Position numbers and translations under genes: made by a program. Shown piece by piece: positions 1-64,000 of a DNA stretch of 64,000 nt. How positions within the stretch are numbered: the stretch's first letter is position 1; every line of letters starts with the position of its first letter. Source of the stretch: Micromonospora sp. ATCC 39149 (GTDB lineage: Bacteria; Actinomycetota; Actinomycetes; Mycobacteriales; Micromonosporaceae); contig NZ_GG657738.1 of assembly GCF_000158815.1 (NCBI RefSeq), positions 3,324,080-3,388,079 on the forward strand, written 5' to 3'. The notes beneath the pieces are model-generated. The model ran no database searches. It saw only the letters and a program-made list of their open reading frames with translations, and was not told the DNA's origin.

Positions 1-67
1 CACGCCGCTACCTGCCAGCTTTAGAGGCTCAGCCAACTCTGAATCTGCAAGCACCGGGCGGCGCCTT

Positions 68-421
68 CTATTCACCGTAGTCCTCAAACTCCCATCTACC
101 AATTCGGCCAATTTTAGCTGCCAACTCCAGCCAGCTTGACCCCTCCAGCGAATCTATCTGACGGTACAGGAAATGCTTGATGGCCTCTGGCTGGAAATTT
201 TCAACTATTAAGTAATGGCGGCCAATGAGAGGCCCGTGCTCTGCCACTCGACGACCAATCCAGGCAGGAGTGCAGACAACGATGTCGAAGGATTCGCCAC
301 TCAGCTCCCCCTTAGGCCCTACAGTCATCTGCACCAGTGCGCAGAAATCTGATGGACAACTAAGGTCCGGCAGATCCATATCTACATCAGGGCTTACGAT
401 GTGCCTAATTTCCGCTTTCAT
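68..421 (-). CDS. Imm8-type immunity protein of the RHS toxin
   Basis: Predicted 117-aa cytoplasmic antidote to the toxin tip of the RHS protein encoded just upstream. Seen: ESFDIVVCTPAWI in the first half, GRHYLIVENF in the middle and the ending GRWEFEDYGE, a layout I recognise from the Imm8 family of polymorphic-toxin immunity proteins. The ATG at 421 overlaps the toxin stop codon as ATGA, so the pair is probably translationally coupled. A start at 478 would extend 57 nt into the toxin gene without a ribosome site and was rejected. The gene is clearly AT-richer than the window average, like the toxin tip beside it, which suggests that the two were acquired together. Which toxin activity it blocks is not known. 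Confidence 0.8.
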   Translation of the reverse strand: MKAEIRHIVSPDVDMDLPDLSCPSDFCALVQMTVGPKGELSGESFDIVVCTPAWIGRRVAEHGPLIGRHYLIVENFQPEAIKHFLYRQIDSLEGSSWLELAAKIGRIGRWEFEDYGE

Positions 422-3400
422 TCGATGATATCCAAGTGTCCGTTGGATTGAAACTGTCCGCCGGGGTTGTACCGCCATTCGTAGTTAGCTTGCGTCTTTT
501 GTAGAGGATTTTTCCACGAAGGCGGCCGGAACTGTCGCAATTTATCCTTACTCAGCAAAGCGCCGTTCGACAGCGTCGTATATCCCTCGCCGACCCATGC
601 CTCACCGGCCAGTCTCGCCTGCGCTGACGTGGCGGCGCCTAGCCCGTAGTTCCCCTTCTTCTTCGCCGCATCGCGGACGATTCCACTCGCTACTGCCCAG
701 TCGGCGGTACCGCACGGTGTGTTGTGTACCAGCACCGGGGTGTTGCCGGCGAGCACATAGTACGTGTGCAGGCGGGCGACGGTCAGATTGTAGGCCGGTC
801 CGTTGGAGACCTCTCCTCGCTTCAGTCCCTGCGTCGGCACCTCTCGGCCTGACCGGGTCAGCAGAAGGTCCCCGGAGTCGAGGGCGCTTGCTGGTTGCCA
901 CTCGCGGTCGGTTGCGTTCCAGTAGGGGTGGTCCTCGGTCGTAGTGAGCGATGCGCCGGCCACGTCCAGTTGGTGAAGGTTGTCTTCGTGCACCCAGACG
1001 TTGGTGACGGGTTCCTGGCTTACCTCGCCGGTTTCGGGGTCCTGTGCTTCGAGGCGGTCGCCGACCTTTAGTTCGCTGATGGGTTTCGTCTCGCCGTCGG
1101 CGAGGAGGACGGGTGTGTTTCCGGCGAAGCTGCACAGCGCGCCTGCGGCGAGCCCGTATCCGCTGAGGGTTCCGATGCCCGCGCCTCCAAGCCAGCTGCC
1201 GGTTGCGGCGAATTCTCCCACCCCGGCGGCAGCGTTGGTGGCAGCGCGGCCGCCGGGAGAAGCGGCGAGCCGGGTCAGTGCGGGACCGACAGCCCGTAGT
1301 GCGACTCCTGCCGCTACCCAGCATTCGGGTCCTGCCACAGCGCAGGCCGCAGTTCCCGCTACGAGTGCTACCGCGACGAGGCCGGCCAGCCCTCCGGAGT
1401 TCGATTTCCAGGAGATGCTGTTGCAGCTGGCTTCTGACAGCTTCAGCATGTGGTAGCAGGCGTAGGAGCCGTGGGCCGGGTCTTGGGCGGCCCACTCGTA
1501 TGCGTCGCCCCAGGTGAAGACGCCGTCGGCGTCTCGGTAGCCGCTGGAGACTACGTATTCAGGGATGCCCCCGGGGACGGGGGTGGCCAAGTGGTTGGCC
1601 AGCACCTCGACCTTGACGTGCCCGGAGGGCTGGTGGGTCTCGCTGCAGCCGTCGCAGCCGTCGTTGTGGCCGGGGATCTCGACGTACTCGTCGTAGAGGT
1701 CGTCGTAGTCGGAGCCGGGTCGACAGTTGTCGTCGGAGCAGGCTTTGAGGCCGCTGGGGTCTGACAGGGTGACGGGGCTGTTGTCTGCGTAGGAGTAGCC
1801 GTGCCACTGCTGTGGGTTGGCGAGGTCCTGGACGGGGTCGACGCTGATGAACCGGCCGAGTGTGGGGTCGTATTCGCGGGCGCTGAGATGGGTGAGTCCG
1901 GTGGGGTCCTGGTCGCCGCCGACGAAGCCACGGGCGTTGGGCCAGTTGGGTGTGCTGCCGCGGGGTCGGCCGTAGGGCTCTTGCCGTCGGGTGGTGACGG
2001 CGTGGGTGGTGGCGTTGATGGCGGTGAGTTGGGTGCCTTGGTGGTCGGTGTAGGTCCAGGTGAGTCCGCTGGGGTTGCGGCTGGCGATGAGCTGGCCGGC
2101 GAAGCTGTAGTAGCGGGTGCCGCTGACGGTGGTGTTCTCGCGGCGGATCTCCTGGCCGGGGAGGTAGAGGGTGGTGCCGGTGGCGTCGCGGCGTATGAGG
2201 CGGTTGCCGTCGGCGTCGTAGATGTTGCTGCCGGCGGTGGGGGCGTTGCCGGAGATGGTGGCGAGGCGGCCTTCGGCGTCCCAGGCGAGGTTCTGTGATT
2301 GGGCGTCGGGTGGGCAGGTGTTGGCGGCGGCGCCGACGGGCCGGCAGGTGGTGTTTCCGGCGTTGTCGTAGGAGTAGTTGGTGATGGTGGCGGGATTGCT
2401 GCCGACGGTGGTGGTGACCTTCGTGACGGCGTGCGGGCGTACGACGTTGGTGCCGCCGGTGGGGTGGGTGTAGACGCGTTGGGTGTTGGCGATGGCCCCG
2501 TGGGAGACCTCCTGGGTGCGGTTGCCGACCGCGTCGAAGGTCCAGTCGAGCCAGTAGGGCGCGGGGCCGCCGAGGTTGGCGGTGGTGGGGTTGGTGCTGC
2601 AGGGGGTGCTGCCGGTGGGGGTCCAGGCGGAGGTGAGGCGGCGCAGCGTGTCGTACCGGAAGCACTGGGTCTCGCTGCTGCCGATAGCGGGGGTGTCGGT
2701 GATGGTGGTGATGTTGCCGGCGTCGTCGGGGGTGTAGCGGCGGTCGGCGACGGTCCCGGCGGCGGTCTGGGGCTGGATGGTGACACGGTTGGCGCGGCGG
2801 GTGACGTCGTCGTAGTAGGTGGCGTCCTCGACGTAGAGGCCGCCGGAGGTCTGGCGGGTGGTGATGTTGGGTTCGCCGAACTCGGTGTACGTCTGCAGGG
2901 TGACGTAGGTGCCCGCGCTGGTCGACGTCAGCGAGGTGGGCAGGCCGGTGGTGGCGTTGTAGAGAGTTTCGACCTGTTCGTTGGGTAGGCCGGTGTTGAT
3001 GGTGCTGCCGCTAGGCTTGTTCGGGTATCCGGTGTAAGTGGGCGTGCCGTCGTAGGGTGAGTAGCCGTGGCCGTAGGCCCAGGTACCGGCAAGTCCGGTT
3101 CCTTCGACGGCGGGAATGACGTAGTTGGTGGTGCTGGGTTGGCCGCGGGGGTTGAAGGCGCCGACCTGCCACTTGTAGATGTTCGTCGAGCCTGGTGGGT
3201 CGTACCGGTAGGACTCGGTCAGTTGGTTCTTCGCTTTGGCGGTGGAACCGGTGTAGAGCTGGTCGTACTTCCACTTGGCGCGCAGGGCCCCGGTGGCGGA
3301 GTCGTCGCGGAGTTCGGTCTTGCGGCCGAGCGCGTCGTAGACGTACCAGAGGACCTCGCCTCGGGCGTCGGTCGTCTTCTCCAGCTCGTTGTAGTCGTTG

Positions 3401-6400
3401 TATTGGCTGGTGCTGGTTCCCTTGTCCGGGTCCTTCGCGGAGGTTTGGCGGCCCTTGACGTCGAAAGTGTAGGTCCACGTGTTGCCGACGTGGTCGGCGA
3501 CCGTGGTGAGCTGGTCCTTGCCGTTGTAGGTGTACCAGGTCGACTGGTAGGGGCCGGTGACGCCTTGGCTGGTGGTGTGCTCGCGCAGCTCCACGGTGCG
3601 GCCCTGGGCGTCGACGAGCGTGGTGGTTGGCGTGCCTCCGTCGGGTGGTGTGACGGTGGTGAGGTCACCTTCGTGGGTGGTGGTGGCACGCCACTTCTCC
3701 ACGAGATTCGTGACGCCGTCGCCGTGCAGCAAGATCTCCGCCGTGGCCCGGTTGGCGTTGTCGTAGATGGTGCGTACGAGTGAGGGCACCGCCCACTCGG
3801 GTTTCCACCACAGGGAGCCGGAGGGGGTGCCCGCCTCGACGTGGGTGTTGTAGCGGGTGTCGGCGCGGCCGAGCTTGTCGTAGATGGTGTCGTCGACGAG
3901 GGTCGCGTTGGGCAGGGCTCCGGCGGTCTGGGTCTGGCGGGGTCGCAGGAAACCGTCGAAGAGTTGGTAGGTGGTGCGGTGGCCGCCGGCGGCGTTGAGC
4001 GCTGTCGAGGCGGTGTAGGGGTAGGCGTCGCGGTTGGGTGCGAAATGGTAGGTGTACTCGACTGATGGGTTGTTCTCGTGGGCGGTCTTGTCCCAGCCGC
4101 TGGTCCAGACCCGCCAGACTCGGCCGAGGCCGTCGTAGGCGACGTCGGTGACCAGGCCGTTGAAGTCGGTGACCTTGGTGGTGGAGCCCCAGTACGGGTT
4201 GAGAACGGTGGTGCTGGTCCAGTTGTAGGGTGCCGGCCGGGTGGTGGTGGTGCCGGTGACGGGGCCGCCGCTGGCCGGGGTGTAGGAGGTGTTGACGACG
4301 TTGCCCTTGATGTCGGTGCTGGAGGTCAGCCGGCCGAAGGCGTCGAACGCGTTCTGGGTCGTCGTCTGCCAGGTCGTGCCACTGCCGGCGGTCCAGTCCT
4401 TGAGCTGTTCGACCTTGGTGATCGCTCCTGTGGTCGGCGCGGTGTCGGGGCTGGTGGCGCCGTCGTAGTAGTTGCGAGTGTCGGAGATGATGTGGGCGGT
4501 GGTGGTGGGGGCGGTGGCGCAGGGTAGTGCGGTGACGGTGGACCGCTTCACGGCGGTGATGAGGTTTACTCCGACGTTGCGGTTGTAGGTGCGGGTTTCG
4601 CACTTCTCGTCGCCGGCGGCGTCGAGGCCGTTGTCCTGGGTCTTGTCGATCGTGCCGTAGGTGTCGGAGAACCAGGTTTGGCTGCTGGTGGTGCGCCAGC
4701 CTCGGTTGCCGTCGACGCCGAGGGCGGTGGCGTTGTAGGTCTTCTGGGTGCGGACGAAGCGGGCGGTGACGGTGTCGCCGTTGATGGTCCGGGAGGCGGT
4801 CGCCGGGGAGCGCCAGGGGACGTTGACCTTCTTCGACACGGGCTTGGTGTCGGTGCCGTTGTAGACGATCTGTTCGCGGACCATGCCGGTGAACTGGTCC
4901 TCGTCGTACACCGTCTCGGAGCCCAGTGAGGCGGGGACGGTGACGGTGCGGGTGGTGGTGGAGGTCAGCCGGTCTCCGTGCATGCCCCGCAGGTAGTGCG
5001 TCTCGGTGAGGGTCTGCGCGCCGGGCACGTCACCGACTCGGGTCTTGACGGTGGCGTAGCCGCGGAACTGGTTCCAGGTCTTGCGGTTCGGTTTGGTGAG
5101 GCCGTCGTCGTCGGAGTAGTGCCAGGCGGGCGCGCCGACGTATTCGTAGTAGGTGAACTTCGGTGGGGCCGCGCCGTTGGACAGTTGGACGTCGGACTCG
5201 GAGATGGCCTTGACGACGTACTTGTGCCACCACTCGTTGACCAGTGCCTCGCCCTGTGGATCGTCGGGGTCGATGACGCGGGCCGGGTAGCAGCGCTTGT
5301 CGTTGCTCTGTGGTGACGAGGGCAGGTTGGAGGCGGTGCACTCGGGCAGCGAGTACTCGATGTCGATTTTCGCGCCGGTCTCGGTGACGAGGTAGTCGAT
5401 GCGCTGCCAGTTGTTGCTGGTGTTGTTGCTGGTCAAAACCCGGTTGGGCATCGAGACAGGGGTGAACGTGACCGGTGGCATGGTCACGGTGGTGCCGACG
5501 AGCCCTTCCTGGGTGATCTTCTCTAGCCACAGGCCGTCGTGGTCGCTGCCGTCACCGGTCGGCGGGAACGACTGCGTGAAGGTCCAGGCGTCGACGTTCT
5601 GCCAGTCCGGGGTGGTCTTCGTAGTGTCCCAGACCCTTGTGGTGATCTTGGTCAGGCGTTTCGTGGACCAGAAGGTCGGTGAGTACTTGCCGGGGCAGGA
5701 GGTGCCGTCGCACTCCTGGTCCTTGGGGGTGTCGGGCCAGTTGGCGTCGACGGAGCAGGAGTTGAGGCAGCGGTCTGCGGTGGTGAAGAGAACCTGGGCC
5801 GTAGGAGTGACGGACCGGTCGGCAGAACCGCGGTCCCACGTCCCGTAGTCGGCTCGGACGAGGGTTCCGCCGCGGACGTAGGAGGCATCGTCGCTGTCGT
5901 CGATGTTGCGGGCGTACTTGTTGGTTTCCTTGTTGTACCAGTACGACAGGGTGTTGCCGCGGGTGTCGATGACGTAGTCGAGGTTCCACCGCCAGGCCTG
6001 CTCGCAGAACGACGAGCTGAACGTGCTTTGTCGGCAGGGCTCACCGGTGTGGTTGCCGGCGACGGGCACGGTCCAGGTGGAGTTGGTGGCGGAGCTCTGC
6101 CCGGGCAGGTTGTGCTGGCCGAAGTAGTACTGGATGCCGTCGGAGGTGGTGACCTTCCAGTACTCGCCGTTGTTGTCGCCGTTGCTGGCCCCGGTCGCCT
6201 TCTGGATGAGGGAGCCGTCCTCCTCGCGGGGGTGCCATCCCCGGCCGTCTTCGTAGACGAGTTCGACGCCTTGACCGTTGAGGTACATCATGGCGTTGTC
6301 GGAGCGCCAGCACAGGTCACCGGTCTTGACGGTGTTGTTGGCGCTGCCGGCCATGTCGTCGAGGCAGGGCACGTAGCGGCGTTCGATGTAGCCGGGCCAG

Positions 6401-7362
6401 TAGTCGAAGCCCTCCCCGATCCAGGAAGGCTGGTTGTTGGTCACCGACGACCGCCCGTCCACGCTCGCCGACGAGTAGGAGACGTTGATCGACGGCGCGA
6501 GGCCACCGATGGCCGGGGGCACCCGGATGGGCTGGGACCAGGAGAAGTTGCCGGCCGAACCGCCCGCCGACCACGTCGACGACGCCTGCAACGGCGTGGC
6601 CCCGAAGTCACCGGAGGGGCCCGAGGATCCGGCGGACAGGGCGATGAAGGTGTCCGTGGCGGCGGCCGAGTTGGCGGCGGTGACGGGCACTTCCGCCGTT
6701 ACGGTGCCGGCTGTGGTGTCGTTCGATGACCGCAGGGCGGTGACGCTGCATCCGGGCTTCTGTCCGTCGGTCAGCGCGCAGGCGGGAACCCGCCACAGCT
6801 TGAGGCGGGACGCCCAGTCGCCGCCGTAGGCGTTGCGGAAGCCGGTGTAGTCGACCGACAGGGCCGCCCTGCCGGGCTTGCCCGCGGTCGCGCCGGTGAC
6901 GCGCATCAGCAGGCCGTCGCGCAGGCTCGCGGGGATGGTGGCCCGGTCGAGGATCTGGACCGTCACCGACGAGACAGCATCGCCGGTCGGATCTGAGCTG
7001 CGTGCCACTCGTACTGGCAACTGCCCCAGGCGCACCGGTCCAGCGGTGCGGGCGTCCGGTTCCGGCAGGGCGACGCTGGCGGTGGCGGGTGCGGGCCACT
7101 TCGGCGCGGGCAGCGCGTCCCGTCGCTGGATGGTGTGCGGCCATGCCTTGCCCTTGGCGTGGCCTCCGTGGCTGTTGATGGTGGAGGTCTGCGCGGCGAG
7201 GTGTGGAGTGGGTTTGGCCTGGGCCGGCTCGCCGACGACCATGGCGCTGCTCACCAGTGAGCTGGCCACCACGCCGCAGAGCAGAACGCGGAGCTGCGTG
7301 ATACGGGTCTGGCGTCGCGCGACTGGGTTCGAGCGCATCACCAGTGACGTCAGGTCGAGCAT
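418..7362 (-). CDS. RHS-repeat polymorphic toxin with Hint domain and C-terminal toxin tip
   Basis: Secreted or surface-exposed 2314-aa RHS protein, predicted to carry a toxin against neighbouring cells. Order: a hydrophobic signal segment (residues about 25-50, ending AQA-KP), an SpvB-like start region (GNFSWSQPIRVPP), many YD repeats (such as YDALGRKTELRDD and YTFDVKGRQTSAKDP), and the RHS core near 1815-1925 (AREYDPTLGRFISVDPVQD, ending DPSGL). A Hint autoprocessing domain follows at 721-1134: it starts Cys-Ser, has TEDHPYW in the middle and ends VHN. The last 100 or so residues (about 418-720) are a small toxin module with RQFRPPSW and QANYEWR; I cannot name its activity. The start at 7362 has GGTGGAG six bases upstream; the longer ORF to 7440 lacks one. 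It follows the LamG gene by 102 bp and overlaps the immunity gene. Confidence 0.9.
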   Translation of the reverse strand: MLDLTSLVMRSNPVARRQTRITQLRVLLCGVVASSLVSSAMVVGEPAQAKPTPHLAAQTSTINSHGGHAKGKAWPHTIQRRDALPAPKWPAPATASVALPEPDARTAGPVRLGQLPVRVARSSDPTGDAVSSVTVQILDRATIPASLRDGLLMRVTGATAGKPGRAALSVDYTGFRNAYGGDWASRLKLWRVPACALTDGQKPGCSVTALRSSNDTTAGTVTAEVPVTAANSAAATDTFIALSAGSSGPSGDFGATPLQASSTWSAGGSAGNFSWSQPIRVPPAIGGLAPSINVSYSSASVDGRSSVTNNQPSWIGEGFDYWPGYIERRYVPCLDDMAGSANNTVKTGDLCWRSDNAMMYLNGQGVELVYEDGRGWHPREEDGSLIQKATGASNGDNNGEYWKVTTSDGIQYYFGQHNLPGQSSATNSTWTVPVAGNHTGEPCRQSTFSSSFCEQAWRWNLDYVIDTRGNTLSYWYNKETNKYARNIDDSDDASYVRGGTLVRADYGTWDRGSADRSVTPTAQVLFTTADRCLNSCSVDANWPDTPKDQECDGTSCPGKYSPTFWSTKRLTKITTRVWDTTKTTPDWQNVDAWTFTQSFPPTGDGSDHDGLWLEKITQEGLVGTTVTMPPVTFTPVSMPNRVLTSNNTSNNWQRIDYLVTETGAKIDIEYSLPECTASNLPSSPQSNDKRCYPARVIDPDDPQGEALVNEWWHKYVVKAISESDVQLSNGAAPPKFTYYEYVGAPAWHYSDDDGLTKPNRKTWNQFRGYATVKTRVGDVPGAQTLTETHYLRGMHGDRLTSTTTRTVTVPASLGSETVYDEDQFTGMVREQIVYNGTDTKPVSKKVNVPWRSPATASRTINGDTVTARFVRTQKTYNATALGVDGNRGWRTTSSQTWFSDTYGTIDKTQDNGLDAAGDEKCETRTYNRNVGVNLITAVKRSTVTALPCATAPTTTAHIISDTRNYYDGATSPDTAPTTGAITKVEQLKDWTAGSGTTWQTTTQNAFDAFGRLTSSTDIKGNVVNTSYTPASGGPVTGTTTTRPAPYNWTSTTVLNPYWGSTTKVTDFNGLVTDVAYDGLGRVWRVWTSGWDKTAHENNPSVEYTYHFAPNRDAYPYTASTALNAAGGHRTTYQLFDGFLRPRQTQTAGALPNATLVDDTIYDKLGRADTRYNTHVEAGTPSGSLWWKPEWAVPSLVRTIYDNANRATAEILLHGDGVTNLVEKWRATTTHEGDLTTVTPPDGGTPTTTLVDAQGRTVELREHTTSQGVTGPYQSTWYTYNGKDQLTTVADHVGNTWTYTFDVKGRQTSAKDPDKGTSTSQYNDYNELEKTTDARGEVLWYVYDALGRKTELRDDSATGALRAKWKYDQLYTGSTAKAKNQLTESYRYDPPGSTNIYKWQVGAFNPRGQPSTTNYVIPAVEGTGLAGTWAYGHGYSPYDGTPTYTGYPNKPSGSTINTGLPNEQVETLYNATTGLPTSLTSTSAGTYVTLQTYTEFGEPNITTRQTSGGLYVEDATYYDDVTRRANRVTIQPQTAAGTVADRRYTPDDAGNITTITDTPAIGSSETQCFRYDTLRRLTSAWTPTGSTPCSTNPTTANLGGPAPYWLDWTFDAVGNRTQEVSHGAIANTQRVYTHPTGGTNVVRPHAVTKVTTTVGSNPATITNYSYDNAGNTTCRPVGAAANTCPPDAQSQNLAWDAEGRLATISGNAPTAGSNIYDADGNRLIRRDATGTTLYLPGQEIRRENTTVSGTRYYSFAGQLIASRNPSGLTWTYTDHQGTQLTAINATTHAVTTRRQEPYGRPRGSTPNWPNARGFVGGDQDPTGLTHLSAREYDPTLGRFISVDPVQDLANPQQWHGYSYADNSPVTLSDPSGLKACSDDNCRPGSDYDDLYDEYVEIPGHNDGCDGCSETHQPSGHVKVEVLANHLATPVPGGIPEYVVSSGYRDADGVFTWGDAYEWAAQDPAHGSYACYHMLKLSEASCNSISWKSNSGGLAGLVAVALVAGTAACAVAGPECWVAAGVALRAVGPALTRLAASPGGRAATNAAAGVGEFAATGSWLGGAGIGTLSGYGLAAGALCSFAGNTPVLLADGETKPISELKVGDRLEAQDPETGEVSQEPVTNVWVHEDNLHQLDVAGASLTTTEDHPYWNATDREWQPASALDSGDLLLTRSGREVPTQGLKRGEVSNGPAYNLTVARLHTYYVLAGNTPVLVHNTPCGTADWAVASGIVRDAAKKKGNYGLGAATSAQARLAGEAWVGEGYTTLSNGALLSKDKLRQFRPPSWKNPLQKTQANYEWRYNPGGQFQSNGHLDIIE

Positions 7363-7464
7363 CGTGTCTCCACCGTCCTGCTGACGAGAGGGGTTGAGCG
7401 GGGGTGCCGGGTGGGCGGATGTGAGCACGTATCCGCCCACCCGGGTTGAGGCGTGGTGGGTTGC

Positions 7465-10400
7465 TTAGCTTTCGACGACCTGCGTCTGGTACAGGGCGTT
7501 GATCTGGGCTGGGGCGAGGGCTCCCTGGAAGACGGAGATGTCGTCCACTCCGCCGTGGAGCCAGCCGGTGGTGGTGCCGTTGGCGATGGAGCGTCCCACC
7601 GTCAGTGGTCCGGCGGCCTGCCACGGGCTCCAGGCCGTCTTCATCGTCGCTGTGCTGACCAGCGTGCCGTCGAGATACAGGCGTAGCTCGCGTTTCTGCG
7701 CGTCGAGGACACCGACGAGGTGATGCCAGGAGGTGCCGGGGTCCGGTGCCGCAGCGGTGACGCTGGTGGTGTCGGCGGCGTTGGTGGCTCCGGCGTTCGC
7801 GGGCATGCTGAACTTCCACGTGCCGGTGTCGGCGGTGGCACCGGGGACGTATTGGAGTAGGAAGCCGCTGTGGGAGGCCCCGTCCTGGGCGATGACGGTC
7901 TGGGTGATGTCGGTGCGGTCCACTCGTGCCCAGGTCGACACGGTGAAGGACTGGTCGGTGCGCAGCACGGGGGTGTTCGCCCAGACGTTGTAGTCGATGC
8001 CGTCCTCGTCCGTCGTCACGCCGGTGATGACGGCCGAGCGGCCCGCTTCCTGCGTGACCTCGCTGTTCTCCCCTTCTTCGGGGAAGTAACGGTTGTCCAG
8101 CTGCAGGCCGTTGCCGCGGTTGCCGCGGGCGATGCCACTGCCGCGGCTGAGAGCCAGATACCGGGCGAACGGGGTGCTGTCCTGGGCGTCACAGGTGTCG
8201 GCCTGGTCGGTGATGTAGCAGGGATGGGCTCCCCACTCGAAGTCCCAGCGGCCGACTTCGGTGGGGGCGAGGATTCCGGGTTCGTCAACGCCACCGGAGT
8301 CGGGGTCGGAGGCGAGCTGGCCGGTGAAGTCGTGGTTGACCAGCACGCGGTTGTAGACCTGCACGTCGGCGATCTGTCCGGGGCCGGTGTTGCTCTGGCC
8401 GGCGCCCCACTTGGCGTAGCCGACGTGGAGGGCTCCGGTGGCGTTCCACGTCGAGTCGTGGCTGGTGGTGCCGGCCAGGGTGCCGTTGACGTAGAGGCGC
8501 ATCTGCTTCTGTTCGTCGTCGTACACCGCTGACAGGTGGGTCCAGGTGTTCGCCACCGCGGGGGCGAAGACGAAGTTTCCCTGCGTGCTGGTGCCGTCCG
8601 CGTTGTACATCGAGAATCCCCACTGCTTCGGGTTGGGGACGTAGTACAGGTTGAACCCGTTGGTGACGGCGCCGTCCTGGGAGACGATGGTCCTACAGCA
8701 GGTCGTGCCGGTGTCGGTGACGCGCACCCATGCGGCCACGCTGAACGACTTGGTGGTGTCTACGACCGGGCCGGTGGTCTGGGCCTGCTTCCCGGTGCCC
8801 GTCATGGCGGCGGTCTGACCGCCTATCAATCGGGCGTCGTTGTCCCAGCTGACGTTGCTGGTGGTCAACGGCGTGTCGTTGGCCAGGGGTCCGGCCGCGT
8901 CGGTGTCGCCCAGTAGGGGTTGGTTGTCCGCCAACGCCGCGGTCTGGTCGTGCCCGGGGTAGGTTTCCATGCTCCACCTCGCGACCGGGCGCGACGGTTC
9001 CGCGACCTCGACCTCCTTCGAGCTGGTGTTGCCCAGGTTCCCGACGGCGTCGATGCTTCGAGCCCAGAAGATGTTCTTGCCGTACTTGTAGGCAAGGACG
9101 GTCACCTGGGCGGTCTTGACGGTCGGATCGGTGGGGCTGGTGACAGCGGGGACCTCACCGAAACTCGGCGCGGCGGCTACGGCGGCCAGGATGTCCGGCT
9201 TGCCGTCGCCGGTGAAGTCGCCCGGGGTGAAGACGCCTCCACCCGGTGGGATGGTGCCCTTGGTGACGCCGACAGTGTCCAACCATCCGCCCGTGCCGTT
9301 GCCCCGGTGCAGACGCACCTCGCCGGTGGAGTTGAGGCGCACCAGGACGTCGGTCTTGCCGTCGCCGGAGAAGTCGCCGCGGCCGAACAGCGCGGCGCCG
9401 CCCCAGCCGGAGCCGATGTTCTCCGAGATGCCGGTGATCCAACCGCCGGTGCCGTTGCCGCGGATCATGTAGAAGGTGCCGTCGGTCTTGCGCCAGAGCA
9501 CATCGGGCTTGCCGTCGCCGTTGAAGTCACCGGGTGAGAAGATCCAGTTGGCGGTCGAGAAGCCGGTGCCGATCTGCACTGAGGTGGTCTGCAGGCCGCC
9601 GCCGACCGCTCCGGGGCGCATCCACAGGTTCTGGGTGGCGGCGTCGCGGTAGAGCAGGTCGGGTGCGCCGTCGCCGGTGAAGTCACCCGGTGAGAACAGG
9701 TACTGCGCGGTGGACCAGTTCGAGCCTTCCAGGAACTCGGGTGAGCCCAGGAAGCCACCCGCGCCGTCGCCCCTGACCAGGTAGAGGCTGGCCGTTTCCT
9801 GCCGGCGGAACACGACGTCGGGCTCGCCGTCGCCGGAGAGGTCGCCCGGGCTGAGGACGGTGCCGTCGGTGTACCAGGCCGATGCGGCCTCGCTGAACGT
9901 GGCCGAGAATCCGCCGACTCCATCACCGGGATAGGCGCGCAGGCCGTACAGGGTGGCGGGCGGGCCGGTGAAGCTGTACCGGAACTTGGCGACGTCGGCT
10001 GCGGTCGTCGAGATCGTCACGGTGAGGGGTTCACCCGGGCCGGGGCCCGTGTCCGGTGGGGTGAAGGTGGGGGGCGTGATGTCGGGTGGCGGCGGCACGG
10101 AGGTGTCGACGGAGAACTGGCACCAGGCGGACCAGCCGTCGCTCCAGATCTGGTACGGGGCGGGGTCGACGGTCTTCACCCGGAACGCGTAGTTCTTGGC
10201 CGTGACCACGGTGACCGGGGCAGTCGTGCCACGGGTGTTCGCCGAGGCCGGAGCGGGAGCCGGCGGTGTCTTACGGGTAGGCACCGTGTCCGTCACCGCG
10301 CCCATACCGGCGGCCGGCACCTCGATCCACTCGTAGGTGCCCGTCAGTGTCTGTCCGGTGTCCCCATCGGGATAGACGGCGGAGAACTTCGGGGTGGTGG

Positions 10401-12018
10401 TGCCGACGGTCACCCCGTCGACGGGGCAGTCCACCTCAGCGACCTGGAGCTTGTTCGGCTTACCCGGTTTCGAGTCGTAGTCCACGACCAGCTTCGCGTT
10501 GGCCGGCCGGAACTTCTTCCACCGTTCCAGGTCAGACTCGTACTGACCCTCGTCGTTGCAGGCGCAGAACCCCACGGTGAGGGTGCTCCAGTTACCCGTC
10601 GCGGCGGTCTGGACCTGGCTGGTGACCGTCGAGCCGGTGAAGTTCATGACCATGTCGTCCTGCGGCGAGTCCGAACAGCCACCGGCCTTGTTCGCGTGCC
10701 CGTCGGTGGCGTCGAGCCACTTCTTCAACGTCATCCCCGACCACGACGCCTTCATCGTGGCGTTGATCGCGGGCGTCAGGTACATGTGCGCGGGCGAGTC
10801 ACCACACGAGTACGAGTGGTACAGCTTCATCTGCACGTACGCCGACTCGATGTGCTTACCACCCAGCGCCACGGTGCCGTTGGTCATCGGGAACGTGAAG
10901 TAGGAGCGGAACTTCGCCCCCACACACGGCCCTTCCGGGCTGTAACCCACCCGCGCCATCGTGTAGTCGGTGTTGGTGCAACCGTTGCTGGTGGCATAAG
11001 CCCACTTCGACTCCGCCACCGACCACGCCGGGTCGATGAACAACGGAAACGTCACCTCGTCCGAGTCGAGCAACGCCGAATCGGGAATGAGCTCAAGATC
11101 TCCACCCGCTGTGACGTTGGTGATCACCTCACCCGTCAGCGCCGCATCACCCGCCGCCAGCGTCGAGGAGCGCGCGGCGGATGAGCGAAGGGTCGACCCG
11201 GCCGTGGAGTCCCACATGCGCGCCGGCTCGGTGCGAGCGACCACTGCCGCCCCGGCGCTGGCCTGGAGCGACCCGTCCGGCTGTGCCTCAAGGTCGACGT
11301 CACCGCTCACCGGCAGAGTGATCTTGCGAAGGGTCGGGTTGGCCGCTGCCTGAGCAGACTTCACGACCAACACGTGCGTGAATCCCGTGTGGGTGGCGTG
11401 GACCACGAGATCCACGTCCGGGAAGACCCCCGGGTAGGTGGCCCCATCGCCGGACAGGACCGGGGCGGGCAACGGGCCCGGCCAGGACATCTGCAGTGTC
11501 TTACCGGAGCGGCGCAGGGTTACCAGGGGGCCCGCTCCTCCCCCGGAGAAGGCCACATCCGCAACCGAGACCGCCGGCCTGACCAGGCCATCGCCGTCCG
11601 CCTGCAACGTCAGATCGACATCGGCCCACGAACCGTCTTCCTGACGCGCACGCTGCGGCACGACCGCCGACTCGAACGACAGCCGGCCATCCGGCTGCGC
11701 CACCACCTGCGTGTACTCGGAACGAGAGGATTCCACCGCGACCGGGATGTCACACGCCGCCGCCGAAGCAAGCGCCTCGGCCTCGGAAACCGCAGATCCG
11801 CTACACGACGGAGACGCCCCACGCGCCGGCGAGGCAGCGAAAACGGTCGGCGCCGCCACTGCCGCCGTCGACAGGAGCAACCACCCGACCGTCGAAGCCA
11901 CAAGCGCCCCGCGCCGAGACAGCAGGCCTACCTTCTCAGGGGAGCCCCTGCCGTGCCCATCGAGTCCGATGGGTGTCGAGTTGCCCATACCGTCCAGCAC
12001 AGGGCCTCCCCCCGACAC
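7465..12018 (-). CDS. Large secreted LamG / FG-GAP repeat protein
   Basis: About 1510-aa exported protein encoded directly upstream of, and in the same direction as, the RHS toxin, so probably a surface or delivery partner. Seen: an N-terminal hydrophobic segment after a basic stretch (GLLSRRGALVASTVGWLLL), and a long beta-rich region. Then come five FG-GAP/VCBS repeats at about 9200-9880, each with a calcium-loop-like core such as GDFNGDGKPDVLW or GDFSGDGKTDVLV. Two LamG jelly-roll domains follow at about 8330-8800 and 7500-7990, each ending in a variant of DVQVYN or DISVFQGAL. The start is uncertain: GTG at 12018, GTG at 12000 (after GGGGGGAGG) or ATG at 11988 are all in frame. LamG and FG-GAP domains usually bind glycans or adhesins; the ligand here is unknown. 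Confidence 0.85.
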   Translation of the reverse strand: MSGGGPVLDGMGNSTPIGLDGHGRGSPEKVGLLSRRGALVASTVGWLLLSTAAVAAPTVFAASPARGASPSCSGSAVSEAEALASAAACDIPVAVESSRSEYTQVVAQPDGRLSFESAVVPQRARQEDGSWADVDLTLQADGDGLVRPAVSVADVAFSGGGAGPLVTLRRSGKTLQMSWPGPLPAPVLSGDGATYPGVFPDVDLVVHATHTGFTHVLVVKSAQAAANPTLRKITLPVSGDVDLEAQPDGSLQASAGAAVVARTEPARMWDSTAGSTLRSSAARSSTLAAGDAALTGEVITNVTAGGDLELIPDSALLDSDEVTFPLFIDPAWSVAESKWAYATSNGCTNTDYTMARVGYSPEGPCVGAKFRSYFTFPMTNGTVALGGKHIESAYVQMKLYHSYSCGDSPAHMYLTPAINATMKASWSGMTLKKWLDATDGHANKAGGCSDSPQDDMVMNFTGSTVTSQVQTAATGNWSTLTVGFCACNDEGQYESDLERWKKFRPANAKLVVDYDSKPGKPNKLQVAEVDCPVDGVTVGTTTPKFSAVYPDGDTGQTLTGTYEWIEVPAAGMGAVTDTVPTRKTPPAPAPASANTRGTTAPVTVVTAKNYAFRVKTVDPAPYQIWSDGWSAWCQFSVDTSVPPPPDITPPTFTPPDTGPGPGEPLTVTISTTAADVAKFRYSFTGPPATLYGLRAYPGDGVGGFSATFSEAASAWYTDGTVLSPGDLSGDGEPDVVFRRQETASLYLVRGDGAGGFLGSPEFLEGSNWSTAQYLFSPGDFTGDGAPDLLYRDAATQNLWMRPGAVGGGLQTTSVQIGTGFSTANWIFSPGDFNGDGKPDVLWRKTDGTFYMIRGNGTGGWITGISENIGSGWGGAALFGRGDFSGDGKTDVLVRLNSTGEVRLHRGNGTGGWLDTVGVTKGTIPPGGGVFTPGDFTGDGKPDILAAVAAAPSFGEVPAVTSPTDPTVKTAQVTVLAYKYGKNIFWARSIDAVGNLGNTSSKEVEVAEPSRPVARWSMETYPGHDQTAALADNQPLLGDTDAAGPLANDTPLTTSNVSWDNDARLIGGQTAAMTGTGKQAQTTGPVVDTTKSFSVAAWVRVTDTGTTCCRTIVSQDGAVTNGFNLYYVPNPKQWGFSMYNADGTSTQGNFVFAPAVANTWTHLSAVYDDEQKQMRLYVNGTLAGTTSHDSTWNATGALHVGYAKWGAGQSNTGPGQIADVQVYNRVLVNHDFTGQLASDPDSGGVDEPGILAPTEVGRWDFEWGAHPCYITDQADTCDAQDSTPFARYLALSRGSGIARGNRGNGLQLDNRYFPEEGENSEVTQEAGRSAVITGVTTDEDGIDYNVWANTPVLRTDQSFTVSTWARVDRTDITQTVIAQDGASHSGFLLQYVPGATADTGTWKFSMPANAGATNAADTTSVTAAAPDPGTSWHHLVGVLDAQKRELRLYLDGTLVSTATMKTAWSPWQAAGPLTVGRSIANGTTTGWLHGGVDDISVFQGALAPAQINALYQTQVVES

Positions 12019-12536
12019 CCATGGCGATCAATTGATGTGGGACTGTAGTCGAAATCGCACTCGGCAGCCACAACATGACTTTGCGTAACAACGCCTGACT
12101 GGGCGAGGCAGTCACACAGTCCGACAGGCGACTGCCACCTCCGAACCGCTTCGACCTGCCTCGATCACATGGAGCGACTCAGTACGCCCCACAGCGAGGA
12201 GGCACCCTCATCACGCAGAGCAAGCGTCGTAGCGAAACCCTTGACCTGGATGTGATCAACACAACAGCAGAGAGAGATGACTCGGCTTCCCCGGCCAGGG
12301 CGCGCGGACGTTTCGGGCGCCTCGCTTTCGCCTCCGCCACTCACGCACGAAACCGGCCAACGTGAGACAGGCCGCCCAGGGTCGCGGGCCGCCGAGCCGC
12401 CGTCGACCGTTAACTCTCCCCCGGCGGGCGGGCCGATGGTCGGAAGACACAGCAGGCGAGCATCAGCTGGCGAATCCGCGTCAGCAAAAAGACGACATCG
12501 ATGAAAGAGGGTGAGTCCACGAGAAGGGATGCCAGC
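12019..12536. other. Intergenic gap between LamG gene and integrase
   Basis: No convincing gene on either strand. It must hold the promoter of the minus-strand LamG/RHS operon and that of the plus-strand integrase. I see no excisionase-like small ORF, which is often found next to integrases of this type. Confidence 0.5.
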
Positions 12537-13946
12537 ATGACATCAGGTGTGATCTTGAAGAGGTGCGGATGCCGGGACGACGGCGGTCGGCGGTTGGAGC
12601 AGCGCTGCCCGAGCCTGGGCGACCGGCAGCACGGCACCTGGTACTTCCACTGCTCCGCTCGCAACGTTCTCGGCCAATCCGAGCGCGTCCGCCGAGGTGG
12701 CTACCCATCGCAGGTGGCGGCGCGCAAAGCGCGGGACGAGTGGCTGGCCGCGACCGAGGCGCAGCGCACCGCCAGCGGATGGACCGTCGAGCGGTGGCTA
12801 CGCCATTGGCTCGACCAGCACACCCGGATCCGGCCGACCACCCGGCTGCACTACACCCGCGACGTCGAACGCGTCCTGATCCCCCACCTCGGTCAGTACC
12901 GCCTCGCCGACCTCGACGCCCGACTGCTGCGCACCGTCTTCGACCGGATCGCCCAGACCACCAACACCAAAGGGCTGCCCCAATCCGCCTCCGCGATGCA
13001 GCACCTGCGCACCACCCTGCGCGCCGCGCTCAACCTCGCCGTCAGACAAGGCATCATCGAGGGCAACCCGGCCCGTCACATCACCGTCGCCGGCTACCGC
13101 AAACCCCACGCGCAAGTCTGGACCGACGACCGCATCAACGCCTGGCATGCCTCCGGCGAGCACCCCTCAGTCGCGGTGTGGACCGCCGAACAACTCGGCA
13201 CGTTCCTCGACGCCGTAGCCGACGACCCCCTGTTCGCGTTCTGGTGGCTCACCGCACTGCGCGGCCTGCGCCGCGGCGAGATGTGCGGGCTGCGCTGGAC
13301 CGAGATCGACCTCAACCACGGTGTGCTCTACGTCGAACGCAACCGCACCACCGCCGGCTACCAGGTCATCGAAGGCGACCCGAAAACCCCCGCCGGACGC
13401 CGCCCAGTCGCCCTCGACAAACGCACCCTCCACGTCCTGCGCGAACACCGAAAGCGCCAACAAGAGCAGCGGACACGCCGCGAGACCACCGGAAAGACCT
13501 GGATCGACTCCGGCTACGTATTCGTCCGCAAAGACGGCAGCCCTCTCCATCCTGGCTACGCCAGCGGCCGGTTCCGACTCCTGATCAAGCGGACCGGCGT
13601 CCCCCCGGTCCGACTGCACGACCTACGCCATGGGGCCGCATCCCTCGCCCACGAAGCCGGCGCCGACCTCAAGACCCTGCAGGACATGCTCGGTCACTCC
13701 AGCATTCTGGTCACCGCCGACACCTATACCAGCGTCCTGCCCCTGACCCACCGACGCAGCGCCGACGCCACCGCCCACCTCGTCCTCGCCGCCGCCCATC
13801 GCACCCGCGCCACAATCCGCGAGGCGAGCCTCCGCAACCGGCCCAAACTCCGGTCAGCGACCGATACCTCCACCCGAAAGGCAGCAGCGAAGAGGAGAAA
13901 GCCTCAGATCAGAAAGTCGCGACCCTCGCATCGTCACGGAAAGTGA
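12537..13946 (+). CDS. Tyrosine-family site-specific integrase
   Basis: 469-aa phage/ICE-type tyrosine recombinase, which would integrate or excise a mobile element at an att site. Seen: an N-terminal Cys-rich arm-binding-like region (LKRCGCRDDGGRR), a SAM-like core-binding domain (about residues 75-165), and a full catalytic set: Arg in RGLRRGEMCGLRW, the beta-hairpin Lys in GDPKTPAGRRP, HDLRHG (HxxR), His in LGHSS, and the nucleophile Tyr in TADTYTSVL. ATG at 12537 is chosen because AAGGGA lies eight bases upstream and homologues start near this point; ATG at 12501 is an alternative. It reads toward tRNA-Arg(ACG), whose 3' end is about 100 bp away, the usual layout of a tRNA-targeting element. 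No excisionase or replication gene is seen beside it. Confidence 0.93.
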   Translation: MTSGVILKRCGCRDDGGRRLEQRCPSLGDRQHGTWYFHCSARNVLGQSERVRRGGYPSQVAARKARDEWLAATEAQRTASGWTVERWLRHWLDQHTRIRPTTRLHYTRDVERVLIPHLGQYRLADLDARLLRTVFDRIAQTTNTKGLPQSASAMQHLRTTLRAALNLAVRQGIIEGNPARHITVAGYRKPHAQVWTDDRINAWHASGEHPSVAVWTAEQLGTFLDAVADDPLFAFWWLTALRGLRRGEMCGLRWTEIDLNHGVLYVERNRTTAGYQVIEGDPKTPAGRRPVALDKRTLHVLREHRKRQQEQRTRRETTGKTWIDSGYVFVRKDGSPLHPGYASGRFRLLIKRTGVPPVRLHDLRHGAASLAHEAGADLKTLQDMLGHSSILVTADTYTSVLPLTHRRSADATAHLVLAAAHRTRATIREASLRNRPKLRSATDTSTRKAAAKRRKPQIRKSRPSHRHGK

Positions 13947-14001
13947 CGACACCCGGGTGGCGCCCACGTAACACCCAGCGTCCACACTAGCCATACACGA
14001 C

Positions 14002-14038
14002 AACGGGCCTGACCGCGTTTCCGCAGGTCAGGCCCGTT
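14002..14038. terminator. Bidirectional hairpin between integrase and tRNA-Arg
   Basis: Perfect 13-bp inverted repeat (AACGGGCCTGACC and its complement) with an 11-nt loop, between the convergent integrase and tRNA-Arg genes. No long T-tract, as is common in actinobacteria. Confidence 0.8.
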
Positions 14039-14047
14039 ACGATCTTG

Positions 14048-14120
14048 TGCGCCCGAAGGGACTCGAACCCCTAACCTTCTGATCCGTAGTCAGATGCTCT
14101 ATCCGTTGAGCTACGGGCGC
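14048..14120 (-). tRNA. tRNA-Arg (anticodon ACG)
   Basis: 73-nt cloverleaf. The 7-bp acceptor stem GCGCCCG/CGGGCGC has discriminator A, the anticodon stem TCTGA/TCAGA encloses the loop CTACGGA (anticodon ACG), and the T arm holds GGTTCGAATCC-type sequence. CCA is not encoded. Its 3' end faces the integrase gene and is the likely attachment site. Confidence 0.97.
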
Positions 14121-14155
14121 TTGCTGCTCGGCCAGTCTACACACCGGCTTTCGCG

Positions 14156-14246
14156 CGGAGACTCCGGGATTCGAACCCGGGAGGGGCTTTAAGACCCCAA
14201 CCGCATTAGCAGTGCGGCGCCATAGACCAGACTAGGCGAAGTCTCC
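14156..14246 (-). tRNA. tRNA-Ser (anticodon GCT)
   Basis: 91-nt class II tRNA with a long variable arm. Acceptor GGAGACT/AGTCTCC with discriminator G, anticodon stem CCGCA/TGCGG around loop CTGCTAA (anticodon GCT). It lies 35 bp upstream of tRNA-Arg on the same strand, so the two are probably co-transcribed. Confidence 0.97.
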
Positions 14247-14424
14247 CAGGTGGCCCGTAGACCACCGCGCCCGAGGATACAGGTCCGCACCCTTTCGGGG
14301 CAAAGCGACTATCGCAACGCGGCTGGCCGGGCAGGGAGGACCGCCAGGTATGGTGCGGACGGGCGCGTCCCACCCAGGTATTTCCCCCTGTGCGGCATGA
14401 GGATCAGGGCTAGGCTCCATCGAC

Positions 14425-16086
14425 ATGGAGGAGCAGTCCCCGAGCGACCCGTCCCACCGACAGCCTGGTGAGAACGCGCGGCGGCGCCGTTCCCCGAGGG
14501 CGACCTTCACGCCGCCGGTCGATCCTGATCCCGCACCGGCCCAAGCCGAGGATCCCGCCCCGGAAGCCGCGCGGCCCCGGCCGCGCCGAGGCGGGGTGGC
14601 TCCCACTGTGATCTTCCAGCCGCCCGAACCCGACCAACCGGCATCGTCGCCGCCGGGTTCCAAGCCGGTCCCGGCCCAGGCGGCCCTGATCCACTCTGCC
14701 GCGTCGGAGCCGCGCGAGCCGTTCAGGGGTACGGCTCGGCGACGTGATCAGGCACACCTTGGCACCGAGGAGGCGCCGGCCGGGCCCGCCGAGGCGAAAG
14801 CGGCCAGGCCGGCCGCCGCTGGGAGCGTCCCCGCCGGGGCACCCGAGCCCGGCACCGCCGCCGAGACATTCGATCCGAGCGTCGCCGCTGAGGAGAAGAC
14901 TCCTGATACGCCTGAGACTGACGGTACCGCCGTCAGGCGGGCACCCCGGGCACGGGCGCCCCGGAAGGCCCCCGCCCGCAAGGCGGCGCCGGTCGAGCAG
15001 GCAGCGCAGACCGCCCCGGCCACCGAACCCGTAGAGCTGACGGAGCCCGACAAGGCAAGCAAGACCGACAAGGCCGTCAAGGCCGTCGAAACCGCCAGGG
15101 CCATGCCGGCCAGGAAGACCGCCACGCCGGCCAGGAAGACCGCCACGCCGGCCAGGAAGACCGCCACGCCGAGGAAGGCCTCCCCGAGGAAGGGCGAGCC
15201 GCAGCGAACCACGCCGGGAAAGGAAGAACCGGAGGGAGCCACCGCCACCCCGCCCGGGCCTATGCCCGCGCCGCAGGCGACCGGGCCGGCCCCGGGCCCG
15301 GCGGCGGACGCCGGAGCAGGCGGACGGATGCCGGGGGCGGCGTCGGCGCGTACCTCCGATGGGGGCCTGCGGGCGACGGCCGTGCGGGTGCTCGACCAGC
15401 CGGGCTTCGCTCCAGAGCTGCTCGCCCTCGCCGCCGTGCGGACGCTCGGGCCGCGCGCCCGCGACTGGGTCTCCTGGCATCGCGCCGCCTACCCCGACGC
15501 GGTGCCCGACGGGTTGGCGCGGCTCGCGACCCGGCGGTTCGTCCGCCTGGCCGGGACGGGTGGGGCCGCCGCCGCGCTGGCGGGACTCTTCGCGCCGGTC
15601 GCGGAGCTGGCGGTGGTGCTGTGGACGCAGGCCAACCTGGTGTTGCACCTGGCGGCGGCCTACGGGCGGGACCCGGCCGACCCGGACCGGGCGGTGGAGC
15701 TGCTGGTGTTGACCCGGGTGCACCCGGATGCCCAGAGCGCCCGAGCGGCGCTGGCCGCAGCGGAGCGGAGGGCGACGGCGGACCCGGCGGAGGGGGCGGA
15801 GGGGGCGACGGCGGAGACAACGGAAGGGGCGACCGGGACCTGGGGAGCGACCGAGCCGGCCGAGGTGCCGTGGTCCCGGGTCGCGGAGGGGGCCTGGCGG
15901 TTGGCCGCGCCGCTGACCGCGCAGGCCGGCGGGTGGCTGGGGCTGCGGGTGGCGTCCCGGCTGCTGCCGGGGGCGGCGGCGCTGGCCGCCGCGGCGGGCG
16001 ACTCGGCCGCCGCCGAACGGCTGGCGGCCCGGGCGGTCGCCGCCTACCGCCCGGCCCTGACCTCGGCCCCGGTCAGAGCCAGCTGA
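14425..16086 (+). CDS. Hypothetical protein with Ala/Pro/Lys-Arg-rich N-half and hydrophobic C-domain
   Basis: 553 aa, function unknown. The first 310 or so residues are low-complexity, rich in Ala, Pro, Lys and Arg, including three exact PARKTAT repeats (15105-15167) that resemble histone-H1-like tails. The C-terminal half is ordered: a helical region with RDWVSWHRAAYP, a hydrophobic stretch (GTGGAAAALAGLFAPVAELAVVLW) and HLAAAYGRDPADPDRAVELLVL. The latter recalls EcsC-type membrane-associated proteins, but I am not sure. No clear ribosome site precedes the ATG; TAGGCT nine bases before it could be the -10 of a leaderless transcript. The downstream CPBP gene is convergent and overlaps its end by 14 bp. 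Confidence 0.75.
   Translation: MEEQSPSDPSHRQPGENARRRRSPRATFTPPVDPDPAPAQAEDPAPEAARPRPRRGGVAPTVIFQPPEPDQPASSPPGSKPVPAQAALIHSAASEPREPFRGTARRRDQAHLGTEEAPAGPAEAKAARPAAAGSVPAGAPEPGTAAETFDPSVAAEEKTPDTPETDGTAVRRAPRARAPRKAPARKAAPVEQAAQTAPATEPVELTEPDKASKTDKAVKAVETARAMPARKTATPARKTATPARKTATPRKASPRKGEPQRTTPGKEEPEGATATPPGPMPAPQATGPAPGPAADAGAGGRMPGAASARTSDGGLRATAVRVLDQPGFAPELLALAAVRTLGPRARDWVSWHRAAYPDAVPDGLARLATRRFVRLAGTGGAAAALAGLFAPVAELAVVLWTQANLVLHLAAAYGRDPADPDRAVELLVLTRVHPDAQSARAALAAAERRATADPAEGAEGATAETTEGATGTWGATEPAEVPWSRVAEGAWRLAAPLTAQAGGWLGLRVASRLLPGAAALAAAAGDSAAAERLAARAVAAYRPALTSAPVRAS
15105..15167 (+). repeat. Three tandem 21-bp repeats encoding PARKTAT
   Basis: Unit GCCGGCCAGGAAGACCGCCAC is repeated three times without a mismatch, in frame inside the 14425-16086 gene. 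A near copy follows (PRKASPRK). Confidence 0.9.
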
Positions 16087-16846
16087 ACCAGGACTTCGGC
16101 AGGAGCGCGTAACCGACGAAGGCGACCACGTCGAGCAGGGTGTGCGCGACGATCAGCGGCATCACCCGCTTGGTGCGAAGGTAGAAAAGGCCGAACACGA
16201 CGCCCATCACGGCGTTGCCGACGAACGCGCCGAAACCCTGGTAGAGGTGGTAGGAGCCGCGCAGTACGGCGCTCGCCGCGAGCACCGCGCCGAGCCGCCA
16301 CTGGAGCTGGCGGAGCCGGGTGACCAGGTAGCCGACGACGATCACCTCCTCCAGCACGGCGTTCTGCGCCGCGGCGAGGATCAACACCGGAACGGCCCAC
16401 CAGACCTCCGGTAGGCCGGCGGGGACGAGGGTGGCGTTGACGCCGAGCTGGGCGGCGGCCCAGAACAGGGCGAGGCCGGGCAGGCCGATGAGCGCCGCGA
16501 GGCCGGCACCCCGGGCCAGGTCGGCGCCGGGCCGGCGCAGGTCCACCCCGAGGGTACGGACGGGATCGCCGGGGTCGCGCGCCAGCAGGTGTACGGCGAG
16601 CAGCACCGGCAGCAGCGCGAAGACGATGCCGAGTAGCTGGTACGTCAGGTCGAGCCAGGGCCGGGCCGACTGGGAGGTGTTCAGCGCGGCGGTCTGCTTC
16701 GACAGCGGTCCGTCGGCGGTCAGCTTCGCGATGATCGACACGAGTGCGTAGACGGCCGACTGCCCGAGCGACAGCCCGAGCACCAGCAGCGTCTCCGTGC
16801 CGAGGACCCGGCGGGACACCGGGCGGGTGAGCTCCTCAACGGTCAC
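16073..16846 (-). CDS. CPBP-family intramembrane glutamic protease
   Basis: 257-aa polytopic membrane protein of the CPBP (CAAX protease / Abi) family, which cleaves substrates within the membrane; the substrate is unknown. Seen: about seven to eight hydrophobic segments and the three family motifs in order, EEVIVVGYLVTRL (paired Glu), GSYHLYQGFGAF (His) and MPLIVAHTLLDVV (His). The GTG at 16846 (VTVEELTRP) is chosen; ATG at 16948 would add a non-conserved tail and cross the palindrome at 16906-16926. It is divergent from the flavohemoprotein gene. Confidence 0.88.
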   Translation of the reverse strand: MTVEELTRPVSRRVLGTETLLVLGLSLGQSAVYALVSIIAKLTADGPLSKQTAALNTSQSARPWLDLTYQLLGIVFALLPVLLAVHLLARDPGDPVRTLGVDLRRPGADLARGAGLAALIGLPGLALFWAAAQLGVNATLVPAGLPEVWWAVPVLILAAAQNAVLEEVIVVGYLVTRLRQLQWRLGAVLAASAVLRGSYHLYQGFGAFVGNAVMGVVFGLFYLRTKRVMPLIVAHTLLDVVAFVGYALLPKSWFSWL

Positions 16847-16905
16847 CGCACCACTGTGCCCGACCGACGCGCGGTGCGGACACGGCCGACGAGCCGGTAT
16901 GAGCT

Positions 16906-16926
16906 GATCGCACATTCTGTGCGATC
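16906..16926. promoter_or_regulatory. Perfect 9-3-9 palindrome between CPBP and flavohemoprotein genes
   Basis: GATCGCACA-TTC-TGTGCGATC. It lies in the 160-bp divergent promoter region, 80 bp before the flavohemoprotein start. A dimeric repressor site is likely; the regulator is unknown. Confidence 0.6.
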
Positions 16927-17006
16927 GACAGGCACGCTCCGTGGACATTCTATGGGTGCCCGATCCGCCGTCAGCCCGATCCGCCGCCAGGAGGAGGAGC
17001 GCCCCC

Positions 17007-18125
17007 GTGGACCATGTCGCGCGGTTGCTGAAGGAGAGCTGGACCCTGGTCGAGGAGGACCGGGACCGGCTGAGCGGTCACTTCTACGCCCGGCTCTTCC
17101 TCCTCGACCCCGCGCTGCGTCAGCTCTTCCCGGTCGAGATGGCCGGCCAGGGTGACCGCGTCCTGGACGCGATCGTCACGGCCACCCAGGTGGTGGACGA
17201 TCCGGAGAGCTTCGACGAATACCTGCGCTCCCTCGGCCGGGACCACCGGAAGTACCACGTCGACGCGGCGCACTACGAGACGATGGGCGTCGCGCTGCTG
17301 GACGCGCTGCGTAGCACTGCCGGCGACGGCTGGAACCTGGAGTACGACCAGGCGTGGCGGGACGCGTACGGGGCCATCTCGGCAAGGATGCTGGCCGGGG
17401 CGGCGGCGGACGACAACCCGCCGTTCTGGCACGCGGAGGTGTTGACCCACGAGCGGCACGGGCGGGACACCGCCGTGCTGACCGTGCGCGCCCTCCAGCA
17501 CCCGCTGCGGTGGCAGGCCGGGCAGTACGTCAGCGTCGAGGTGCCCCGCCACCTGCCCCGGGTGTGGCGGACGTACTCGGTGGCGAACGCGCCGAACGAC
17601 GACAACGTGCTGGAGTTCCACGTTCGTACGCCGCGGGGGGCGGGCTGGGTCTCCGGGGCTCTGGTCCGCCGCACGAAACCGGGTGACCTCCTTCGCGTCG
17701 CCGCGCCGATGGGCTCGATGGTCCTGGACCGTTCCTCCGAGCGGGACGTGCTCTGCGTCGCCGGCGGGGTGGGGCTGGCCCCGGTCAAGGCGTTGGTGGA
17801 AGAGCTGACCGGCTGGAACCGGACCCGCTGGGTGCACGTCTTCTACGGGGCCCGACACGCCGCCGACCTGTACGGGCTGGCCCAGCTCCGCGAGTTGGTG
17901 GAGGCCCACCCCTGGCTCTCGGTGACGGCGGCGTGCTGCGACGACCCGGACTTCGACGGCGAACGGGGCGACATCTCCGAGGTGATCACCCGCTACGGCC
18001 CGTGGACCACCCACGACTGCTACGTCTCGGGCTCGGCCCGAATGGTCCGGTCGACCCTGCGGGCCCTCGCCGAGGACGAGGTCCCGCCGCCGAACATCCG
18101 GTACGACACCTTCGGCGAGCTCTAG
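17007..18125 (+). CDS. Flavohemoprotein-type globin / FAD-NAD(P) oxidoreductase
   Basis: 372-aa cytoplasmic protein with the fold order of flavohemoglobin: an N-terminal globin (about residues 1-135; proximal His in DHRKYHVDAAHY), an FAD-binding domain (WRTYSVAN) and a C-terminal NAD(P)-binding domain (CVAGGVGLAPVKAL, then YVSGSARMV). Enzymes of this type reduce O2 at the heme or turn nitric oxide into nitrate. The GTG at 17007 has AGGAGGAGG nine bases upstream and is preferred over GTG at 16941. It is divergent from the CPBP gene; the shared region holds a perfect palindrome that may control it, for example in response to NO or redox stress (inference). Confidence 0.9.
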   Translation: MDHVARLLKESWTLVEEDRDRLSGHFYARLFLLDPALRQLFPVEMAGQGDRVLDAIVTATQVVDDPESFDEYLRSLGRDHRKYHVDAAHYETMGVALLDALRSTAGDGWNLEYDQAWRDAYGAISARMLAGAAADDNPPFWHAEVLTHERHGRDTAVLTVRALQHPLRWQAGQYVSVEVPRHLPRVWRTYSVANAPNDDNVLEFHVRTPRGAGWVSGALVRRTKPGDLLRVAAPMGSMVLDRSSERDVLCVAGGVGLAPVKALVEELTGWNRTRWVHVFYGARHAADLYGLAQLRELVEAHPWLSVTAACCDDPDFDGERGDISEVITRYGPWTTHDCYVSGSARMVRSTLRALAEDEVPPPNIRYDTFGEL

Positions 18126-18233
18126 ACCGACCGGCACCGAGCGCCTCCCCGGCCGCGCCGTCCGGTTAGTCGTCCGGTTAGTTGTCCGGCCGCGTCGTCC
18201 GGGCAGTCGCGAAGGCTTTCCTCCCCCCGAAAA

Positions 18234-18279
18234 GGACCGGGTCGCGTGCCCCCGCCCCCTGGGGCACGCGACCCGGTCC
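18234..18279. terminator. Strong convergent hairpin terminator
   Basis: Perfect 19-bp stem (GGACCGGGTCGCGTGCCCC and its complement) with an 8-nt loop, between the convergent flavohemoprotein and HTH-deformylase genes. Confidence 0.88.
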
Positions 18280-18289
18280 ACCTCTGCGC

Positions 18290-19819
18290 TCAGTACCGCC
18301 AGGGGGTGCCGGTCTCGCGGTACTCCTCGACGGGCACCAGCGGCACGCCGGGCGTCATCCGGTCGACGTACAGGCGGCCCTCCAGGTGGTCGATCTCATG
18401 CGCCACGAGACGGGCCATGGCGAACTCGAACGAGGTGATGAGGCGACCGCCGTCCCACTGCGCGTGTTCCACGTCGATGCGCAGCGACCGGGGCACCAGC
18501 CCGCGGTGGTCGAAGAAGGAGAGGCAGCCCTCGTACTGCTCGTCGGTGTCCGGGGACGAGTCGACGACCCGGGGGTTGAGCAGCACCACCGGCTCGGCGG
18601 CACGGTCCGGCGGGCGTACGACGGCGGCGGCCCAGGCGAGGCCGAGTTGCGTGGCCGCGATGCCGACCCCCTTGCTGAACGGATGCAGCTCGTCGAGGCG
18701 GACCAGCGCCGAACCGAGCCGGTCGACCACTTCCCGGGCGACCCCCGCCTCGGCGGGCAGGTCGAACTGGCGGCTGGGCTGACGGAGCAGGTCCGCGCCG
18801 CGCTGGACGATGCCGAGGCCGCGCATCCGGTCGCTGGCCCGTGCCCGGACGCCGCCGGCCGGGCCGCCAGGGGCGGATTCGGGCGGGCGGCTGCGGAACC
18901 GCCATTGCAGCCGGTACCGGGCGTTGAGCGGCGGGTCCTCGGTGGCCCAGTCGAAGACGGCCCGATCGGCCCGGTCGTGCCGGACGACCGGGCGGCGCAG
19001 CGGCCCCTCCTCCGCCGAGAGCGAGGTCTCCAACCCCCAGACCAGGGGGTCCAGCTCCGCGGGGAGGTCCAGCCGCACCTCCAGGTGCCGGGTGGGCAGG
19101 CGTACGGCGCGCTGGAACCAGGGGCCCCACTTCTCCCGGCCGACCCGGTACGCGTACTCGATGGTGACCCGGTCGCCGGGGTAGAGCGGGAACCGGCCCT
19201 CGTCGTTCTCGAAGAGCAGCCAGATCTCCTTGAACGCGTCCCGGTCGTGCTTGGCCCGCCAGTGCATCGGCTCGGGCTGCCCACCGTCGTCCCGGTACGC
19301 CCGCAGGTGCAGCTCGGCGAAGGTGAGCGGGTGATCCCGGTGGTGCCGGTTCGACCGGCCCGGGTCGTTGGGGTACCGGTCGACGGCGACCCGGACGAGG
19401 TAGCGGGTGACCGGTTCGGTGCCGGCGTTGTAGAGCTCCCGGCGGATGACGCAGTGGTAGGCGTCGCCGGTGTAGGTGAGGACCGCCCGTTCGCGCTCCA
19501 CGATGAGCCCGGTCCCGGGGGGCATCCACTGGCCGGGGGCGGGGTGGTCCCGCAGGGGGGTGGCGGAGCGGCCGTGCCGCAGTTCGTCGTACTCCCGGAA
19601 GCGCTGCCAGATCGTGCCGCTGGCCTCCAGGACGGCCTCCGCCCGGCGGGCGAAGTCCTCGGTCGGCCGGTGCCGGCGCCCCTCGACGTGGCTGACGTAG
19701 GACGGGTCGAAGCCCATCAGCGTGGCCAACTGCTTCTTGGACAGGCCCCGCTCGGTCCGGTACCGGGCGAGTTCGACCGCGAACGACTCGGCGGCCCGCT
19801 CGATGGGAGAGGTCGTCAT
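18290..19819 (-). CDS. Fusion of XRE-type HTH, middle domain and peptide deformylase
   Basis: 509 aa. Residues 5-65 form an XRE-type helix-turn-helix (TERGLSKKQLATLMGFDPSY, SHVEGRRHRP). About 70-310 is a beta-rich region of unknown fold with many Trp, Tyr and Arg. About 325-500 is a peptide deformylase-like domain with all three motifs: GVGIAATQLG, EGCLSF and HEIDHLEG. Cys and both His metal ligands and the catalytic Glu are kept, so it may be active on formyl-Met or a related substrate. Stand-alone deformylases are about 170-200 aa with no DNA-binding domain, so this is unusual. ATG at 19819 follows GAGGA; the TTG at 19831 is an alternative. A 7-5-7 palindrome lies just upstream and may be its own operator. 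Confidence 0.85.
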   Translation of the reverse strand: MTTSPIERAAESFAVELARYRTERGLSKKQLATLMGFDPSYVSHVEGRRHRPTEDFARRAEAVLEASGTIWQRFREYDELRHGRSATPLRDHPAPGQWMPPGTGLIVERERAVLTYTGDAYHCVIRRELYNAGTEPVTRYLVRVAVDRYPNDPGRSNRHHRDHPLTFAELHLRAYRDDGGQPEPMHWRAKHDRDAFKEIWLLFENDEGRFPLYPGDRVTIEYAYRVGREKWGPWFQRAVRLPTRHLEVRLDLPAELDPLVWGLETSLSAEEGPLRRPVVRHDRADRAVFDWATEDPPLNARYRLQWRFRSRPPESAPGGPAGGVRARASDRMRGLGIVQRGADLLRQPSRQFDLPAEAGVAREVVDRLGSALVRLDELHPFSKGVGIAATQLGLAWAAAVVRPPDRAAEPVVLLNPRVVDSSPDTDEQYEGCLSFFDHRGLVPRSLRIDVEHAQWDGGRLITSFEFAMARLVAHEIDHLEGRLYVDRMTPGVPLVPVEEYRETGTPWRY

Positions 19820-19848
19820 CAGCTTCCTCAACGCCGGGGAGTATTAGT

Positions 19849-19867
19849 TTCACGTTCAGTACGTGAA
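19849..19867. promoter_or_regulatory. 7-5-7 palindrome upstream of the HTH-deformylase gene
   Basis: TTCACGT-TCAGT-ACGTGAA, about 30 bp before the start codon and next to a possible -10 (TAATAC, minus strand). Its position fits autoregulation by the encoded HTH domain (inference). Confidence 0.6.
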
Positions 19868-19901
19868 CGCGCACAGAAATGGCACATTGCCGACATTTAC
19901 C

Positions 19902-19930
19902 TTGACAACTCGTCCATAAACGTCAATAAT
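19902..19930 (+). promoter_or_regulatory. Near-consensus sigma-70 promoter
   Basis: TTGACA, 17-bp spacer, AATAAT (5 of 6 to TATAAT) inside a short AT-rich island. It points to the FhuF-like gene, 200 bp away; the iron box lies between. It could drive that gene or an unseen small RNA. Confidence 0.55.
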
Positions 19931-20077
19931 TTCGCGACCCGACACCCGAGCCGCGCGTTTCCGCAGTCCTCGACCGGGTAGTACGCGGCGCGGCCGCCTA
20001 TCGACCCGCGGGCCGCCGGAGTGATCGGAGCCTCCCGACCGCAGCCAGGCGAAGCTCCCCCCTTACTCAGAGGCAGC

Positions 20078-20096
20078 AGTTAGGCTAGCCTTAGCT
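20078..20096. promoter_or_regulatory. Iron box (IdeR/DmdR-type operator)
   Basis: The core TTAGGCTAGCCTTA (20080-20093) matches 12 of 14 bases of the known IdeR/DmdR1 half TTAGGCTAACCTAA. It lies about 50 bp before the FhuF-like gene, a classic iron-regulated target. Confidence 0.75.
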
Positions 20097-20144
20097 CACC
20101 GGTTCGAGGTTCCGGTGGGAAGACCAGGGGCGGGGGGAGATCGG

Positions 20145-20939
20145 GTGACTGCGGTGATGCCCACGCGGGAGGCCGCCACGCCGCTCGCCCCGGTGACCGC
20201 CACCCTGCGCGCCATGTTCGGCACCGACGACGTGCCCGGCCTCGCACCGGGCCTGCTGGTGACCGACGACCGGTGCGGCTGGGCCCCGGCCACCACCCTC
20301 GTCGACGGCACCCGGCTGCCCGAGCTGCTGTCCGCCGCCGCGCTGCGCTGGGGCGGCACCCCGCACGCCTGCGCCGCCCTGGCCTGGAAGTCGTACAGCT
20401 ACTGGGCCGCCCTGCCGGCCGTCCTCGGTTGGGCGGCGGCCCGCCGGGTCCCGCTGCTCGACCCCGCCGACGTGCTGATCCACTTCGAGGACCACCGTCC
20501 GCTGGTCACCCTCGGGTTGCGCCGGTCGACCACCGTCGCGGTGCTGCCCAGCGACCCGCTGGCCCTGGCCGGGTTTCCCGAGACAAGGGTCGTCGCCGAC
20601 GAGGCCGCGCTGCTGGCCGCGCTCCGCGCCTCGCTGCTCGACGCCCACCTCGCCCCGCTGGTCGCCGCAATCCAGTCCGAGGTCCGCATCGGCACCCGTA
20701 CGCTGCTCGGCTCGGTCGCCTCTGGCATCGCGCACGGCGTCCTGCGGGCGGCCGACGCGCTGCCCGGCCCCGCGGCCCGGCACGTGGAGACGCTGCTCGG
20801 CGCGCTCGGCCTGAGCGACCTGGTCGAGCTGGTGCCCGGTCCGACCGGCGAGCCGACGGTCCAGCGCCGCACCTGCTGCCTGGCCTTCACGCTGCCCCGG
20901 CCGAAGGTCTGCCAGGGCTGCTGTCTCCGCGCCGCCTGA
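20145..20939 (+). CDS. FhuF-like (2Fe-2S) ferric-siderophore reductase
   Basis: 264-aa protein of the FhuF family, which releases iron from ferric siderophores by reduction in the cytoplasm. Seen: the C-terminal cluster-binding pattern RRTCCLAFTLPRPKVCQGCC, that is Cys-Cys-x10-Cys-x2-Cys, at the very end of the protein, as expected for the family. Length is typical (about 250-270 aa). GTG at 20145 is preferred (GGGGGGAGA just before). An iron box upstream indicates repression by an IdeR/DmdR regulator when iron is plentiful. No siderophore synthesis or uptake gene is seen near it. Confidence 0.88.
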   Translation: MTAVMPTREAATPLAPVTATLRAMFGTDDVPGLAPGLLVTDDRCGWAPATTLVDGTRLPELLSAAALRWGGTPHACAALAWKSYSYWAALPAVLGWAAARRVPLLDPADVLIHFEDHRPLVTLGLRRSTTVAVLPSDPLALAGFPETRVVADEAALLAALRASLLDAHLAPLVAAIQSEVRIGTRTLLGSVASGIAHGVLRAADALPGPAARHVETLLGALGLSDLVELVPGPTGEPTVQRRTCCLAFTLPRPKVCQGCCLRAA

Positions 20940-21058
20940 CCGGCCGGGCACCCCACCGCCGCCCGCCAGCACCGCCGCGGGCCCACGTCCCTCGGGCCCA
21001 CCACGCCACGCAGCCCCGGCTCGGGCCTCCGCCCGGCCGGGCCGTTTGCGGCCCCGGC

Positions 21059-22864
21059 TCAGCCCGTCAACGGACGGACATCCCACACCCAGGCCCCGCC
21101 GGTGTACGTCGGACGGATGCCGGTCAGCTCGGTCATGCCTCGGCGCAGCGCGTCGGCATGCTCGTGCGGGCCGAGCACCACCACCCCCGCCCGCCAGTAG
21201 CGCAGGTCTTTCACGGCGTTCACCCGGGCCAGCGGGGTGACCCGGGGCACCTGCCCAGTGCGCCGGATAACGATGAAGAAGCTGCTGGTGGGGCGGGGCG
21301 GGGCGGTGAACAGGGCGATCCGCCCCTCCGGCGCCCGGGGGCGGGTGTCCGGCCCGAGGAAGTAGCCGCGCGCCAGCGGCAGATCCAGCCCGGTGGCCGC
21401 CGACCAGCGCAGCGGGTCGGGATAGTCGGTGTCGGGCAGCGGCAGGGCCACCACGCTGCGCCCGCCGGCCACGTACGGACGCCAGGCGCCGGAGCTGACG
21501 AACGCGGGCACGGGATCGAGGCGAACCGACGGCAGCGGGGTGGGGAACGCGGGGAGCAGGGCCATGGTCAGCACGGTGGCGGTGGCGAAGCGGATCTGCG
21601 GCCGGGCGGCGGGGTACTCCCTGGCGAGCCGGCGGGCGTGATCCGCGCCAAGCGCGAGCAGCACCCCGACGATCGGTACGGTCGCCAGCGCCCACCGGGT
21701 CGGCACCACGGAGTGCAGGATCGGCAGGTTCTCCAGCGCGGCCCAGGGGCCGGCGATCCCGGTGGCCCGGCCCTCGAACTGGATCTCGCGGCCCAGCGAG
21801 AGCACGGCGAAGAGCAGGCCGAGCACCGCGAGGCCGAGCACCGCCGGGCTGCGCCGCAGCCACCACACGACCGCGCCCACCAGCACCACCAGCGGCCAGC
21901 CGAAGAAGCCGTTCTCCTCGGTGGGGTTCTTCACCAGCTTGAGGTTGGCTTTCGGATCTCCCGCGATCGACTCGCGGGCGAACGCGGTGAACGCGGCCAG
22001 GTCGGTGCGGTAGCCGCGGATCAGCCGGGACAGCCCCTCGTACGCGCCGGGGCCAAAGAACTGCACGTAGAGCGGGTACGCCAGGGCCAGGCCGGCGAGG
22101 AGGGCGGCGACCGCGAGACCGGCGAGGAACGGTCGGGCCTGCCGGCGCAGGTCGGCCCGGCCCAGGGCCAGCGCGCCGACCACCACGCCGAGCCCGATCG
22201 CGGTCATCAGCAGGATCTCCAGGTTGATGAACGCCTGCCAGACGATCACCAGGCCGAGCAGTACGCCGTTGCGCAGCCACCGGCCCCCGTCCGCCAGACG
22301 CAGGGTGCGCCAGACGACCAGCGGCACCACGAACTGGCTGACGATGTTGGGGTGGGCGTTGGCGTGCGAGACCATCGCGGGCGCGAAGGCGCAGAATCCG
22401 GCCCCGAGCCAGGCCGGTCCCCGGGATCCGATCAGCGCCCGGGAGAGCACGAGATACCAGGCGGTCCCGGTGGCGATCATGCCGCCGGTGAGAAAGACCA
22501 GGAATGCGGTACGCGGCCCGAACAGGACGGTGATAGGCGCCATTGGCAGCGAAATGGACAATACGGATGTGTTGGCCATCAGATTGACGCCGTCCGGCAC
22601 GTTCATTCGGTCCGAGCCGAACGGGTAGGCGAAATCGGTCACCACCCGCGCGCCGTGCGCCATCATCCATTCGAAGAGCGCCTGATCCGACCGGTTGTCC
22701 CGGACGCCGTGCCCCGGGTTCACCCAGAACCGGACGGTCACCCAGAGGGCGATCAGCGCGAAGCTGAGCATGGCGGCGACGTCGACCCACCACCCCCGCC
22801 GGGCCGCCTCGGCATCGCCCCGCCCAGCCTCGCCACCGGGATGGCCCGGTTGAGGAGTAGTCAT
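21059..22864 (-). CDS. Large polytopic membrane protein, GT-C-like
   Basis: 601 aa with about ten to twelve membrane segments followed by a soluble C-terminal domain of about 150 residues (PAFVSSGAWRPYVAGGRSVV to WVWDVRPLTG). The first luminal loop holds DNRSDQALFEWMMAHG and FAYPFGSDRMNVPDG. This layout resembles GT-C glycosyltransferases, which use polyprenyl-phosphate sugars on the outer face of the membrane, but no acceptor can be inferred. The start at 22864 (MTTPQPGH) is chosen because 22906 adds a non-conserved tail. It is divergent from the methyltransferase gene and convergent with the FhuF-like gene. Confidence 0.75.
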   Translation of the reverse strand: MTTPQPGHPGGEAGRGDAEAARRGWWVDVAAMLSFALIALWVTVRFWVNPGHGVRDNRSDQALFEWMMAHGARVVTDFAYPFGSDRMNVPDGVNLMANTSVLSISLPMAPITVLFGPRTAFLVFLTGGMIATGTAWYLVLSRALIGSRGPAWLGAGFCAFAPAMVSHANAHPNIVSQFVVPLVVWRTLRLADGGRWLRNGVLLGLVIVWQAFINLEILLMTAIGLGVVVGALALGRADLRRQARPFLAGLAVAALLAGLALAYPLYVQFFGPGAYEGLSRLIRGYRTDLAAFTAFARESIAGDPKANLKLVKNPTEENGFFGWPLVVLVGAVVWWLRRSPAVLGLAVLGLLFAVLSLGREIQFEGRATGIAGPWAALENLPILHSVVPTRWALATVPIVGVLLALGADHARRLAREYPAARPQIRFATATVLTMALLPAFPTPLPSVRLDPVPAFVSSGAWRPYVAGGRSVVALPLPDTDYPDPLRWSAATGLDLPLARGYFLGPDTRPRAPEGRIALFTAPPRPTSSFFIVIRRTGQVPRVTPLARVNAVKDLRYWRAGVVVLGPHEHADALRRGMTELTGIRPTYTGGAWVWDVRPLTG

Positions 22865-23075
22865 AACAATTCGTAGAGTAGTCAGGGTATGGCACTGACG
22901 TGACATGTTTCGGGGGACTGGCGTACTATGTGCCGGGTTCGCCGACCGCCGATCTCGTGCCCACCCCCGACCACAATTCGGCCACCACGGTGCCCCGATT
23001 TCCCCGCCGTCCGCCTCGGATGGTTCACTCTGTCGGTCCCGGGGCAGGTCGAGTCACACCGTGAGGAATCGACGC

Positions 23076-23786
23076 ATGGCAGATATCACTGGGGATCAGC
23101 GAGTCCAGTCCGAGGTCCTCGAAGGGCTCGCGACGGCGGTCAACCACCGCAGGTGGTTCGTCGAACTGGCCATCCCACACCTCGGCGACAACCCCATCGA
23201 GATCGGCAGCGGACTGGGCGACTATGCCCTGGAGTGGTCGGCGCACCTCCCCCGCTTCACGGCCACCGAGGCCGACCCGGATCGGCTGGTCGCGCTGAAG
23301 GAGCGCCTCGCCGAGCAGCCCGCCATCGAGGTACGGCAGATGCTGCTGCCGCACTCCGAGCGCGGCGACTACAGCGCCGCCGTCTCGTACAACGTGCTGG
23401 AGCACATCGAGGACCACGTGGGCGCGCTGCGCAGCATGCGCGACCTGGTCCGGCCGGGCGGGAACGTGATCATCATCGTGCCGGCGTTCCAGTTCGCGAT
23501 GAGCCCGGCGGACATCGCCACCGGCCACGTCCGCCGGTACACGAAGAAGACCCTGGCCGCCGCGATGACCGAGGCCGGGATGACCGTGGAGAAGATCCAC
23601 TACGCGAACGCGCTCGGCCTGATCGGCTACTTCATGGCGACCAAGGTATTCCGGCTGATGCCGAAGGAGGGCCCGATGGTCAAGGTCTACGACACCCTGG
23701 TCCTCCCCGCCACCAAGGCCGCCGAACAACTGGTCCGTCCCCCCTTCGGCCAGTCCGTCTTCGCCGTAGCCCGAGTCCCCGCCTGA
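23076..23786 (+). CDS. Class I SAM-dependent methyltransferase
   Basis: 236-aa cytoplasmic methyltransferase, substrate unknown. Seen: motif I IEIGSGLGDYALEW binding S-adenosylmethionine, the acidic loop FTATEADPDRL, VSYNVLEHIEDHVGAL (post-I) and LVRPGGNVIIIVPAF, then a C-terminal region with TGHVRRYTKKTL. This is the pattern of Methyltransf_11/23-type enzymes often found with lipid or sugar pathways. ATG at 23076 follows GTGAGGA; the longer ORF from 22905 has a proline-rich, non-conserved head. The gene is divergent from the GT-C-like membrane protein, which may be related in function. Confidence 0.88.
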   Translation: MADITGDQRVQSEVLEGLATAVNHRRWFVELAIPHLGDNPIEIGSGLGDYALEWSAHLPRFTATEADPDRLVALKERLAEQPAIEVRQMLLPHSERGDYSAAVSYNVLEHIEDHVGALRSMRDLVRPGGNVIIIVPAFQFAMSPADIATGHVRRYTKKTLAAAMTEAGMTVEKIHYANALGLIGYFMATKVFRLMPKEGPMVKVYDTLVLPATKAAEQLVRPPFGQSVFAVARVPA

Positions 23787-23806
23787 CCCCCTCCCCCTCC
23801 CCCTCC

Positions 23807-23885
23807 CTTCGCGATCTTGCACTTGCGGCCCCCGCTGAGCCGGCAAAGGCGTGAACAACGGGCCGTAAGTACAAGATCGCGGAAG
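23807..23885. terminator. Long convergent hairpin (GATCTTG-type intergenic repeat)
   Basis: Arms CTTCGCGATCTTG...TTGCGGCCC and GGGCCGTAA...CAAGATCGCGGAAG pair over about 25 bp with few mismatches, around a 26-nt loop. It separates the convergent methyltransferase and PEBP genes. Confidence 0.8.
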
Positions 23886-23898
23886 TGGTGGGACGGGG

Positions 23899-24432
23899 TC
23901 AGCCCCTGACCTGGTACGTGGGGCGGATGACCGCGCGGGCCAGGGTGTGGAAGGCCAGGTTGAAACCGACGTACGCGCAGCTCGCGCCCGGACCGACTCC
24001 GAGGCGCTCGACGTCGACGGCGTGCACGGCGAAGACGTACCGGTGGGGGCGGTCACCGGCCGGCGGGGCGGCCCCACCGAACCCGGTGTCGCCGTAGTCG
24101 TTGCGGACGCTGAACGCGCCGCCGAGGTCGGCCTCCTTGACGCCCTGGGGCAGCTCCGTCACCGAGGCGGGCACGTCGACCAGCACCCAGTGCCAGAAGC
24201 CGCTGCCGGTCGGCGCGTCCGGGTCGAAGCAGGTGACCACGAAACTCTTCGTCTCGGCGGGGAAGTCCGACCAGGCGAGTTGGGGCGAGACGTTCTCGCC
24301 GCCGACGCTGCCGTGGGCGTACCGGGCGTCCATCGGCTCGCCATTGTGCACGTCGTCACTGGTCAGAGTGAACGAAGCAACGGTGGGCAGCAGCTCGTAC
24401 GGGTCCGGGGCGATCGGTCGTTCCAGGGACAT
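23899..24432 (-). CDS. YbhB/YbcL-type Raf kinase inhibitor-like (PEBP) protein
   Basis: 177-aa small soluble protein of the phosphatidylethanolamine-binding-protein fold. Seen: [38 protein letters not shown] and [16 protein letters not shown], which carry the Asp-Pro-Asp and His residues of the anion pocket. Bacterial members have no agreed role; some affect signalling or redox enzymes. ATG at 24432 follows AAGGA; a GC-rich, Arg-rich extension to 24516 was rejected. It stands alone on the minus strand. Confidence 0.92.
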
Positions 24433-24923
24433 CCGGGTGGTCCTTCCGGTTGGCGCGGTTCTTCTGCGCCTCCTTCTTACCCCGACCCGCACGGTCAATC
24501 GACCACCACCGGCCATGCTGCCGAACGTGGCAGAGGTTGTGGGATTCGATAGCCAGGACTGCGAGGCTGCGACTGCTGCGGCCCGCGTTGCTGCTCAAGC
24601 ACCGCCGCGCCTCCCTGCCTTGCAAGGATCAAGACTGCGTACCGGCGTCGGTCACCGACGCTGCCCTGCTCGCCGCGTCGGTTCACGTCGGCACCGGACT
24701 GTGTCCGTCGACCGGCCTGGCTGTACAGCGAAGCCTCGGTAGACCCGCGGATCGAGAGTGCTCTCTTCGGATCCGACTGCGCCGGACAGACCTCGGCCTC
24801 ACCTGCTAGCTCGGTGTGCCGGTGGCCGCTTGTCTTGCAGGCGGTTGGGGCGGGCGGGGGTCGGCTCATGGTCAGCCCCTGGGGCCGGGCCGCGCATCCA
24901 CGAACGCGGGGGACCGCCTGGGT
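24433..24923. other. Gene-free gap before the PadR pair
   Basis: No ORF here has a credible ribosome site or recognisable product. It holds the PEBP promoter (minus strand). The right end carries two inverted repeats listed separately. Confidence 0.5.
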
Positions 24924-24970
24924 GGTTCAGCCAACTGAACCCACACCCCTATGCAGAGTTCTTCATAGGG
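24924..24970. promoter_or_regulatory. Two inverted repeats upstream of the PadR gene
   Basis: First GGTTCAG-CCAA-CTGAACC (24924-24941), then CCCTATG-N10-CATAGGG (24947-24970), 16 bp before the PadR start. The second is a good candidate for PadR autoregulation. Confidence 0.6.
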
Positions 24971-24986
24971 CCTACGCTGACGCACT

Positions 24987-25301
24987 ATGCCGAACCTCCG
25001 GATGACAATGCCGCGCCTACTGGTGTTAGAGGCGTTCCTTGATGAACCCGAGTGCGAGCGATACGGTCTCGAACTCGCGCACGGTGCCGGGCTTGAGCCG
25101 GGCACGATCTATCCGATCCTCGTGGCGTTCGAGGCCGCTGGCTGGCTCACGAGTCGGGCGGAGGAGGTGGACGTCCACGCCGAGGGTCGCCCGCGGCGGC
25201 GGTATTACCGCCTCACCGCAGAGGGTGTGGCCGCCGGTCGTGCCGCCATAGCCGTTCGGAAGCAACGCACGCAGCCGGGCGCCCGGAGGCTTGCGTGGTG
25301 A
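24987..25301 (+). CDS. PadR-family transcriptional regulator
   Basis: 104-aa winged-helix repressor. Seen: the PadR signature YGLELAHGAGLEPGTIYPIL, then FEAAGWLTSRAEE, then GRPRRRYYRLTAEG, the wing and C-terminal helix typical of the short PadR group. The stop overlaps the next start as GTGA, so the membrane protein that follows is co-translated. PadR regulators usually repress their own operon; two inverted repeats lie directly upstream. The effector is unknown. ATG at 25005 is an alternative start. Confidence 0.92.
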   Translation: MPNLRMTMPRLLVLEAFLDEPECERYGLELAHGAGLEPGTIYPILVAFEAAGWLTSRAEEVDVHAEGRPRRRYYRLTAEGVAAGRAAIAVRKQRTQPGARRLAW

Positions 25302-26167
25302 GCCCAGACCGAGCAGGTGAGCCTGCTCAGCAACACAAACTGACCCGTGCCGAGCGCGCTGCCGTCGCGGCGCTGTGCCACCTTCTGCCATCTGGCTTTC
25401 GGAGCCGGCAGCGTGACGAGTGGACGGCTGACCTACTGAGCTTTGCAAGCGGTGCGGTCACCCGCTGGCGGTATCTGGTCAGTGCAGCCTGGACGCTGCC
25501 CGCACTGCGCCACGCTGCACGTCGCGGTGGCTTCGCCGACCTGTCAACCGTCGCGCCGGTGCCGGGCGCACTCACGTCGACGGCCCACCTGTTTCTCCTT
25601 GGGCTGGGTTGGCCGGTTCTTTCCTGGCTGATCATGGTGCCTCTTACCTACGTGGCGGCGGATGTTCCCGGTCGCATCGACCGGACCGGGGCGCTGGTGG
25701 ACCCGAAGGCACTGTGGCCGACGAACGGACTTTTCGTCGTTCTGCTTCCCTTGGAGGTCCTGCTGCGCCTGGGCGCCTGGGCTGCGATCCTCGGCGGCCC
25801 CCTCCTGCTGGGTGCGTTCGGCGCTTCAGGGCTGGTGCTTGCCGTCGCGCGGTGTCGTCGCAGCGGTAGGTCCCGGCTCGTTATCGCCGCAGTTGGGCTG
25901 GTCTGCCTCGCCCTGGCAGCCGTGGCCGGCCTCGTCGCCGGCCTCGCTTGGTCCTACGGTGCCGTCCACCCCGACGCATTCGGCCTCGACAGTGGGCGCA
26001 CGGTCGCCGTGCTGGGTACTGCGGCCGGAATCCTCGCCCTCGCCGGCCGACGCCTTGAGACGCGTACCCGAAGCGCGCTCGCGGTGCTCAGCATCCTCGC
26101 GGTCACCGTGCCCATCGTTCATGGCACGACTACCGGCGCCGAAATGCTCACTTGGTACCTCGACTAG
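25298..26167 (+). CDS. Hypothetical membrane protein coupled to PadR
   Basis: 289 aa. The N-terminal 80 residues are soluble and Arg-rich (RAERAAVAALCHLLPSGFRS, RQRDEWTADLLSF). Five or six hydrophobic segments follow from about residue 95. PadR genes in actinobacteria are often followed by such a membrane protein with a cytoplasmic N-domain, which may sense membrane or drug stress; the role is not established. GTG at 25298 overlaps the PadR stop; the GTG at 25295 is equally possible. Confidence 0.8.
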   Translation: MSPDRAGEPAQQHKLTRAERAAVAALCHLLPSGFRSRQRDEWTADLLSFASGAVTRWRYLVSAAWTLPALRHAARRGGFADLSTVAPVPGALTSTAHLFLLGLGWPVLSWLIMVPLTYVAADVPGRIDRTGALVDPKALWPTNGLFVVLLPLEVLLRLGAWAAILGGPLLLGAFGASGLVLAVARCRRSGRSRLVIAAVGLVCLALAAVAGLVAGLAWSYGAVHPDAFGLDSGRTVAVLGTAAGILALAGRRLETRTRSALAVLSILAVTVPIVHGTTTGAEMLTWYLD

Positions 26168-26857
26168 CCCATGGAAATGCCGGGCACAGCGCGCATGTGC
26201 TGCTCAGGGTCCACGCTCGCGCATCGACGGACAGGTCGATGCCGCCCGGAGCCGTTGCGCTCCGACCGCCGGGCTTGGCGGTCGGAGCTGCTTGAGCTGC
26301 CGCCAGATGTCACGCCCGCTCGCCACCAACTGCGCTACGTCGAGAACGATCAGGCCACCCCGCGCGCCGCCCGGTCGTCACCGTTGGGCCGCCCGATCAG
26401 GAAAGTGTCGCGAGAGGATCTCAACGACGCGGCCATGCGGCGCGATGCTCTTGCCAGCGACCGTGGAGCGCCGTATGTTACCGATCACATCAACGGAGCA
26501 CCGGTATTCAAAACCGGCCTTCGGTCAGCTCATCCGACCAAAGGCGGCACGCTGAAGCTGGGCTGTACCTGAAGCCGTATCTGGGGTACCGGGCTGCACC
26601 GCTTCCGCTCCCGACCGCCAGACAGCACGACGCGCGCCGCTCCGGAGACGCGCCCGTCACAGGTCCTCGAGCCGTACCACATCTTGCCACCGCCCCCACC
26701 CGCTTAGCAGCAGCTCCAGCGCAGCCGACAGGCAGGACACCACGTTCCCCCGTCACGTCCTGACAGCTTGCCGGACACCCAGGCGGATGCCGCTTGCGTC
26801 GCCCGCCCCCACAAGTGAATGCACTGACCGCTGATCCGTCCCGACCGTGAGGTAACC
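26168..26857. other. 690-bp region with no convincing gene
   Basis: The sequence is less GC-biased than its neighbours. Short ORFs on both strands (such as 26171-26572) have no ribosome site, no family resemblance and odd codon use. It may be decayed coding DNA or an insertion scar, and it contains the GH43 promoter. Confidence 0.5.
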
Positions 26858-28690
26858 GTGAAACCCGTACGCAGCCCGCGCGTGACACGCCGCACCCGGC
26901 GAATCACCATCGGCCTCTCGACCCTGCTGGCAGCCGTGACACTCATGCCCGCGGCGGCCGTGGCCGACAACCCGATAGTCCAGACCGTCTACACCGCCGA
27001 CCCGGCTCCACTCGTGTACGACGGCCGCGTGTACGTGTACACGGGCCGCGACGAGGACGGCTCGACCAACTTCACCATGCGGGAGTGGCGCGTCTACTCC
27101 TCGGCGGACATGGTGAACTGGACCGACCACGGCGTACCGATGAACCTGGGCACCTTCAGCTGGGCCAGCTCCGACGCCTGGGCGGGACAGGCCATCTACC
27201 GCAACGGCAAGTTCTACTGGTATGTGCCGGTGCGCATGTCCAACGGCTCGCAAGCGATCGGAGTGGCGGTCTCGGACAATCCCACCGGGCCGTTCCGCGA
27301 CGCGCTCGGCCGCCCGCTGATCCAGAACTCCGAGATCGACCCCAACGTCTTCATCGACGACGACGGGCAAGCCTACCTGTACTACGGCAACCCGCGCCTG
27401 TGGTACGTCCGGCTCAACGCCGACATGATCTCCTACTCGGGCAGCCCCACGCAGATCCCGCTCACCACCGCGGGCTACGGCACCCGCACCGGAAACGCCA
27501 GCCGCCCGACCCTGTACGAAGAGGGGCCCTGGGTCTACAAGCGCAACGGCCTCTACTACAACGTATTCGCCGCTGAGTGCTGCTCGGAGTTCATCGCCTA
27601 CTCGACAGCGCCCGGCCCGACCGGACCGTGGACCTACCGCGGGACGGTCATGCCCCGCCAGGGCGGCAGCTTCACCAACCACGCCGGCATCGTCGACTTC
27701 AACGGCGGGTCGTACTTCTTCTACCACAACGCGGCGCTTCCCGGCGGTAGCGGGTACACCCGATCGGTCGCCGTGGAGAAGTTCACCTACAACGCCGACG
27801 GCACCATCCCGACCATCAACATGACCACCGCGGGTGTTCCCCAGGTCGGCACGCTGAACCCGTACACCCGCCAGGAGGCCGAGACCATCGCCTGGGAATC
27901 CGGCGTGGAGACCGAGCCGTCCAGTGAAGGCACCCTGAACGTCGGTTACATCGACAACGGCGACTACATCAAGGTCAAGGGGGTGAATTTCGGGCCCGGC
28001 GCCGCCTCCTTCAACGCCAGGGTCGCCTCGGCGAGCGCGGGCGGCAACATCGAGTTGCGCCTGGACAGCCTGACCGGCCCCACCGTGGGCACGTGCGGCG
28101 TGCCTGGCACCGGCGGCTGGCAGACCTGGACCACAGTCTCCTGCACGGTCGGCGGCGCCACTGGCACCCACGACCTCTACCTGCGGTTCACCGGTTCGGG
28201 TGGCGGACTGTTCAACCTGAACTGGTGGCAGTTCAACCCGTCGGCCGGCGGCAACCAGCTCACCAACGGCAACATGGAGAGCGGCACGACCGGGTGGAGC
28301 GTGTTCGGCAACGCAACCCTGTCGCCGAACACGAGTGTCGTGCACGGCGGGACCGGATCGCTCCTGATCACCGGCCGGACGGCGTCGTGGCAGGGCATCC
28401 GCCAGGACGTCACCTCAAAGCTGGTCAACGGCAAGAGCTATGCGACAAGCGTCTGGGTACGCACACAGAGCGGAACCCCCTCTGCGAAGGTGACCCTGGC
28501 TTTGACCGCCAACGGCACCACCAGCTACGTCCAGCTCGCCCCGGCGACGGCGGTGAACCCGAACGGCTGGACCCAGCTGACCGGCACCGCGACCGTCTCC
28601 TGGACCGGCACCCTGACCAGCGCCACCCTCTACATCGAGACCGTGGCCGGAACGGACAACTACTACCTCGACGACGCCACGTTCCAGTGA
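26858..28690 (+). CDS. Secreted GH43 glycosidase with CBM6 and CBM4/9-type domains
   Basis: 610-aa exported enzyme, likely an arabinofuranosidase or beta-xylosidase acting on plant xylan or arabinan. Seen: a signal peptide (residues 1-36, Arg-rich start, cleavage AVA-DN). The five-bladed GH43 domain (about 37-330) has its three acidic residues in TADPAPLVYDG, SEIDPNVFIDDDG and YEEGPWVYKRNG. A CBM6-like domain (about 335-460; RQEAETIAWESG, YIDNGDYIKVKGV) and a CBM4/9-like domain (465-610; LTNGNMESGTTGWSV) follow. GTG at 26858 follows GAGG. It stands alone, with a hairpin terminator behind it and no sugar transporter near. Confidence 0.92.
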   Translation: MKPVRSPRVTRRTRRITIGLSTLLAAVTLMPAAAVADNPIVQTVYTADPAPLVYDGRVYVYTGRDEDGSTNFTMREWRVYSSADMVNWTDHGVPMNLGTFSWASSDAWAGQAIYRNGKFYWYVPVRMSNGSQAIGVAVSDNPTGPFRDALGRPLIQNSEIDPNVFIDDDGQAYLYYGNPRLWYVRLNADMISYSGSPTQIPLTTAGYGTRTGNASRPTLYEEGPWVYKRNGLYYNVFAAECCSEFIAYSTAPGPTGPWTYRGTVMPRQGGSFTNHAGIVDFNGGSYFFYHNAALPGGSGYTRSVAVEKFTYNADGTIPTINMTTAGVPQVGTLNPYTRQEAETIAWESGVETEPSSEGTLNVGYIDNGDYIKVKGVNFGPGAASFNARVASASAGGNIELRLDSLTGPTVGTCGVPGTGGWQTWTTVSCTVGGATGTHDLYLRFTGSGGGLFNLNWWQFNPSAGGNQLTNGNMESGTTGWSVFGNATLSPNTSVVHGGTGSLLITGRTASWQGIRQDVTSKLVNGKSYATSVWVRTQSGTPSAKVTLALTANGTTSYVQLAPATAVNPNGWTQLTGTATVSWTGTLTSATLYIETVAGTDNYYLDDATFQ

Positions 28691-28730
28691 CGTCGATGGC
28701 GCACCTATCAGGATGAGCACTGTCAGCGGC

Positions 28731-28765
28731 GCCTGGCTCCTCCGCCCAAAACGGGGGAGCCAGGC
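28731..28765 (+). terminator. Terminator of the GH43 gene
   Basis: 10-bp perfect stem GCCTGGCTCC/GGAGCCAGGC around a 15-nt loop that can pair further, 40 bp after the stop codon. Confidence 0.8.
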
Positions 28766-28856
28766 ACTCACCCGCAAAGATCACAGCGTTGCCGCCGATC
28801 TGCCGCCACCAGTGAGCCCGAGCGGCCCAGGTGAGACGTGCTCGCGTGCTGTAGAC

Positions 28857-28894
28857 ACGCCCCCTGGCCAGCGTACGCGCTGGGCAGGGGGCGT
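28857..28894. terminator. Hairpin with T-run next to tRNA-Ser
   Basis: ACGCCCCCTG...CAGGGGGCGT, extended by CCAGCG/CGCTGG, followed by TTTT on the plus strand. It lies 18 bp past the tRNA-Ser 3' end, so it may terminate the tRNA from the other side too. Confidence 0.75.
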
Positions 28895-28911
28895 TTTCGC
28901 TGCCCAGGTGG

Positions 28912-28998
28912 CGGAGGGTGTGGGATTCGAACCCACGAAGACATCGCTGCCTTACCGGTTTTCAAGACCAGCGCCATCGGCCACTAGGCGAACCCTCC
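28912..28998 (-). tRNA. tRNA-Ser (anticodon TGA)
   Basis: 87-nt class II tRNA. Acceptor GGAGGGT/ACCCTCC with discriminator G, anticodon stem CTGGT/ACCGG around loop CTTGAAA (anticodon TGA), long variable arm, T loop GGTTCGAATCC. CCA is not encoded. Confidence 0.97.
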
Positions 28999-29227
28999 CG
29001 GACCACGCCCCGAGGGACGCGACCACCGCCTAGTCTGCCAGAAGTCGACCAGCCCGCGAGCCGCCGTCCCACCCGGGACGAAACGGTGGCCGGCCGGGGC
29101 CACCATGACTGACGCGCTGGTCACCACGATCACGGCCGCCCGGGGAGTCCACAGTGGCCGAAAGGATCATCGTCGCCACTGACTGGTCCGGGCGTACAGG
29201 GCCCACCGGATCGGGTATGACTGGGCG

Positions 29228-30229
29228 ATGCGCGCGATCACGATCCCGAAGCCCGGTGGACCCGACGCACTCGCCTGGGCTGAAGTGCCCGATCCCGCTC
29301 CCGGCCCGGGTGAGGTGGTCGTCGACGTGCGGGCCAGCGCCGTCAACCGGGCCGACCTGCTGCAACGACAGGGGCACTACCCGCCCCCGCCGGGCGCGCC
29401 CGCGTACCCCGGGTTGGAATGCTCGGGAGTGATCAGCGCGCTCGGTCCCGGCGTGGCCGGGTGGGAGGTAGGCCAGGAGGTCTGCGCGCTGCTGGCCGGC
29501 GGCGGATACGCCGAGCGGGTGGCCGTGCCCGCCGGGCAGTTGCTGCCGGTGCCGGACGGCGTCGACCTGGTCGACGCGGCGGCGCTGCCCGAGGTGGCGT
29601 GCACGGTCTGGTCGAACGTCGTCCAGACCGCCCGGCTGGCGAGGGGCGAGACGCTGCTGGTGCACGGCGGGGGCAGCGGGATCGGCACGTTCGCCGTGCA
29701 GCTCGGCGCGGCGCTGGGGGCGACGGTGGTGGTGACGGCCCGGTCGGCGAAGCACGAGCGGCTGCGCGGGCTGGGCGCGGCGCACGCGATCGACTACCGG
29801 GAACAGGACTTCGTCGACGAGGTTCGCCGGGTCACCGACGGCCGGGGCGCGGACGTGATCCTCGACATCATGGGCGCGGCCTACCTGGCTCGCAACGTGG
29901 CGGCGCTGGCCACCGGCGGCCGGCTGGTGGTGATCGGGATGCAGGGCGGCCGGAAGGCGGAACTGGACCTGGGGGCGCTGCTGGCGAAGCGGGCGTCGGT
30001 GGCGGCCACCGCGCTGCGGTCCCGGCCGCTGGCGGAGAAGGCCGCGATCGTCGCGGGCGTACGCGAGCAGGTGTGGCCGCTGGTCGCCGCCGGCACGATC
30101 CGCCCGGTCGTCGACCGGCGGCTACCGATCACGGAGGCCGCCGAGGCGCACCGCCTGGTCGAGTCCAACGCCCACACCGGAAAGGTCCTACTGACCCTCC
30201 ACCCCCACCGGCCCGGATCGTCGCGGTGA
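29228..30229 (+). CDS. Zeta-crystallin-type NAD(P)H:quinone oxidoreductase
   Basis: 333-aa cytoplasmic medium-chain dehydrogenase without zinc ligands. Seen: a GroES-like N-domain (SAVNRADLLQRQGHYPPPPG, YPGLECSGVI), the Rossmann motif LLVHGGGSGIGTFAVQLG for NADPH, GADVILDIMGAAYLARN and the C-terminal GKVLLTLHP. It would reduce quinones or enals with NADPH in a detoxifying role. No transcriptional partner is seen. It converges on soxR, from which it is separated by a long hairpin; the proximity to a redox regulator is suggestive, but the orientation does not support direct shared control. Confidence 0.92.
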   Translation: MRAITIPKPGGPDALAWAEVPDPAPGPGEVVVDVRASAVNRADLLQRQGHYPPPPGAPAYPGLECSGVISALGPGVAGWEVGQEVCALLAGGGYAERVAVPAGQLLPVPDGVDLVDAAALPEVACTVWSNVVQTARLARGETLLVHGGGSGIGTFAVQLGAALGATVVVTARSAKHERLRGLGAAHAIDYREQDFVDEVRRVTDGRGADVILDIMGAAYLARNVAALATGGRLVVIGMQGGRKAELDLGALLAKRASVAATALRSRPLAEKAAIVAGVREQVWPLVAAGTIRPVVDRRLPITEAAEAHRLVESNAHTGKVLLTLHPHRPGSSR

Positions 30230-30282
30230 TCAAGAGATTTGCGTCAACGACGTACGCGCTCAGGACGCAAACCTCTTGATCA
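30227..30282. terminator. Long convergent hairpin between quinone reductase and SoxR
   Basis: Stem TGATCAAGAG-TTTGCGTC against GACGCAAA-CTCTTGATCA with one A/C mismatch and an 18-nt loop. Similar in style to the element at 23807-23885. Confidence 0.85.
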
Positions 30283-30301
30283 GCGGCGAAGGGGTGGGGG
30301 C

Positions 30302-30778
30302 TCAGGCGGGGGCGCAGTCGTCGCAGCCGGGTTGCGTGTGGGGCCGGGGGAGCATGAGGCGGGCACCCGGGCCCTCGCCCGCCAGCTTGTCGTCGGGGTT
30401 GTAGAGGACGCAGCGCTGCAACGACAGGCAGCCGCAGCCGATGCAGCCGTCGAGATCGTCGCGGAGCTTGGTCATCAGCCGGATCTTCTCGCTCAGCCGG
30501 GCCCGCCAGGCGGTGGAGAGTTCGGTCCAGTCGGCCGCCGTGGGTGCGCGGGACGCGGGCAGGGAGTCCAGCGCGTCGCGGATCTCCTCCAGCGAGATGC
30601 CGACCTGCTGGGAGATGCGGATGAACGCCACCCGGCGCAGCTCGGCGCGGGCGTAGCGGCGCTGGTTGCCGCCGGTGCGGTCGGCCCGGATGAGGCCGAG
30701 GCGCTCGTAGTAACGCAGCGCCGAGGGTGCGATGCCGCTGCGCGCGGCGAGCTGGCCGATGGTCAGGGATTCCTGCAT
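30302..30778 (-). CDS. soxR: Redox-sensitive MerR-family regulator SoxR
   Basis: 158-aa [2Fe-2S] transcription factor that is activated by redox-active compounds. Seen: the MerR HTH (LTIGQLAARSGIAPSALRYY, ERLGLI), a coiled dimerisation helix and the cluster motif CIGCGCLSLQRC (C-x2-C-x-C-x5-C). In actinobacteria SoxR responds to endogenous quinone or phenazine antibiotics rather than superoxide and controls a few oxidoreductases and exporters. ATG at 30778 has GAGG at good spacing. A TTGAAGT/ACTTCAA palindrome lies just upstream; this is likely its own operator. Confidence 0.95.
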   Translation of the reverse strand: MQESLTIGQLAARSGIAPSALRYYERLGLIRADRTGGNQRRYARAELRRVAFIRISQQVGISLEEIRDALDSLPASRAPTAADWTELSTAWRARLSEKIRLMTKLRDDLDGCIGCGCLSLQRCVLYNPDDKLAGEGPGARLMLPRPHTQPGCDDCAPA

Positions 30779-30792
30779 CACGTCGCCTCGAA

Positions 30793-30808
30793 TTGAAGTG
30801 GACTTCAA
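30793..30808. promoter_or_regulatory. SoxR-type operator (palindrome)
   Basis: TTGAAGT-GG-ACTTCAA, perfect over 7 bp each side, 15 bp before the soxR start codon. MerR-type sites sit between -35 and -10. Confidence 0.65.
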
Positions 30809-30921
30809 CTTCTCTAGGCTAACGGCACGGCCACCATGACCGCCACCACGGCGGAGCCCCGAGGGCGACGCATTCCTTCGCGGCGTTCGACGCCACGAGG
30901 CGGGGACGACGCGACCGGACA

Positions 30922-30956
30922 GGGCGGGGCGGGGCGGGGCGGGGCGGGGCGGGAGG
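30922..30956 (+). repeat. GGGGC tandem run, possible G-quadruplex
   Basis: Seven G-tracts of three or four separated by single C bases, in the 200-bp gap between soxR and the GT2 gene. Tracts are closely spaced, so a four-stranded fold is possible. Confidence 0.6.
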
Positions 30957-30981
30957 ATCAGTCAGCGCGAAGGGGGCGGGA

Positions 30982-31689
30982 TCAGTGCGACGGGCGGCCG
31001 ACGGGACGGCGGCGGGCGCGCTCCCGGCCGAGGATCCAGATCGCCTCGACGCCGTCCTTCCAGGTGATCTTCTTGCCCTCCTCGCGGCCCCGCGCGCGGT
31101 AGCTGATCGGCACCTCGTACGGGCGGATGCGCTGGCGCAGCAGCTTGCCGGTCACCTCCGCCTCCATGCCGAAGCCCCGCGAGCGGACGTCGAGGGAGCG
31201 GTACAGGGCGACCGGCATCAGCTTGAAGCAGGTCTCCAGGTCGCCGATGTACGAGTTGAACAGCACGTTGGCGGCCATGGTGACGCCCTTGTTTCCCATC
31301 ACGTACCAGAAGCTGTACGCGCTGTGGCTGCCGAAGGTCCGATTGCCGTAGACCACCGTGGCGCGGCCGTCGAGCACCGGGTCGAGCAGCTTGGGAATGT
31401 CCTGCGGGTCGTACTCCAGATCGGCGTCGAGGATGACCATGTACTCGCCCTCGGCGTTGTCGACCGCCGTCTTGATGGCGGCGCCCTTGCCTGCGTTGCG
31501 ATGGTGGGTGATCACCCGCAGCCGCGCGTCGTCCGCGCGACCGAGGATCTCGCCGGTGCCGTCGCGGCTGCCGTCGTCGACCACGACCAGCTCGATCTCG
31601 CACGGGTAGTCGACCGCCAATGCCTGCTTGAGGGCATCCGCGATGCGTTCTTCCTCGTTGTAGACCGGCATGAGGATCGAGAGCTTCAC
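30982..31689 (-). CDS. Dolichol-phosphate-mannose-synthase-like GT2 glycosyltransferase
   Basis: 235-aa inverting GT-A enzyme at the cytoplasmic face, probably loading a sugar from a nucleotide donor onto polyprenyl phosphate. Seen: LSILMPVYNEEERIADAL, LVVVDDGSRDGTGEIL, the metal-binding DADLEYDPQD and the acceptor-side GFGMEAEVTGKLL; no membrane helices, as in DPM1-type enzymes. GTG at 31689 has GGAG seven bases upstream; GTG at 31701 is an alternative. It is divergent from the frameshifted GT-C-like gene, which would be a natural user of its lipid-linked product. Confidence 0.9.
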   Translation of the reverse strand: MKLSILMPVYNEEERIADALKQALAVDYPCEIELVVVDDGSRDGTGEILGRADDARLRVITHHRNAGKGAAIKTAVDNAEGEYMVILDADLEYDPQDIPKLLDPVLDGRATVVYGNRTFGSHSAYSFWYVMGNKGVTMAANVLFNSYIGDLETCFKLMPVALYRSLDVRSRGFGMEAEVTGKLLRQRIRPYEVPISYRARGREEGKKITWKDGVEAIWILGRERARRRPVGRPSH

Positions 31690-31813
31690 GGGAATCTCCA
31701 CGGTGGCGGCGACACGTCGGCCCTAGCCTAGCCTGGCAGGTCAGCGCGGCGGGGTGCAGCACCGCCGGGCGTCGGGCTCGGCGCGTTCAGCCGGATGGTG
31801 TTTACTTCGCGCC

Positions 31814-34158
31814 ATGTCGGCAGCCGGCTCCCTGCTCGTGGCGGCCCCGCTCGTCGCCCTCCTGTCCCTCACCGTGGCGCTGCGCCCGGCCGGGTCGGAC
31901 GCTGTCGCCCCGCTGCGCCTCGCCGTGGTCCGGGCCGCAGTGGTCACCGGCGCGTTCGCGGTGTTGACGGTGGAACTGCTCGGCGCGCTGCGCCTGCTGA
32001 CCATGCCCGCCTTCGCGGTAGCGTGGCTGCTCTTCGTCACCGCCGCCGTGGCGGCGGCGAGCCGGCGACGCGTCCGCGCCGGCAGGCCGGCCGGGTTCGG
32101 CACCGGCCGGGCCGCGGCCGTCGCCGTCCGCGCACGGCTGGCAGACCGATGGCGTACGGCCGGACGGGGCGAGCGGCTGCTGGCCGGCACGGTGGGCGGG
32201 ATGGTCCTGGTCGAGCTGCTGATCGCGTTGCTCGCCGAGCCGAACAACTTCGACTCGCAGACGTACCACCTGCCGAAGGTGGAGCACTGGGTGGCGCAGC
32301 GCAGCCTGGAGTTCTGGCCCACCGCGATCCACCGGCAGGTGACCATCCCGCCCGGGGCGGAGTACCTGCTGCTGCACCTGCGCCTGTTCACCGGCGGCGA
32401 CCGGCTGCACAACCTGGTCCAGTGGGCCGCCGGGGTGGGCTGCCTGCTGGTCGTCGCCCGGATCGCGGCGCAGTTCGGCGGGGGACGGCGGGCCCAGCTC
32501 CTCACCGCGTTCGTGCTGGGCACCACGCCCATGGTGGCGCTCCAGGCAACCAGCACCCAGACCGACCTGGTCTGCGCCGCCTGGGTGGCCTGCGTGGCGA
32601 CCCTGGCGCTGGACGGGCTGCGCCGGCGGGCCGGGGTCGGCACGCTGCTGCTCCTCGGCGCGGCGACGGGACTGACCGCGGTGACGAAGACCAGCGGCCT
32701 GATCGGGGTCGGCCCGCTGCTGCTGCTCTGGGGGATCGGCCAGCTTCGGCTGGCGTACCTCGAAGGGACCGTGCAAAGCGGCGGTGGCGACCGACGGGCC
32801 GAGATCGCCGCCGACGGACCTGCCCGGCCGGCCCTGGTCGGCGCGGGCGGCGCCGGTCCGCTGCCCGGCGGCAGCGATCGCCGAGCCCGGGTCGACGAGG
32901 TCGACCGGTCGGCGGTTGCCGCCGGGCAGGTGGGATCGGTTCGGCCGGGGCGGCGGCCCGGGGAGCGGTCCCGGGCGGGCGGCATGGCCCGGACCGTGGC
33001 CGGCTCGGTGCTGGTGCTGCTGGTGGCCCTGCTGGTGGTCGGCCCGTTCCTGACCCGCGTGCAGGCCGAGTTCGGGCACCCGTTGGGGCCGCCGAGGCTG
33101 CGTGAGTCCATTCCGATGGAGCGGCACGACCCGCCGTCGGTCCTGATCAACGCGTTGCGGATCGGGCACACCGCGCTGGACACGCCGCTCGCGCCGGTCC
33201 GGGCGGGCGCGGCCGAGGCGATCATCGCCGGGGCGCGGGCGATCGGCGTGGACCCACAGGACCGGGCCATCACCTTCGGCCGGGAGGTCTTTCCGGTGCC
33301 GGCCTGGTACCCCGACGAGGACCGGGTGGCGTTCCCGCTGGCCGGCACGCTGGCGCTGGTCGGGGCGGTGTTCGCGCTGGCCCGTCCGGCCCGGGTCAGC
33401 CCGGCCGCGGCCGGTGCCCTGCGCGGGTACGCGGTCGTCGTGGTGACCGCCGTCGCGCTGCACACCACGATGATCAAGTGGCAGCCGTGGGGAAACCGGC
33501 TGCTGCTGTACGCCCTGGTACCTGGCGGCCCCACTGGCCGGGCTCCTGGCTGGACTCGCTCCTTCCGCCGCCGGCTCGCGCCCGAGGGGCCGGGACGGCT
33601 CGCCCGCCCCAAGGGCCCAACGGGCGGGGACGGCTTCGCCCGCCGGCCACGCCCAGTTGGGCGGGAACGGTTTCCTCCCCGGCCGCGCCGGGCCGCCGGT
33701 CGGTGGCGGTCGGGCTGGCGGTCACGATGCTGGCCACGTCCGCGCTGGCCGGGGTGCTCGCCCTGTCGTACGGCTTCCCGCGTCGGCTGGTCGGGGCCGG
33801 GTCGGTCTTCACCACCTCGGAGTGGGACACCCGCTTCCTGCGCCGGCCGCAGTGGGCCGACGAGTTCCGGGTGGCGGCCGACGCGGTCCGGGCCGCCGAT
33901 GCCCGGCGGATCGGGTTGGTGCAGCAGAACGACAACTGGGAGTACCCGTGGTGGCTCCTGTTGCGCGACGCCGACGGCCGACCGCCCGAGCTGGTGGCGC
34001 TCCAGTCGGTGCTGCCGGACCGGCCGCCGGCCGATCCGGCCTCGACGGACGCGATCGTCTGCACCGGCAGCCGCAAGGCCTGCGCCGACCTGGTGCCCGC
34101 CGGCTGGACGCTCGTCTGGCGGGGCTACGTCGGATACGCCCTGCCACCGCCCCGCTGA
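31814..34158 (+). pseudogene. Frameshifted GT-C-like polytopic membrane protein
   Basis: A membrane glycosyltransferase-like protein (about 780 aa if whole) with EPNNFDSQTYHLPKVEHWVA and HRQVTIPPGAEYLL near the N-terminus and many hydrophobic segments. The reading frame breaks in the C-half. The frame used up to about 33517 gives LLLYAL; one base later in the sequence a second frame gives YLAAPLAGLLAGLAP. A third frame resumes near 33700 with VGLAVTMLATSALAGVLALS and runs to 34158 (VWRGYVGYALPPPR). So at least two indels lie at about 33518 and 33570-33690; assembly errors in very GC-rich DNA are possible. An unbroken frame also runs to 34807, but its translation past 33530 looks like nonsense. 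Confidence 0.65.
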
Positions 34159-34218
34159 CGCAAGGCCCTGCCGCGCGGCGGCACTCCCGCGCGACGGGCA
34201 CCCTCCGCGCGGCGGGTC

Positions 34219-34270
34219 GTTAACAGGGGTCCCCTGCTATACCGAAAGCGTCAACAGGGGCCCTTCCTAT
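34219..34270. repeat. Intergenic double-hairpin repeat, copy 1
   Basis: GTTAACAGGGGTCCCCTGCT, a TATACCGAAAGCG linker, then CAACAGGGGCCCTTCCTAT. Two palindromic G/C blocks are joined by the linker. It sits between convergent genes, so it may also act as a terminator. Copies 2 and 3 are at 37685 and 53391. Confidence 0.8.
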
Positions 34271-34272
34271 CG

Positions 34273-34815
34273 CTACTTGAGCAGGATCAGGCGGGCGGTG
34301 GCGGCGTCACCGTCCTTGGCACCGGCGATGCCGACCGTCGCGCCGACCCGCACCGCCTCGGGCTGGACGGTCGTGCGTCGTTCCACCACGCGCAGGCCGC
34401 CGCCGAAGGTCCACGTCATCGTGAAGCCGTCGGTGGACTTCACGGTCATCGAGTCGCCGTCGATCGCGGTGACCTCGCCGTGCAGAGCGTTCTTCCGCAG
34501 CAGCACCCGGGCCTGCCGGCGCTTGCGCCACTGTTCGGCCCGCTCGCCCCGCCGGTCCTTCGCTCCGGCCTCGCCGGTGGCGGGTGCGGGTGTGGCCGAC
34601 CCCGCGGGCGCCGGGGCGGCGACCAGGTCGAGGTCGCCCGCGTCGAAGCCCAAAGCGGCGAGCGCCTGCCCCTCCGCGCCCAGCGCGGCGGACACGTCGA
34701 CCGCGATTTCCTTGCCCGCGCCCTGGGCCACCTGGGCCGGCCCGCAGCCGGTGACGCCCAAGGCGACCGCCGCGAGCAGCGAGGTGGCGACGATCGCGAT
34801 TCCCTGACGTGCCAT
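34273..34815 (-). CDS. Putative lipoprotein with DUF5666-like C-terminus
   Basis: 180 aa. Seen: a signal peptide with lipobox LGVTGC (Cys at about residue 24), a middle part rich in Ala, Pro, Arg and Lys, and a C-terminal beta-rich module LHGEVTAIDGDSMTVKSTDG, as in DUF5666-type domains. It is predicted to sit in the outer leaflet of the plasma membrane. It follows the histidine kinase gene on the same strand with a 55-bp gap, so it is probably the last gene of the response regulator / kinase / lipoprotein operon and may be an accessory or target of that system. Function unknown. Confidence 0.8.
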   Translation of the reverse strand: MARQGIAIVATSLLAAVALGVTGCGPAQVAQGAGKEIAVDVSAALGAEGQALAALGFDAGDLDLVAAPAPAGSATPAPATGEAGAKDRRGERAEQWRKRRQARVLLRKNALHGEVTAIDGDSMTVKSTDGFTMTWTFGGGLRVVERRTTVQPEAVRVGATVGIAGAKDGDAATARLILLK

Positions 34816-34870
34816 TGGTTCCCTCTCGTCGGTGAGGATCCCAGCGTCGCGCCCCGGTGATCAGGCCGCG

Positions 34871-36349
34871 TCAGCGCGATGTTCGGGTCGGGTAAGGATC
34901 GGCCGGCAGCCGCACGGTGAACGCCGCGCCGCCCTCGGCGGCGTGCCCGGCGGCGATCTCCCCACCCAGCCGGCGGACCAGCCCGGCGGCGAGCGCCAGC
35001 CCGAGGCCGCTGCCGACCTTGCGTACCCCCCGGTAGCGCTCGTGCAGCGCACCCCGGTCGAAGGCCACCGCCAGGTCGTCGTCGGTGAAGCCGGGGCCGC
35101 CGTCGCGTACCTCCAGCACCCCGCTGGCGGCCGGGCCCGCTCCGGCCCGCCGGGCCGCGAGCACCACCGGCGCCCCCGGGGGTACGACCCGCAGCGCGTT
35201 CTCCAGCAGCCCGTCGATCACCTGCCGGATGCGCCCCGGATCGGTGTACGCGGGCACCGTTCCGTCGGTGATCTCCACGCGGAACGCCACCCCGACGGCC
35301 GCGCAGCGGCCGGCCCAGGTGCGTTCCACGTCGGCGGCCAGCCGGGTCAGGTCGACCGGCACCGGTTCGAGGGGGAAGTCGGCGGCCTCCAGCCGGGCCA
35401 GCGCGAGCAGGTCGCGGACCAGTCGGTCCAGGTGCTCGGCCTCGGCCAACATGGTGCGTCCGGTCTGCGGTGCCTCGTCCGCGCCGATCACCCCGTCGGC
35501 CAGCGCCTCGGCGTACCCGCGGATGGCGGTGAGCGGGGTACGCAGCTCGTGCGAGACGGAGAGCAGGAACTCCCGCTGCCGGCCCTCACTGGTGGACAGC
35601 GCGGCGGCGAGCCCATTCAGGGCCAGGGCCAGCTCGGCGACCTCGTCGGGCGGCTCCACCGGCACCCGAACCGCCCGGTCACCGGCGCTGAGCCGGGCGG
35701 CGGCGGTGGCGGCGACGCGGATCGGTCGGGCCAACCGGCGGGCCAGCAGCATCCCGGCGGCCAACCCGGCGGCCAACCCGGCGAGCAGCGGCAGCCAGAG
35801 GCCCCGGACGACCCGCCCCCACAAGCCCGGCGTGGCGGGTCGGGTCAGCACCACGCCGTCCCCGCCGGGCAGCGACCGCCCCTCGACGAGGGCGCGTTCG
35901 CCGGACACCAGCCGCAGGCCGGAGACGTTGTTGCCGGCGGAGACCCGGTTGACCACCTGCCGGGGCAGGCCGGCGTGGTCGACCGTGCCGGCGCGGATCA
36001 CGTACACGTCGATGTCCTGCTCGCGGAGCTGGCGGATCAGCCGGTCGCCCGCGGCGTCCCGCTGCCCGGGGGCCCGGACGCGCAGCACGTCGGCGGCGAG
36101 CCGGACCTGCGCCGCGAGCGCCTCCTGGTCGCGCCGTTCCTGGCCGCGCACCGCCAGCGGGGCGGCCACGAGCGCGGTGACCAGCACCGAGACGAGGGCG
36201 ACCGCGCAGGTGACCAGCACCGCGCGGGCGGTGAGGGTACGGCCGACACGGCGACGCGGTGCCTGGGCCGGACGCGGGCCGATCACCGGCAACGCCACGG
36301 TGGGCTGGGCCGGCGCGGACAGGCCGGCGGGGGGCGGGCGGTCAGCCAT
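34871..36349 (-). CDS. Two-component sensor histidine kinase
   Basis: 492-aa membrane kinase. Order: first membrane helix (about residues 42-68), an extracytoplasmic sensor (about 70-175) of no known family, second helix (LWLPLLAGLAAGLAAGMLL), HAMP (ARRLARPIRVAATAAARLSA), HisKA with phospho-His in SVSHELRTPL, and HATPase with LLENAL (N box), DGGPGF and GSGLGLALAAGL. The signal is unknown. It overlaps the response regulator gene by 8 bp and is followed by a small lipoprotein gene, giving a compact three-gene unit. Confidence 0.93.
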   Translation of the reverse strand: MADRPPPAGLSAPAQPTVALPVIGPRPAQAPRRRVGRTLTARAVLVTCAVALVSVLVTALVAAPLAVRGQERRDQEALAAQVRLAADVLRVRAPGQRDAAGDRLIRQLREQDIDVYVIRAGTVDHAGLPRQVVNRVSAGNNVSGLRLVSGERALVEGRSLPGGDGVVLTRPATPGLWGRVVRGLWLPLLAGLAAGLAAGMLLARRLARPIRVAATAAARLSAGDRAVRVPVEPPDEVAELALALNGLAAALSTSEGRQREFLLSVSHELRTPLTAIRGYAEALADGVIGADEAPQTGRTMLAEAEHLDRLVRDLLALARLEAADFPLEPVPVDLTRLAADVERTWAGRCAAVGVAFRVEITDGTVPAYTDPGRIRQVIDGLLENALRVVPPGAPVVLAARRAGAGPAASGVLEVRDGGPGFTDDDLAVAFDRGALHERYRGVRKVGSGLGLALAAGLVRRLGGEIAAGHAAEGGAAFTVRLPADPYPTRTSR

Positions 36350-37037
36350 CGGCGGCGTATCCGACGCCCCGGTGGGTGCGGATCACGCCGGCCGCGCCGC
36401 CCAGCTTGGCCCGGACCTGCGCCACGTGCACGTCGACGGTGCGGGTGCTGGAGTGGGCCGCGTACCCCCAGACGGCGGCCAGCAGCTCCCCCCGGGTGAA
36501 GACCCGGCCGGGCCGGGCCATCAGGTGCGCGAGCAGGTCGAACTCGGTGTAGGTGAGCTGGATCGGCTCGCCCGACACGGTCACCGTGCGCCGGGTCGGG
36601 TCGAGGGTGACCGGGCCGACCGTCCGCACCCGTTCGACGCCCTCGGGCACGCCGACCGTGCGGCGCAGCACGGCGCGGACCCGCGCCACCAGCTCGCGCG
36701 GGCTGAACGGCTTCGTCACGTAGTCGTCCGCGCCGAGCTCCAGGCCGATGATCCGATCCACCTCGTCGTCGCGCGCGGTGAGGAACAGCACCGGCGTCCA
36801 GTCGCCGGCCTCGCGCAACCGCCGGCAGATCTCGGTGCCGGCGAGCCCGGGCAGGGCGATGTCCAGAACGCAGGCGACCGGGCGGAGCCGGCGGGCGGCG
36901 GCAAGCCCCGCCACGCCGTCGCGTTCCAGGTGTACGCCGAAACCATCCCTGGTCAGGTAGAGCCGGACCAGATCGGCGATGGCCGGCTCGTCCTCGACGA
37001 CGAGGACAAGCCCGCGCTGCTGTGCGTCGACGGTCAC
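36342..37037 (-). CDS. OmpR-family response regulator
   Basis: 231-aa DNA-binding regulator partnered with the downstream kinase. Receiver: VLVVEDEPAIADLV (acidic pair), phospho-Asp in CVLDIALPGLAG, LTARDDEVD (Thr) and Lys in YVTKPFSPREL. C-terminal winged helix: LTYTEFDLLAHLMARPGRVF and RTVDVHVAQVRAKL, ending IRTHRGVGYAADG. Begins with GTG. First gene of the operon. Confidence 0.95.
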   Translation of the reverse strand: MTVDAQQRGLVLVVEDEPAIADLVRLYLTRDGFGVHLERDGVAGLAAARRLRPVACVLDIALPGLAGTEICRRLREAGDWTPVLFLTARDDEVDRIIGLELGADDYVTKPFSPRELVARVRAVLRRTVGVPEGVERVRTVGPVTLDPTRRTVTVSGEPIQLTYTEFDLLAHLMARPGRVFTRGELLAAVWGYAAHSSTRTVDVHVAQVRAKLGGAAGVIRTHRGVGYAADG

Positions 37038-37105
37038 CGGACCATGATTGCCGACCGACGCCCAACGGGGATGTCAGAACATGTTCGAATCAGGTAAGGA
37101 CCCGG

Positions 37106-37615
37106 TCAGTGGACCACGACGGGCCGGAGCGCCGTGCCCCGGGAGGCCGCCGGCGCGTCGCCGATGGTGGCCACGACCCGCTCGCGGGGGGTGCGCCGCC
37201 GGGCGCGGAACGCGTGGTGCAGCAGCGCGTCGAGCTGCCACACCTGTCTCGGGTGCTGGGTGCGGATGACGAACCGTTCCCGCACGCCGTCGATGGCAGT
37301 GGCGGCCAACTCGACCGCCGACTGCCGGGGGTCGGCGCTCCAGGTGACGTCGCTGAGCTCGCGCAGCTCGGCGTTGAGGTGCAGGCGGAGCCGGTGCAGC
37401 ACCCGGGTCTGCCGGGTGATCACGAGCCGGCGGTGGGTGAGCAGCAGCAGATACTCGCCGGCCGCCCGGTTCGGCCGGGCACACCGGGCGACCAGGACGG
37501 TGGCGTCACCGGCGCCGACGCAGCGGCGGAAGACCGGCACGTGCCGGCTGACGGCCTGCGCGGCCAGCCCGGTCTCGGCGGCGGCCGGGAGGAACGTTCG
37601 GGAGAAGACGTCCAT
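37106..37615 (-). CDS. Conserved hypothetical protein, PH-like
   Basis: 169 aa, function unknown. Seen: beta-rich sequence with ATVLVARCARPNRAAGEYLL and THRRLVITRQTRVLHRLRLH, followed by ELRELSDVTWSADPR and RERFVIRTQHPRQVWQLDALL. This layout (short strands plus a C-terminal helix with RQVWQLDALLHHAF) resembles PH-like domains of actinobacterial proteins. ATG at 37615 is chosen over 37663. No membrane helix or signal peptide. It is followed on the same strand by the two-component operon (68-bp gap) but no link is evident. Confidence 0.65.
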   Translation of the reverse strand: MDVFSRTFLPAAAETGLAAQAVSRHVPVFRRCVGAGDATVLVARCARPNRAAGEYLLLLTHRRLVITRQTRVLHRLRLHLNAELRELSDVTWSADPRQSAVELAATAIDGVRERFVIRTQHPRQVWQLDALLHHAFRARRRTPRERVVATIGDAPAASRGTALRPVVVH

Positions 37616-37684
37616 GACGTGACCAACGACGCCCACCCGGTGCGTGATATGGGCAACGGCCAATCTACGGAACTTCCACCGGAA

Positions 37685-37733
37685 AGGAAGGGCCCCTTGT
37701 TAACGCATCCGGTAGAGAAGGGTCCCCTCCTCA
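37685..37733. repeat. Intergenic double-hairpin repeat, copy 2
   Basis: AAGGAAGGGCCCCTTGTTAAC, a short linker and GAGAAGGGTCCCCTCCTCAC: the complement of the family at 34219 and 53391. Its end overlaps the stop codon of the DUF2332 gene. Confidence 0.8.
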
Positions 37734-38711
37734 CAAACGTCCGGCAGCGGGTCCCGGCAGCGGGTGCAGGGCTTGGCCGTGCGGCCCGGCCCAGGCGACC
37801 GGCACCCCGTCGAGGCAGAGCAGGAAGCGGGTCGTGTCGTCCGGTGGGGCCGGGGCGGCGATCCCCGGCAGCACCCCGGGCACCTCGTTGGCGATCCAGT
37901 GCCCGGGCAACCCGGTGACCGTGCGGACGAACCGGGCCCGTGCGTCCGCCGGCACGTACGCGAGCACGGCGCTGTGGAACACCACGAGGGTGGCGTCCGG
38001 CGGCGCGGCGGCGGCCAGGGCCGGCAGGTCGGTGAGCAGGTCACCCCGGCGCAGCAGGGGCGGGTCGGCGCGGGCAATCCGGGCCGCCGCCGCCAACCGC
38101 GCCCGCCGCTCGTGCTGGTCGGGCCAGACCAGGGCGGTGAGCCAGCCCAGATCGTCGGCATCGGTGACGTCCAGCGGATTCAGGTCGAGCCCGGCCCGCC
38201 ACACCACCTGCGGCACCCTCTCGGGCAGCGCGCCGCCGCCCCGGACCGCGCAGGCGAGCTCCACCGGGCTCCCGGCGGGCCCGACCACGTGGTCGGGTGC
38301 CCCGGAACGTCGGTAACGGTAGCGGTAGGCGTCCGGGTAGAGGCAGAGGCCGGCGGACGCGCCGACCTCCAGCAGGGCCAGCGGCTGCGGCAGCCGGGCC
38401 AGCAGCGGCAGCAGCACCGCGCACCGGGCGGCCTCGTTGGTCTGCGTCCGCCGGGCCCGCACGGTCGCGGCCACCTCGGCCCAGTGCTCGGCCGTCCAGC
38501 GTCGGAACGCCGCCGGGTCATCGACCGGGCCACCCAGGTGTCGTACGGCACCGAAGAGCAGGTTGGGCTGCCGCTTCGGCTCCGGCAGGCCGTCGAGGAG
38601 CGCGATCAGCCGGCGGTCACCGGCGACCGCGTGGGCCAGCCGCTCGTACGTGGGGGACTCGCCCCGGGCCTCGCGCTTGCCGAACTCCCGGTACCACCGC
38701 GCGGTGTCCAT
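37731..38711 (-). CDS. DUF2332-domain protein
   Basis: 326 aa, function unknown but recognisable as DUF2332, a family mainly of actinobacteria. Seen: MDTARWYREFGKREARGESP at the start, NLLFGAVRHLGG, LLEVGASAGLCLYPDAYRYR, a methyltransferase-like GASAG loop, then DLNPLDVTDADDLGWLTALV, WPDQHERR and ATLVVFHSAVLAYVP. The layout suggests a class I methyltransferase-like fold, though no reaction is known. It is monocistronic, or co-transcribed with the phosphotransferase gene 67 bp upstream. Confidence 0.85.
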   Translation of the reverse strand: MDTARWYREFGKREARGESPTYERLAHAVAGDRRLIALLDGLPEPKRQPNLLFGAVRHLGGPVDDPAAFRRWTAEHWAEVAATVRARRTQTNEAARCAVLLPLLARLPQPLALLEVGASAGLCLYPDAYRYRYRRSGAPDHVVGPAGSPVELACAVRGGGALPERVPQVVWRAGLDLNPLDVTDADDLGWLTALVWPDQHERRARLAAAARIARADPPLLRRGDLLTDLPALAAAAPPDATLVVFHSAVLAYVPADARARFVRTVTGLPGHWIANEVPGVLPGIAAPAPPDDTTRFLLCLDGVPVAWAGPHGQALHPLPGPAAGRL

Positions 38712-38778
38712 TCCGGAGAGCCTGCCGGCGGCGGACCCGCTGCGCCATGACGGCCGCCACTTTCCCGTCCGGCGGCTG

Positions 38779-39771
38779 TCAGAGCCGGTCGGGCTCGAAC
38801 AGTTCGCCGAGCCAGCCGGGGACCGCGGCGGCGTACTCGGCGCGGGTCGGGTCCGGCGTGCACAGCGCGCGCCGCCAGGACAGCGCCCGGCTGACCTTGG
38901 CCACCGTGACCGCGAGGCCGGCCACTTCCCGCAGGTCGGCGCGGTCGTACCGGTCGGTCCACGGTTCGAGGTACGCGTCGCGCAGCCGCAGCAGCACCGG
39001 GTCGCCGTCGGGCAGCTCGAAGGAGTGCGCCACGGAGTTCAGCGTCACCAGCAGCGTCCCGAACGGGTGGGCGACGGAGGCGTCCCCCCAGTCGAAGAAT
39101 CGGTGGTCGGCGGCGAACACGTTGCCGTCGTGCAGATCGTCGTGCTGCACGCTGGCCGGCACCCCGGTCGCGGCGAGCCGGCGGCAGCGCTCGGTGTACT
39201 CCGGGAGGAACCGCCGAAGCCGTGCCAACGTCTCGGGGGTGAGGCCGTCCGGCGCGCCGACCAGCAGGGCGTCGGGGTCGTCGAGCAGCCCCGCGAAAAG
39301 CTCGGGCATCGCCTCGGGACGGTGGTCCGGCACGCCGACGGCCAGCATCTCGTCGACCCGGGGCGCGACGGCGCGCTGGAGCGCCGCGTACCCGGTCAGG
39401 ACGCGTTCCCAGACGGCCGGTTCCCGGTGCCGGGCGAGCGCGTCGCGCAGCGTCTCGCCGCCGTCGGGCAGCAGCGACCAGCCCAGGTCGGCGTCGACCG
39501 CCACCGGTTCGGGCACCCGGCCGGGGGCGATCCGGGCCAGCGCGCCGAGCAGCCCGGCCTCGAAGCGGGTGCCGGCGTTGTTGGCCTTGAACCAGTACGG
39601 GCCGGCGTCGGTGGGCACCCGCCACACCAGCGACCAGGGGCGGACGCGGGCTTCCGCCGGCCCGGTGACCCGGCGGCCGGCCCGGCCGAGCCACCCGGCG
39701 ACCCAGTCGCGGGCGTGGGCCTGCCAGCGCGGGTCGGACCAGTCGACGGGCGGTAGCGAGGAGCCGGTCAC
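38779..39771 (-). CDS. Aminoglycoside-phosphotransferase-type kinase
   Basis: 330-aa cytoplasmic APH/choline-kinase-fold enzyme. Seen: an N-lobe with GPYWFKANNAGTRFEAGLLG (Lys for ATP), the catalytic loop VQHDDLHDGNVF (HxDxxxxN) and the metal-binding DWGDASVAHPF. These kinases phosphorylate small alcohols or antibiotics; the substrate cannot be told. Starts with GTG. On the same strand, 67 bp before DUF2332 and 91 bp after the thiolase gene. Confidence 0.9.
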   Translation of the reverse strand: MTGSSLPPVDWSDPRWQAHARDWVAGWLGRAGRRVTGPAEARVRPWSLVWRVPTDAGPYWFKANNAGTRFEAGLLGALARIAPGRVPEPVAVDADLGWSLLPDGGETLRDALARHREPAVWERVLTGYAALQRAVAPRVDEMLAVGVPDHRPEAMPELFAGLLDDPDALLVGAPDGLTPETLARLRRFLPEYTERCRRLAATGVPASVQHDDLHDGNVFAADHRFFDWGDASVAHPFGTLLVTLNSVAHSFELPDGDPVLLRLRDAYLEPWTDRYDRADLREVAGLAVTVAKVSRALSWRRALCTPDPTRAEYAAAVPGWLGELFEPDRL

Positions 39772-39862
39772 GCTGGGCAGGATAGGCAGCCGAGCGGCGC
39801 TGGGCGAGGAGTTTTCCGCGTCGCTGAGGTGGTCGAGCTGCCTGCGGGCCCGCCGCGCCTGG

Positions 39863-41035
39863 TCAGAGCAGTTCGACGATGGTGGCGTTGGCCATCCCGC
39901 CGCCCTCGCACATGGTCTGGAGGCCGTAGCGGATGCCGTTGTCGCGCATGTGCTGGAGCATCGTGGTCATGATCCGGGCCCCGGACGCGCCGAGCGGGTG
40001 ACCCAGGGCGATCGCGCCGCCGCGCGGGTTCAGCCGCTCCGGGTCCGCCTCCGTCTCGGCCAGCCAGGCCAGCGGCACCGGGGCGAACGCCTCGTTCACC
40101 TCGTACACCCCGATCTCCTCGATGCCCAGCCCCGCGCGGCGCAGGGCCTTCGCGGTGGCCGGGATGGGGGCGGTGAGCATGGTGACCGGGTCGTCGGCGG
40201 CGACCACGGCGGTGTGCACCCGGGCCAGCGGGCGCAGGCCGTGACGGCTGGCCCACTCGGAGGTGGTGACCGCGAGCGCGGCGGCGCCGTCGGAGATCTG
40301 GGACGCCGAGCCGGCGGTGACCACGCCGTCGGCGCGGAAGGGGGTCTTCAGGCCGCCCAGCTTCGCCAGCGAGGTGTCCCGGCGGATGCCCTCGTCGGCG
40401 GCGAACTTGCCGCCGTCGGCCAGGACCACCGGGGCCAGCTCCGGGTCGAACGCCCCGGCGTCCTGGGCGGCGGCGGCCTTGACGTGGCTGGCGAGGGCGA
40501 ACTCGTCGAGCTGGGCGCGGGAGAAGCGCCAGCGGGCGGCGATCAGCTCGGCGCCGACGCCCTGGCTGAACGGCAGCGGGTCGTCGTCGGCGAAGCCCTC
40601 GACGCCCCGGTAGCGGTCGCGGACCTGGCCGCTGAACGGCATGCCGCCGCCGACGCTGGAGCCCATCGGCACCCGGGTCATCGACTCGACGCCGCCAGCG
40701 ACCACCAGGTCGGCCTGACCGGACAGCACGGTCGCGGCGGCGAAGTGCAGCGCCTGCTGGCTGGACCCGCACTGCCGGTCCAGCGTGGTGCCGGGCACCG
40801 ACTCGGGCCAGCCGGCGGCGAGGACGGCGTTGCGGGCGACGTTCCACGACTGCTCGCCGACCTGGGACACGCAGCCCCAGATCACGTCGTCGACCTGCCC
40901 GGGGTCGATCCCGGTGCGCTCGGCGAGGGCGCGGAGCACGTGCGCCGAGAGGTCGACCGGATGCACGGCGGCGAGGCTGCCCTCGCGTCGCCCGACCGGG
41001 GTGCGTACCGCACCGACGATGACCGCGTCACTCAT
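39863..41035 (-). CDS. Thiolase (acetyl-CoA acetyltransferase family)
   Basis: 390-aa biosynthetic or degradative thiolase, using two acyl-CoA units or cleaving 3-ketoacyl-CoA. Seen: start MSDAVIVGAVRTPVGRREG, nucleophile Cys in LDRQCGSSQQALHFA, NEAFAPVPLAWL, the His in GHPLGASGAR and the second Cys in CEGGGMANATI. Length is normal. GGGGAG precedes the ATG. No acyl-CoA dehydrogenase or hydratase lies next to it, so fatty-acid beta-oxidation is only a guess. Confidence 0.94.
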   Translation of the reverse strand: MSDAVIVGAVRTPVGRREGSLAAVHPVDLSAHVLRALAERTGIDPGQVDDVIWGCVSQVGEQSWNVARNAVLAAGWPESVPGTTLDRQCGSSQQALHFAAATVLSGQADLVVAGGVESMTRVPMGSSVGGGMPFSGQVRDRYRGVEGFADDDPLPFSQGVGAELIAARWRFSRAQLDEFALASHVKAAAAQDAGAFDPELAPVVLADGGKFAADEGIRRDTSLAKLGGLKTPFRADGVVTAGSASQISDGAAALAVTTSEWASRHGLRPLARVHTAVVAADDPVTMLTAPIPATAKALRRAGLGIEEIGVYEVNEAFAPVPLAWLAETEADPERLNPRGGAIALGHPLGASGARIMTTMLQHMRDNGIRYGLQTMCEGGGMANATIVELL

Positions 41036-41143
41036 GTTTACTCCCCGGTAACCTGGCTGCCCCGATACTACGTCCTCCGCCGTTCGGTCGCCCCCCGCGA
41101 CGCCGGGCCGACCGGGGGCGGACGCGGCTGGCATCCTGGTGGG

Positions 41144-41617
41144 ATGGAGTCGGCAGGGACCTCCGAAGCGTCGTCGGCCCGGCAGTGGCGGGTGCCGCCG
41201 GTCCTGCCGGCGGTGAAGCTGGTGGGCGCGGCGGCGTTGGTCGGGCTCGGGCTGTTGTTCGCCGACGGCGACCGGGTGCGGCTGGTGCTCGCCGGGGTGG
41301 TGGCCGCCGGGCTGGCCGGCTGGGCGCTGCGGGACCTGCTGGCCCCGGTGCGGCTCGCGGTCGACCCAACGGGGATCACGGTGGTCCGCGGCTTCGCGGG
41401 CCGGCGGCGGCTCGACTGGGCGGCCGTCGAGGCGATCACGGTGGACCGGCGGCCCCGGCTGGGCCTGTCCACGGAGGTCCTGGAGATCGACGCGGGCGAG
41501 TCGCTGCACCTGTTCGGCCGGTACGACCTGGACGCCCCGCCCGGCGAGGTGGCCGACGCGCTGCGCGCCGCCCGCCCCTCCTCGACCGGGCCGGACCGCG
41601 CTAGCCGGTCAGCATGA
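41144..41617 (+). CDS. Membrane protein with bacterial PH (bPH6-like) domain
   Basis: 157 aa. Two membrane helices (about residues 25-70), then a PH-like module with VRLAVDPTGITVVRGFAG, DWAAVEAITVDRRP and LEIDAGESLHLFGRYDL. It resembles Rv0010c-type proteins. Its 3' end overlaps that of the rhomboid gene by 17 bp (convergent). With rhomboid, cyclophilin and the CwsA-like gene, it recalls the conserved oriC-near block Rv0008c-Rv0010c of mycobacteria. Confidence 0.8.
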   Translation: MESAGTSEASSARQWRVPPVLPAVKLVGAAALVGLGLLFADGDRVRLVLAGVVAAGLAGWALRDLLAPVRLAVDPTGITVVRGFAGRRRLDWAAVEAITVDRRPRLGLSTEVLEIDAGESLHLFGRYDLDAPPGEVADALRAARPSSTGPDRASRSA

Positions 41618-42512
41618 GGGTGCGGACGACCGCCAGGGCGAGCAGCGCCACCAGCAGGATGGTCCCCCCGGCTGCCTGGAACAGCGTCCGCCGGGACCGG
41701 GGGGCATACGCCAGCATCAGCGCCATGGCCCCGCCGGTCACCAGGCCGCCGAGGTGGCCCGGGATCGAGATGCCCGGAACGGTCAGGGTGAAGACCAGGT
41801 TGATCACCAGGACCGGCAGTACCGAGGAGATGTCCCGTCCCATCCGGCGTTCGATCACGATCAGCGCGGCGAAGAGGCCGAAGATCGCGGTGGACGCACC
41901 GGCCGTGGTGGCGTTCTCGGCGCTGAACAGGTAGGCGGCCACGTTCCCGCCGAAGCCGGCGATCAGGTAGAGGGCGAGGAACCGCAGCGGGCCGAGGTTG
42001 GCCTCCAGCGACCGGCCGAGCACCCACAGTGCCCACATGTTCAGCAGCAGGTGCACCACGCCGTAGTGCAGGAACATCGCGGTGACCAGGCGGTACCACT
42101 CGCCCTGGACGATGCCGTGCACGCTGCCGTCGGGGAACAGGGCGTGGCCGAGCACCGAGCCCCAGTCGGTGAGCGGGGTGCTGCCGCCCATCAGGCCGCC
42201 GAAGCCGGAGCCGCCGGCGACCGCGTCGCCACCCCGGTCGGAGGCGATGGACAGGAGCATGAGCAGCACGTTGAGCGCGATGAGCGCCTTGGTGACGTAG
42301 CCAAGGCGGCCGACGGCACCGCCACCGAAGGCGGTACGCGCCGGCCGCACGCTACGGCGTCCCTCGTCCACGCACTCCGGGCACTGGTGCCCGACCGAGG
42401 CGTCCCGCATGCAGTCGGGGCAGATCGGCCGGTCGCAGCGGGTGCAGCGGACGTACGTCTCCCGGCCGGGGTGCCGGTAGCAGACCGGGGTGGTCGGCGG
42501 GGACTCACTCAC
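41601..42512 (-). CDS. Rhomboid-family intramembrane serine protease with N-terminal zinc-binding motif
   Basis: 303 aa. The N-terminal 50 residues hold a B-box-like zinc site (CYRHPGRETYVRCTRCDRPI, then CPDC and CPEC). Six or seven membrane helices follow with HLLLNMWALWVLG, catalytic Ser in GASTAIFG and catalytic His in IPGHLGGLVTG. It would cut transmembrane segments of unknown substrates. Starts GTG, after GGGAGG. On the minus strand 64 bp downstream of cyclophilin. Confidence 0.93.
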   Translation of the reverse strand: MSESPPTTPVCYRHPGRETYVRCTRCDRPICPDCMRDASVGHQCPECVDEGRRSVRPARTAFGGGAVGRLGYVTKALIALNVLLMLLSIASDRGGDAVAGGSGFGGLMGGSTPLTDWGSVLGHALFPDGSVHGIVQGEWYRLVTAMFLHYGVVHLLLNMWALWVLGRSLEANLGPLRFLALYLIAGFGGNVAAYLFSAENATTAGASTAIFGLFAALIVIERRMGRDISSVLPVLVINLVFTLTVPGISIPGHLGGLVTGGAMALMLAYAPRSRRTLFQAAGGTILLVALLALAVVRTLMLTG

Positions 42513-42576
42513 GGCCGCTGCCTCCCGGTGCCGCGGGGCGCTCAGTCATGCGAGCAAAGGTACCTCGCCGAGCCGG

Positions 42577-43107
42577 TCAGGCCGGGACGCGCTCGATCTC
42601 GACGCGCTCGATGACCACGTCCTGAAGGGGACGGTCGCTCGGGCCGGTGGGGGTGTTGGCGATCGAGTCGACGACCTTCGCCGACGCCTCGTCGGCCACC
42701 TGGCCGAAGATGGTGTGCCGGTTGTTCAGGTGCGGGGTCGGGCCGACGGTGATGAAGAACTGCGAGCCGTTGGTGCCCGGCCCGGCGTTCGCCATGGCCA
42801 GCAGGTACGGCCGGTCGAAGCGCAGCTCGGGGTGAAACTCGTCACCGAACTTGTAGCCCGGGCCGCCGCGACCGGTGCCGGTCGGGTCACCCATCTGGAT
42901 CATGAAGCCGCTGATCACCCGGTGCGAGATCGTGCCGTCGTAGTACGGCCCGTTGCCCGGCTGACCCGTACGCGGGTCGGTGTACTCCTTGTTGCCCTCG
43001 GCCAGGTCGACGAAGTTGCGGACCGTCTTCGGCGCGTGGTTGGGGAAGAGCTCCAGCCGGATCGGGCCGGCGTTGGTGTGCAGGGTGGCGTAGACAGCCT
43101 CGGCCAC
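42577..43107 (-). CDS. ppiA: Cyclophilin-type peptidyl-prolyl isomerase
   Basis: 176-aa cytoplasmic enzyme that interconverts cis and trans proline peptide bonds. Seen: PKTVRNFVDLAEG, YYDGTISHRVISGFMIQMGD (catalytic Arg in HRV), GDEFHPELRFD, MANAGPGTNGSQFFIT and LNNRHTIFGQV. All active-site residues are kept. Starts GTG with GAGGAG upstream. Equivalent in place to Rv0009 (ppiA). Confidence 0.95.
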   Translation of the reverse strand: MAEAVYATLHTNAGPIRLELFPNHAPKTVRNFVDLAEGNKEYTDPRTGQPGNGPYYDGTISHRVISGFMIQMGDPTGTGRGGPGYKFGDEFHPELRFDRPYLLAMANAGPGTNGSQFFITVGPTPHLNNRHTIFGQVADEASAKVVDSIANTPTGPSDRPLQDVVIERVEIERVPA

Positions 43108-43224
43108 GGGTACTCCTCACTCGTTGGTCAGTTCCATGCGGATCCTCCCATGTGCCCGATCTGGCAGTGCGGAGGCATCCGAAGGTGGAGGATGACGAAG
43201 GAACAACTCCCAGGAGGTGGGACC

Positions 43225-44025
43225 GTGTTTGGAATCGTCCGGCGCAAGACCCAGGGACAGCTGGCGAGGGCCGAACTGAACCAGGGCATCGGCCACCTGA
43301 GGCAAGCCGCGACCTACGCGGCCAAGGGGGCCGGCGCCACGGTCCGCCCTCGGGTCCAGGCGGCCCGGGGAGCCGTCGCGCCGACCGCCCTCGTCGTGCG
43401 GGACCGGGCGTCCAGCGGTTTCGCGTCGACGGTCGCGGCCCTCGCGCCGCTGGCCCTGGCCGTCCGCAACGCACAGGCCGAGGCGACCGGGAAGGCCGTC
43501 GCGGGGAAGAAGGCCGCCGCCGCCCGACGGGCCGCGGAGAGCAGAAAGGTCAAGGCGAAGATCATGAAGGGGAAGCGGAAGCAGAAGCGGTCGCGCGGCA
43601 CGATGGTCGGCCTGCTGGCCGCCGGCACGGTCGCCGGCCTGGCCGGCGCCATGGCGATGCGCCGCCGCCGCGAGCAGCAGGAGTGGTCCGAGTACGACCC
43701 GACCCGCACCCTGGAACCGGCCCGCGACGAGGTGGACACCCTGGTCGTGGAAACCCCCTCGGCGAACGGCGCGAAGGTGACCGATTCATCCACGATGTCC
43801 AGCGGCTCGCCGGCGGCGGGTGGGCCGACCGGGGCCGGCAGCTCGGCGGTGGCCGGGGGCGACAGCGCCTCCACCACCCGGCCCGGCGCCCGGCCGGTCA
43901 TTCACCCCACCGACCGGGTCCCCTCGGTCGCCGAGGGCGCCCGGGACGTCTCCGGCCGACCGGCCGACGACCTCGACAAGGCGCTCGGTAAGGAGAACAA
44001 GGCCGGGTCCGCCGGCCGCCGCTGA
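43225..44025 (+). CDS. CwsA / DUF5324-like membrane-anchored protein
   Basis: 266 aa. The start GTG at 43225 follows AGGAGG. Seen: an N-half with AKGAGATVRPRVQAARGAVA and helical Ala-rich sequence, a basic stretch KAKIMKGKRKQKRSRGTM, one membrane helix (VGLLAAGTVAGLAGAMAMRR) and a Pro/Ser/Gly-rich acidic tail. In the actinobacterial neighbourhood of ppiA such a protein (CwsA in mycobacteria, DUF5324 in Streptomyces) helps cell-wall synthesis and polar growth; here that is by analogy of place and shape. It is divergent from ppiA. Confidence 0.65.
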   Translation: MFGIVRRKTQGQLARAELNQGIGHLRQAATYAAKGAGATVRPRVQAARGAVAPTALVVRDRASSGFASTVAALAPLALAVRNAQAEATGKAVAGKKAAAARRAAESRKVKAKIMKGKRKQKRSRGTMVGLLAAGTVAGLAGAMAMRRRREQQEWSEYDPTRTLEPARDEVDTLVVETPSANGAKVTDSSTMSSGSPAAGGPTGAGSSAVAGGDSASTTRPGARPVIHPTDRVPSVAEGARDVSGRPADDLDKALGKENKAGSAGRR

Positions 44026-44119
44026 CCCTCGTGCCATCGCGCCCACGGCGCGGCGACGGCCCCCGTCGTCCCGCGCCGTGGGCGTGCCCGGGTGACCGTT
44101 GCGGCGAGGGCGGTCAGGG

Positions 44120-44350
44120 CCAGCCGTTACGGCGCGACCAGCGGTACAGGGCCAGCCGTTACGGCGGAGCCGTCAGAGCCAGCCGTTACGGCGGAACCGT
44201 CAGAGCCAGCCGTTACGGCAGAGCCGTCAGAGCCAGCCGTTACGGCAGAGCCGTCAGAGCCAGCCGTTACGGCAGAGCCGTCAGAGCCAGCCGTTACGGC
44301 GGAGCCGTCAGAGCCAGCCGTTACGGCGGAACCAGCGGTACAGGGCCAGC
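44120..44350. repeat. Tandem array of 27-bp units copied from the corA 3' end
   Basis: Eight copies of CCAGCCGTTACGGC, starting at 44120, 44152, 44179, 44206, 44233, 44260, 44287 and 44314. The last seven have an exact 27-bp period. The unit read on the minus strand is the end of corA, including its TGA stop (44308-44310). The leftmost copy also carries CCAGCGGTACAGGGCCAG, a second fragment of the same coding end. Confidence 0.92.
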
Positions 44351-45456
44351 GAGATGGCCAGCATCAGGGCGAGCACGACCGGATAGCCGTACTTCATCTT
44401 CAGTTCCGGCATGTTCTCGAAGTTCATGCCGTAGATGCCGGCGATCGCGGTCCAGACCGCCGCGATGCCGGCCCAGGCCGCGATCTTGCGCATGTCGTTG
44501 TTCTGGTCGACCGTGACCTGGGCCAGCCGCGCCTGGAGGATCGAGTTGAGCAGGTCGTCGTACGAGTTGACCTGTTCGACGGTGCGGCTGAGGTGGTCCT
44601 GCACGTCCCGGAAGTAGCGCCGCACCTCCTGCGGGATCTCCCGGCTGACCTGAGCGGTGAGGGTCAGCAGCGGGCGTTGCAGCGGCACCACCGCCCGCTT
44701 GAACTCGACCAGTTCCCGCTTCATCTGGTAGACCCGCTGGATACGCCCGGTGCTCTGCCGGTCGAACACGTCGGCCTCCAGCACGTCCAGGTCGTCCTCC
44801 AGCCGGTCGGCCACCTCCAGGTAGAGGTCGACCACCCGGTCGGTGATCGCGTACGCGACAGCCCAGGGGCCATGCGCCAGCAGTTCGTGCTTGGCCTCCA
44901 GGCCGGCGCGGACCGGGGCGAGCCGGCAGGCGTCGCCGTGCCGGACGCTGATCACGAAGTTCGGGCCGATGAAGAGCATCACCTGGCCGGTCTCGACGAC
45001 CTCCGAGTTCTCGGTCAGCTCGTCGTGCTCGCAGTACCGGGCGGTACGCAGCACCAGGAAGCTGACTTCGCCGAAGCGTTCCAACTTGGGCCGCTGCTGG
45101 GCCTTCACGGCGTCCTCGACGGCCAGCTCGTGCAGGCCGAAGGTGTCGGCGATCGCGGTCATCTCGGCCAGCTCGGGCTCGTGCAGGCCGATCCAGACGA
45201 ACCCGCGCTCGCGGCGGGCGGCGGCCAGTGCCTCCGCGTAGTGCCAGTCCCCGGGTTGCCGCCGGCCGTCGACGTAGAGGGCGGAGTCCATGACCGCGCT
45301 GCGGCCGGTGCCGGTGCCGCGCGGCGTGGAGGCGCGCTGGCTGCCGTCGGCGTTGAGGATCCTGGTCATCGCCCGCACCGGGGCCCAGGCCCGGGGCTTG
45401 ATCGCCCGCCCCCCGGTTGGCGACGTGGCCTCGCTCCGCTCCGCCCGGTCCGACAT
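44308..45456 (-). CDS. corA: CorA-family magnesium/cobalt transporter
   Basis: 382-aa divalent cation channel. Seen: a long cytoplasmic N-domain with FVWIGLHEPELAEM, VEDAVKAQQRPKLE and FDRQSTGRIQRVYQMKRELV, then two C-terminal helices, the first ending in the signature YGMNFENMP (GMN), and the basic end RWFRRNGWL. Pentameric, in the plasma membrane. ATG at 45456 follows GGAGGGGG. The stop codon lies within a 27-bp tandem repeat, so the 3' end has been copied several times downstream. Nothing else in the gene looks damaged. Confidence 0.94.
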   Translation of the reverse strand: MSDRAERSEATSPTGGRAIKPRAWAPVRAMTRILNADGSQRASTPRGTGTGRSAVMDSALYVDGRRQPGDWHYAEALAAARRERGFVWIGLHEPELAEMTAIADTFGLHELAVEDAVKAQQRPKLERFGEVSFLVLRTARYCEHDELTENSEVVETGQVMLFIGPNFVISVRHGDACRLAPVRAGLEAKHELLAHGPWAVAYAITDRVVDLYLEVADRLEDDLDVLEADVFDRQSTGRIQRVYQMKRELVEFKRAVVPLQRPLLTLTAQVSREIPQEVRRYFRDVQDHLSRTVEQVNSYDDLLNSILQARLAQVTVDQNNDMRKIAAWAGIAAVWTAIAGIYGMNFENMPELKMKYGYPVVLALMLAISLALYRWFRRNGWL

Positions 45457-45804
45457 GGCGACCCCCTCCCCCCGCTGCCGCGACCGCCGACGCCGCCGCG
45501 GGTAGCAGGGTACGCCCGCCAGACCTGGGCCTGCCGCCGTCGGCCGGCGGGAGTGATCGAGGGGGCGGGGGCGGCGCCGGGTGGGCCGGGCCGCATCAGG
45601 GGGGTGAGGGGCGGCCCGGCCCACCCGGCGCACTTGGGGGCGGGGGTAGTGCCTACGCGCCGCTGGTCGGGGCCGTCGGGCCCGCGTCGGGGCAGGCCAG
45701 CCGACCGAGATGAGCGGCGCTCGCAGCATTGTGGGCTTTCGGCCGGCCGGGCGGGAGGCCCCACCCGGCCCACACCGCGCTTCTGTCAGAAATTTGACAG
45801 AAAT
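45457..45804. other. Gap between corA and aminotransferase genes
   Basis: No gene seen. It holds the corA promoter and, at 45781-45802, the inverted repeat TTCTGTCA-N6-TGACAGAA, three bases past the aminotransferase stop: a terminator or operator. The central part is unusually GC-rich. Confidence 0.5.
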
Positions 45805-46899
45805 TCAGCTGCGGACGGCCGCCATCGCCTCCGCGAGCCGGCGAACACCCTCGTCGATCCGGTCCGCCGTGACCGCCGAGAAGGCCAAGCGCAGCGCGTG
45901 CTGCCCGCCGGCGAGCACGAAGTCGCTGCCCTTGACCACCGCCACTCCGCGCTCCGCCGCCGCCGGGGCGAGGCGGTCGACCAGGACGTCCTCGGGCAGC
46001 TCGACCCAGAGGAAGTAGCCCCCGTCCGGCTCGACGAAGCGCGCCTCGGGGATGTGCCGGCGCAACGACTCGGCGAGCACCCGGGCCCGCTCACCCAGGG
46101 CGGCGCTGACCGTCTCGATCGAGCGGGCGATGTCACCGGAGACGCAGAACTGGTGCACGATCGCCTCGGACACCATGCCGGGCGAGATGTAGAGGCTGGT
46201 GGCCTTCTTCGCGATGTCGCTGATCAGGTCCGCCGGCCCGACCAGGTACCCGACCCGCACGCCCGGGCAGACCGTCTTGGTGAAGCTGGAGGCGTGCACC
46301 ACCACGCCCCGGGTGTCCATCGACAGCATCGAGGGCAGCGGCTCGCCCCGGAACCGGATGTCGGCGTACGGGTCGTCCTCGAAGAGGGTGAAGCCGTACT
46401 CGGCGGCCAGGTCGAGCAGCTCCCGCCGCTTGTCCAGCGACAGCGTGACGCCGGCCGGGTTCTGGTAGTTGGGGATGACGTGGGCGAGCTTCGGCCGGAC
46501 CCCGGACTCCAGTAGTTTGCGCAGCTCGGCGGTGTCCAGGCCGTCCGGTTGAACCGTCACGCCGTGGATCTCGCCACCCATCCGCTGAAGGTTCAGCAGC
46601 GTCCGGTCGTACGTGGGACGCTCCACCACGACCGCGTCGCCCGGCCGGACCAGGTGGTCGAAGAGGAACGCGTCGGCCTGGAGCGAGCCGTTGGTGACCA
46701 GCACCTGATCGGCCTCGACGCCGTGCTTCTCCGCAATCCACTTCCGCAGGGGCGGGTACCCGACGGAGGTGCCGTACGCCGTGACCCCGGCTGGGTCGGC
46801 GTCGAAGGCGCGGACGGCGGCGGCCTTGAGCCCCTCGACATCCACGATGTCCAGCGAGGGAGCGCCACGGGCGAAGGAGATCAGCTGCTCGGCAGTCAT
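45805..46899 (-). CDS. Fold-type I PLP-dependent aminotransferase
   Basis: 364-aa aminotransferase of the MocR / 2-aminoadipate type but without a DNA-binding N-domain. Seen: ISFARGAPSLDIV, YGTSVGYPPLRKWI, VTNGSLQADAFLFDHL, PNYQNPAGVTLSLDKRREL, and the PLP-binding Lys in SSFTKTVCPGVRVGY, with Arg in LRLAFS at the end. Substrate probably an alpha-amino acid; I cannot specify. ATG at 46899 is chosen; the ORF runs 316 codons upstream without conserved sequence. It is divergent from cysQ. Confidence 0.9.
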   Translation of the reverse strand: MTAEQLISFARGAPSLDIVDVEGLKAAAVRAFDADPAGVTAYGTSVGYPPLRKWIAEKHGVEADQVLVTNGSLQADAFLFDHLVRPGDAVVVERPTYDRTLLNLQRMGGEIHGVTVQPDGLDTAELRKLLESGVRPKLAHVIPNYQNPAGVTLSLDKRRELLDLAAEYGFTLFEDDPYADIRFRGEPLPSMLSMDTRGVVVHASSFTKTVCPGVRVGYLVGPADLISDIAKKATSLYISPGMVSEAIVHQFCVSGDIARSIETVSAALGERARVLAESLRRHIPEARFVEPDGGYFLWVELPEDVLVDRLAPAAAERGVAVVKGSDFVLAGGQHALRLAFSAVTADRIDEGVRRLAEAMAAVRS

Positions 46900-47011
46900 G
46901 CGGACGAGCCTAGGGCCTGGTCCGGGCGGTCCGACCGGCATACACGCCAAGTTCAACATGCGGGCAGCGGACGGGCGGCGAACGGCCGAAGCGGGGACCA
47001 CCGGAGGTACG

Positions 47012-47028
47012 CGACACTCTCGGTGTCG
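47012..47028. promoter_or_regulatory. 6-5-6 inverted repeat between aminotransferase and cysQ
   Basis: CGACAC-TCTCG-GTGTCG within the 240-bp divergent promoter region. A weak candidate operator. Confidence 0.35.
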
Positions 47029-47139
47029 ATTATCGGACCAGTGTCTGGCCGCGCCCGCGCGACCGCCGAAGGATAGGCGTCCGCGCGGTGCCCGGGGACA
47101 CGGGCCGGCGGGTGGCACCGAAGGAGTGGTGAGGTTCAC

Positions 47140-47970
47140 GTGACCGAGGACGGTACGGGTCGGCTCGACGACCAGGCGTTCGCCGAGTGGTTGGCCGGCG
47201 AGGCCGGCGTGGCGCTGACCGCGCTCCGCGCCGAGCAGGGCTTCGCCGACCCGAAGGCCCTCAAGGACGCGGGGGACAAGGTCTCGCACGACCTGATGTC
47301 GACCGCCCTGGCCCGGTGGCGCCCGGCCGACGCGGTGCTCTCCGAGGAGCAGGCGGACAGCCGACGGGCCTGGGCCGACGACCCGTCCGCCGGGGACCGG
47401 CCGACCCGGCTCACGGCGGACCGGGTGTGGATCATCGACCCGCTGGACGGCACCCGGGAATTCTCTGAGGAAGGGCGCGACGACTGGGCTGTGCACGTGG
47501 CACTCTGGCAGCGGTCGGCCGCCCCGGACGGCGCGCTGGTCGCCGGCGCGGTCGGCATGCCGGCCCGTACCGGCCCCGGCGGCACGCCGCTGGTCCTCGG
47601 CAACCGGGTCCCGACCGCGCCGCCCGTCGACGGGCCGCTGCGGATCGCCGTGAGCCGCAGCCGGCCGCCCGCGTTCGTGAGCGAACTGGTCGAGGGCATC
47701 GGCGCCCGCGCGGTGCCGATGGGCTCGGCCGGGGTGAAGGTCTGCGCGGTGGTCACCGGCCAGGTCGACGCGTACGTGCACGCCGGGGGCCAGTACGAAT
47801 GGGACTCGGCTGCCCCGGTCGCCGTGGCCCTCGGCGCAGGCATGCACGCGTCCCGGATCGACGGCTCACCGCTGCGCTACAACCGGGACGACCCGCGCCT
47901 TCCGGACCTGCTGGTCTGCCGTCCGGAGCACGCGGAGTCCCTGCTCGCGGCCATCGACCGCTACCGTTGA
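47140..47970 (+). CDS. cysQ: 3'(2'),5'-bisphosphate nucleotidase CysQ
   Basis: 276-aa Mg-dependent, Li-sensitive-type phosphatase that turns PAP (3'-phosphoadenosine 5'-phosphate) into AMP. Seen: SEEQADS (metal-binding Glu), WIIDPLDGTREFSEE and GGQYEWDSAAPVAVALGAG, the family motifs in order. PAP is the by-product of every PAPS-dependent sulfotransferase and inhibits them, so its place before a cluster with three sulfotransferases is meaningful (inference). GTG at 47140 with GTGAGG upstream. The glycanase gene follows after 37 bp on the same strand. Confidence 0.9.
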   Translation: MTEDGTGRLDDQAFAEWLAGEAGVALTALRAEQGFADPKALKDAGDKVSHDLMSTALARWRPADAVLSEEQADSRRAWADDPSAGDRPTRLTADRVWIIDPLDGTREFSEEGRDDWAVHVALWQRSAAPDGALVAGAVGMPARTGPGGTPLVLGNRVPTAPPVDGPLRIAVSRSRPPAFVSELVEGIGARAVPMGSAGVKVCAVVTGQVDAYVHAGGQYEWDSAAPVAVALGAGMHASRIDGSPLRYNRDDPRLPDLLVCRPEHAESLLAAIDRYR

Positions 47971-48007
47971 CGACGCCCGCTCCGGCACCGTTGAACAGAG
48001 GAGGGTC

Positions 48008-49138
48008 ATGAGTTCCGGCCCCATCGCCGCGCCCACCCTCGCCGCCCCCGACCCGACCCCGCCGCGGCGCCGGCTCGGCCGCTGGTGGCTGCTCCCGCTG
48101 ACCGCCGGCGCGCTCGTGCTGGGTACCACGGTCGCCCTGGCCACCAACGGCCACCTGCCCGGCGGGCCCGCCCCGACGGCCACCGACGCCACCGGCGGCA
48201 ACGCCGGACTCGGCCCGGCGGCCCCCGGCACCCGCCCGACGCCGAGCGGCAACGAGGGCTTCGGCGCGGGCCCCGCGTCGGGCTCGCCGAGCCCGAGCGT
48301 CAGCGGCGGGGCCACGTCCGGCGCTTTCCCGGGCGGCCGCAACACGCTGCCCGGGGCGAGCATCTACCTCAAGAGCGGGGAGAGCTTCGCCGCCGGGCTG
48401 GCCCGCTCGGACCGCAGCTACGGCCCGCTGCGCATGGTCCGGGTCTTCTACCCGGGGCTGCCGCCGTCCTGGTCGGGCAGCCGCGCCGACGTCGCCAACC
48501 GGACCGTGGTGGTCTCGTTCAAGGCGCCGCCCGGCGAGGTGGCCGCCGGCAAGCACGACTCGCGGCTCGCCGCCTGGTTCCGCTCCGTCCCGCGGGACCT
48601 CGACGTGTACTGGTCGTACTTCCACGAGCCGGAGGACGACGTCGAGCGCGGCTCGTACACCGCCGCCCAGTACCGGGCCGCGTGGAAACGCCTCGCCGGC
48701 CTCGCCGACCGGGCCGGCAACGCCCGGCTGCGATCCACGCTGATCCTGATGTGCTGGACGCTCAACCCGAACTCCCGGCGCACCTTCGAGGACTACTGGC
48801 CGGGTGGCGACGCCATCGACGTGCTCGGCTGGGACTGTTACAACAGCGGCGGCAAGTACGACCGGTACACCGACCCGGCGCAGGTCTTCACCCCGATGAT
48901 CAACAAGTCGAAGGCGCTGGGGAAGCCGTGGGGGCTCGCCGAGACCGGCAGCGTCCGCATCGCCGGGGACAGCAGCGGCACCGGCCGGGCCGCCTGGATC
49001 CGGTCGATGAGCCGGTACCTCGACGGGCAACGCCCGCTGTGGGTGGCGTACTACGACTACGAGGTCGCCGGAGGCGACTTCCGGCTCACCGACGCGCCGA
49101 GCCGGGAGGCGTGGCGGGCCTGGTGCGCCGCCTCCTGA
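48008..49138 (+). CDS. Membrane-anchored GH26-like glycanase
   Basis: 376 aa. Seen: a basic N-terminus, one membrane helix (WWLLPLTAGALVLGTTVAL), a Pro/Thr/Gly linker to about residue 110, and a TIM-barrel domain with the likely acid Glu in SYFHEPEDD and nucleophile Glu in LAETGS, both near places used by GH26 mannanases and relatives. CWTLNPNSRRTFEDYWPG and VLGWDCYNSGG line the barrel. It probably trims or cuts a polymer at the cell surface. GAGGAGGG precedes the ATG. It starts 37 bp after cysQ, so an operon is likely. Confidence 0.8.
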   Translation: MSSGPIAAPTLAAPDPTPPRRRLGRWWLLPLTAGALVLGTTVALATNGHLPGGPAPTATDATGGNAGLGPAAPGTRPTPSGNEGFGAGPASGSPSPSVSGGATSGAFPGGRNTLPGASIYLKSGESFAAGLARSDRSYGPLRMVRVFYPGLPPSWSGSRADVANRTVVVSFKAPPGEVAAGKHDSRLAAWFRSVPRDLDVYWSYFHEPEDDVERGSYTAAQYRAAWKRLAGLADRAGNARLRSTLILMCWTLNPNSRRTFEDYWPGGDAIDVLGWDCYNSGGKYDRYTDPAQVFTPMINKSKALGKPWGLAETGSVRIAGDSSGTGRAAWIRSMSRYLDGQRPLWVAYYDYEVAGGDFRLTDAPSREAWRAWCAAS

Positions 49139-49144
49139 CCGGGC

Positions 49145-50095
49145 TCAGATCCCCCGGCCGCGCTTGTGCAGCGTACGCAGGACGCGGTCGGGGTCGACGG
49201 CCCGGCTGGCCACGGCGAGGGCCAGGTACGCGCGCGGCTCCCGGGGGTTGCGCGACAGCGTGCGCCGCGCCCAGCGCACGGCCTCGCCCCGGTTGCCCAG
49301 CGCCGCCTGGGCGAACGCGATCTGGCCGCTGACCCGCGCCTCGCCGGCCGGCACGGTGGCGAACTCCGGGTACCGGCCGAGCAGCCACTGCAACGCCACG
49401 GAGATGGTCTCCCAGCGCTGGGCGAAGTACGACTGCTTGTGCCAGCGCACCGTCACGTACGGCTCGACCAGGTTGACCAGCGGGGCGTGCCGGGCGGCCC
49501 GGAGCAGGAACTCGTAGTCCTCCGCGTAGCTGCCCGGGATCTCCTCGTCGACCAGCCCGATGCCGTCGAGCAGCGCCTCCCGGCGGATCAGGAACGTCGA
49601 CGGGTGCAGCTCGGTGTGCCGGTCCCGCAGCAGGGCGGCCAGCGGCACCCGGTTGACCGGCAGCACCCGGTCGACCTGGCGGCCGTCGTAGTCGACCCGG
49701 ATGCCGCAGCTCACGAACGCGCCGTCGGGCGCGGCGGCGAGCGCCGCCACCTGCGCGGCGAGCTTGCCGGGCAGCCACTCGTCGTCGTCGTCGCAGAACG
49801 CCACGAGGTCACCGGTGGCGGCCAGGATGCCCGTGTTGCGGTTGCCGGCCAGGCCCGGGTTGCGCTGGTTGACCAGCACGGTGACCCGGGGGTCGTCGGC
49901 CAGCGACCGGTCCGGCTCGGACTGGTCGTAGACGACCACCACGTCCACCCGGCCGGGGTAGTCCTGACCGAGAATCGCGTCGAGGGCCTTGCGCAGCAGC
50001 TCGGGGCGGTCCCGGGTGGGAACCACCGCGGTCACCGACGGGTACCCGCCGACCGGCTCGGTCATTGCGTCGGTGTCGTGCACCGGCTCGGTCAT
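49145..50095 (-). CDS. GT2-family glycosyltransferase
   Basis: 316-aa cytoplasmic GT-A enzyme. Seen: VTAVVPTRDRPELLRKALDA, VDVVVVYDQSEPD, NPGLAGNRNTGIL, AFCDDDDEWLPGKL (DxD metal site) and EEIPGSYAEDYEFL. A C-terminal helical tail of about 80 residues follows. It adds one sugar to the repeat unit; donor and acceptor unknown. The ATG at 50095 overlaps the sulfotransferase stop as ATGA, and GGAGG precedes it. The opening codons for MTEPV are repeated 30 nt later, so the ATG at 50065 is a second possible start. Last gene of a four-gene minus operon. Confidence 0.92.
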   Translation of the reverse strand: MTEPVHDTDAMTEPVGGYPSVTAVVPTRDRPELLRKALDAILGQDYPGRVDVVVVYDQSEPDRSLADDPRVTVLVNQRNPGLAGNRNTGILAATGDLVAFCDDDDEWLPGKLAAQVAALAAAPDGAFVSCGIRVDYDGRQVDRVLPVNRVPLAALLRDRHTELHPSTFLIRREALLDGIGLVDEEIPGSYAEDYEFLLRAARHAPLVNLVEPYVTVRWHKQSYFAQRWETISVALQWLLGRYPEFATVPAGEARVSGQIAFAQAALGNRGEAVRWARRTLSRNPREPRAYLALAVASRAVDPDRVLRTLHKRGRGI

Positions 50096-51048
50096 TGCGC
50101 CTCCGTGGAGCCCGGGCGGCCGAGGCCGACGTATCCGTACCGCAGACGCAGGGGCAGCGTCGCGGCGCTCACCACCACCCGGCTACGCGACGGCAGGGCC
50201 GTGCGCCAGGCGTCGTCCTGCCGGACCCGCAGCGGGCCGGCGTTGAACCGCAGCGGGTTGCCGGCGATGCTGTGCGCCGGGCGCAGCGGCGCGGGCGACG
50301 GGTCCAGCACCCGCAGCGCGCCGGGGTCGTCGGGCAGGCCGGCGAAGCGGCGCAGCCGGGCGATCGTGTCGCGCGGGTCGGCGGTGAAGTCCTCGTAGCG
50401 CAGCCGGACCACCGGCACGCGGGTGGCCAGCAGGTGGAACGCGGCGTTCTGCGCGGTCCACAACTTGCTCACCGTGAACGGCGAGAAGGTCGGCATGTAC
50501 GCCTCGGCGTCCACCACCTCGGGCCGGCGTACCTGCTTCGCCCAGGAGTACGCCACCGCCCGGCTGTCCCGCACCAGGTGCAGCACCCGCAGATCGAGGT
50601 CGTCGGCCCAGCGCAGCGCGAACGCAGTGGAGGCGTGCTTGCTGGAGTCCACCACGAGCCGCGCGCCGGTCACCGCCATCGCGGCGGCGTAGATCCGGGT
50701 GTAGAGGTCGGCGTAGCGGCGCACCTCGTCGAGCTGTGCGGCGGGCAGCTCGGCCCGGGCCAGCCGGGGGATGTGCCGGGTCCGGTCGACAGCGTCCTTC
50801 AGCGCCAGCACGTCGGCGCGGTCGACCGCCGACCAGCCGCCGAAGGCGTGCTCGCCGACGCGCTGCCAGAAGTCACAGGCGGTGAACCGCTCCCCACAAC
50901 CGCACCGCTCGTCGCCGCCGAGAGCCCGTTCCCACAGGTGCACCACCTCGCCGACCGCGCAGACGTCGGGATGCTGGGCTAGGATCAGCTCCAACAGGGT
51001 GGAGCCGCTACGACCCAGCCCGCCGACGAAGAGCACCCGGGCACTCAC
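50092..51048 (-). CDS. Sulfotransferase (Sulfotransfer_3-type), first of three
   Basis: 318-aa PAPS-dependent sulfotransferase. Seen: 5'-phosphosulfate loop GGLGRSGSTLLELIL, ERCGCGERFTACDFWQRVG, 3'-phosphate loop VVDSSKHASTAFAL, VLHLVRDSRAVAYSWAK and RYEDFTADPRDTIARL. It moves sulfate to a hydroxyl of a sugar or lipid. GTG at 51048 overlaps the stop of the transferase subunit gene (GTGA), so its synthesis is coupled to it. A paralogue of the 52329 gene. Confidence 0.92.
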   Translation of the reverse strand: MSARVLFVGGLGRSGSTLLELILAQHPDVCAVGEVVHLWERALGGDERCGCGERFTACDFWQRVGEHAFGGWSAVDRADVLALKDAVDRTRHIPRLARAELPAAQLDEVRRYADLYTRIYAAAMAVTGARLVVDSSKHASTAFALRWADDLDLRVLHLVRDSRAVAYSWAKQVRRPEVVDAEAYMPTFSPFTVSKLWTAQNAAFHLLATRVPVVRLRYEDFTADPRDTIARLRRFAGLPDDPGALRVLDPSPAPLRPAHSIAGNPLRFNAGPLRVRQDDAWRTALPSRSRVVVSAATLPLRLRYGYVGLGRPGSTEAQ

Positions 51049-51641
51049 CGCCACCACCTGCGCCGCCCGGGTTCCCGGCTGGCACGGACCAGGTCCTCGA
51101 CGATCCGGCCAACCGCTGTAGCGGCGGCGACCCGGGGGTCGGGCCGGTCCGGGTCGGCGGCCAGGGCGTACGTCAGCGGGTCCGCCACGCCCTTGTCCAG
51201 CGCCTCGACCAGGTCGGCCTCGGACTCGGCCAGCCGGACCATCCCGGCCGCGCCGAGCCGGCGGGAGAAGAGCTGCTGGTGGTTGTCGACGTGCTCGTGG
51301 TGGGCCGGGTCCCTGGGCACCACGATCGGCAGGTGCCCGTGCCGGCGTGCCTCGGTGATGGTGGCGGGACCGCCGTGGCAGACCACCAGGTCCGCCTCGG
51401 TCATCGCCCGCTGGAGCTCGTCGTGGGCCAGGAACGGCACCGCGCCCGGCAGCCGGGGCGCCCGGCTGCGCCCGTGCTGCACGACGAGCCGGACCTCCGG
51501 CGCGGCGGCGTCCCGGCCAACGTGCCAGCGCTCCAGCCAGTCGACCAGCCTGTCGAAACGGTGCACGTCCGTGCCGACCATGGCCAGGATCGTGCGGGGG
51601 GCCGGGGAGTCGCCGCGCTGGCGCGGAATCGGCAGGTTCAC
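51045..51641 (-). CDS. Alg13/PssE-like glycosyltransferase catalytic subunit
   Basis: 198-aa, one half of a GT-B enzyme. Seen: ILAMVGTDVHRFDRLVDWLE, RLVVQHGRSRAPR, AMTEADLVVCHGGPATITEA (nucleotide-sugar binding) and LPIVVPRDPAHHEHVDNHQQ. It pairs with the Alg14-like membrane subunit encoded just upstream to transfer GlcNAc, glucuronate or another sugar to a lipid-linked intermediate. GTG at 51641 overlaps the upstream stop (GTGA). Confidence 0.9.
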   Translation of the reverse strand: MNLPIPRQRGDSPAPRTILAMVGTDVHRFDRLVDWLERWHVGRDAAAPEVRLVVQHGRSRAPRLPGAVPFLAHDELQRAMTEADLVVCHGGPATITEARRHGHLPIVVPRDPAHHEHVDNHQQLFSRRLGAAGMVRLAESEADLVEALDKGVADPLTYALAADPDRPDPRVAAATAVGRIVEDLVRASREPGRRRWWR

Positions 51642-52096
51642 AGCAGGTTTCCCACCACGGTCGCCTTTGGATAGAGCCGGCGCTGCTCCTCCCACTGCAC
51701 GAGCATCGCCGAGAGGAAGGGCCGACACAGCCGGGCCGAGAGCGTCGGGGTGTCGATCCGGTCGTAGACCTCGATGTAGACCGTGGGGATGCCGCGCAGC
51801 CGGGCCACCACCACGAAGGGCAGGGCGACCCCGGCACCGGTGGTGACCACCGCGGCGACATCCCGCCCGCGGAACACCCGCACGGCGAGCCAGAGGTTGC
51901 GGGCCAGGTTCTTCAGGTTGCGGGTGGTCGGGTGGTACGCCCAGACCACGTCCTCGCCGTCGAGCAGTGATCGGGCGTCCGGGGTGTCGAAGGTCACCCA
52001 GGAGCGGGCCCGGTTGCGGTACCACGGTGCGAGCGCCACCAGTTGGGCGAGGTGCCCGCCGCTGGAACCGACGAGCATGACTTCACCAGACTCCAC
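51638..52096 (-). CDS. Alg14/PssD-like glycosyltransferase membrane subunit
   Basis: 152-aa partner of the Alg13-like protein. Seen: EVMLVGSSGGHLAQLVALAP (Alg14 signature), WAYHPTTRNLKNLARNLWLA, VVTTGAGVALPFVVVARLRG and YIEVYDRIDTPTLSARLC. GTG at 52096 has GGAGG at nine bases; ATG at 52078 is the alternative. First gene of the minus operon Alg14-Alg13-sulfotransferase-GT2. In many bacteria these two are fused or paired in exopolysaccharide loci. Confidence 0.88.
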   Translation of the reverse strand: MESGEVMLVGSSGGHLAQLVALAPWYRNRARSWVTFDTPDARSLLDGEDVVWAYHPTTRNLKNLARNLWLAVRVFRGRDVAAVVTTGAGVALPFVVVARLRGIPTVYIEVYDRIDTPTLSARLCRPFLSAMLVQWEEQRRLYPKATVVGNLL

Positions 52097-52328
52097 GTAC
52101 ACCCGCCTCCCGAGGGCCCCACCGCGCCCCGGGACGCGCCCACCGGGGGCGGTCGACCGGACGGCGCGACGCCGCCACAATGTAGCGGCCCTGCGAACAG
52201 AAACATAAGTGGCGCTCATCATCATCCGACCTGTCGGATGGTTGCCAGCAGGACCTTTCGCCAATGCCGAGCTCCCCCGTCCCGCGCCTAGACTGCCGCT
52301 GACATCCACCGGGGCGAGGGGATCGCGG

Positions 52329-53312
52329 ATGACCGACCAGACGGCCGAGGCAACGCAGGGTACCGGCAACGGGGTGACCCCCGACCCGGTCACCGTCCTC
52401 TACGTCTGCGGCATGCCGCGCAGTGGCTCCACACTGCTCGACCTGATGCTCGGCCAGTTCGTCGGGCACTGCGACGTCGGCGAGCTGTTCTACCTGTGGC
52501 AGTCCGGTGTCGAGCGGAACTTCCGGTGCGCCTGCGGTGAGCACTTCGACGCGTGCCCGTTCTGGGGCGAGGTGGGCCGGCGGGCGTACGGCGGATGGTC
52601 GCAGATCGACGTGGCCGACGTACGGGCGCTGCAACGCCGGGTCGATGCCACCGCCAAGATCCCGCTGATCGTGAACCCGGGGATGTCCGCTGCCTTCCGG
52701 CGGGACCTGGACCGCTACACCGAGCTGCTGACGAGGCTCTACCGGGCGGTGGGGGAGGTGTCCGGGGCGCGGGTCGTGGTCGACTCCACCAAGCGCCCGT
52801 CGCTGGCGTACATCCTGGCCCGGACTCCGCAGGTCGACCTGCGGCTGGTGCACGTGCTGCGCGACCCGCGCGGGGTGGCGTACTCGTGGAGCCAGGTGGT
52901 GGAGCTGCCCGAGGGCACCTCGACCAAGGGGCGGATGAACCAACGGTCGGCGCGGCTGACCGCCCGGCGCTGGGTCACCGTCAACGCGATGGTCGCCGCG
53001 CTGGGCCGCCGTGGCGTGCCCCGGGTCACCGTCCGGTACGAGGACCTGGTCCGCGACCCGCGCGGCGAGCTGGGCCGGATCGCGGCGCTGACCGCCGACG
53101 TGACCGGCGTCGTCGATCCGCTGGAGTTCCTCCGGGACAACGAGTTCGAGCAGGCCGGCTCGCACGCGGTGGCCGGCGGGCGGATCCGGATGCGTAGCGG
53201 CCCGATCACCCTGGCGCTGGACGAGAAGTGGCGCCGCGAGTACGCCCCGGGCCCCCGCCGCCTGGTCGGGGCGATGACCTGGCCGATGCGCCGCCGCTAC
53301 GGCTACCGCTGA
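52329..53312 (+). CDS. Sulfotransferase (Sulfotransfer_3-type), second of three
   Basis: 327-aa PAPS-dependent sulfotransferase. Seen: CGMPRSGSTLLDLMLGQFVG (5'-phosphosulfate loop), CACGEHFDACPFWGEVGRR, VVDSTKRPSLAYILA, LVHVLRDPRGVAYSWSQVV and RYEDLVRDPRGELGRI. It shares pattern and length with the 50092 gene, so the two are paralogues with likely different acceptor positions. ATG at 52329 is chosen; upstream ORF sequence is not conserved. It is divergent from the Alg14-like gene. Confidence 0.92.
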   Translation: MTDQTAEATQGTGNGVTPDPVTVLYVCGMPRSGSTLLDLMLGQFVGHCDVGELFYLWQSGVERNFRCACGEHFDACPFWGEVGRRAYGGWSQIDVADVRALQRRVDATAKIPLIVNPGMSAAFRRDLDRYTELLTRLYRAVGEVSGARVVVDSTKRPSLAYILARTPQVDLRLVHVLRDPRGVAYSWSQVVELPEGTSTKGRMNQRSARLTARRWVTVNAMVAALGRRGVPRVTVRYEDLVRDPRGELGRIAALTADVTGVVDPLEFLRDNEFEQAGSHAVAGGRIRMRSGPITLALDEKWRREYAPGPRRLVGAMTWPMRRRYGYR

Positions 53313-53390
53313 CGCCCCTGTTCGGCGTCCGGCTCGGGCCGGCCGGCTCCCGGCTCGGCCGAAGGCGTCGGAACCGGCTCGGCCGAAGGC

Positions 53391-53444
53391 GTTAGGAAGG
53401 GACCCTTCCTATACCGAAAGCGTTAACAGGGGGCCCTTCCTTAC
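53391..53444. repeat. Intergenic double-hairpin repeat, copy 3
   Basis: GTTAGGAAGGGACCCTTCCT, then ATACCGAAAGC, then GTTAACAGGGGGCCCTTCCT. Most complete copy. It lies between convergent genes and overlaps the GT14 stop codon. Two 19-bp direct copies of CCGGCTCGGCCGAAGGCGT lie just before it. Confidence 0.88.
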
Positions 53445-54370
53445 CGGGCGGCGGCGGCCAGGTGGGCGTCGAGGGTGTCGAGCAGCTCCGGGGCCCGCTC
53501 GTAGTCGAACTTGCGGGCGAAATGCGCCCCGCTGGCCAGCGCGCGGGGCAGGTCCTCGGCGGTCAGCGACTTGGGGTGGTTGAAGGTGCTGTTCCGGAAG
53601 TCGAAGTAGCGCTTGCAGTCTGGCACCAGGTCGAAGCGGCCGGCGCTGCACACGATGGTCTGGAAGACCGCCTCGACCGGGGAGAGGCAGTGCCGGAAGT
53701 ACTCCACCACGTCCGGCCGCCGGTCGAAGTACTCCCGCAGGTAGGCCACCACCGGCCAGCTCAGCGAGGAGAACGCCGACCCGCCGTGCAGCCGCAGGTC
53801 GTCCCCGAACGGGGTGCGGGCCCGGCGGCCGACCGCCAGCCCGTACGACACGTGCACCCGGACCAACGGCTGCACCCGGTTGACCGCCTGGAGCGGGCGG
53901 AGCAGCTTCTTGCCCCGGGGGCTGAGCCGGAGCAGCCGCCGGTGCTGGAAGTGGTAGCGGGAGCGGACCCGGCTGCGTGGCCAGTGGCTGTCCGGCCCAT
54001 TCGCGTCCCAGTACTCCATGAACCCGTCGGCGCCCGAGTCGACCAGCTCGGCCTCGCACTCGCCGAGCGGGCGGAGGGGGTAGTCCTGACCGGTGATGTT
54101 CACCAGCCAGTCGACCTGCACCCCCTCGCCGTTCAGCCAGTCGACGGCAGCCATGTAGCGGTCTACATGACTGAAGTCACCGTATCCACCCTCGTGCATC
54201 TGCACGACGACGTCGGGCAGTGACCGCAGCTCGGCGAGGTCCAGCGGGGCACCGTTCACGTCGTGACTGACGTGCACAATGCTGTCTGGACTGTACTTTT
54301 TCACCGCGTGTACCAGCCGGTTCAGCTGCTCGGGTGACCGGTGGCTCTGGATGTGGTAGCAAAACCGCAC
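53441..54370 (-). CDS. GT14-type (Core-2/I-branching) glycosyltransferase
   Basis: 309-aa transferase similar to the beta-1,6-N-acetylglucosaminyl / xylosyl group. Seen: CYHIQSHRSPEQLNRLVHAV, VHVSHDVNGAPLDL, QMHEGGYGDFSHVDRYMAAV, WLVNITGQDYPLRPL, LHGGSAFSSLSWPVVAYLRE and SPVEAVFQTIVCSAG. These fit the family well. In animals such enzymes branch mucin glycans or start proteoglycan chains; bacterial members occur in capsule loci. Start GTG at 54370 after GGAGG. It is convergent with the second sulfotransferase and divergent from the Wzz-like gene. Confidence 0.9.
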   Translation of the reverse strand: MRFCYHIQSHRSPEQLNRLVHAVKKYSPDSIVHVSHDVNGAPLDLAELRSLPDVVVQMHEGGYGDFSHVDRYMAAVDWLNGEGVQVDWLVNITGQDYPLRPLGECEAELVDSGADGFMEYWDANGPDSHWPRSRVRSRYHFQHRRLLRLSPRGKKLLRPLQAVNRVQPLVRVHVSYGLAVGRRARTPFGDDLRLHGGSAFSSLSWPVVAYLREYFDRRPDVVEYFRHCLSPVEAVFQTIVCSAGRFDLVPDCKRYFDFRNSTFNHPKSLTAEDLPRALASGAHFARKFDYERAPELLDTLDAHLAAAAR

Positions 54371-54405
54371 CCGCTCATCCTCCCCCGCGACGCCGCCGCT
54401 GAGAA

Positions 54406-54479
54406 GCGAACCTTCGTCGGCTTCCCCTGACCGCTCGGATCAGGGAGACTCAAGGTTCGCCGTGGCACCGCTCGCCACG
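54406..54479 (+). promoter_or_regulatory. Nested hairpins in leader of the Wzz-polymerase operon
   Basis: Outer arms GCGAACCTT (54406-54414) and AAGGTTCGC (54452-54460) enclose CCCTGA (54425) / TCAGGG (54440). A second hairpin, CGTGGC/GCCACG, spans 54461-54479. They end 41 bp before the first start codon, so they may regulate translation or transcription. Confidence 0.5.
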
Positions 54480-54520
54480 GACGACTGGCCGGCCCGGTCC
54501 AAAGGGAGCGACACAGCCCG

Positions 54521-56371
54521 ATGCCCTCGTCTCACCACGCCGATCTGCGCGACTCAGACGGCCCCACGCTGATGACCTACATCGAGTGGCTTCGCCGCCG
54601 ATGGTGGCTCCTCGTGGTGGCCGCGCTGCTCGGCGCGGGTGCCGGCATGCTGGTCAGCCAGGTGCAGACCCGCACGTACGTGTCGACCACGTCGCTGCTG
54701 GTCCGCCAGGTCGGCCCGGACGCCAACCCCGGCGCCAAGGTCAACCTCGACACCGAGGCGCAGGTCGTCCGTTCCCTGGTCGTCGCCGAGCGGGCCCAGG
54801 CTCTACTGAAGACCAATCTTCCCGCCGAGGACCTGGTCCGGTCGCTGTCGGTCACCGTGCCGCCGAACAGCCAGGTGCTCCAGATCGTGTTCGAGGCGGG
54901 CAGCCCCGAGGCCGCTCAGGCCGGCTCGCACTCCTTCGCCCAGGCGTACCTGGACCTGCGGCTGGCGACGGCCACCCGGTCCCTGGAGAACGAGACCACC
55001 GCGCTCAAGCAGCAGATCACCGAGACCAACAAGCAGCTCGCCGCCGTCGCCGGCAAGATCGCCGCCGCTCCGCCGAACTCGGTGGAGCGGGCCCGGGCCG
55101 AGGCCGACCGCAACGTGCTGACCAACCAGCTCGCCAGCCTCAACAGCCGGCTGAGCCCGCTGCTGAGCACCGCGCTCGACCCCGGCGAGATCATCTCGGA
55201 CGCGCCGCTGCCCCGGAAGCCCAGCTCCCCGAACACCACCCTCAACCTGGCCAGCGGCCTCGGCGCGGGGCTGCTGTTCGGCATCGTGGTCGCCCTGGTG
55301 CTGGACCGGCTCGACACCCGGGTCCGGCGCGGCCGGGACGTCGCCGACCGGCTCGGCCTGCCGATGCTGCTGGAGCTGCCGACCCGCCAGGCCGGCCTGA
55401 CCATCCTGCCGCCGGGCCACGAGGTCTCCCGCGAACTGGGCCGGCTACGCAACGTGCTGTTGTCGACGATGCCCGAGCCGCAGCCCGGCCGGGGACGCCT
55501 GCTGCTGCTCACCGACACCTCGCCCGGCCCGGCGGCCGGCTTCGTGGTCGGCAATCTCGCCGCCGCGTACGCCCGCACCGGCGCGCAGGTCGCGGTGGTC
55601 ACGACCAAGCGGGACTCGCCGCTCCCCGCGATGCTCGGTGGGGTCAAGCCCCGGCACACCCTGGCCGACGTGCTGCGCCACGACGTGTCGGCGCTGACCG
55701 CGCTGACCCCGGCCCCTGGCCTCGGCCAGCTCCGGGTGCTGTTCCCCGGCAACCTCGACACCGAGGTGGAGCTGCCGGTCGCCACCATGCTGGAGGTGCT
55801 CGGAGAGCTGGCGGCCCGCTTCGACCACGTGCTGATCGAGACGGCCCAGCCGACGGCCGCGGTGGAGGCGCAGGCGCTGGCCCGGCACGTCAACGGGGTG
55901 ATCCTGGTGATCGAGGGCGGGCAGACGCGCAGCAGCGAGATCACCGCCGCGATCCACCAGTTCGAGCAGGTCGACGCGCCGGTCCTCGGCGCGGTGCTGG
56001 CCCCCCGGCTGGCCGAGCGCGTCCCGGCCCCGCCCGCCCCGGCCGCGCGACGCGGCGGCCCGCCGTCGCCCCGCCCGCGGCCCGACCCGACGGTGCCGTC
56101 GCAGGCCGGCCCGCCCAACAACATCGAGTCCACGATGATCCTGCCCCGTTCCACCGCGAGCGCCCGGGACGCCCGGCCGTCCGGGCCGCAGGGGCCCGCC
56201 AAGCCCGCCCCCGCCCCGGCGGTTCAGGCCCCGCCGGTGCTTCCGTCCAGGCCGGTGACCCAACCGAAGCCCCCGGGCAAGTCCACCGTCTACCGCTCCT
56301 CGCGGGATTCCGACGGCATCGACCCCGGCCGGTACTCGATGGCCCTCGACCCGGTCGAGGACAGGGAGTGA
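54521..56371 (+). CDS. Wzz-like chain-length protein with decayed tyrosine-kinase-like domain
   Basis: 616-aa inner-membrane protein. Order: a helix (WWLLVVAALLGAGAGMLV), periplasmic-type Wzz domain with coiled coil to about residue 225, second helix (LASGLGAGLLFGIVVALVL), a cytoplasmic P-loop-like domain and a Pro-rich tail. In active BY-kinases Walker A reads PGEGKST; here it is SPGPAAGFVVGNLA, so Lys and Ser/Thr are missing, and Walker A' and B lack clear Asp. It would set polymer length without being a kinase. It is the first gene of the plus operon; its stop overlaps the DUF3048 start (GTGA). Confidence 0.88.
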   Translation: MPSSHHADLRDSDGPTLMTYIEWLRRRWWLLVVAALLGAGAGMLVSQVQTRTYVSTTSLLVRQVGPDANPGAKVNLDTEAQVVRSLVVAERAQALLKTNLPAEDLVRSLSVTVPPNSQVLQIVFEAGSPEAAQAGSHSFAQAYLDLRLATATRSLENETTALKQQITETNKQLAAVAGKIAAAPPNSVERARAEADRNVLTNQLASLNSRLSPLLSTALDPGEIISDAPLPRKPSSPNTTLNLASGLGAGLLFGIVVALVLDRLDTRVRRGRDVADRLGLPMLLELPTRQAGLTILPPGHEVSRELGRLRNVLLSTMPEPQPGRGRLLLLTDTSPGPAAGFVVGNLAAAYARTGAQVAVVTTKRDSPLPAMLGGVKPRHTLADVLRHDVSALTALTPAPGLGQLRVLFPGNLDTEVELPVATMLEVLGELAARFDHVLIETAQPTAAVEAQALARHVNGVILVIEGGQTRSSEITAAIHQFEQVDAPVLGAVLAPRLAERVPAPPAPAARRGGPPSPRPRPDPTVPSQAGPPNNIESTMILPRSTASARDARPSGPQGPAKPAPAPAVQAPPVLPSRPVTQPKPPGKSTVYRSSRDSDGIDPGRYSMALDPVEDRE

Positions 56372-57360
56372 ACCGCCGGCGCGTCTTGGGCAACACGCTC
56401 GCGGTGGCGCTGGTCGCCGCCCTCGGCGCGGGTTGCGCCGAGGAACAGCCGCCCGGGGCCACCGACCTGGTCGACCCGGGCTCCCCGGCCCCCCGGCCCA
56501 GTCCCACCCCGAGCCTGCCGGCCGCCCCGCTGTCCGGAAAGCCGGTCGCCGAGGCGGTGGCGGGCCGCCAGGCGGTGGTGGTGCCGCTGCGGGTGACCGC
56601 CGGCACGAGCCCCGTGGGGCTGGCCGAGGCCGACCTGGTCTACCAGGAGTTCGCCGAGTCGGAGAGCCTGCACCTGACAGCGGTCTACCAGTCCCGGGAC
56701 GCCGCGAGGGTGGGCCCGGTCGCGGAGATCCGCCCCGTGGACATCCGCACGGTCGGCGTGCTGCGCCCCTTCGTCGGGTACGCGGGCGGGCCTACCGGCT
56801 TTCTCAACCAGTTCGCCGCCGCCGAACTGGAGGGGGTCACCCCGGCGCAGCGCGCCGCCGCGTTCCCGTCCGGCCAGGCGTCGACCGCCGCGCTGCGCCA
56901 GGCGGCCCCGAAGGGTGGCGCAGCGCCGACCCAGGTCCTCGACCACGCCGCCCCGGGCGCCCCGCTGGGCAGCCAGGGCGTCAGCCCGGCCGGCAAGCTG
57001 ACCGTCGCCGCCCCCGGGCACCCCACGCAGACCTGGGCGTACGACGCGGCCAGCTCGTCGTGGCGCGGCAAGATCGGCAAGGTCACGGTGAGCGTCGCCT
57101 CGGTCGTCGTGCTCACGATGGAATACCGCACCCTCACCGTGCGCAAGCCCAGCCACCGCTCGCTGCCCGGGGCGAACGTCTACGGCTCCGGCGCGGCGCT
57201 CGTGGTGTCCGGCCCGTCCAGCGCCAAGGCGAGGTGGAGCAAGCCCGGGCAGCGGCTGGTCTGCAACATCACCGACGAGGGCGGCTTCCAGGTCCGGCCA
57301 CAGCCCGGCCCCGCCTGGGTGATCTACGCCCCGAAGAACGCCAAGGTCAGCGTGACATGA
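56368..57360 (+). CDS. DUF3048 (YerB-like) lipoprotein
   Basis: 330 aa. Seen: lipobox LGAGC (Cys at about 23), a linker, and the DUF3048 pattern VVPLRVTAGTSP, LAEADLVYQEFAESESLHLT, VGPVAEIRPVDIRTV, FVGYAGG and a C-terminal VYGSGAALVVSGP. Extracytoplasmic. YerB-type proteins have no agreed activity; some are linked to wall or replication genes. Its presence inside a polysaccharide operon is unusual. Overlapped at both ends: GTGA with the Wzz-like gene and ATGA with the polymerase. Confidence 0.88.
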   Translation: MNRRRVLGNTLAVALVAALGAGCAEEQPPGATDLVDPGSPAPRPSPTPSLPAAPLSGKPVAEAVAGRQAVVVPLRVTAGTSPVGLAEADLVYQEFAESESLHLTAVYQSRDAARVGPVAEIRPVDIRTVGVLRPFVGYAGGPTGFLNQFAAAELEGVTPAQRAAAFPSGQASTAALRQAAPKGGAAPTQVLDHAAPGAPLGSQGVSPAGKLTVAAPGHPTQTWAYDAASSSWRGKIGKVTVSVASVVVLTMEYRTLTVRKPSHRSLPGANVYGSGAALVVSGPSSAKARWSKPGQRLVCNITDEGGFQVRPQPGPAWVIYAPKNAKVSVT

Positions 57361-58856
57361 CGACGGCCGCCCCGCTCCGGCCCGCACCGGGGCCGGAGCC
57401 GGCACCGGCGGGACGGCGTCCGGCCGACCCGCCGCGAACCCCGCCGGCAGCGCCGGCCCGGCGCTGGTCGCTGCGGCTGCCCCCCGCCTGGCCGGTGACC
57501 GCGCTCTTCGTGCTCTACCCGGTGTGGTGGGCGCTGGGCCTTCCCTCGTTCATCTTCGCCATCCTCGCCGTCCCGATGGCCTTCCGGCTCTACCGGCGCG
57601 GCAACGTCAAGGTGCCGCCGGGCTTCGGGCTCTGGCTGATCCTGCTGGCCTGGGTGGTGCTGTCCGGGCTGATGCTCGGCATCACCGCGCCCAACACGCT
57701 CGCCCCGAGCGGCTCCGGCCGGTACATCGGCTGGGGCATCCGGGTGATGAACTACACCGCCCTGACGGTGACGATGCTCTACGTCCTCAACCTCAGCGAG
57801 CGGGAGCTGCCCCGGGGACGGCTGGTGAAGCTGTTCGGCTTCATGGCCGTGATCACCGTCATCGGCGGGTACGTGGGGGCGCTGTTCCCGCAGCTCAAGT
57901 TCGTCGCGCCGCTGAACTACATCCTGCCCTCCGCCATCGCCAAGGAACCGTTCGTCAACCGGCTGATGCACGTCGAGGTCGCCCAGGTGCAGGAGGTGCT
58001 CGCCGGGGAAGCCAGTTCGCCCCGCCCGGCCGCCCCCTTCGAGTACACCAACACCTGGGGCGAGAACATGGCGATCCTGCTGATCTGGTTCATCGTCGGC
58101 TGGGTGGTCCTCGGCCGGGGGCCACGCCGGCTCACCGGTTACCTCGTGGTGGTCGCCGCCGTCTTCCCGATCGTCTACTCGCTCAACCGGGGGCTGTGGA
58201 TCGGGCTGGTGATCGGCGCGGTGTACGTCGCGGTGCGGCTGGCCCTGCGTGGTCGGGTCGTCGTGTTGGTCGGGTTGGCGCTGGCCACCGGGCTGATGGG
58301 GGTGGCGGTGCTCGCGTCCCCGCTGGGCGACCTGCTCAACGAACGCATGGCCAACGGGCACAGCGACGACATCCGGGCCACCCTGTCCAGCGGTGCGGTC
58401 GAGGCGGCCAACCACTCGCCGGTGCTCGGCTACGGTGGCAACCGGGCCCTGATCGGCAGCAACCGGTCGATCGCGATCGGCAAGTCGGCCGACTGCAAGC
58501 AGTGCGGCAACCGGGAGTTGGGCAGCAACGGGCAGGTGTGGAACCTGCTGACCGGCCAGGGCTGGGTGGGCGCATTCTGCTACAGCGCGTTCTTCCTGTG
58601 GTGCCTGTGGCGGTTCCGGCACGACCACACCCCGATCGGCATCGCCGGCAGCCTGGTGCTGATCCTGATGCTGTTCTTCCAGTTCCTCTACGGCTCGTTG
58701 AACACCACCCTGGCGTACGGGCTGATCAGCGTGGCGCTGCTCGCCCGCAACGACCTGCACCTGCGCGCGGCGCGCCGCGAGGCCCGGCTCGCCGCCGTCG
58801 AGGCCGCGGTCGCCCCGACCGCACCCCGTGCCCTGCCCGAACGGCGGTTCCGCTGA
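57357..58856 (+). CDS. O-antigen-polymerase/ligase-like protein (Wzy-type)
   Basis: 499-aa polytopic membrane protein (about 11 hydrophobic segments) that joins repeat units on the outer face of the membrane. Seen: an N-terminal Pro-rich tail, YTNTWGENMAILLIWFIVGW, PIVYSLNRGLWIGLVIGAV (Wzy_C-type pattern) and the loop NHSPVLGYGGNRALIGSNRS between late helices. Starts at ATG overlapping the DUF3048 stop; its own TGA overlaps the next ATG as TGATG. Confidence 0.85.
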   Translation: MTTAAPLRPAPGPEPAPAGRRPADPPRTPPAAPARRWSLRLPPAWPVTALFVLYPVWWALGLPSFIFAILAVPMAFRLYRRGNVKVPPGFGLWLILLAWVVLSGLMLGITAPNTLAPSGSGRYIGWGIRVMNYTALTVTMLYVLNLSERELPRGRLVKLFGFMAVITVIGGYVGALFPQLKFVAPLNYILPSAIAKEPFVNRLMHVEVAQVQEVLAGEASSPRPAAPFEYTNTWGENMAILLIWFIVGWVVLGRGPRRLTGYLVVVAAVFPIVYSLNRGLWIGLVIGAVYVAVRLALRGRVVVLVGLALATGLMGVAVLASPLGDLLNERMANGHSDDIRATLSSGAVEAANHSPVLGYGGNRALIGSNRSIAIGKSADCKQCGNRELGSNGQVWNLLTGQGWVGAFCYSAFFLWCLWRFRHDHTPIGIAGSLVLILMLFFQFLYGSLNTTLAYGLISVALLARNDLHLRAARREARLAAVEAAVAPTAPRALPERRFR

Positions 58857-60085
58857 TGCTCACCCCACCCCCCGGCGCCGACGCGCGCGGCGCGTACCTG
58901 CCCGAGTTGGCCGGCCTGGTCTGGCCGGCACCGGCCCGACCGGCGCTGCGGCGCGGCGGCCGGGCCGGGTTCGCGGTGGTGCCCTCGGCCGCGCGGCCCC
59001 GGCTGCTGGTGCCGGCCGGCTCCCGGCGGGCGGCGGCCGGCGCGGTCCGGCACTCCACCGAGGCGCAGAGCGCGAAGGCCCGGCTGCGCCGCGCGGTGCT
59101 GGCCGCCGCGTTCCGCACCGGGCTCGGGCGGCTCGCCTTCCGCGACCGGCTGGTGGTCGACGCGGGCGGCGACGCGCTCGACGCGCACCTGGCCGCCGTG
59201 CTGGGCCGCCCGGCGCTGCTGAGCATCCACATCGGGCCGGCGCGGGCCAACCGCAAACCGGTGGTCCAGCTCCTCGACGCCGCTGGCGACCCGATCGGGT
59301 ACGCGAAGCTCGGCGTCGACCCGCTCACCCGGGCCCTGGTCGAGGCGGAGGCGGCGGCGCTGGCCCGGTTGGCGAAACTCGACCTGCCCGGCGTGCAGGT
59401 GGCCGAGGCGCTGCACCACGGCGTCTGGGGCGGGCACGCCCTGTTGGTGCAGAGTGCCCTGCCGGTGGGGCTGCCCCGGGCCGCGCCCGCGCCGGCCGCC
59501 GAGGCCGAACGGGCAGCCATGGTCGCGGTGAGCCGCTGCGTCGGCGTGGAGCGCCGCCCGTACGCGGGCAGCGCCCACGACCGGCGGCTCCGCGACGAGT
59601 TGGCGGCGCTCGGGGACCGGCCGGAGGCGGCCCGGCTGCGCGCGGTGCTGGCCGAGGTCCGCCGCGTCGACCCGGTGCTGGCCCTGGGGGCCTGGCACGG
59701 CGACTGGAACGGCGGCAACAGCGCGGCCCTGGCCGACGGCCGGGTGCTGGTGTGAGACTGGGAACGGTTCGCCGACGACGTGCCGCTGGGCTTCGACGCC
59801 CTGCACCGGCGGGTGCAGACGGCGATCACCCGCGCCGGGGTGGAGCCCCGGGCGGCGGCGGGGCGGCTGATCGCCGCGGCGGCGGACGACCTGGCCCCGT
59901 TCGGCCAGCCGGCCGGGGTCGCCGACCTGGTGGCGGTGCTCTACCTGGTCGAGTTGGCGGCGCGCTACCTGCGCGACCGGCAGGCCGAGGCGGGGGCCCG
60001 GCTGGGACACGTGGACGCCTGGCTGCTGCCGGCGGTGGAGGATCACCTGGCCGGGCGGCCGGGTGCGGGAGGAGTGGCGAAGTGA
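58856..60085 (+). pseudogene. APH-type kinase gene interrupted by in-frame TGA
   Basis: In-frame reading from the ATG at 58856 gives 299 aa ending ...GRVLV at TGA 59753-59755. The same frame then continues DWERFADDVPLGFDAL to the stop at 60085, giving 409 aa. Seen: VVQLLDAAGDPIGYAKLGVD, the catalytic loop WHGDWNGGNS (HxDxxxxN) before the TGA, and DWE, the metal-binding Asp, after it. A Trp codon (TGG) is the natural reading. Without read-through the protein lacks its metal Asp and C-lobe, so it should be inactive. Start overlaps the polymerase stop; its final stop overlaps the next start (GTGA), so the gene was intact when the operon formed. A sequencing error is not excluded. Confidence 0.75.
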
Positions 60086-60942
60086 CGCTGGTCAAGGCAC
60101 AGGCGCGGCGCGCGGTGCGGTCGGTGAGTCGGACGTATGGCCGGTGGACCGCCGGTTCGCGGCTCGCCCCCGACTTCCTCATCGTGGGCGCGCAGCGCTG
60201 CGGCACGACGTCGCTGTTCAAGACCCTGTCGCAGCACCCGGCGGTGCTGCCGGCGGTCTACCACAAGGGCGTGCACTACTTCGACACCGGCTACGACCGG
60301 GGGCTGGACTGGTACCTCGGGCACTTCCCGACGGTGCGCCGCGCCGAGGCGGTGCGGCAGCAGGTCGGGGTGCGCGGGGTGACCGGGGAGTCGAGCCCGT
60401 ACTACATGTTCCACCCCCTCGCGGGCGAGCGGATCGCGAAGGACCTGCCGGGCGTGCGGCTGCTGGTGCTGCTACGCGACCCGGTGGAGCGGGCGTACTC
60501 GGCGCACACCCACGAGGCGGCCCGGGGCTTCGAGACGGAGGGCTTCGAGCGGGCCCTGGAGCTGGAGCAGGAGCGGATCGCCGGGGAGCGGGAGCGGCTG
60601 CTCGCCGACCCGACGGCGCACAGCCACCACTTCCAGCACAACGCGTACCTGACCCGGGGTCAGTACGTGGAGCAGCTCGAACGCCTTGAGTCGATCTTCG
60701 GCCGGGACCGGCTGCACGTGATCGACGCGGACGACTTCTTCGCCGAGTCCCGGCCGGCGTTCGACGCGGTCTGCGACTTCCTCGGCCTGCCGCGCTGGGC
60801 GGACATCTCGTTCGGCAAGCACAACGCGCGGTCCCGTTCGCCGATGGACCCGGCGCTGCGGGCCCGGCTGGAGGAGCACTTCGCCCCGTACGACGAGCGG
60901 TTGAGCACCTGGTGGGGACGCGTGCCGTCGTGGCGACGGTAG
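60082..60942 (+). CDS. Sulfotransferase (Sulfotransfer_1 / heparan-type), third of three
   Basis: 286-aa PAPS-dependent enzyme of a different subtype from the other two. Seen: FLIVGAQRCGTTSLFKTLSQ (5'-phosphosulfate loop), KGVHYFDTGYDRGLDWYLG, GESSPYYMFHP, KLLVLLRDPVERAYSAHTHE-type 3'-phosphate loop (LRDPVERAYSAH) and FFAESRPAFDAVCDFLGLP. The pattern GAQRCGTTSL with KGxHYFD is shared with animal heparan sulfate/NDST-type sulfotransferases. GTG at 60082 overlaps the broken kinase stop; GGAGGAG upstream. Confidence 0.92.
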   Translation: MTLVKAQARRAVRSVSRTYGRWTAGSRLAPDFLIVGAQRCGTTSLFKTLSQHPAVLPAVYHKGVHYFDTGYDRGLDWYLGHFPTVRRAEAVRQQVGVRGVTGESSPYYMFHPLAGERIAKDLPGVRLLVLLRDPVERAYSAHTHEAARGFETEGFERALELEQERIAGERERLLADPTAHSHHFQHNAYLTRGQYVEQLERLESIFGRDRLHVIDADDFFAESRPAFDAVCDFLGLPRWADISFGKHNARSRSPMDPALRARLEEHFAPYDERLSTWWGRVPSWRR

Positions 60943-62465
60943 CCCCGGCCCGGTCGGGCGCCGGCGAGCTGGGCGGAGCGGCCCGGCACGGGGTCGCGAA
61001 CCTGCTCGGGGTGGCGGTCGCGGCGGTCGCCGGGTTCGGCCTGAACATCGTCGTCACCCGGGGCTGGTCCATGTCGGACGCCGGCCTCTTCTTCGCCGCC
61101 ACCAGCGCGTTCATGATCGCATACGCGGCGGCGCGGCTGGGTACCGGCGTCGGCGCGGTCTACTTCATCAGCCGCTACCGGGCCCTCGGCCAACCGGAGC
61201 GCCTGCGCGCGTCGGTGCTGGTCGGGCTGCTGCCGGTGCTGGGGGTCGGCACGCTGATCGCGGTGGCCGGCTGGTGGGCGGCTCCCCGGATCGTGGCGCT
61301 GACGTTCGACGAGCCGGTGCCCGGTGCGGTGCGCGCGCTGCGGGTGCTGCTGGTCTTCGTGCCGGTGGCCGCGCTCTGCGACTTCGCCCTGGCCGCCTGC
61401 CGGGGCTTCGGCAAGATGCGCCCGCTGCTGTTGATCGAGCGGTTCGGCCGGACCGGGCTGCAACTGGTCGGGGTGGGGCTCGCCGCCGTCCTCGGCCTCT
61501 CGGCGACGACGGCGCTGCCGCTGGCCTGGGTCGCACCGTACCTGCCGGCCGCGCTGGTCGGCACCGTGTGGCTGGCCCGGCTGGTCCGGCGCGCGGAGCG
61601 GGGCGCGCAGGCCCCGGCGGTGTCGCTGCGCGAGGAGTTCGGCCCGTACTGGCGCTACAGCGGGCCCCGCGCGCTGAGCGGCCTGGCCCAGATGGTGGTG
61701 CAGCGGCTCGACATCGTGCTGCTCGGCGCGCTGCGCGGGCTGTCCGAGGCGGCGCTCTACACGGCGGCCACCCGGTTCCTCGCCCTCGGGCAGCTCTCCG
61801 GGCAGGCGCTCTCCACCGCCGTGCAGCACCGGCTCGCCGAGCACATGGTCCGCGACGACCGGGACGCGGCCGGCCGGCTCTACCAGGCGGCCACCGGCTG
61901 GCTGGTGCTGCTGGCCTGGCCGGCGTACCTGCTGTTCGCGGTGTTCGCCGAGCCGATGCTGCACCTGTTCGGCGACGGGTACGCCGCCGGGGCGCGGGTG
62001 ACCGTCTTCCTCGCCCTGACCATGCTGGTGGCCACCGGCTGCGGCATGGTAGACACAGTGCTCAACATGGCCGGCCGAACGTCCTGGACGTTCTACAACG
62101 CGCTGGCCGGCACGCTGGTCAACGTGGTGCTGAACGTGCTGCTCATCCCACGTTTTGGCATCATGGGCGCGGCGGTCGCCTGGTCGTCGTCCATCCTGAT
62201 CACCAACCTGGTGCCGCTGGCCCAGCTGCACCACGCATACCGGCTGCACCCGTTCGGCCGGGGCACGCTGGCCGCCGCCGGGCTGGCGGTGGCGTGCTTC
62301 GGCGTGCCGGCGCTGATCGCCCGCGCGGTGCTCGACGCCGGGCCGGTCACCCTGGCGGTGCTCGCGGTACTCGGGACCACCGGGTACGCCGCCGGGGCAT
62401 GGCGGCTACGCCGGGTGCTCCAGCTCGACGCGCTGCGGGCCCTGCGCCGGGGCCGCCGACGCTGA
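60912..62465 (+). CDS. Wzx-like polysaccharide flippase (MVF/MATE-type)
   Basis: 517-aa polytopic protein with about 12-14 helices that moves lipid-linked repeat units across the membrane. Seen: ANLLGVAVAAVAGFGLNIVV, WRYSGPRALSGLAQMVVQRL, IVLLGALRGLSEAALYTAAT and VNVVLNVLLIPRFGIMGAAV, all standard for the family. It overlaps the end of the third sulfotransferase gene by 31 bp if GTG at 60912 is used; GTG at 60930 is an alternative and reduces this. Confidence 0.88.
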   Translation: MGTRAVVATVAPARSGAGELGGAARHGVANLLGVAVAAVAGFGLNIVVTRGWSMSDAGLFFAATSAFMIAYAAARLGTGVGAVYFISRYRALGQPERLRASVLVGLLPVLGVGTLIAVAGWWAAPRIVALTFDEPVPGAVRALRVLLVFVPVAALCDFALAACRGFGKMRPLLLIERFGRTGLQLVGVGLAAVLGLSATTALPLAWVAPYLPAALVGTVWLARLVRRAERGAQAPAVSLREEFGPYWRYSGPRALSGLAQMVVQRLDIVLLGALRGLSEAALYTAATRFLALGQLSGQALSTAVQHRLAEHMVRDDRDAAGRLYQAATGWLVLLAWPAYLLFAVFAEPMLHLFGDGYAAGARVTVFLALTMLVATGCGMVDTVLNMAGRTSWTFYNALAGTLVNVVLNVLLIPRFGIMGAAVAWSSSILITNLVPLAQLHHAYRLHPFGRGTLAAAGLAVACFGVPALIARAVLDAGPVTLAVLAVLGTTGYAAGAWRLRRVLQLDALRALRRGRRR

Positions 62466-62543
62466 GGCCCGCTCGGGTCTTGTTCACGAGAACGTCCGCC
62501 GCCGGGTACACCGGTGGCACCGGTACGGGAAGGTGCGGCAACG

Positions 62544-63581
62544 ATGAAGCGGTTCCACAGGGCGGTGGCGCTCCTGCTCGGGTCGGCGCTGGCCGTCACG
62601 GCCTGCTCCGAGTCGGCCCCGGACTTCGTGCCGCCCCCGGCCGGCACCGCGCCGACGGTGTCCCCCCGCGCGACGGACGACCTGGCCACCACCGGCCGGG
62701 GCCCGGAGCTGCCCGAGAAGGGCGTCTGGCTGGGCGCGTGGGTGAAGCCGGACTGGCAGACCCCGGAGGGGCGGGTCGAGGCGCTGACCGCGTTCGCCGA
62801 CCAGACCCGCGGCAAGGTGACCCTGGCGCACATGTTCCACGAGTGGGAGGACGACTTCCCCGGCCCCACCGAGTACGCCTTCCAGGCCACCGGGAAGCTC
62901 CAGATGATCTCCTGGTCGGGTGCCGACACCCGGTCCATCCGCGACGGCGTCTACGACCAGCTCATCCGGCAGCGGGCCGAAAAGATCAAGCAGTTCGGGG
63001 TGCCGCTGCTGCTGCGCTGGCGGTGGGAGATGGACCGGCCGAACCTGGCCCAGAGCGTCCACTCGCCGGAGGACTACGTCGCCGCCTGGAAGCGCATCCG
63101 GGGCATCTTCACCGAGGTCGGCGCCACCAACGCCGCCTTCGTCTGGTGCCCGCACGTGCAGGGCTTCGTCGACCCGTCCCGCAACGCCGCGGCGTACTAC
63201 CCCGGCGACGACCAGGTCGACTGGCTCTGCACCGATGTGTACCCGGGCAAGGAGTTCGAAGGCTTCGCCCCCCAGATGGACACCTTCATGGCGTTCGCCG
63301 CCCAGCACCCGCGTCCGGTAGTGATCGGCGAGTTCGGGGTCACCTACCCGGGCGCGCCCGGCCAGCGCGGCGCGTGGCTGCGCGAGGCCGGCGACTACAT
63401 CAAGCGGCACCCGCAAATCAAGGCCGTCGTCTACTTCGCCGCGAAGCAGACGAAGCCCGCGTACGACAGCACCTTCAACGACGACCCGGAGGGGCTGGCC
63501 GCGTTCCAGGAACTGACGGCGGACCCGTGGTTCTCCGCACCGCCGCCGCCCACCCCCGCGCACGGTCCGCGCGCCCAGTGA
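62544..63581 (+). CDS. GH26-like lipoprotein glycanase
   Basis: 345 aa. Seen: lipobox LAVTAC (Cys at 21), a linker, then a TIM barrel with GVWLGAWVKPDWQTPEG, LLRWRWEMDRPN (acid/base Glu), FVWCPHVQGFVDPSRN and VVIGEFGVTYPGA (nucleophile Glu), a set typical of GH26 mannanase-like enzymes. Membrane-anchored on the outside. With the glycanase at 48008 it flanks the polysaccharide cluster and may release or edit the polymer. ATG at 62544 starts 78 bp after the flippase gene. Confidence 0.88.
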   Translation: MKRFHRAVALLLGSALAVTACSESAPDFVPPPAGTAPTVSPRATDDLATTGRGPELPEKGVWLGAWVKPDWQTPEGRVEALTAFADQTRGKVTLAHMFHEWEDDFPGPTEYAFQATGKLQMISWSGADTRSIRDGVYDQLIRQRAEKIKQFGVPLLLRWRWEMDRPNLAQSVHSPEDYVAAWKRIRGIFTEVGATNAAFVWCPHVQGFVDPSRNAAAYYPGDDQVDWLCTDVYPGKEFEGFAPQMDTFMAFAAQHPRPVVIGEFGVTYPGAPGQRGAWLREAGDYIKRHPQIKAVVYFAAKQTKPAYDSTFNDDPEGLAAFQELTADPWFSAPPPPTPAHGPRAQ

Positions 63582-63799
63582 CCTCGTCTTTTCGTACGAG
63601 CGGCCCGGCTGCACCGGCGGCGGCCGGCACGTTGTCGGTCACAACACGCCCCCCGGGGTAGACGCCGCGCGTTCCGTGCGCGATCGTGTCATCGAGCTTC
63701 CGTCCGGTCGTCGCCTCTACGACCCGGGTCACCGAGTGGGTTCGCCCGATCGCACGGAGGCGCCTCACACCGATCTCCGCCGTTCATCCGGAGTTGCCC

Positions 63800-64000
63800 G
63801 TGGTCCGTTTTCCGGCGCTCGGTCGCCGACCCCTCGCGGCCCTGACCGCCGCCGCACTGACCGTTTCCGGCATCCTCGTCGCTGGCCCGGCCCCCGCCGC
63901 CCCCAACCACACCACCGTGGTCGGCGCGGTTCCCTCCTCCCTCACCCCGAACATCGTGGACGGCACCGTCTTCGCCATCCACGACGCCGGCAGCAAGGTC
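63800..64000 (+). CDS. Secreted protein, N-terminal part only
   Basis: First 67 codons of a gene cut by the window end. Seen: start GTG (CCGGAG six bases upstream; TTG at 63794 is in frame), a signal peptide with Arg-Arg start, hydrophobic core and APAAP site, then VVGAVPSSLTPNIVDGTVFA. Mature protein starts near Asn-His-Thr-Thr. This start resembles that of actinobacterial secreted beta-repeat proteins; the rest is needed to say more. Confidence 0.7.
   Translation, partial: MVRFPALGRRPLAALTAAALTVSGILVAGPAPAAPNHTTVVGAVPSSLTPNIVDGTVFAIHDAGSKV

Follow-up and report, generated by a model that had tools for sequence, protein, structure and literature searches.

The genes at positions 47140-63581 of the 64,000-nucleotide stretch analysed here (the window; contig NZ_GG657738.1 of Micromonospora sp. 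ATCC 39149) raise the question of whether this actinobacterium makes a sulfated polysaccharide, and by what route. An initial annotation had predicted a sulfated polymer of the Wzx/Wzy type, and had taken such a product to be new to the family. ORF and Pfam scans place the reading frames and domains where it had put them (Table 1), and add two genes that it had overlooked, encoding a DUF3048 protein and a kinase-fold protein. The three sulfotransferases, of two subtypes, all score above the Pfam cut-offs (ST-A when scanned without its first residues), as does Wzx; the GT2 transferase has its expected domain, and the Wzy_C match reaches 33 bits against 31.7. The Alg13/14-like function is divided between two genes, PssE-like and PssD-like. 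The Wzz domain is matched slightly short of its cut-off, and both GH26 matches are weak. A sulfated Wzx/Wzy polymer is still the best reading, and it is probable that the locus builds an extracellular polysaccharide in this way and sulfates it in the cytoplasm.

Table 1. Genes of the locus, with window positions, strand and principal matches
Feature	Position	Strand	Evidence
CysQ-like 3'-phosphoadenosine 5'-phosphate phosphatase	47140..47970	+	Inositol_P 5.9e-28; 5djf 2.3e-69
GH26-like glycanase, first copy	48008..49138	+	GH26 14.2 bits vs cut-off 20.2
GT2 glycosyltransferase, WpsA counterpart	49145..50095	-	Glycos_transf_2 9.2e-24
ST-A, Sulfotransfer_3 sulfotransferase, WpsB counterpart	50092..51057	-	Sulfotransfer_3 9.9e-10 (copy without first residues)
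PssE/Alg13-like glycosyltransferase subunit	51045..51641	-	Glyco_tran_28_C 1.6e-16
PssD/Alg14-like glycosyltransferase subunit	51638..52078	-	Alg14 1.5e-8
ST-B, second Sulfotransfer_3 sulfotransferase	52329..53312	+	Sulfotransfer_3 3.9e-15
GT14-family glycosyltransferase relative	53441..54370	-	profile vs 3otk 1.9e-12, vs XylT1 1.2e-8
Wzz-like polysaccharide co-polymerase, WpsK counterpart	54521..56371	+	Wzz 24.3 bits vs cut-off 25.5
DUF3048 protein	56368..57360	+	DUF3048 3.2e-11, DUF3048_C 8.5e-8
Wzy-like polymerase, WpsJ counterpart	57357..58856	+	Wzy_C 6.1e-8
APH/fructosamine-kinase-fold protein, WpsI counterpart	58856..60085	+	in-frame TGA 59753-59755; HGDW, WDWERF motifs
ST-C, heparan-sulfotransferase-like, WpsH counterpart	60082..60942	+	Sulfotransfer_1 1.1e-11; 3rnl 7.3e-30
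Wzx flippase, WpsG counterpart	60912..62465	+	MatE 2.1e-20, Polysacc_synt_3 3.3e-8
GH26-like glycanase, second copy, WpsE counterpart	62544..63581	+	GH26 19.5 bits vs cut-off 20.2

The claim of novelty has been overtaken. The wps-1 cluster of Actinoplanes missouriensis (AMIS_7280-7380 plus AMIS_7390) was described in June 2026 by Tezuka and Ohnishi (PMC13390465), and the available parts of that report predict a sulfated polysaccharide as its product, so that the kind of cluster and the sulfated-polymer prediction were both already known. As described there, wps-1 is needed for sporangia; deletion of wpsA, C, G, H, I, J or K gives squashed sporangia, the wpsH phenotype resembling that of whole-cluster deletion, and deletion of wpsB lowers spore release about tenfold with sporangium shape normal. 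Deletion of AMIS_7390, the adjacent Sat/APS-kinase gene, is severe, with a sporangium defect that the authors found unexpected. A published account of a sulfated Micromonospora polysaccharide was not found in the open-access literature, as judged from listings.

The locus is not a chance grouping, since its gene set is found again in other members of the family. The core was defined as seven genes (Wzz, Wzy, kinase, ST-C, Wzx, ST-A and GT2), all of which are present in the window's locus, with the kinase interrupted by a TGA. The complete core was detected in 66 of 80 named loci, which were selected by their kinase, in 16 of 19 hand-chosen family loci and in 18 of the 40 loci that form a class sample. 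ST-C is found in 79 of the 80 named loci, the exception (L134) being cut by a contig end, and in 107 of the 114 loci with both genes it is encoded on the kinase's strand, no more than 400 bases away. In five of the 40 class loci the kinase is present but ST-C is not: L188 and L196 are full stretches, L195 and L206 are short contigs, and L216 (G003) has a weaker kinase homologue in a different cluster, where the neighbouring genes resemble alaS and aroE by eye and the stretch shows no sulfotransferase. Over 100 loci, pairwise distances computed for the seven core families only show correlations of r 0.87-0.97.

This arrangement bears on the possibility that the sulfotransferases act off the polymer, on a glycolipid or small metabolite, and merely share the neighbourhood. 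In rhizobia and mycobacteria, lipo-oligosaccharides are substrates of bacterial sulfotransferases (available parts of PMC8205485), polyketide and tyrosine sulfotransferases are among the solved structures matched by the ST-A/ST-B profile, and loss of wpsB kept sporangium shape normal (PMC13390465, as available). However, the close linkage of ST-C to the kinase, the membership of ST-A and GT2 in a core with Wzx and Wzy, and the likeness of the wpsH mutant to the whole-cluster mutant in the same report make off-polymer action very unlikely.

ST-A reaches 39.5 bits against the Pfam Sulfotransfer_3 cut-off of 27. Its P-loop arginine is present in 99 of 99 ungapped rows of the alignment, and its 3'-phosphate residues are arginine in 100 and serine in 95 of 100 rows. 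A glutamate follows the P-loop (99/99 ungapped rows) and may correspond to E99, the glutamate base of tyrosine sulfotransferases; this pairing is by eye, the alignments to tyrosine-type enzymes ending before it. Counterparts of ST-B occur in five of the 19 named Micromonospora loci, the stretches of L101, L102 and L109 ending short of its place; among the loci compared, this enzyme is so far found in part of Micromonospora only. No membrane or hydrophobic segment is seen in the hydropathy of ST-A, ST-B or ST-C, which fits the expectation for enzymes using cytosolic PAPS.

The best solved match to the ST-C profile is the bacterial protein 3rnl, followed by 3-OST-5 (1.1e-20) and NDST1 (1.5e-20). 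Against three active-site residues of NDST1, namely K614, E642 (the catalytic glutamate) and K676, 100 aligned ST-C sequences have R in 100, G in 100, and S, A or F in 92, 7 and 1, whereas 3rnl retains lysine and glutamate at the first two. These replacements, the first two of them not shared by the best solved match, may suggest that ST-C is a PAP- or PAPS-binding protein derived from a sulfotransferase, and that sulfate is added only by ST-A and, here, ST-B. Such a loss of catalysis is nevertheless unlikely, given that the phosphosulfate-binding loop is retained, that the 3'-phosphate arginine and serine are present in 100 of 100 sequences, that a nearby histidine, conserved in 98 of 100, could act as base in place of the glutamate, and that mutants without wpsH are strongly affected (available parts of PMC13390465). 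By homology and PAPS-binding motifs, ST-C is classed here as a heparan-type sulfotransferase without the catalytic glutamate and one lysine.

The initial annotation had placed the locus close to animal glycosaminoglycan chemistry, on the basis of ST-C and the GT14 enzyme. Both homologies are real, but the missing base glutamate of ST-C weakens the parallel. The GT14 relative has no Pfam match even at E 1, and was recognised from profile matches to a core-2 GlcNAc transferase (3otk) and xylosyltransferase 1. A low-confidence fold model (pLDDT 62), used solely alongside the sequence profile, gives the same top matches, and the protein is thus similar to C2GnT and XylT in sequence and predicted fold. 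The PssD-like gene scores 102.6 bits against the NCBIfam PssD cut-off of 110, and its match to the glucuronosyltransferase WelK (68 bits) is far below cut-off; four UDP-glucose-dehydrogenase-type genes above cut-off in the genome make glucuronate possible. The first GH26-like copy, with a counterpart in 7 of 19 relatives' loci compared, is predicted to be secreted or anchored from one hydrophobic segment near its N end (hydropathy). The second has an N end that appears lipoprotein-like by eye, and its Actinoplanes italicus counterpart, at 22.9 bits, is over the GH26 cut-off. Hydrophobic segments number two in the Wzz-like protein, eight in the Wzy-like protein and one, at the N end, in the DUF3048 protein.

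A pathway can be proposed in which every chemical step, including sulfate on the polymer, is predicted from the homologies, the gene order and the co-occurrence with PAPS synthesis. A priming transferase from outside the locus would put the first sugar on a lipid carrier, and the chain would be extended in the cytoplasm by PssD/PssE, GT2 and, in this subclade, GT14. ST-A, ST-B and ST-C would sulfate the lipid-linked repeat from PAPS, with CysQ destroying the PAP by-product. The repeat would then be flipped by Wzx and polymerised by Wzy to a length set by Wzz, and the polymer may be trimmed or released outside the cell by the GH26-like enzymes.

The product may instead be a wall-anchored, teichuronic-acid-like polymer, and not a released exopolysaccharide or capsule. 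Three genes of the LytR-CpsA-Psr family, whose members attach polymers to the wall, are found 31-35 kb past the end of the window and would be compatible with a wall-bound product, as would the Gram-positive host and the distant resemblance of the PssD-like gene to WelK. However, no LytR-CpsA-Psr gene is among the locus's own Pfam hits, the Wzx/Wzy/Wzz layout is typical of exopolysaccharides, and the GH26-like enzymes suggest a free polymer being remodelled. Wall anchoring therefore seems rather improbable, though less so than the loss of catalysis in ST-C, and an extracellular polysaccharide is preferred.

Sulfation of either kind of polymer would draw on PAPS. CysQ scores 87.5 bits against NCBIfam TIGR01331, below the curated cut-off of 228.8, but its nearest solved structure is the Mycobacterium tuberculosis PAP phosphatase 5djf, far ahead of inositol phosphatases near 1e-6. 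A search for PAPS synthesis genes found none in the window, as the initial annotation had observed. In the genome it gave a single APS kinase match, about 0.9 Mb from the locus, in a PAPS synthetase candidate that joins Sat-like and APS kinase parts in one protein. Active ATP sulfurylases carry a QxRN...HxxH pattern; this was not found in the stretch of the Sat-like half that was compared, and the half matches ATP-sulfurylase weakly (47.5 bits). APS may perhaps come from CysD/CysN, for which PAPS_reduct domain matches were examined. A PAPS synthetase lies within the locus stretch in 50 of the 80 named loci, in 36 of them immediately before Wzz and in the same orientation, and in none of the 19 Micromonospora loci L097-L115; L169, also titled Micromonospora, has one. 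If the locus works as read, the sporangium defect of the AMIS_7390 mutant (PMC13390465, as available) is likely explained by this gene supplying PAPS to the cluster.

The kinase-fold gene is interrupted in this strain. Its in-frame TGA falls 20 residues past the HGDW motif; in 20 of 20 relatives checked the stop falls 120-121 residues past it, and none has the internal TGA. Kinase matches with flagged stops occur in at least 24 other family genomes, and the 20 inspected are all open to the natural end, as are the aligned stretches of L064, L199 and L213. A relative's intact copy matches no Pfam family above noise, and its alignment finds no solved relative by sequence profile; a fold search with that copy points to an FN3K/APH fold, and the HGDW and WDWERF motifs are conserved. 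Since the kinase is needed in A. missouriensis (available parts of PMC13390465) and is broken here, the locus may not function in this strain if the assembly is correct at this point. The stop could mark a decaying remnant that yields no product, but the rest of the locus has open frames with about 90-97% identity to their G249 counterparts, and a lone stop seen in a single assembly could be erroneous; decay is accordingly an improbable account of the locus, and a functional sulfated-polysaccharide system remains preferred.

A broader proposal is more tentative, and on balance doubtful. Actinobacteria far beyond Actinoplanes may share a sulfated-glycan system that is old, is inherited as a unit and has its own PAPS supply; its ST-C would act on lipid-linked repeats through a rebuilt active site. 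The system might predate sporangia and serve as a general matrix of spores or hyphae. The product might be glycosaminoglycan-like in one Micromonospora subclade, through GT14, PssD/E (possibly of glucuronosyltransferase type) and a third sulfotransferase.

Should the locus function as proposed, a sulfated polysaccharide would be made by many soil actinomycetes, and their developmental matrix would be sulfated. Its GT14 relative and its soluble bacterial sulfotransferases, of two subtypes, are also candidate tools for the synthesis of sulfated sugars. What is new here is the spread of the core, the Micromonospora variant with ST-B, GT14 and PssDE, a probable cause of the AMIS_7390 defect, and the difference between the ST-C active site and that of heparan sulfotransferases, with glycine for the catalytic glutamate in 100 of 100 sequences.

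Among known systems, the window's locus is a Micromonospora variant of the wps-1 system. As far as the available parts of PMC13390465 describe wps-1, the two share GT2, an ST-A-type and a heparan-type sulfotransferase, GH26, Wzx, a kinase-like protein, Wzy and Wzz, a likeness drawn from gene descriptions. On the same basis, wps-1 has WecG/TagA transferase, methyltransferase and DUF4262 genes that are absent from the Pfam hits of the window's locus, and an adjacent Sat/APS-kinase gene, which in the Micromonospora genome is distant; the window has PssD/PssE, a third sulfotransferase, GT14, DUF3048, a second GH26-like gene and CysQ, which wps-1 lacks. L152 of Actinoplanes italicus has the published wps-1 order beside a PAPS synthetase, though no Pfam family was recognised where the WecG-type gene would be. 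Micromonospora, unlike Actinoplanes missouriensis, bears its spores singly and not in sporangia.

Bacterial sulfated polysaccharides are described as known from cyanobacteria alone in the available parts of PMC8205485 and PMC13390465; marine gammaproteobacteria are a further case (PMC11641403, as available). The synechan (xss) cluster of Synechocystis, whose product carries sulfate by analysis, resembles the window in its Wzx/Wzy system and in having two sulfotransferases of distinct subfamilies, but, as described in the same parts of PMC8205485, it is cyanobacterial, with eight glycosyltransferases and its own regulators, and was likened by its description. The sulfated capsule of the gammaproteobacterium Vibrio sp. 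KMM 8419 depends on an ABC transporter, not Wzx/Wzy, according to the available parts of PMC11641403. Of the animal systems, the GT14 relative recalls C2GnT and xylosyltransferase 1 in its profile matches, and ST-C resembles 3-OST-5 and NDST1 at about 1e-20 but is closer to bacterial 3rnl and, unlike the animal heparan sulfotransferases, is missing the base glutamate and one lysine.

The locus in the window comprises fifteen genes, from that for the PAP phosphatase CysQ to the second GH26-like gene, in a genome of 6.8 Mb. The initial annotation described it rightly, and its main inference, that the product is a sulfated Wzx/Wzy-type polymer, is well supported as a prediction from gene content. 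Its gene list is correct but leaves out a kinase-fold gene and a DUF3048 gene; the unit it called Alg13/14-like is present, but as two genes, and its two GH26-like glycanases do match GH26, although with scores under the Pfam cut-off. The GT14 gene has no match in a Pfam scan; a profile of it, built on an alignment of 13 sequences, hits core-2 GlcNAc transferase (1.9e-12) and xylosyltransferase 1 (1.2e-8). Among the sulfotransferases (ST-A and ST-B, both Sulfotransfer_3, and the heparan-sulfotransferase-like ST-C), a model of the window's ST-B gave its top score in the named loci with M. haikouensis (L100, 716 bits), followed by M. okii and M. rubida (675 bits each), which points to Micromonospora as the genus of the window.

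The kinase gene is interrupted by an in-frame TGA 20 residues past its HGDW motif. In the 20 relatives examined, the stop lies 120-121 residues past this motif, and none stops at the window's TGA site; the cause is gene loss in this strain or an assembly error. Modelled from a relative's copy (pLDDT 90), the protein has the fold of FN3K and the aminoglycoside kinases, and the substrate is perhaps a sugar of the repeat.

Coordinates of the locus and of other features discussed
Feature	Position	Strand
Window in the genome	C4:3324080-3388079	
Locus, CysQ to second GH26-like gene	window 47140-63581	
Kinase-fold gene	window 58856-60085	
In-frame TGA of kinase gene	window 59753-59755	
Beta-propeller protein	window 63917 to L008:2398	
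RHS-repeat protein	window 418-6966	minus
Three downstream genes	L008:3478-5958	
Three LytR-CpsA-Psr genes	L009:12611-16177	
Sat-like half of PAPS synthetase	L010:7748-9301	
Related cluster, another genome of the genus	L216:7893-19904	
PAPS_reduct matches	G000:C4:655378-656049; G000:C4:4265540-4266211	

Seven core genes (Wzz, Wzy, kinase, ST-C, Wzx, ST-A and GT2) recur together well beyond this strain, as a check of conservation proposed in the initial annotation confirmed. They are complete in 16 of 19 family loci chosen among ST-B matches (L047-L064 and L066); the incomplete ones are a 6-kb contig (L066) and two loci in which the kinase lies beyond the compared stretch (L053 and L056). A kinase alignment scanned against named genomes gave 331 confirmed stretches, and the best 80 of these contain ST-C, Wzx and Wzy in 79 cases each, a GH26-like gene in 75, ST-A in 70 and all seven core genes in 66, with several absences being contig ends (e.g. 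L134 and L164). The titles of these 80 name 22 genera by hand count, Modestobacter and 21 that we take to belong to the Micromonosporaceae; four further loci are metagenome assemblies, including Streptosporangiales and Solirubrobacterales. In a class sample, 69 of 394 genomes had a kinase match at 1e-8, and stretches from 40 of these contained ST-C in 35 cases, Wzy, kinase, ST-C and Wzx together in 31 and all seven in 18. Both the named and the class loci were chosen by kinase similarity, so these fractions should not be read as frequencies in the population. Of 250 genomes of the family, 223 match the kinase at 1e-40, about 165 (hand count) match it strongly, below 1e-100, and 201 have an ST-B relative at 1e-10; among the matches listed, 13 of 63 Micromonospora genomes have a strong kinase, the rest lying at 1e-48 to 1e-59. 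These counts indicate a system that is near-general in several genera and patchy in Micromonospora.

A beta-propeller protein (DUF5122, Rax2-like) adjoins the second GH26-like gene and extends past the window; it has a relative in 26 of the best 80 of 331 named loci. Three downstream genes are of nucleotidyltransferase, iron-containing-alcohol-dehydrogenase (by eye resembling glycerol-1-phosphate dehydrogenase) and CDP-alcohol phosphatidyltransferase type, and may produce an activated alcohol phosphate. Another genome of the genus has a related kinase/PssDE/propeller/Wzz/GT2/Wzy cluster beside alaS/aroE-like genes, with no sulfotransferases found within the stretch examined. Elsewhere in the window, an RHS-repeat protein of 2182 residues, which carries a pretoxin HINT domain, bears no relation to the locus.

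Because a Pfam scan of the window found no Bac_transf gene, priming would likely depend on an enzyme encoded outside the locus; the genome has three such genes, one about 15 kb past the window's end. Extension by PssD/PssE, GT2 and GT14 would be followed by cytosolic sulfation by ST-A, ST-B and ST-C, in none of which hydropathy found hydrophobic segments, with CysQ removing PAP, and then by flipping, polymerisation and trimming. Three consecutive LytR-CpsA-Psr genes lie 31-35 kb past the window's end, and the polymer may be tied to the wall.

The search for PAPS synthesis genes that had been proposed found a single APS kinase match in the genome, a protein of 518 residues that combines PUA, ATP-sulfurylase-like and APS kinase parts and is encoded about 0.9 Mb away from the locus. 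Of the best 80 of 331 named loci, 50 have this PAPS synthetase inside the stretch, and in 36 of the 80 it immediately precedes Wzz on the same strand, no more than 300 bases away. For an 8-Mb genome, a simple calculation gives a chance of about 1 in 400 that a single-copy gene lies within 10 kb of any given point. It was found within the stretch in none of the 19 Micromonospora loci L097-L115, and is present in a further locus titled Micromonospora (L169). The Sat-like half has a non-canonical RPLHRPQL stretch, common to 46 of 53 rows among those listed, and may have lost ATP sulfurylase function. CysQ, whose nearest solved relative is the M. tuberculosis PAP phosphatase, adjoins the cluster in the window, 5/19 family loci, 8/80 named loci (best 80 of 331) and 4/40 class loci, counts in which many stretches end short of its position. 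Two PAPS_reduct matches with identical scores in one genome perhaps represent a duplicated segment.

Active-site residues were counted over the 100 loci holding all seven core genes. ST-A preserves its P-loop Arg and a Glu, equated by eye with the tyrosine-sulfotransferase base, in 99/99 ungapped rows each. In ST-C, the 3'-phosphate Arg and Ser are kept in 100/100, whereas the positions aligned with the NDST1 active-site residues, presumably K614, E642 and K676, have Arg, Gly and Ser/Ala/Phe; in 3rnl, the bacterial protein that is its top solved match, the first two of these positions are still Lys and Glu. By descent, then, ST-C belongs to the heparan-type sulfotransferases, and its catalysis, if it is active, must differ.

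Sulfated capsules had been thought undescribed for this family, a view overtaken in June 2026, when the available sections of a report on wps-1 of Actinoplanes missouriensis proposed this kind of polymer in print (PMC13390465). New here are how widely the system occurs, its Micromonospora form (which has GT14 and a third sulfotransferase), its connection with PAPS synthesis and the unusual active site of ST-C. The wps-1 genes encode GT2 (wpsA), a Gal/GlcNAc/GalNAc-type sulfotransferase (B, the ST-A counterpart), a WecG-type transferase (C), DUF4262 (D), GH26 (E), a methyltransferase (F), Wzx (G), a heparan-type sulfotransferase (H, the ST-C counterpart), a kinase-like protein (I), Wzy (J) and Wzz (K), and the authors predict a sulfated polysaccharide (PMC13390465). 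Sporangia were squashed on deletion of wpsA, C, G, H, I, J or K, deletion of wpsB left sporangium shape normal with spores released down about tenfold, and that of wpsD had no effect; complementation of cluster deletions was unsuccessful (PMC13390465). The strong wpsH phenotype argues that ST-C does something needed. Deletion of the adjoining sulfate adenylyltransferase/APS kinase gene, AMIS_7390, gave a severe defect, unexpected to the authors (PMC13390465); its plain reading would be loss of PAPS for sulfation, though it may also reflect lost sulfur assimilation. Actinoplanes italicus (L152) shares the wps-1 order, with one place lacking any Pfam match and PAPS synthetase first. Going by the available parts of the reports, sulfotransferases also lie within the clusters for two other sulfated polymers, synechan of Synechocystis (PMC8205485) and a Vibrio capsule (PMC11641403), and since the latter is sulfated too, restricting such polymers to cyanobacteria is too narrow a statement.
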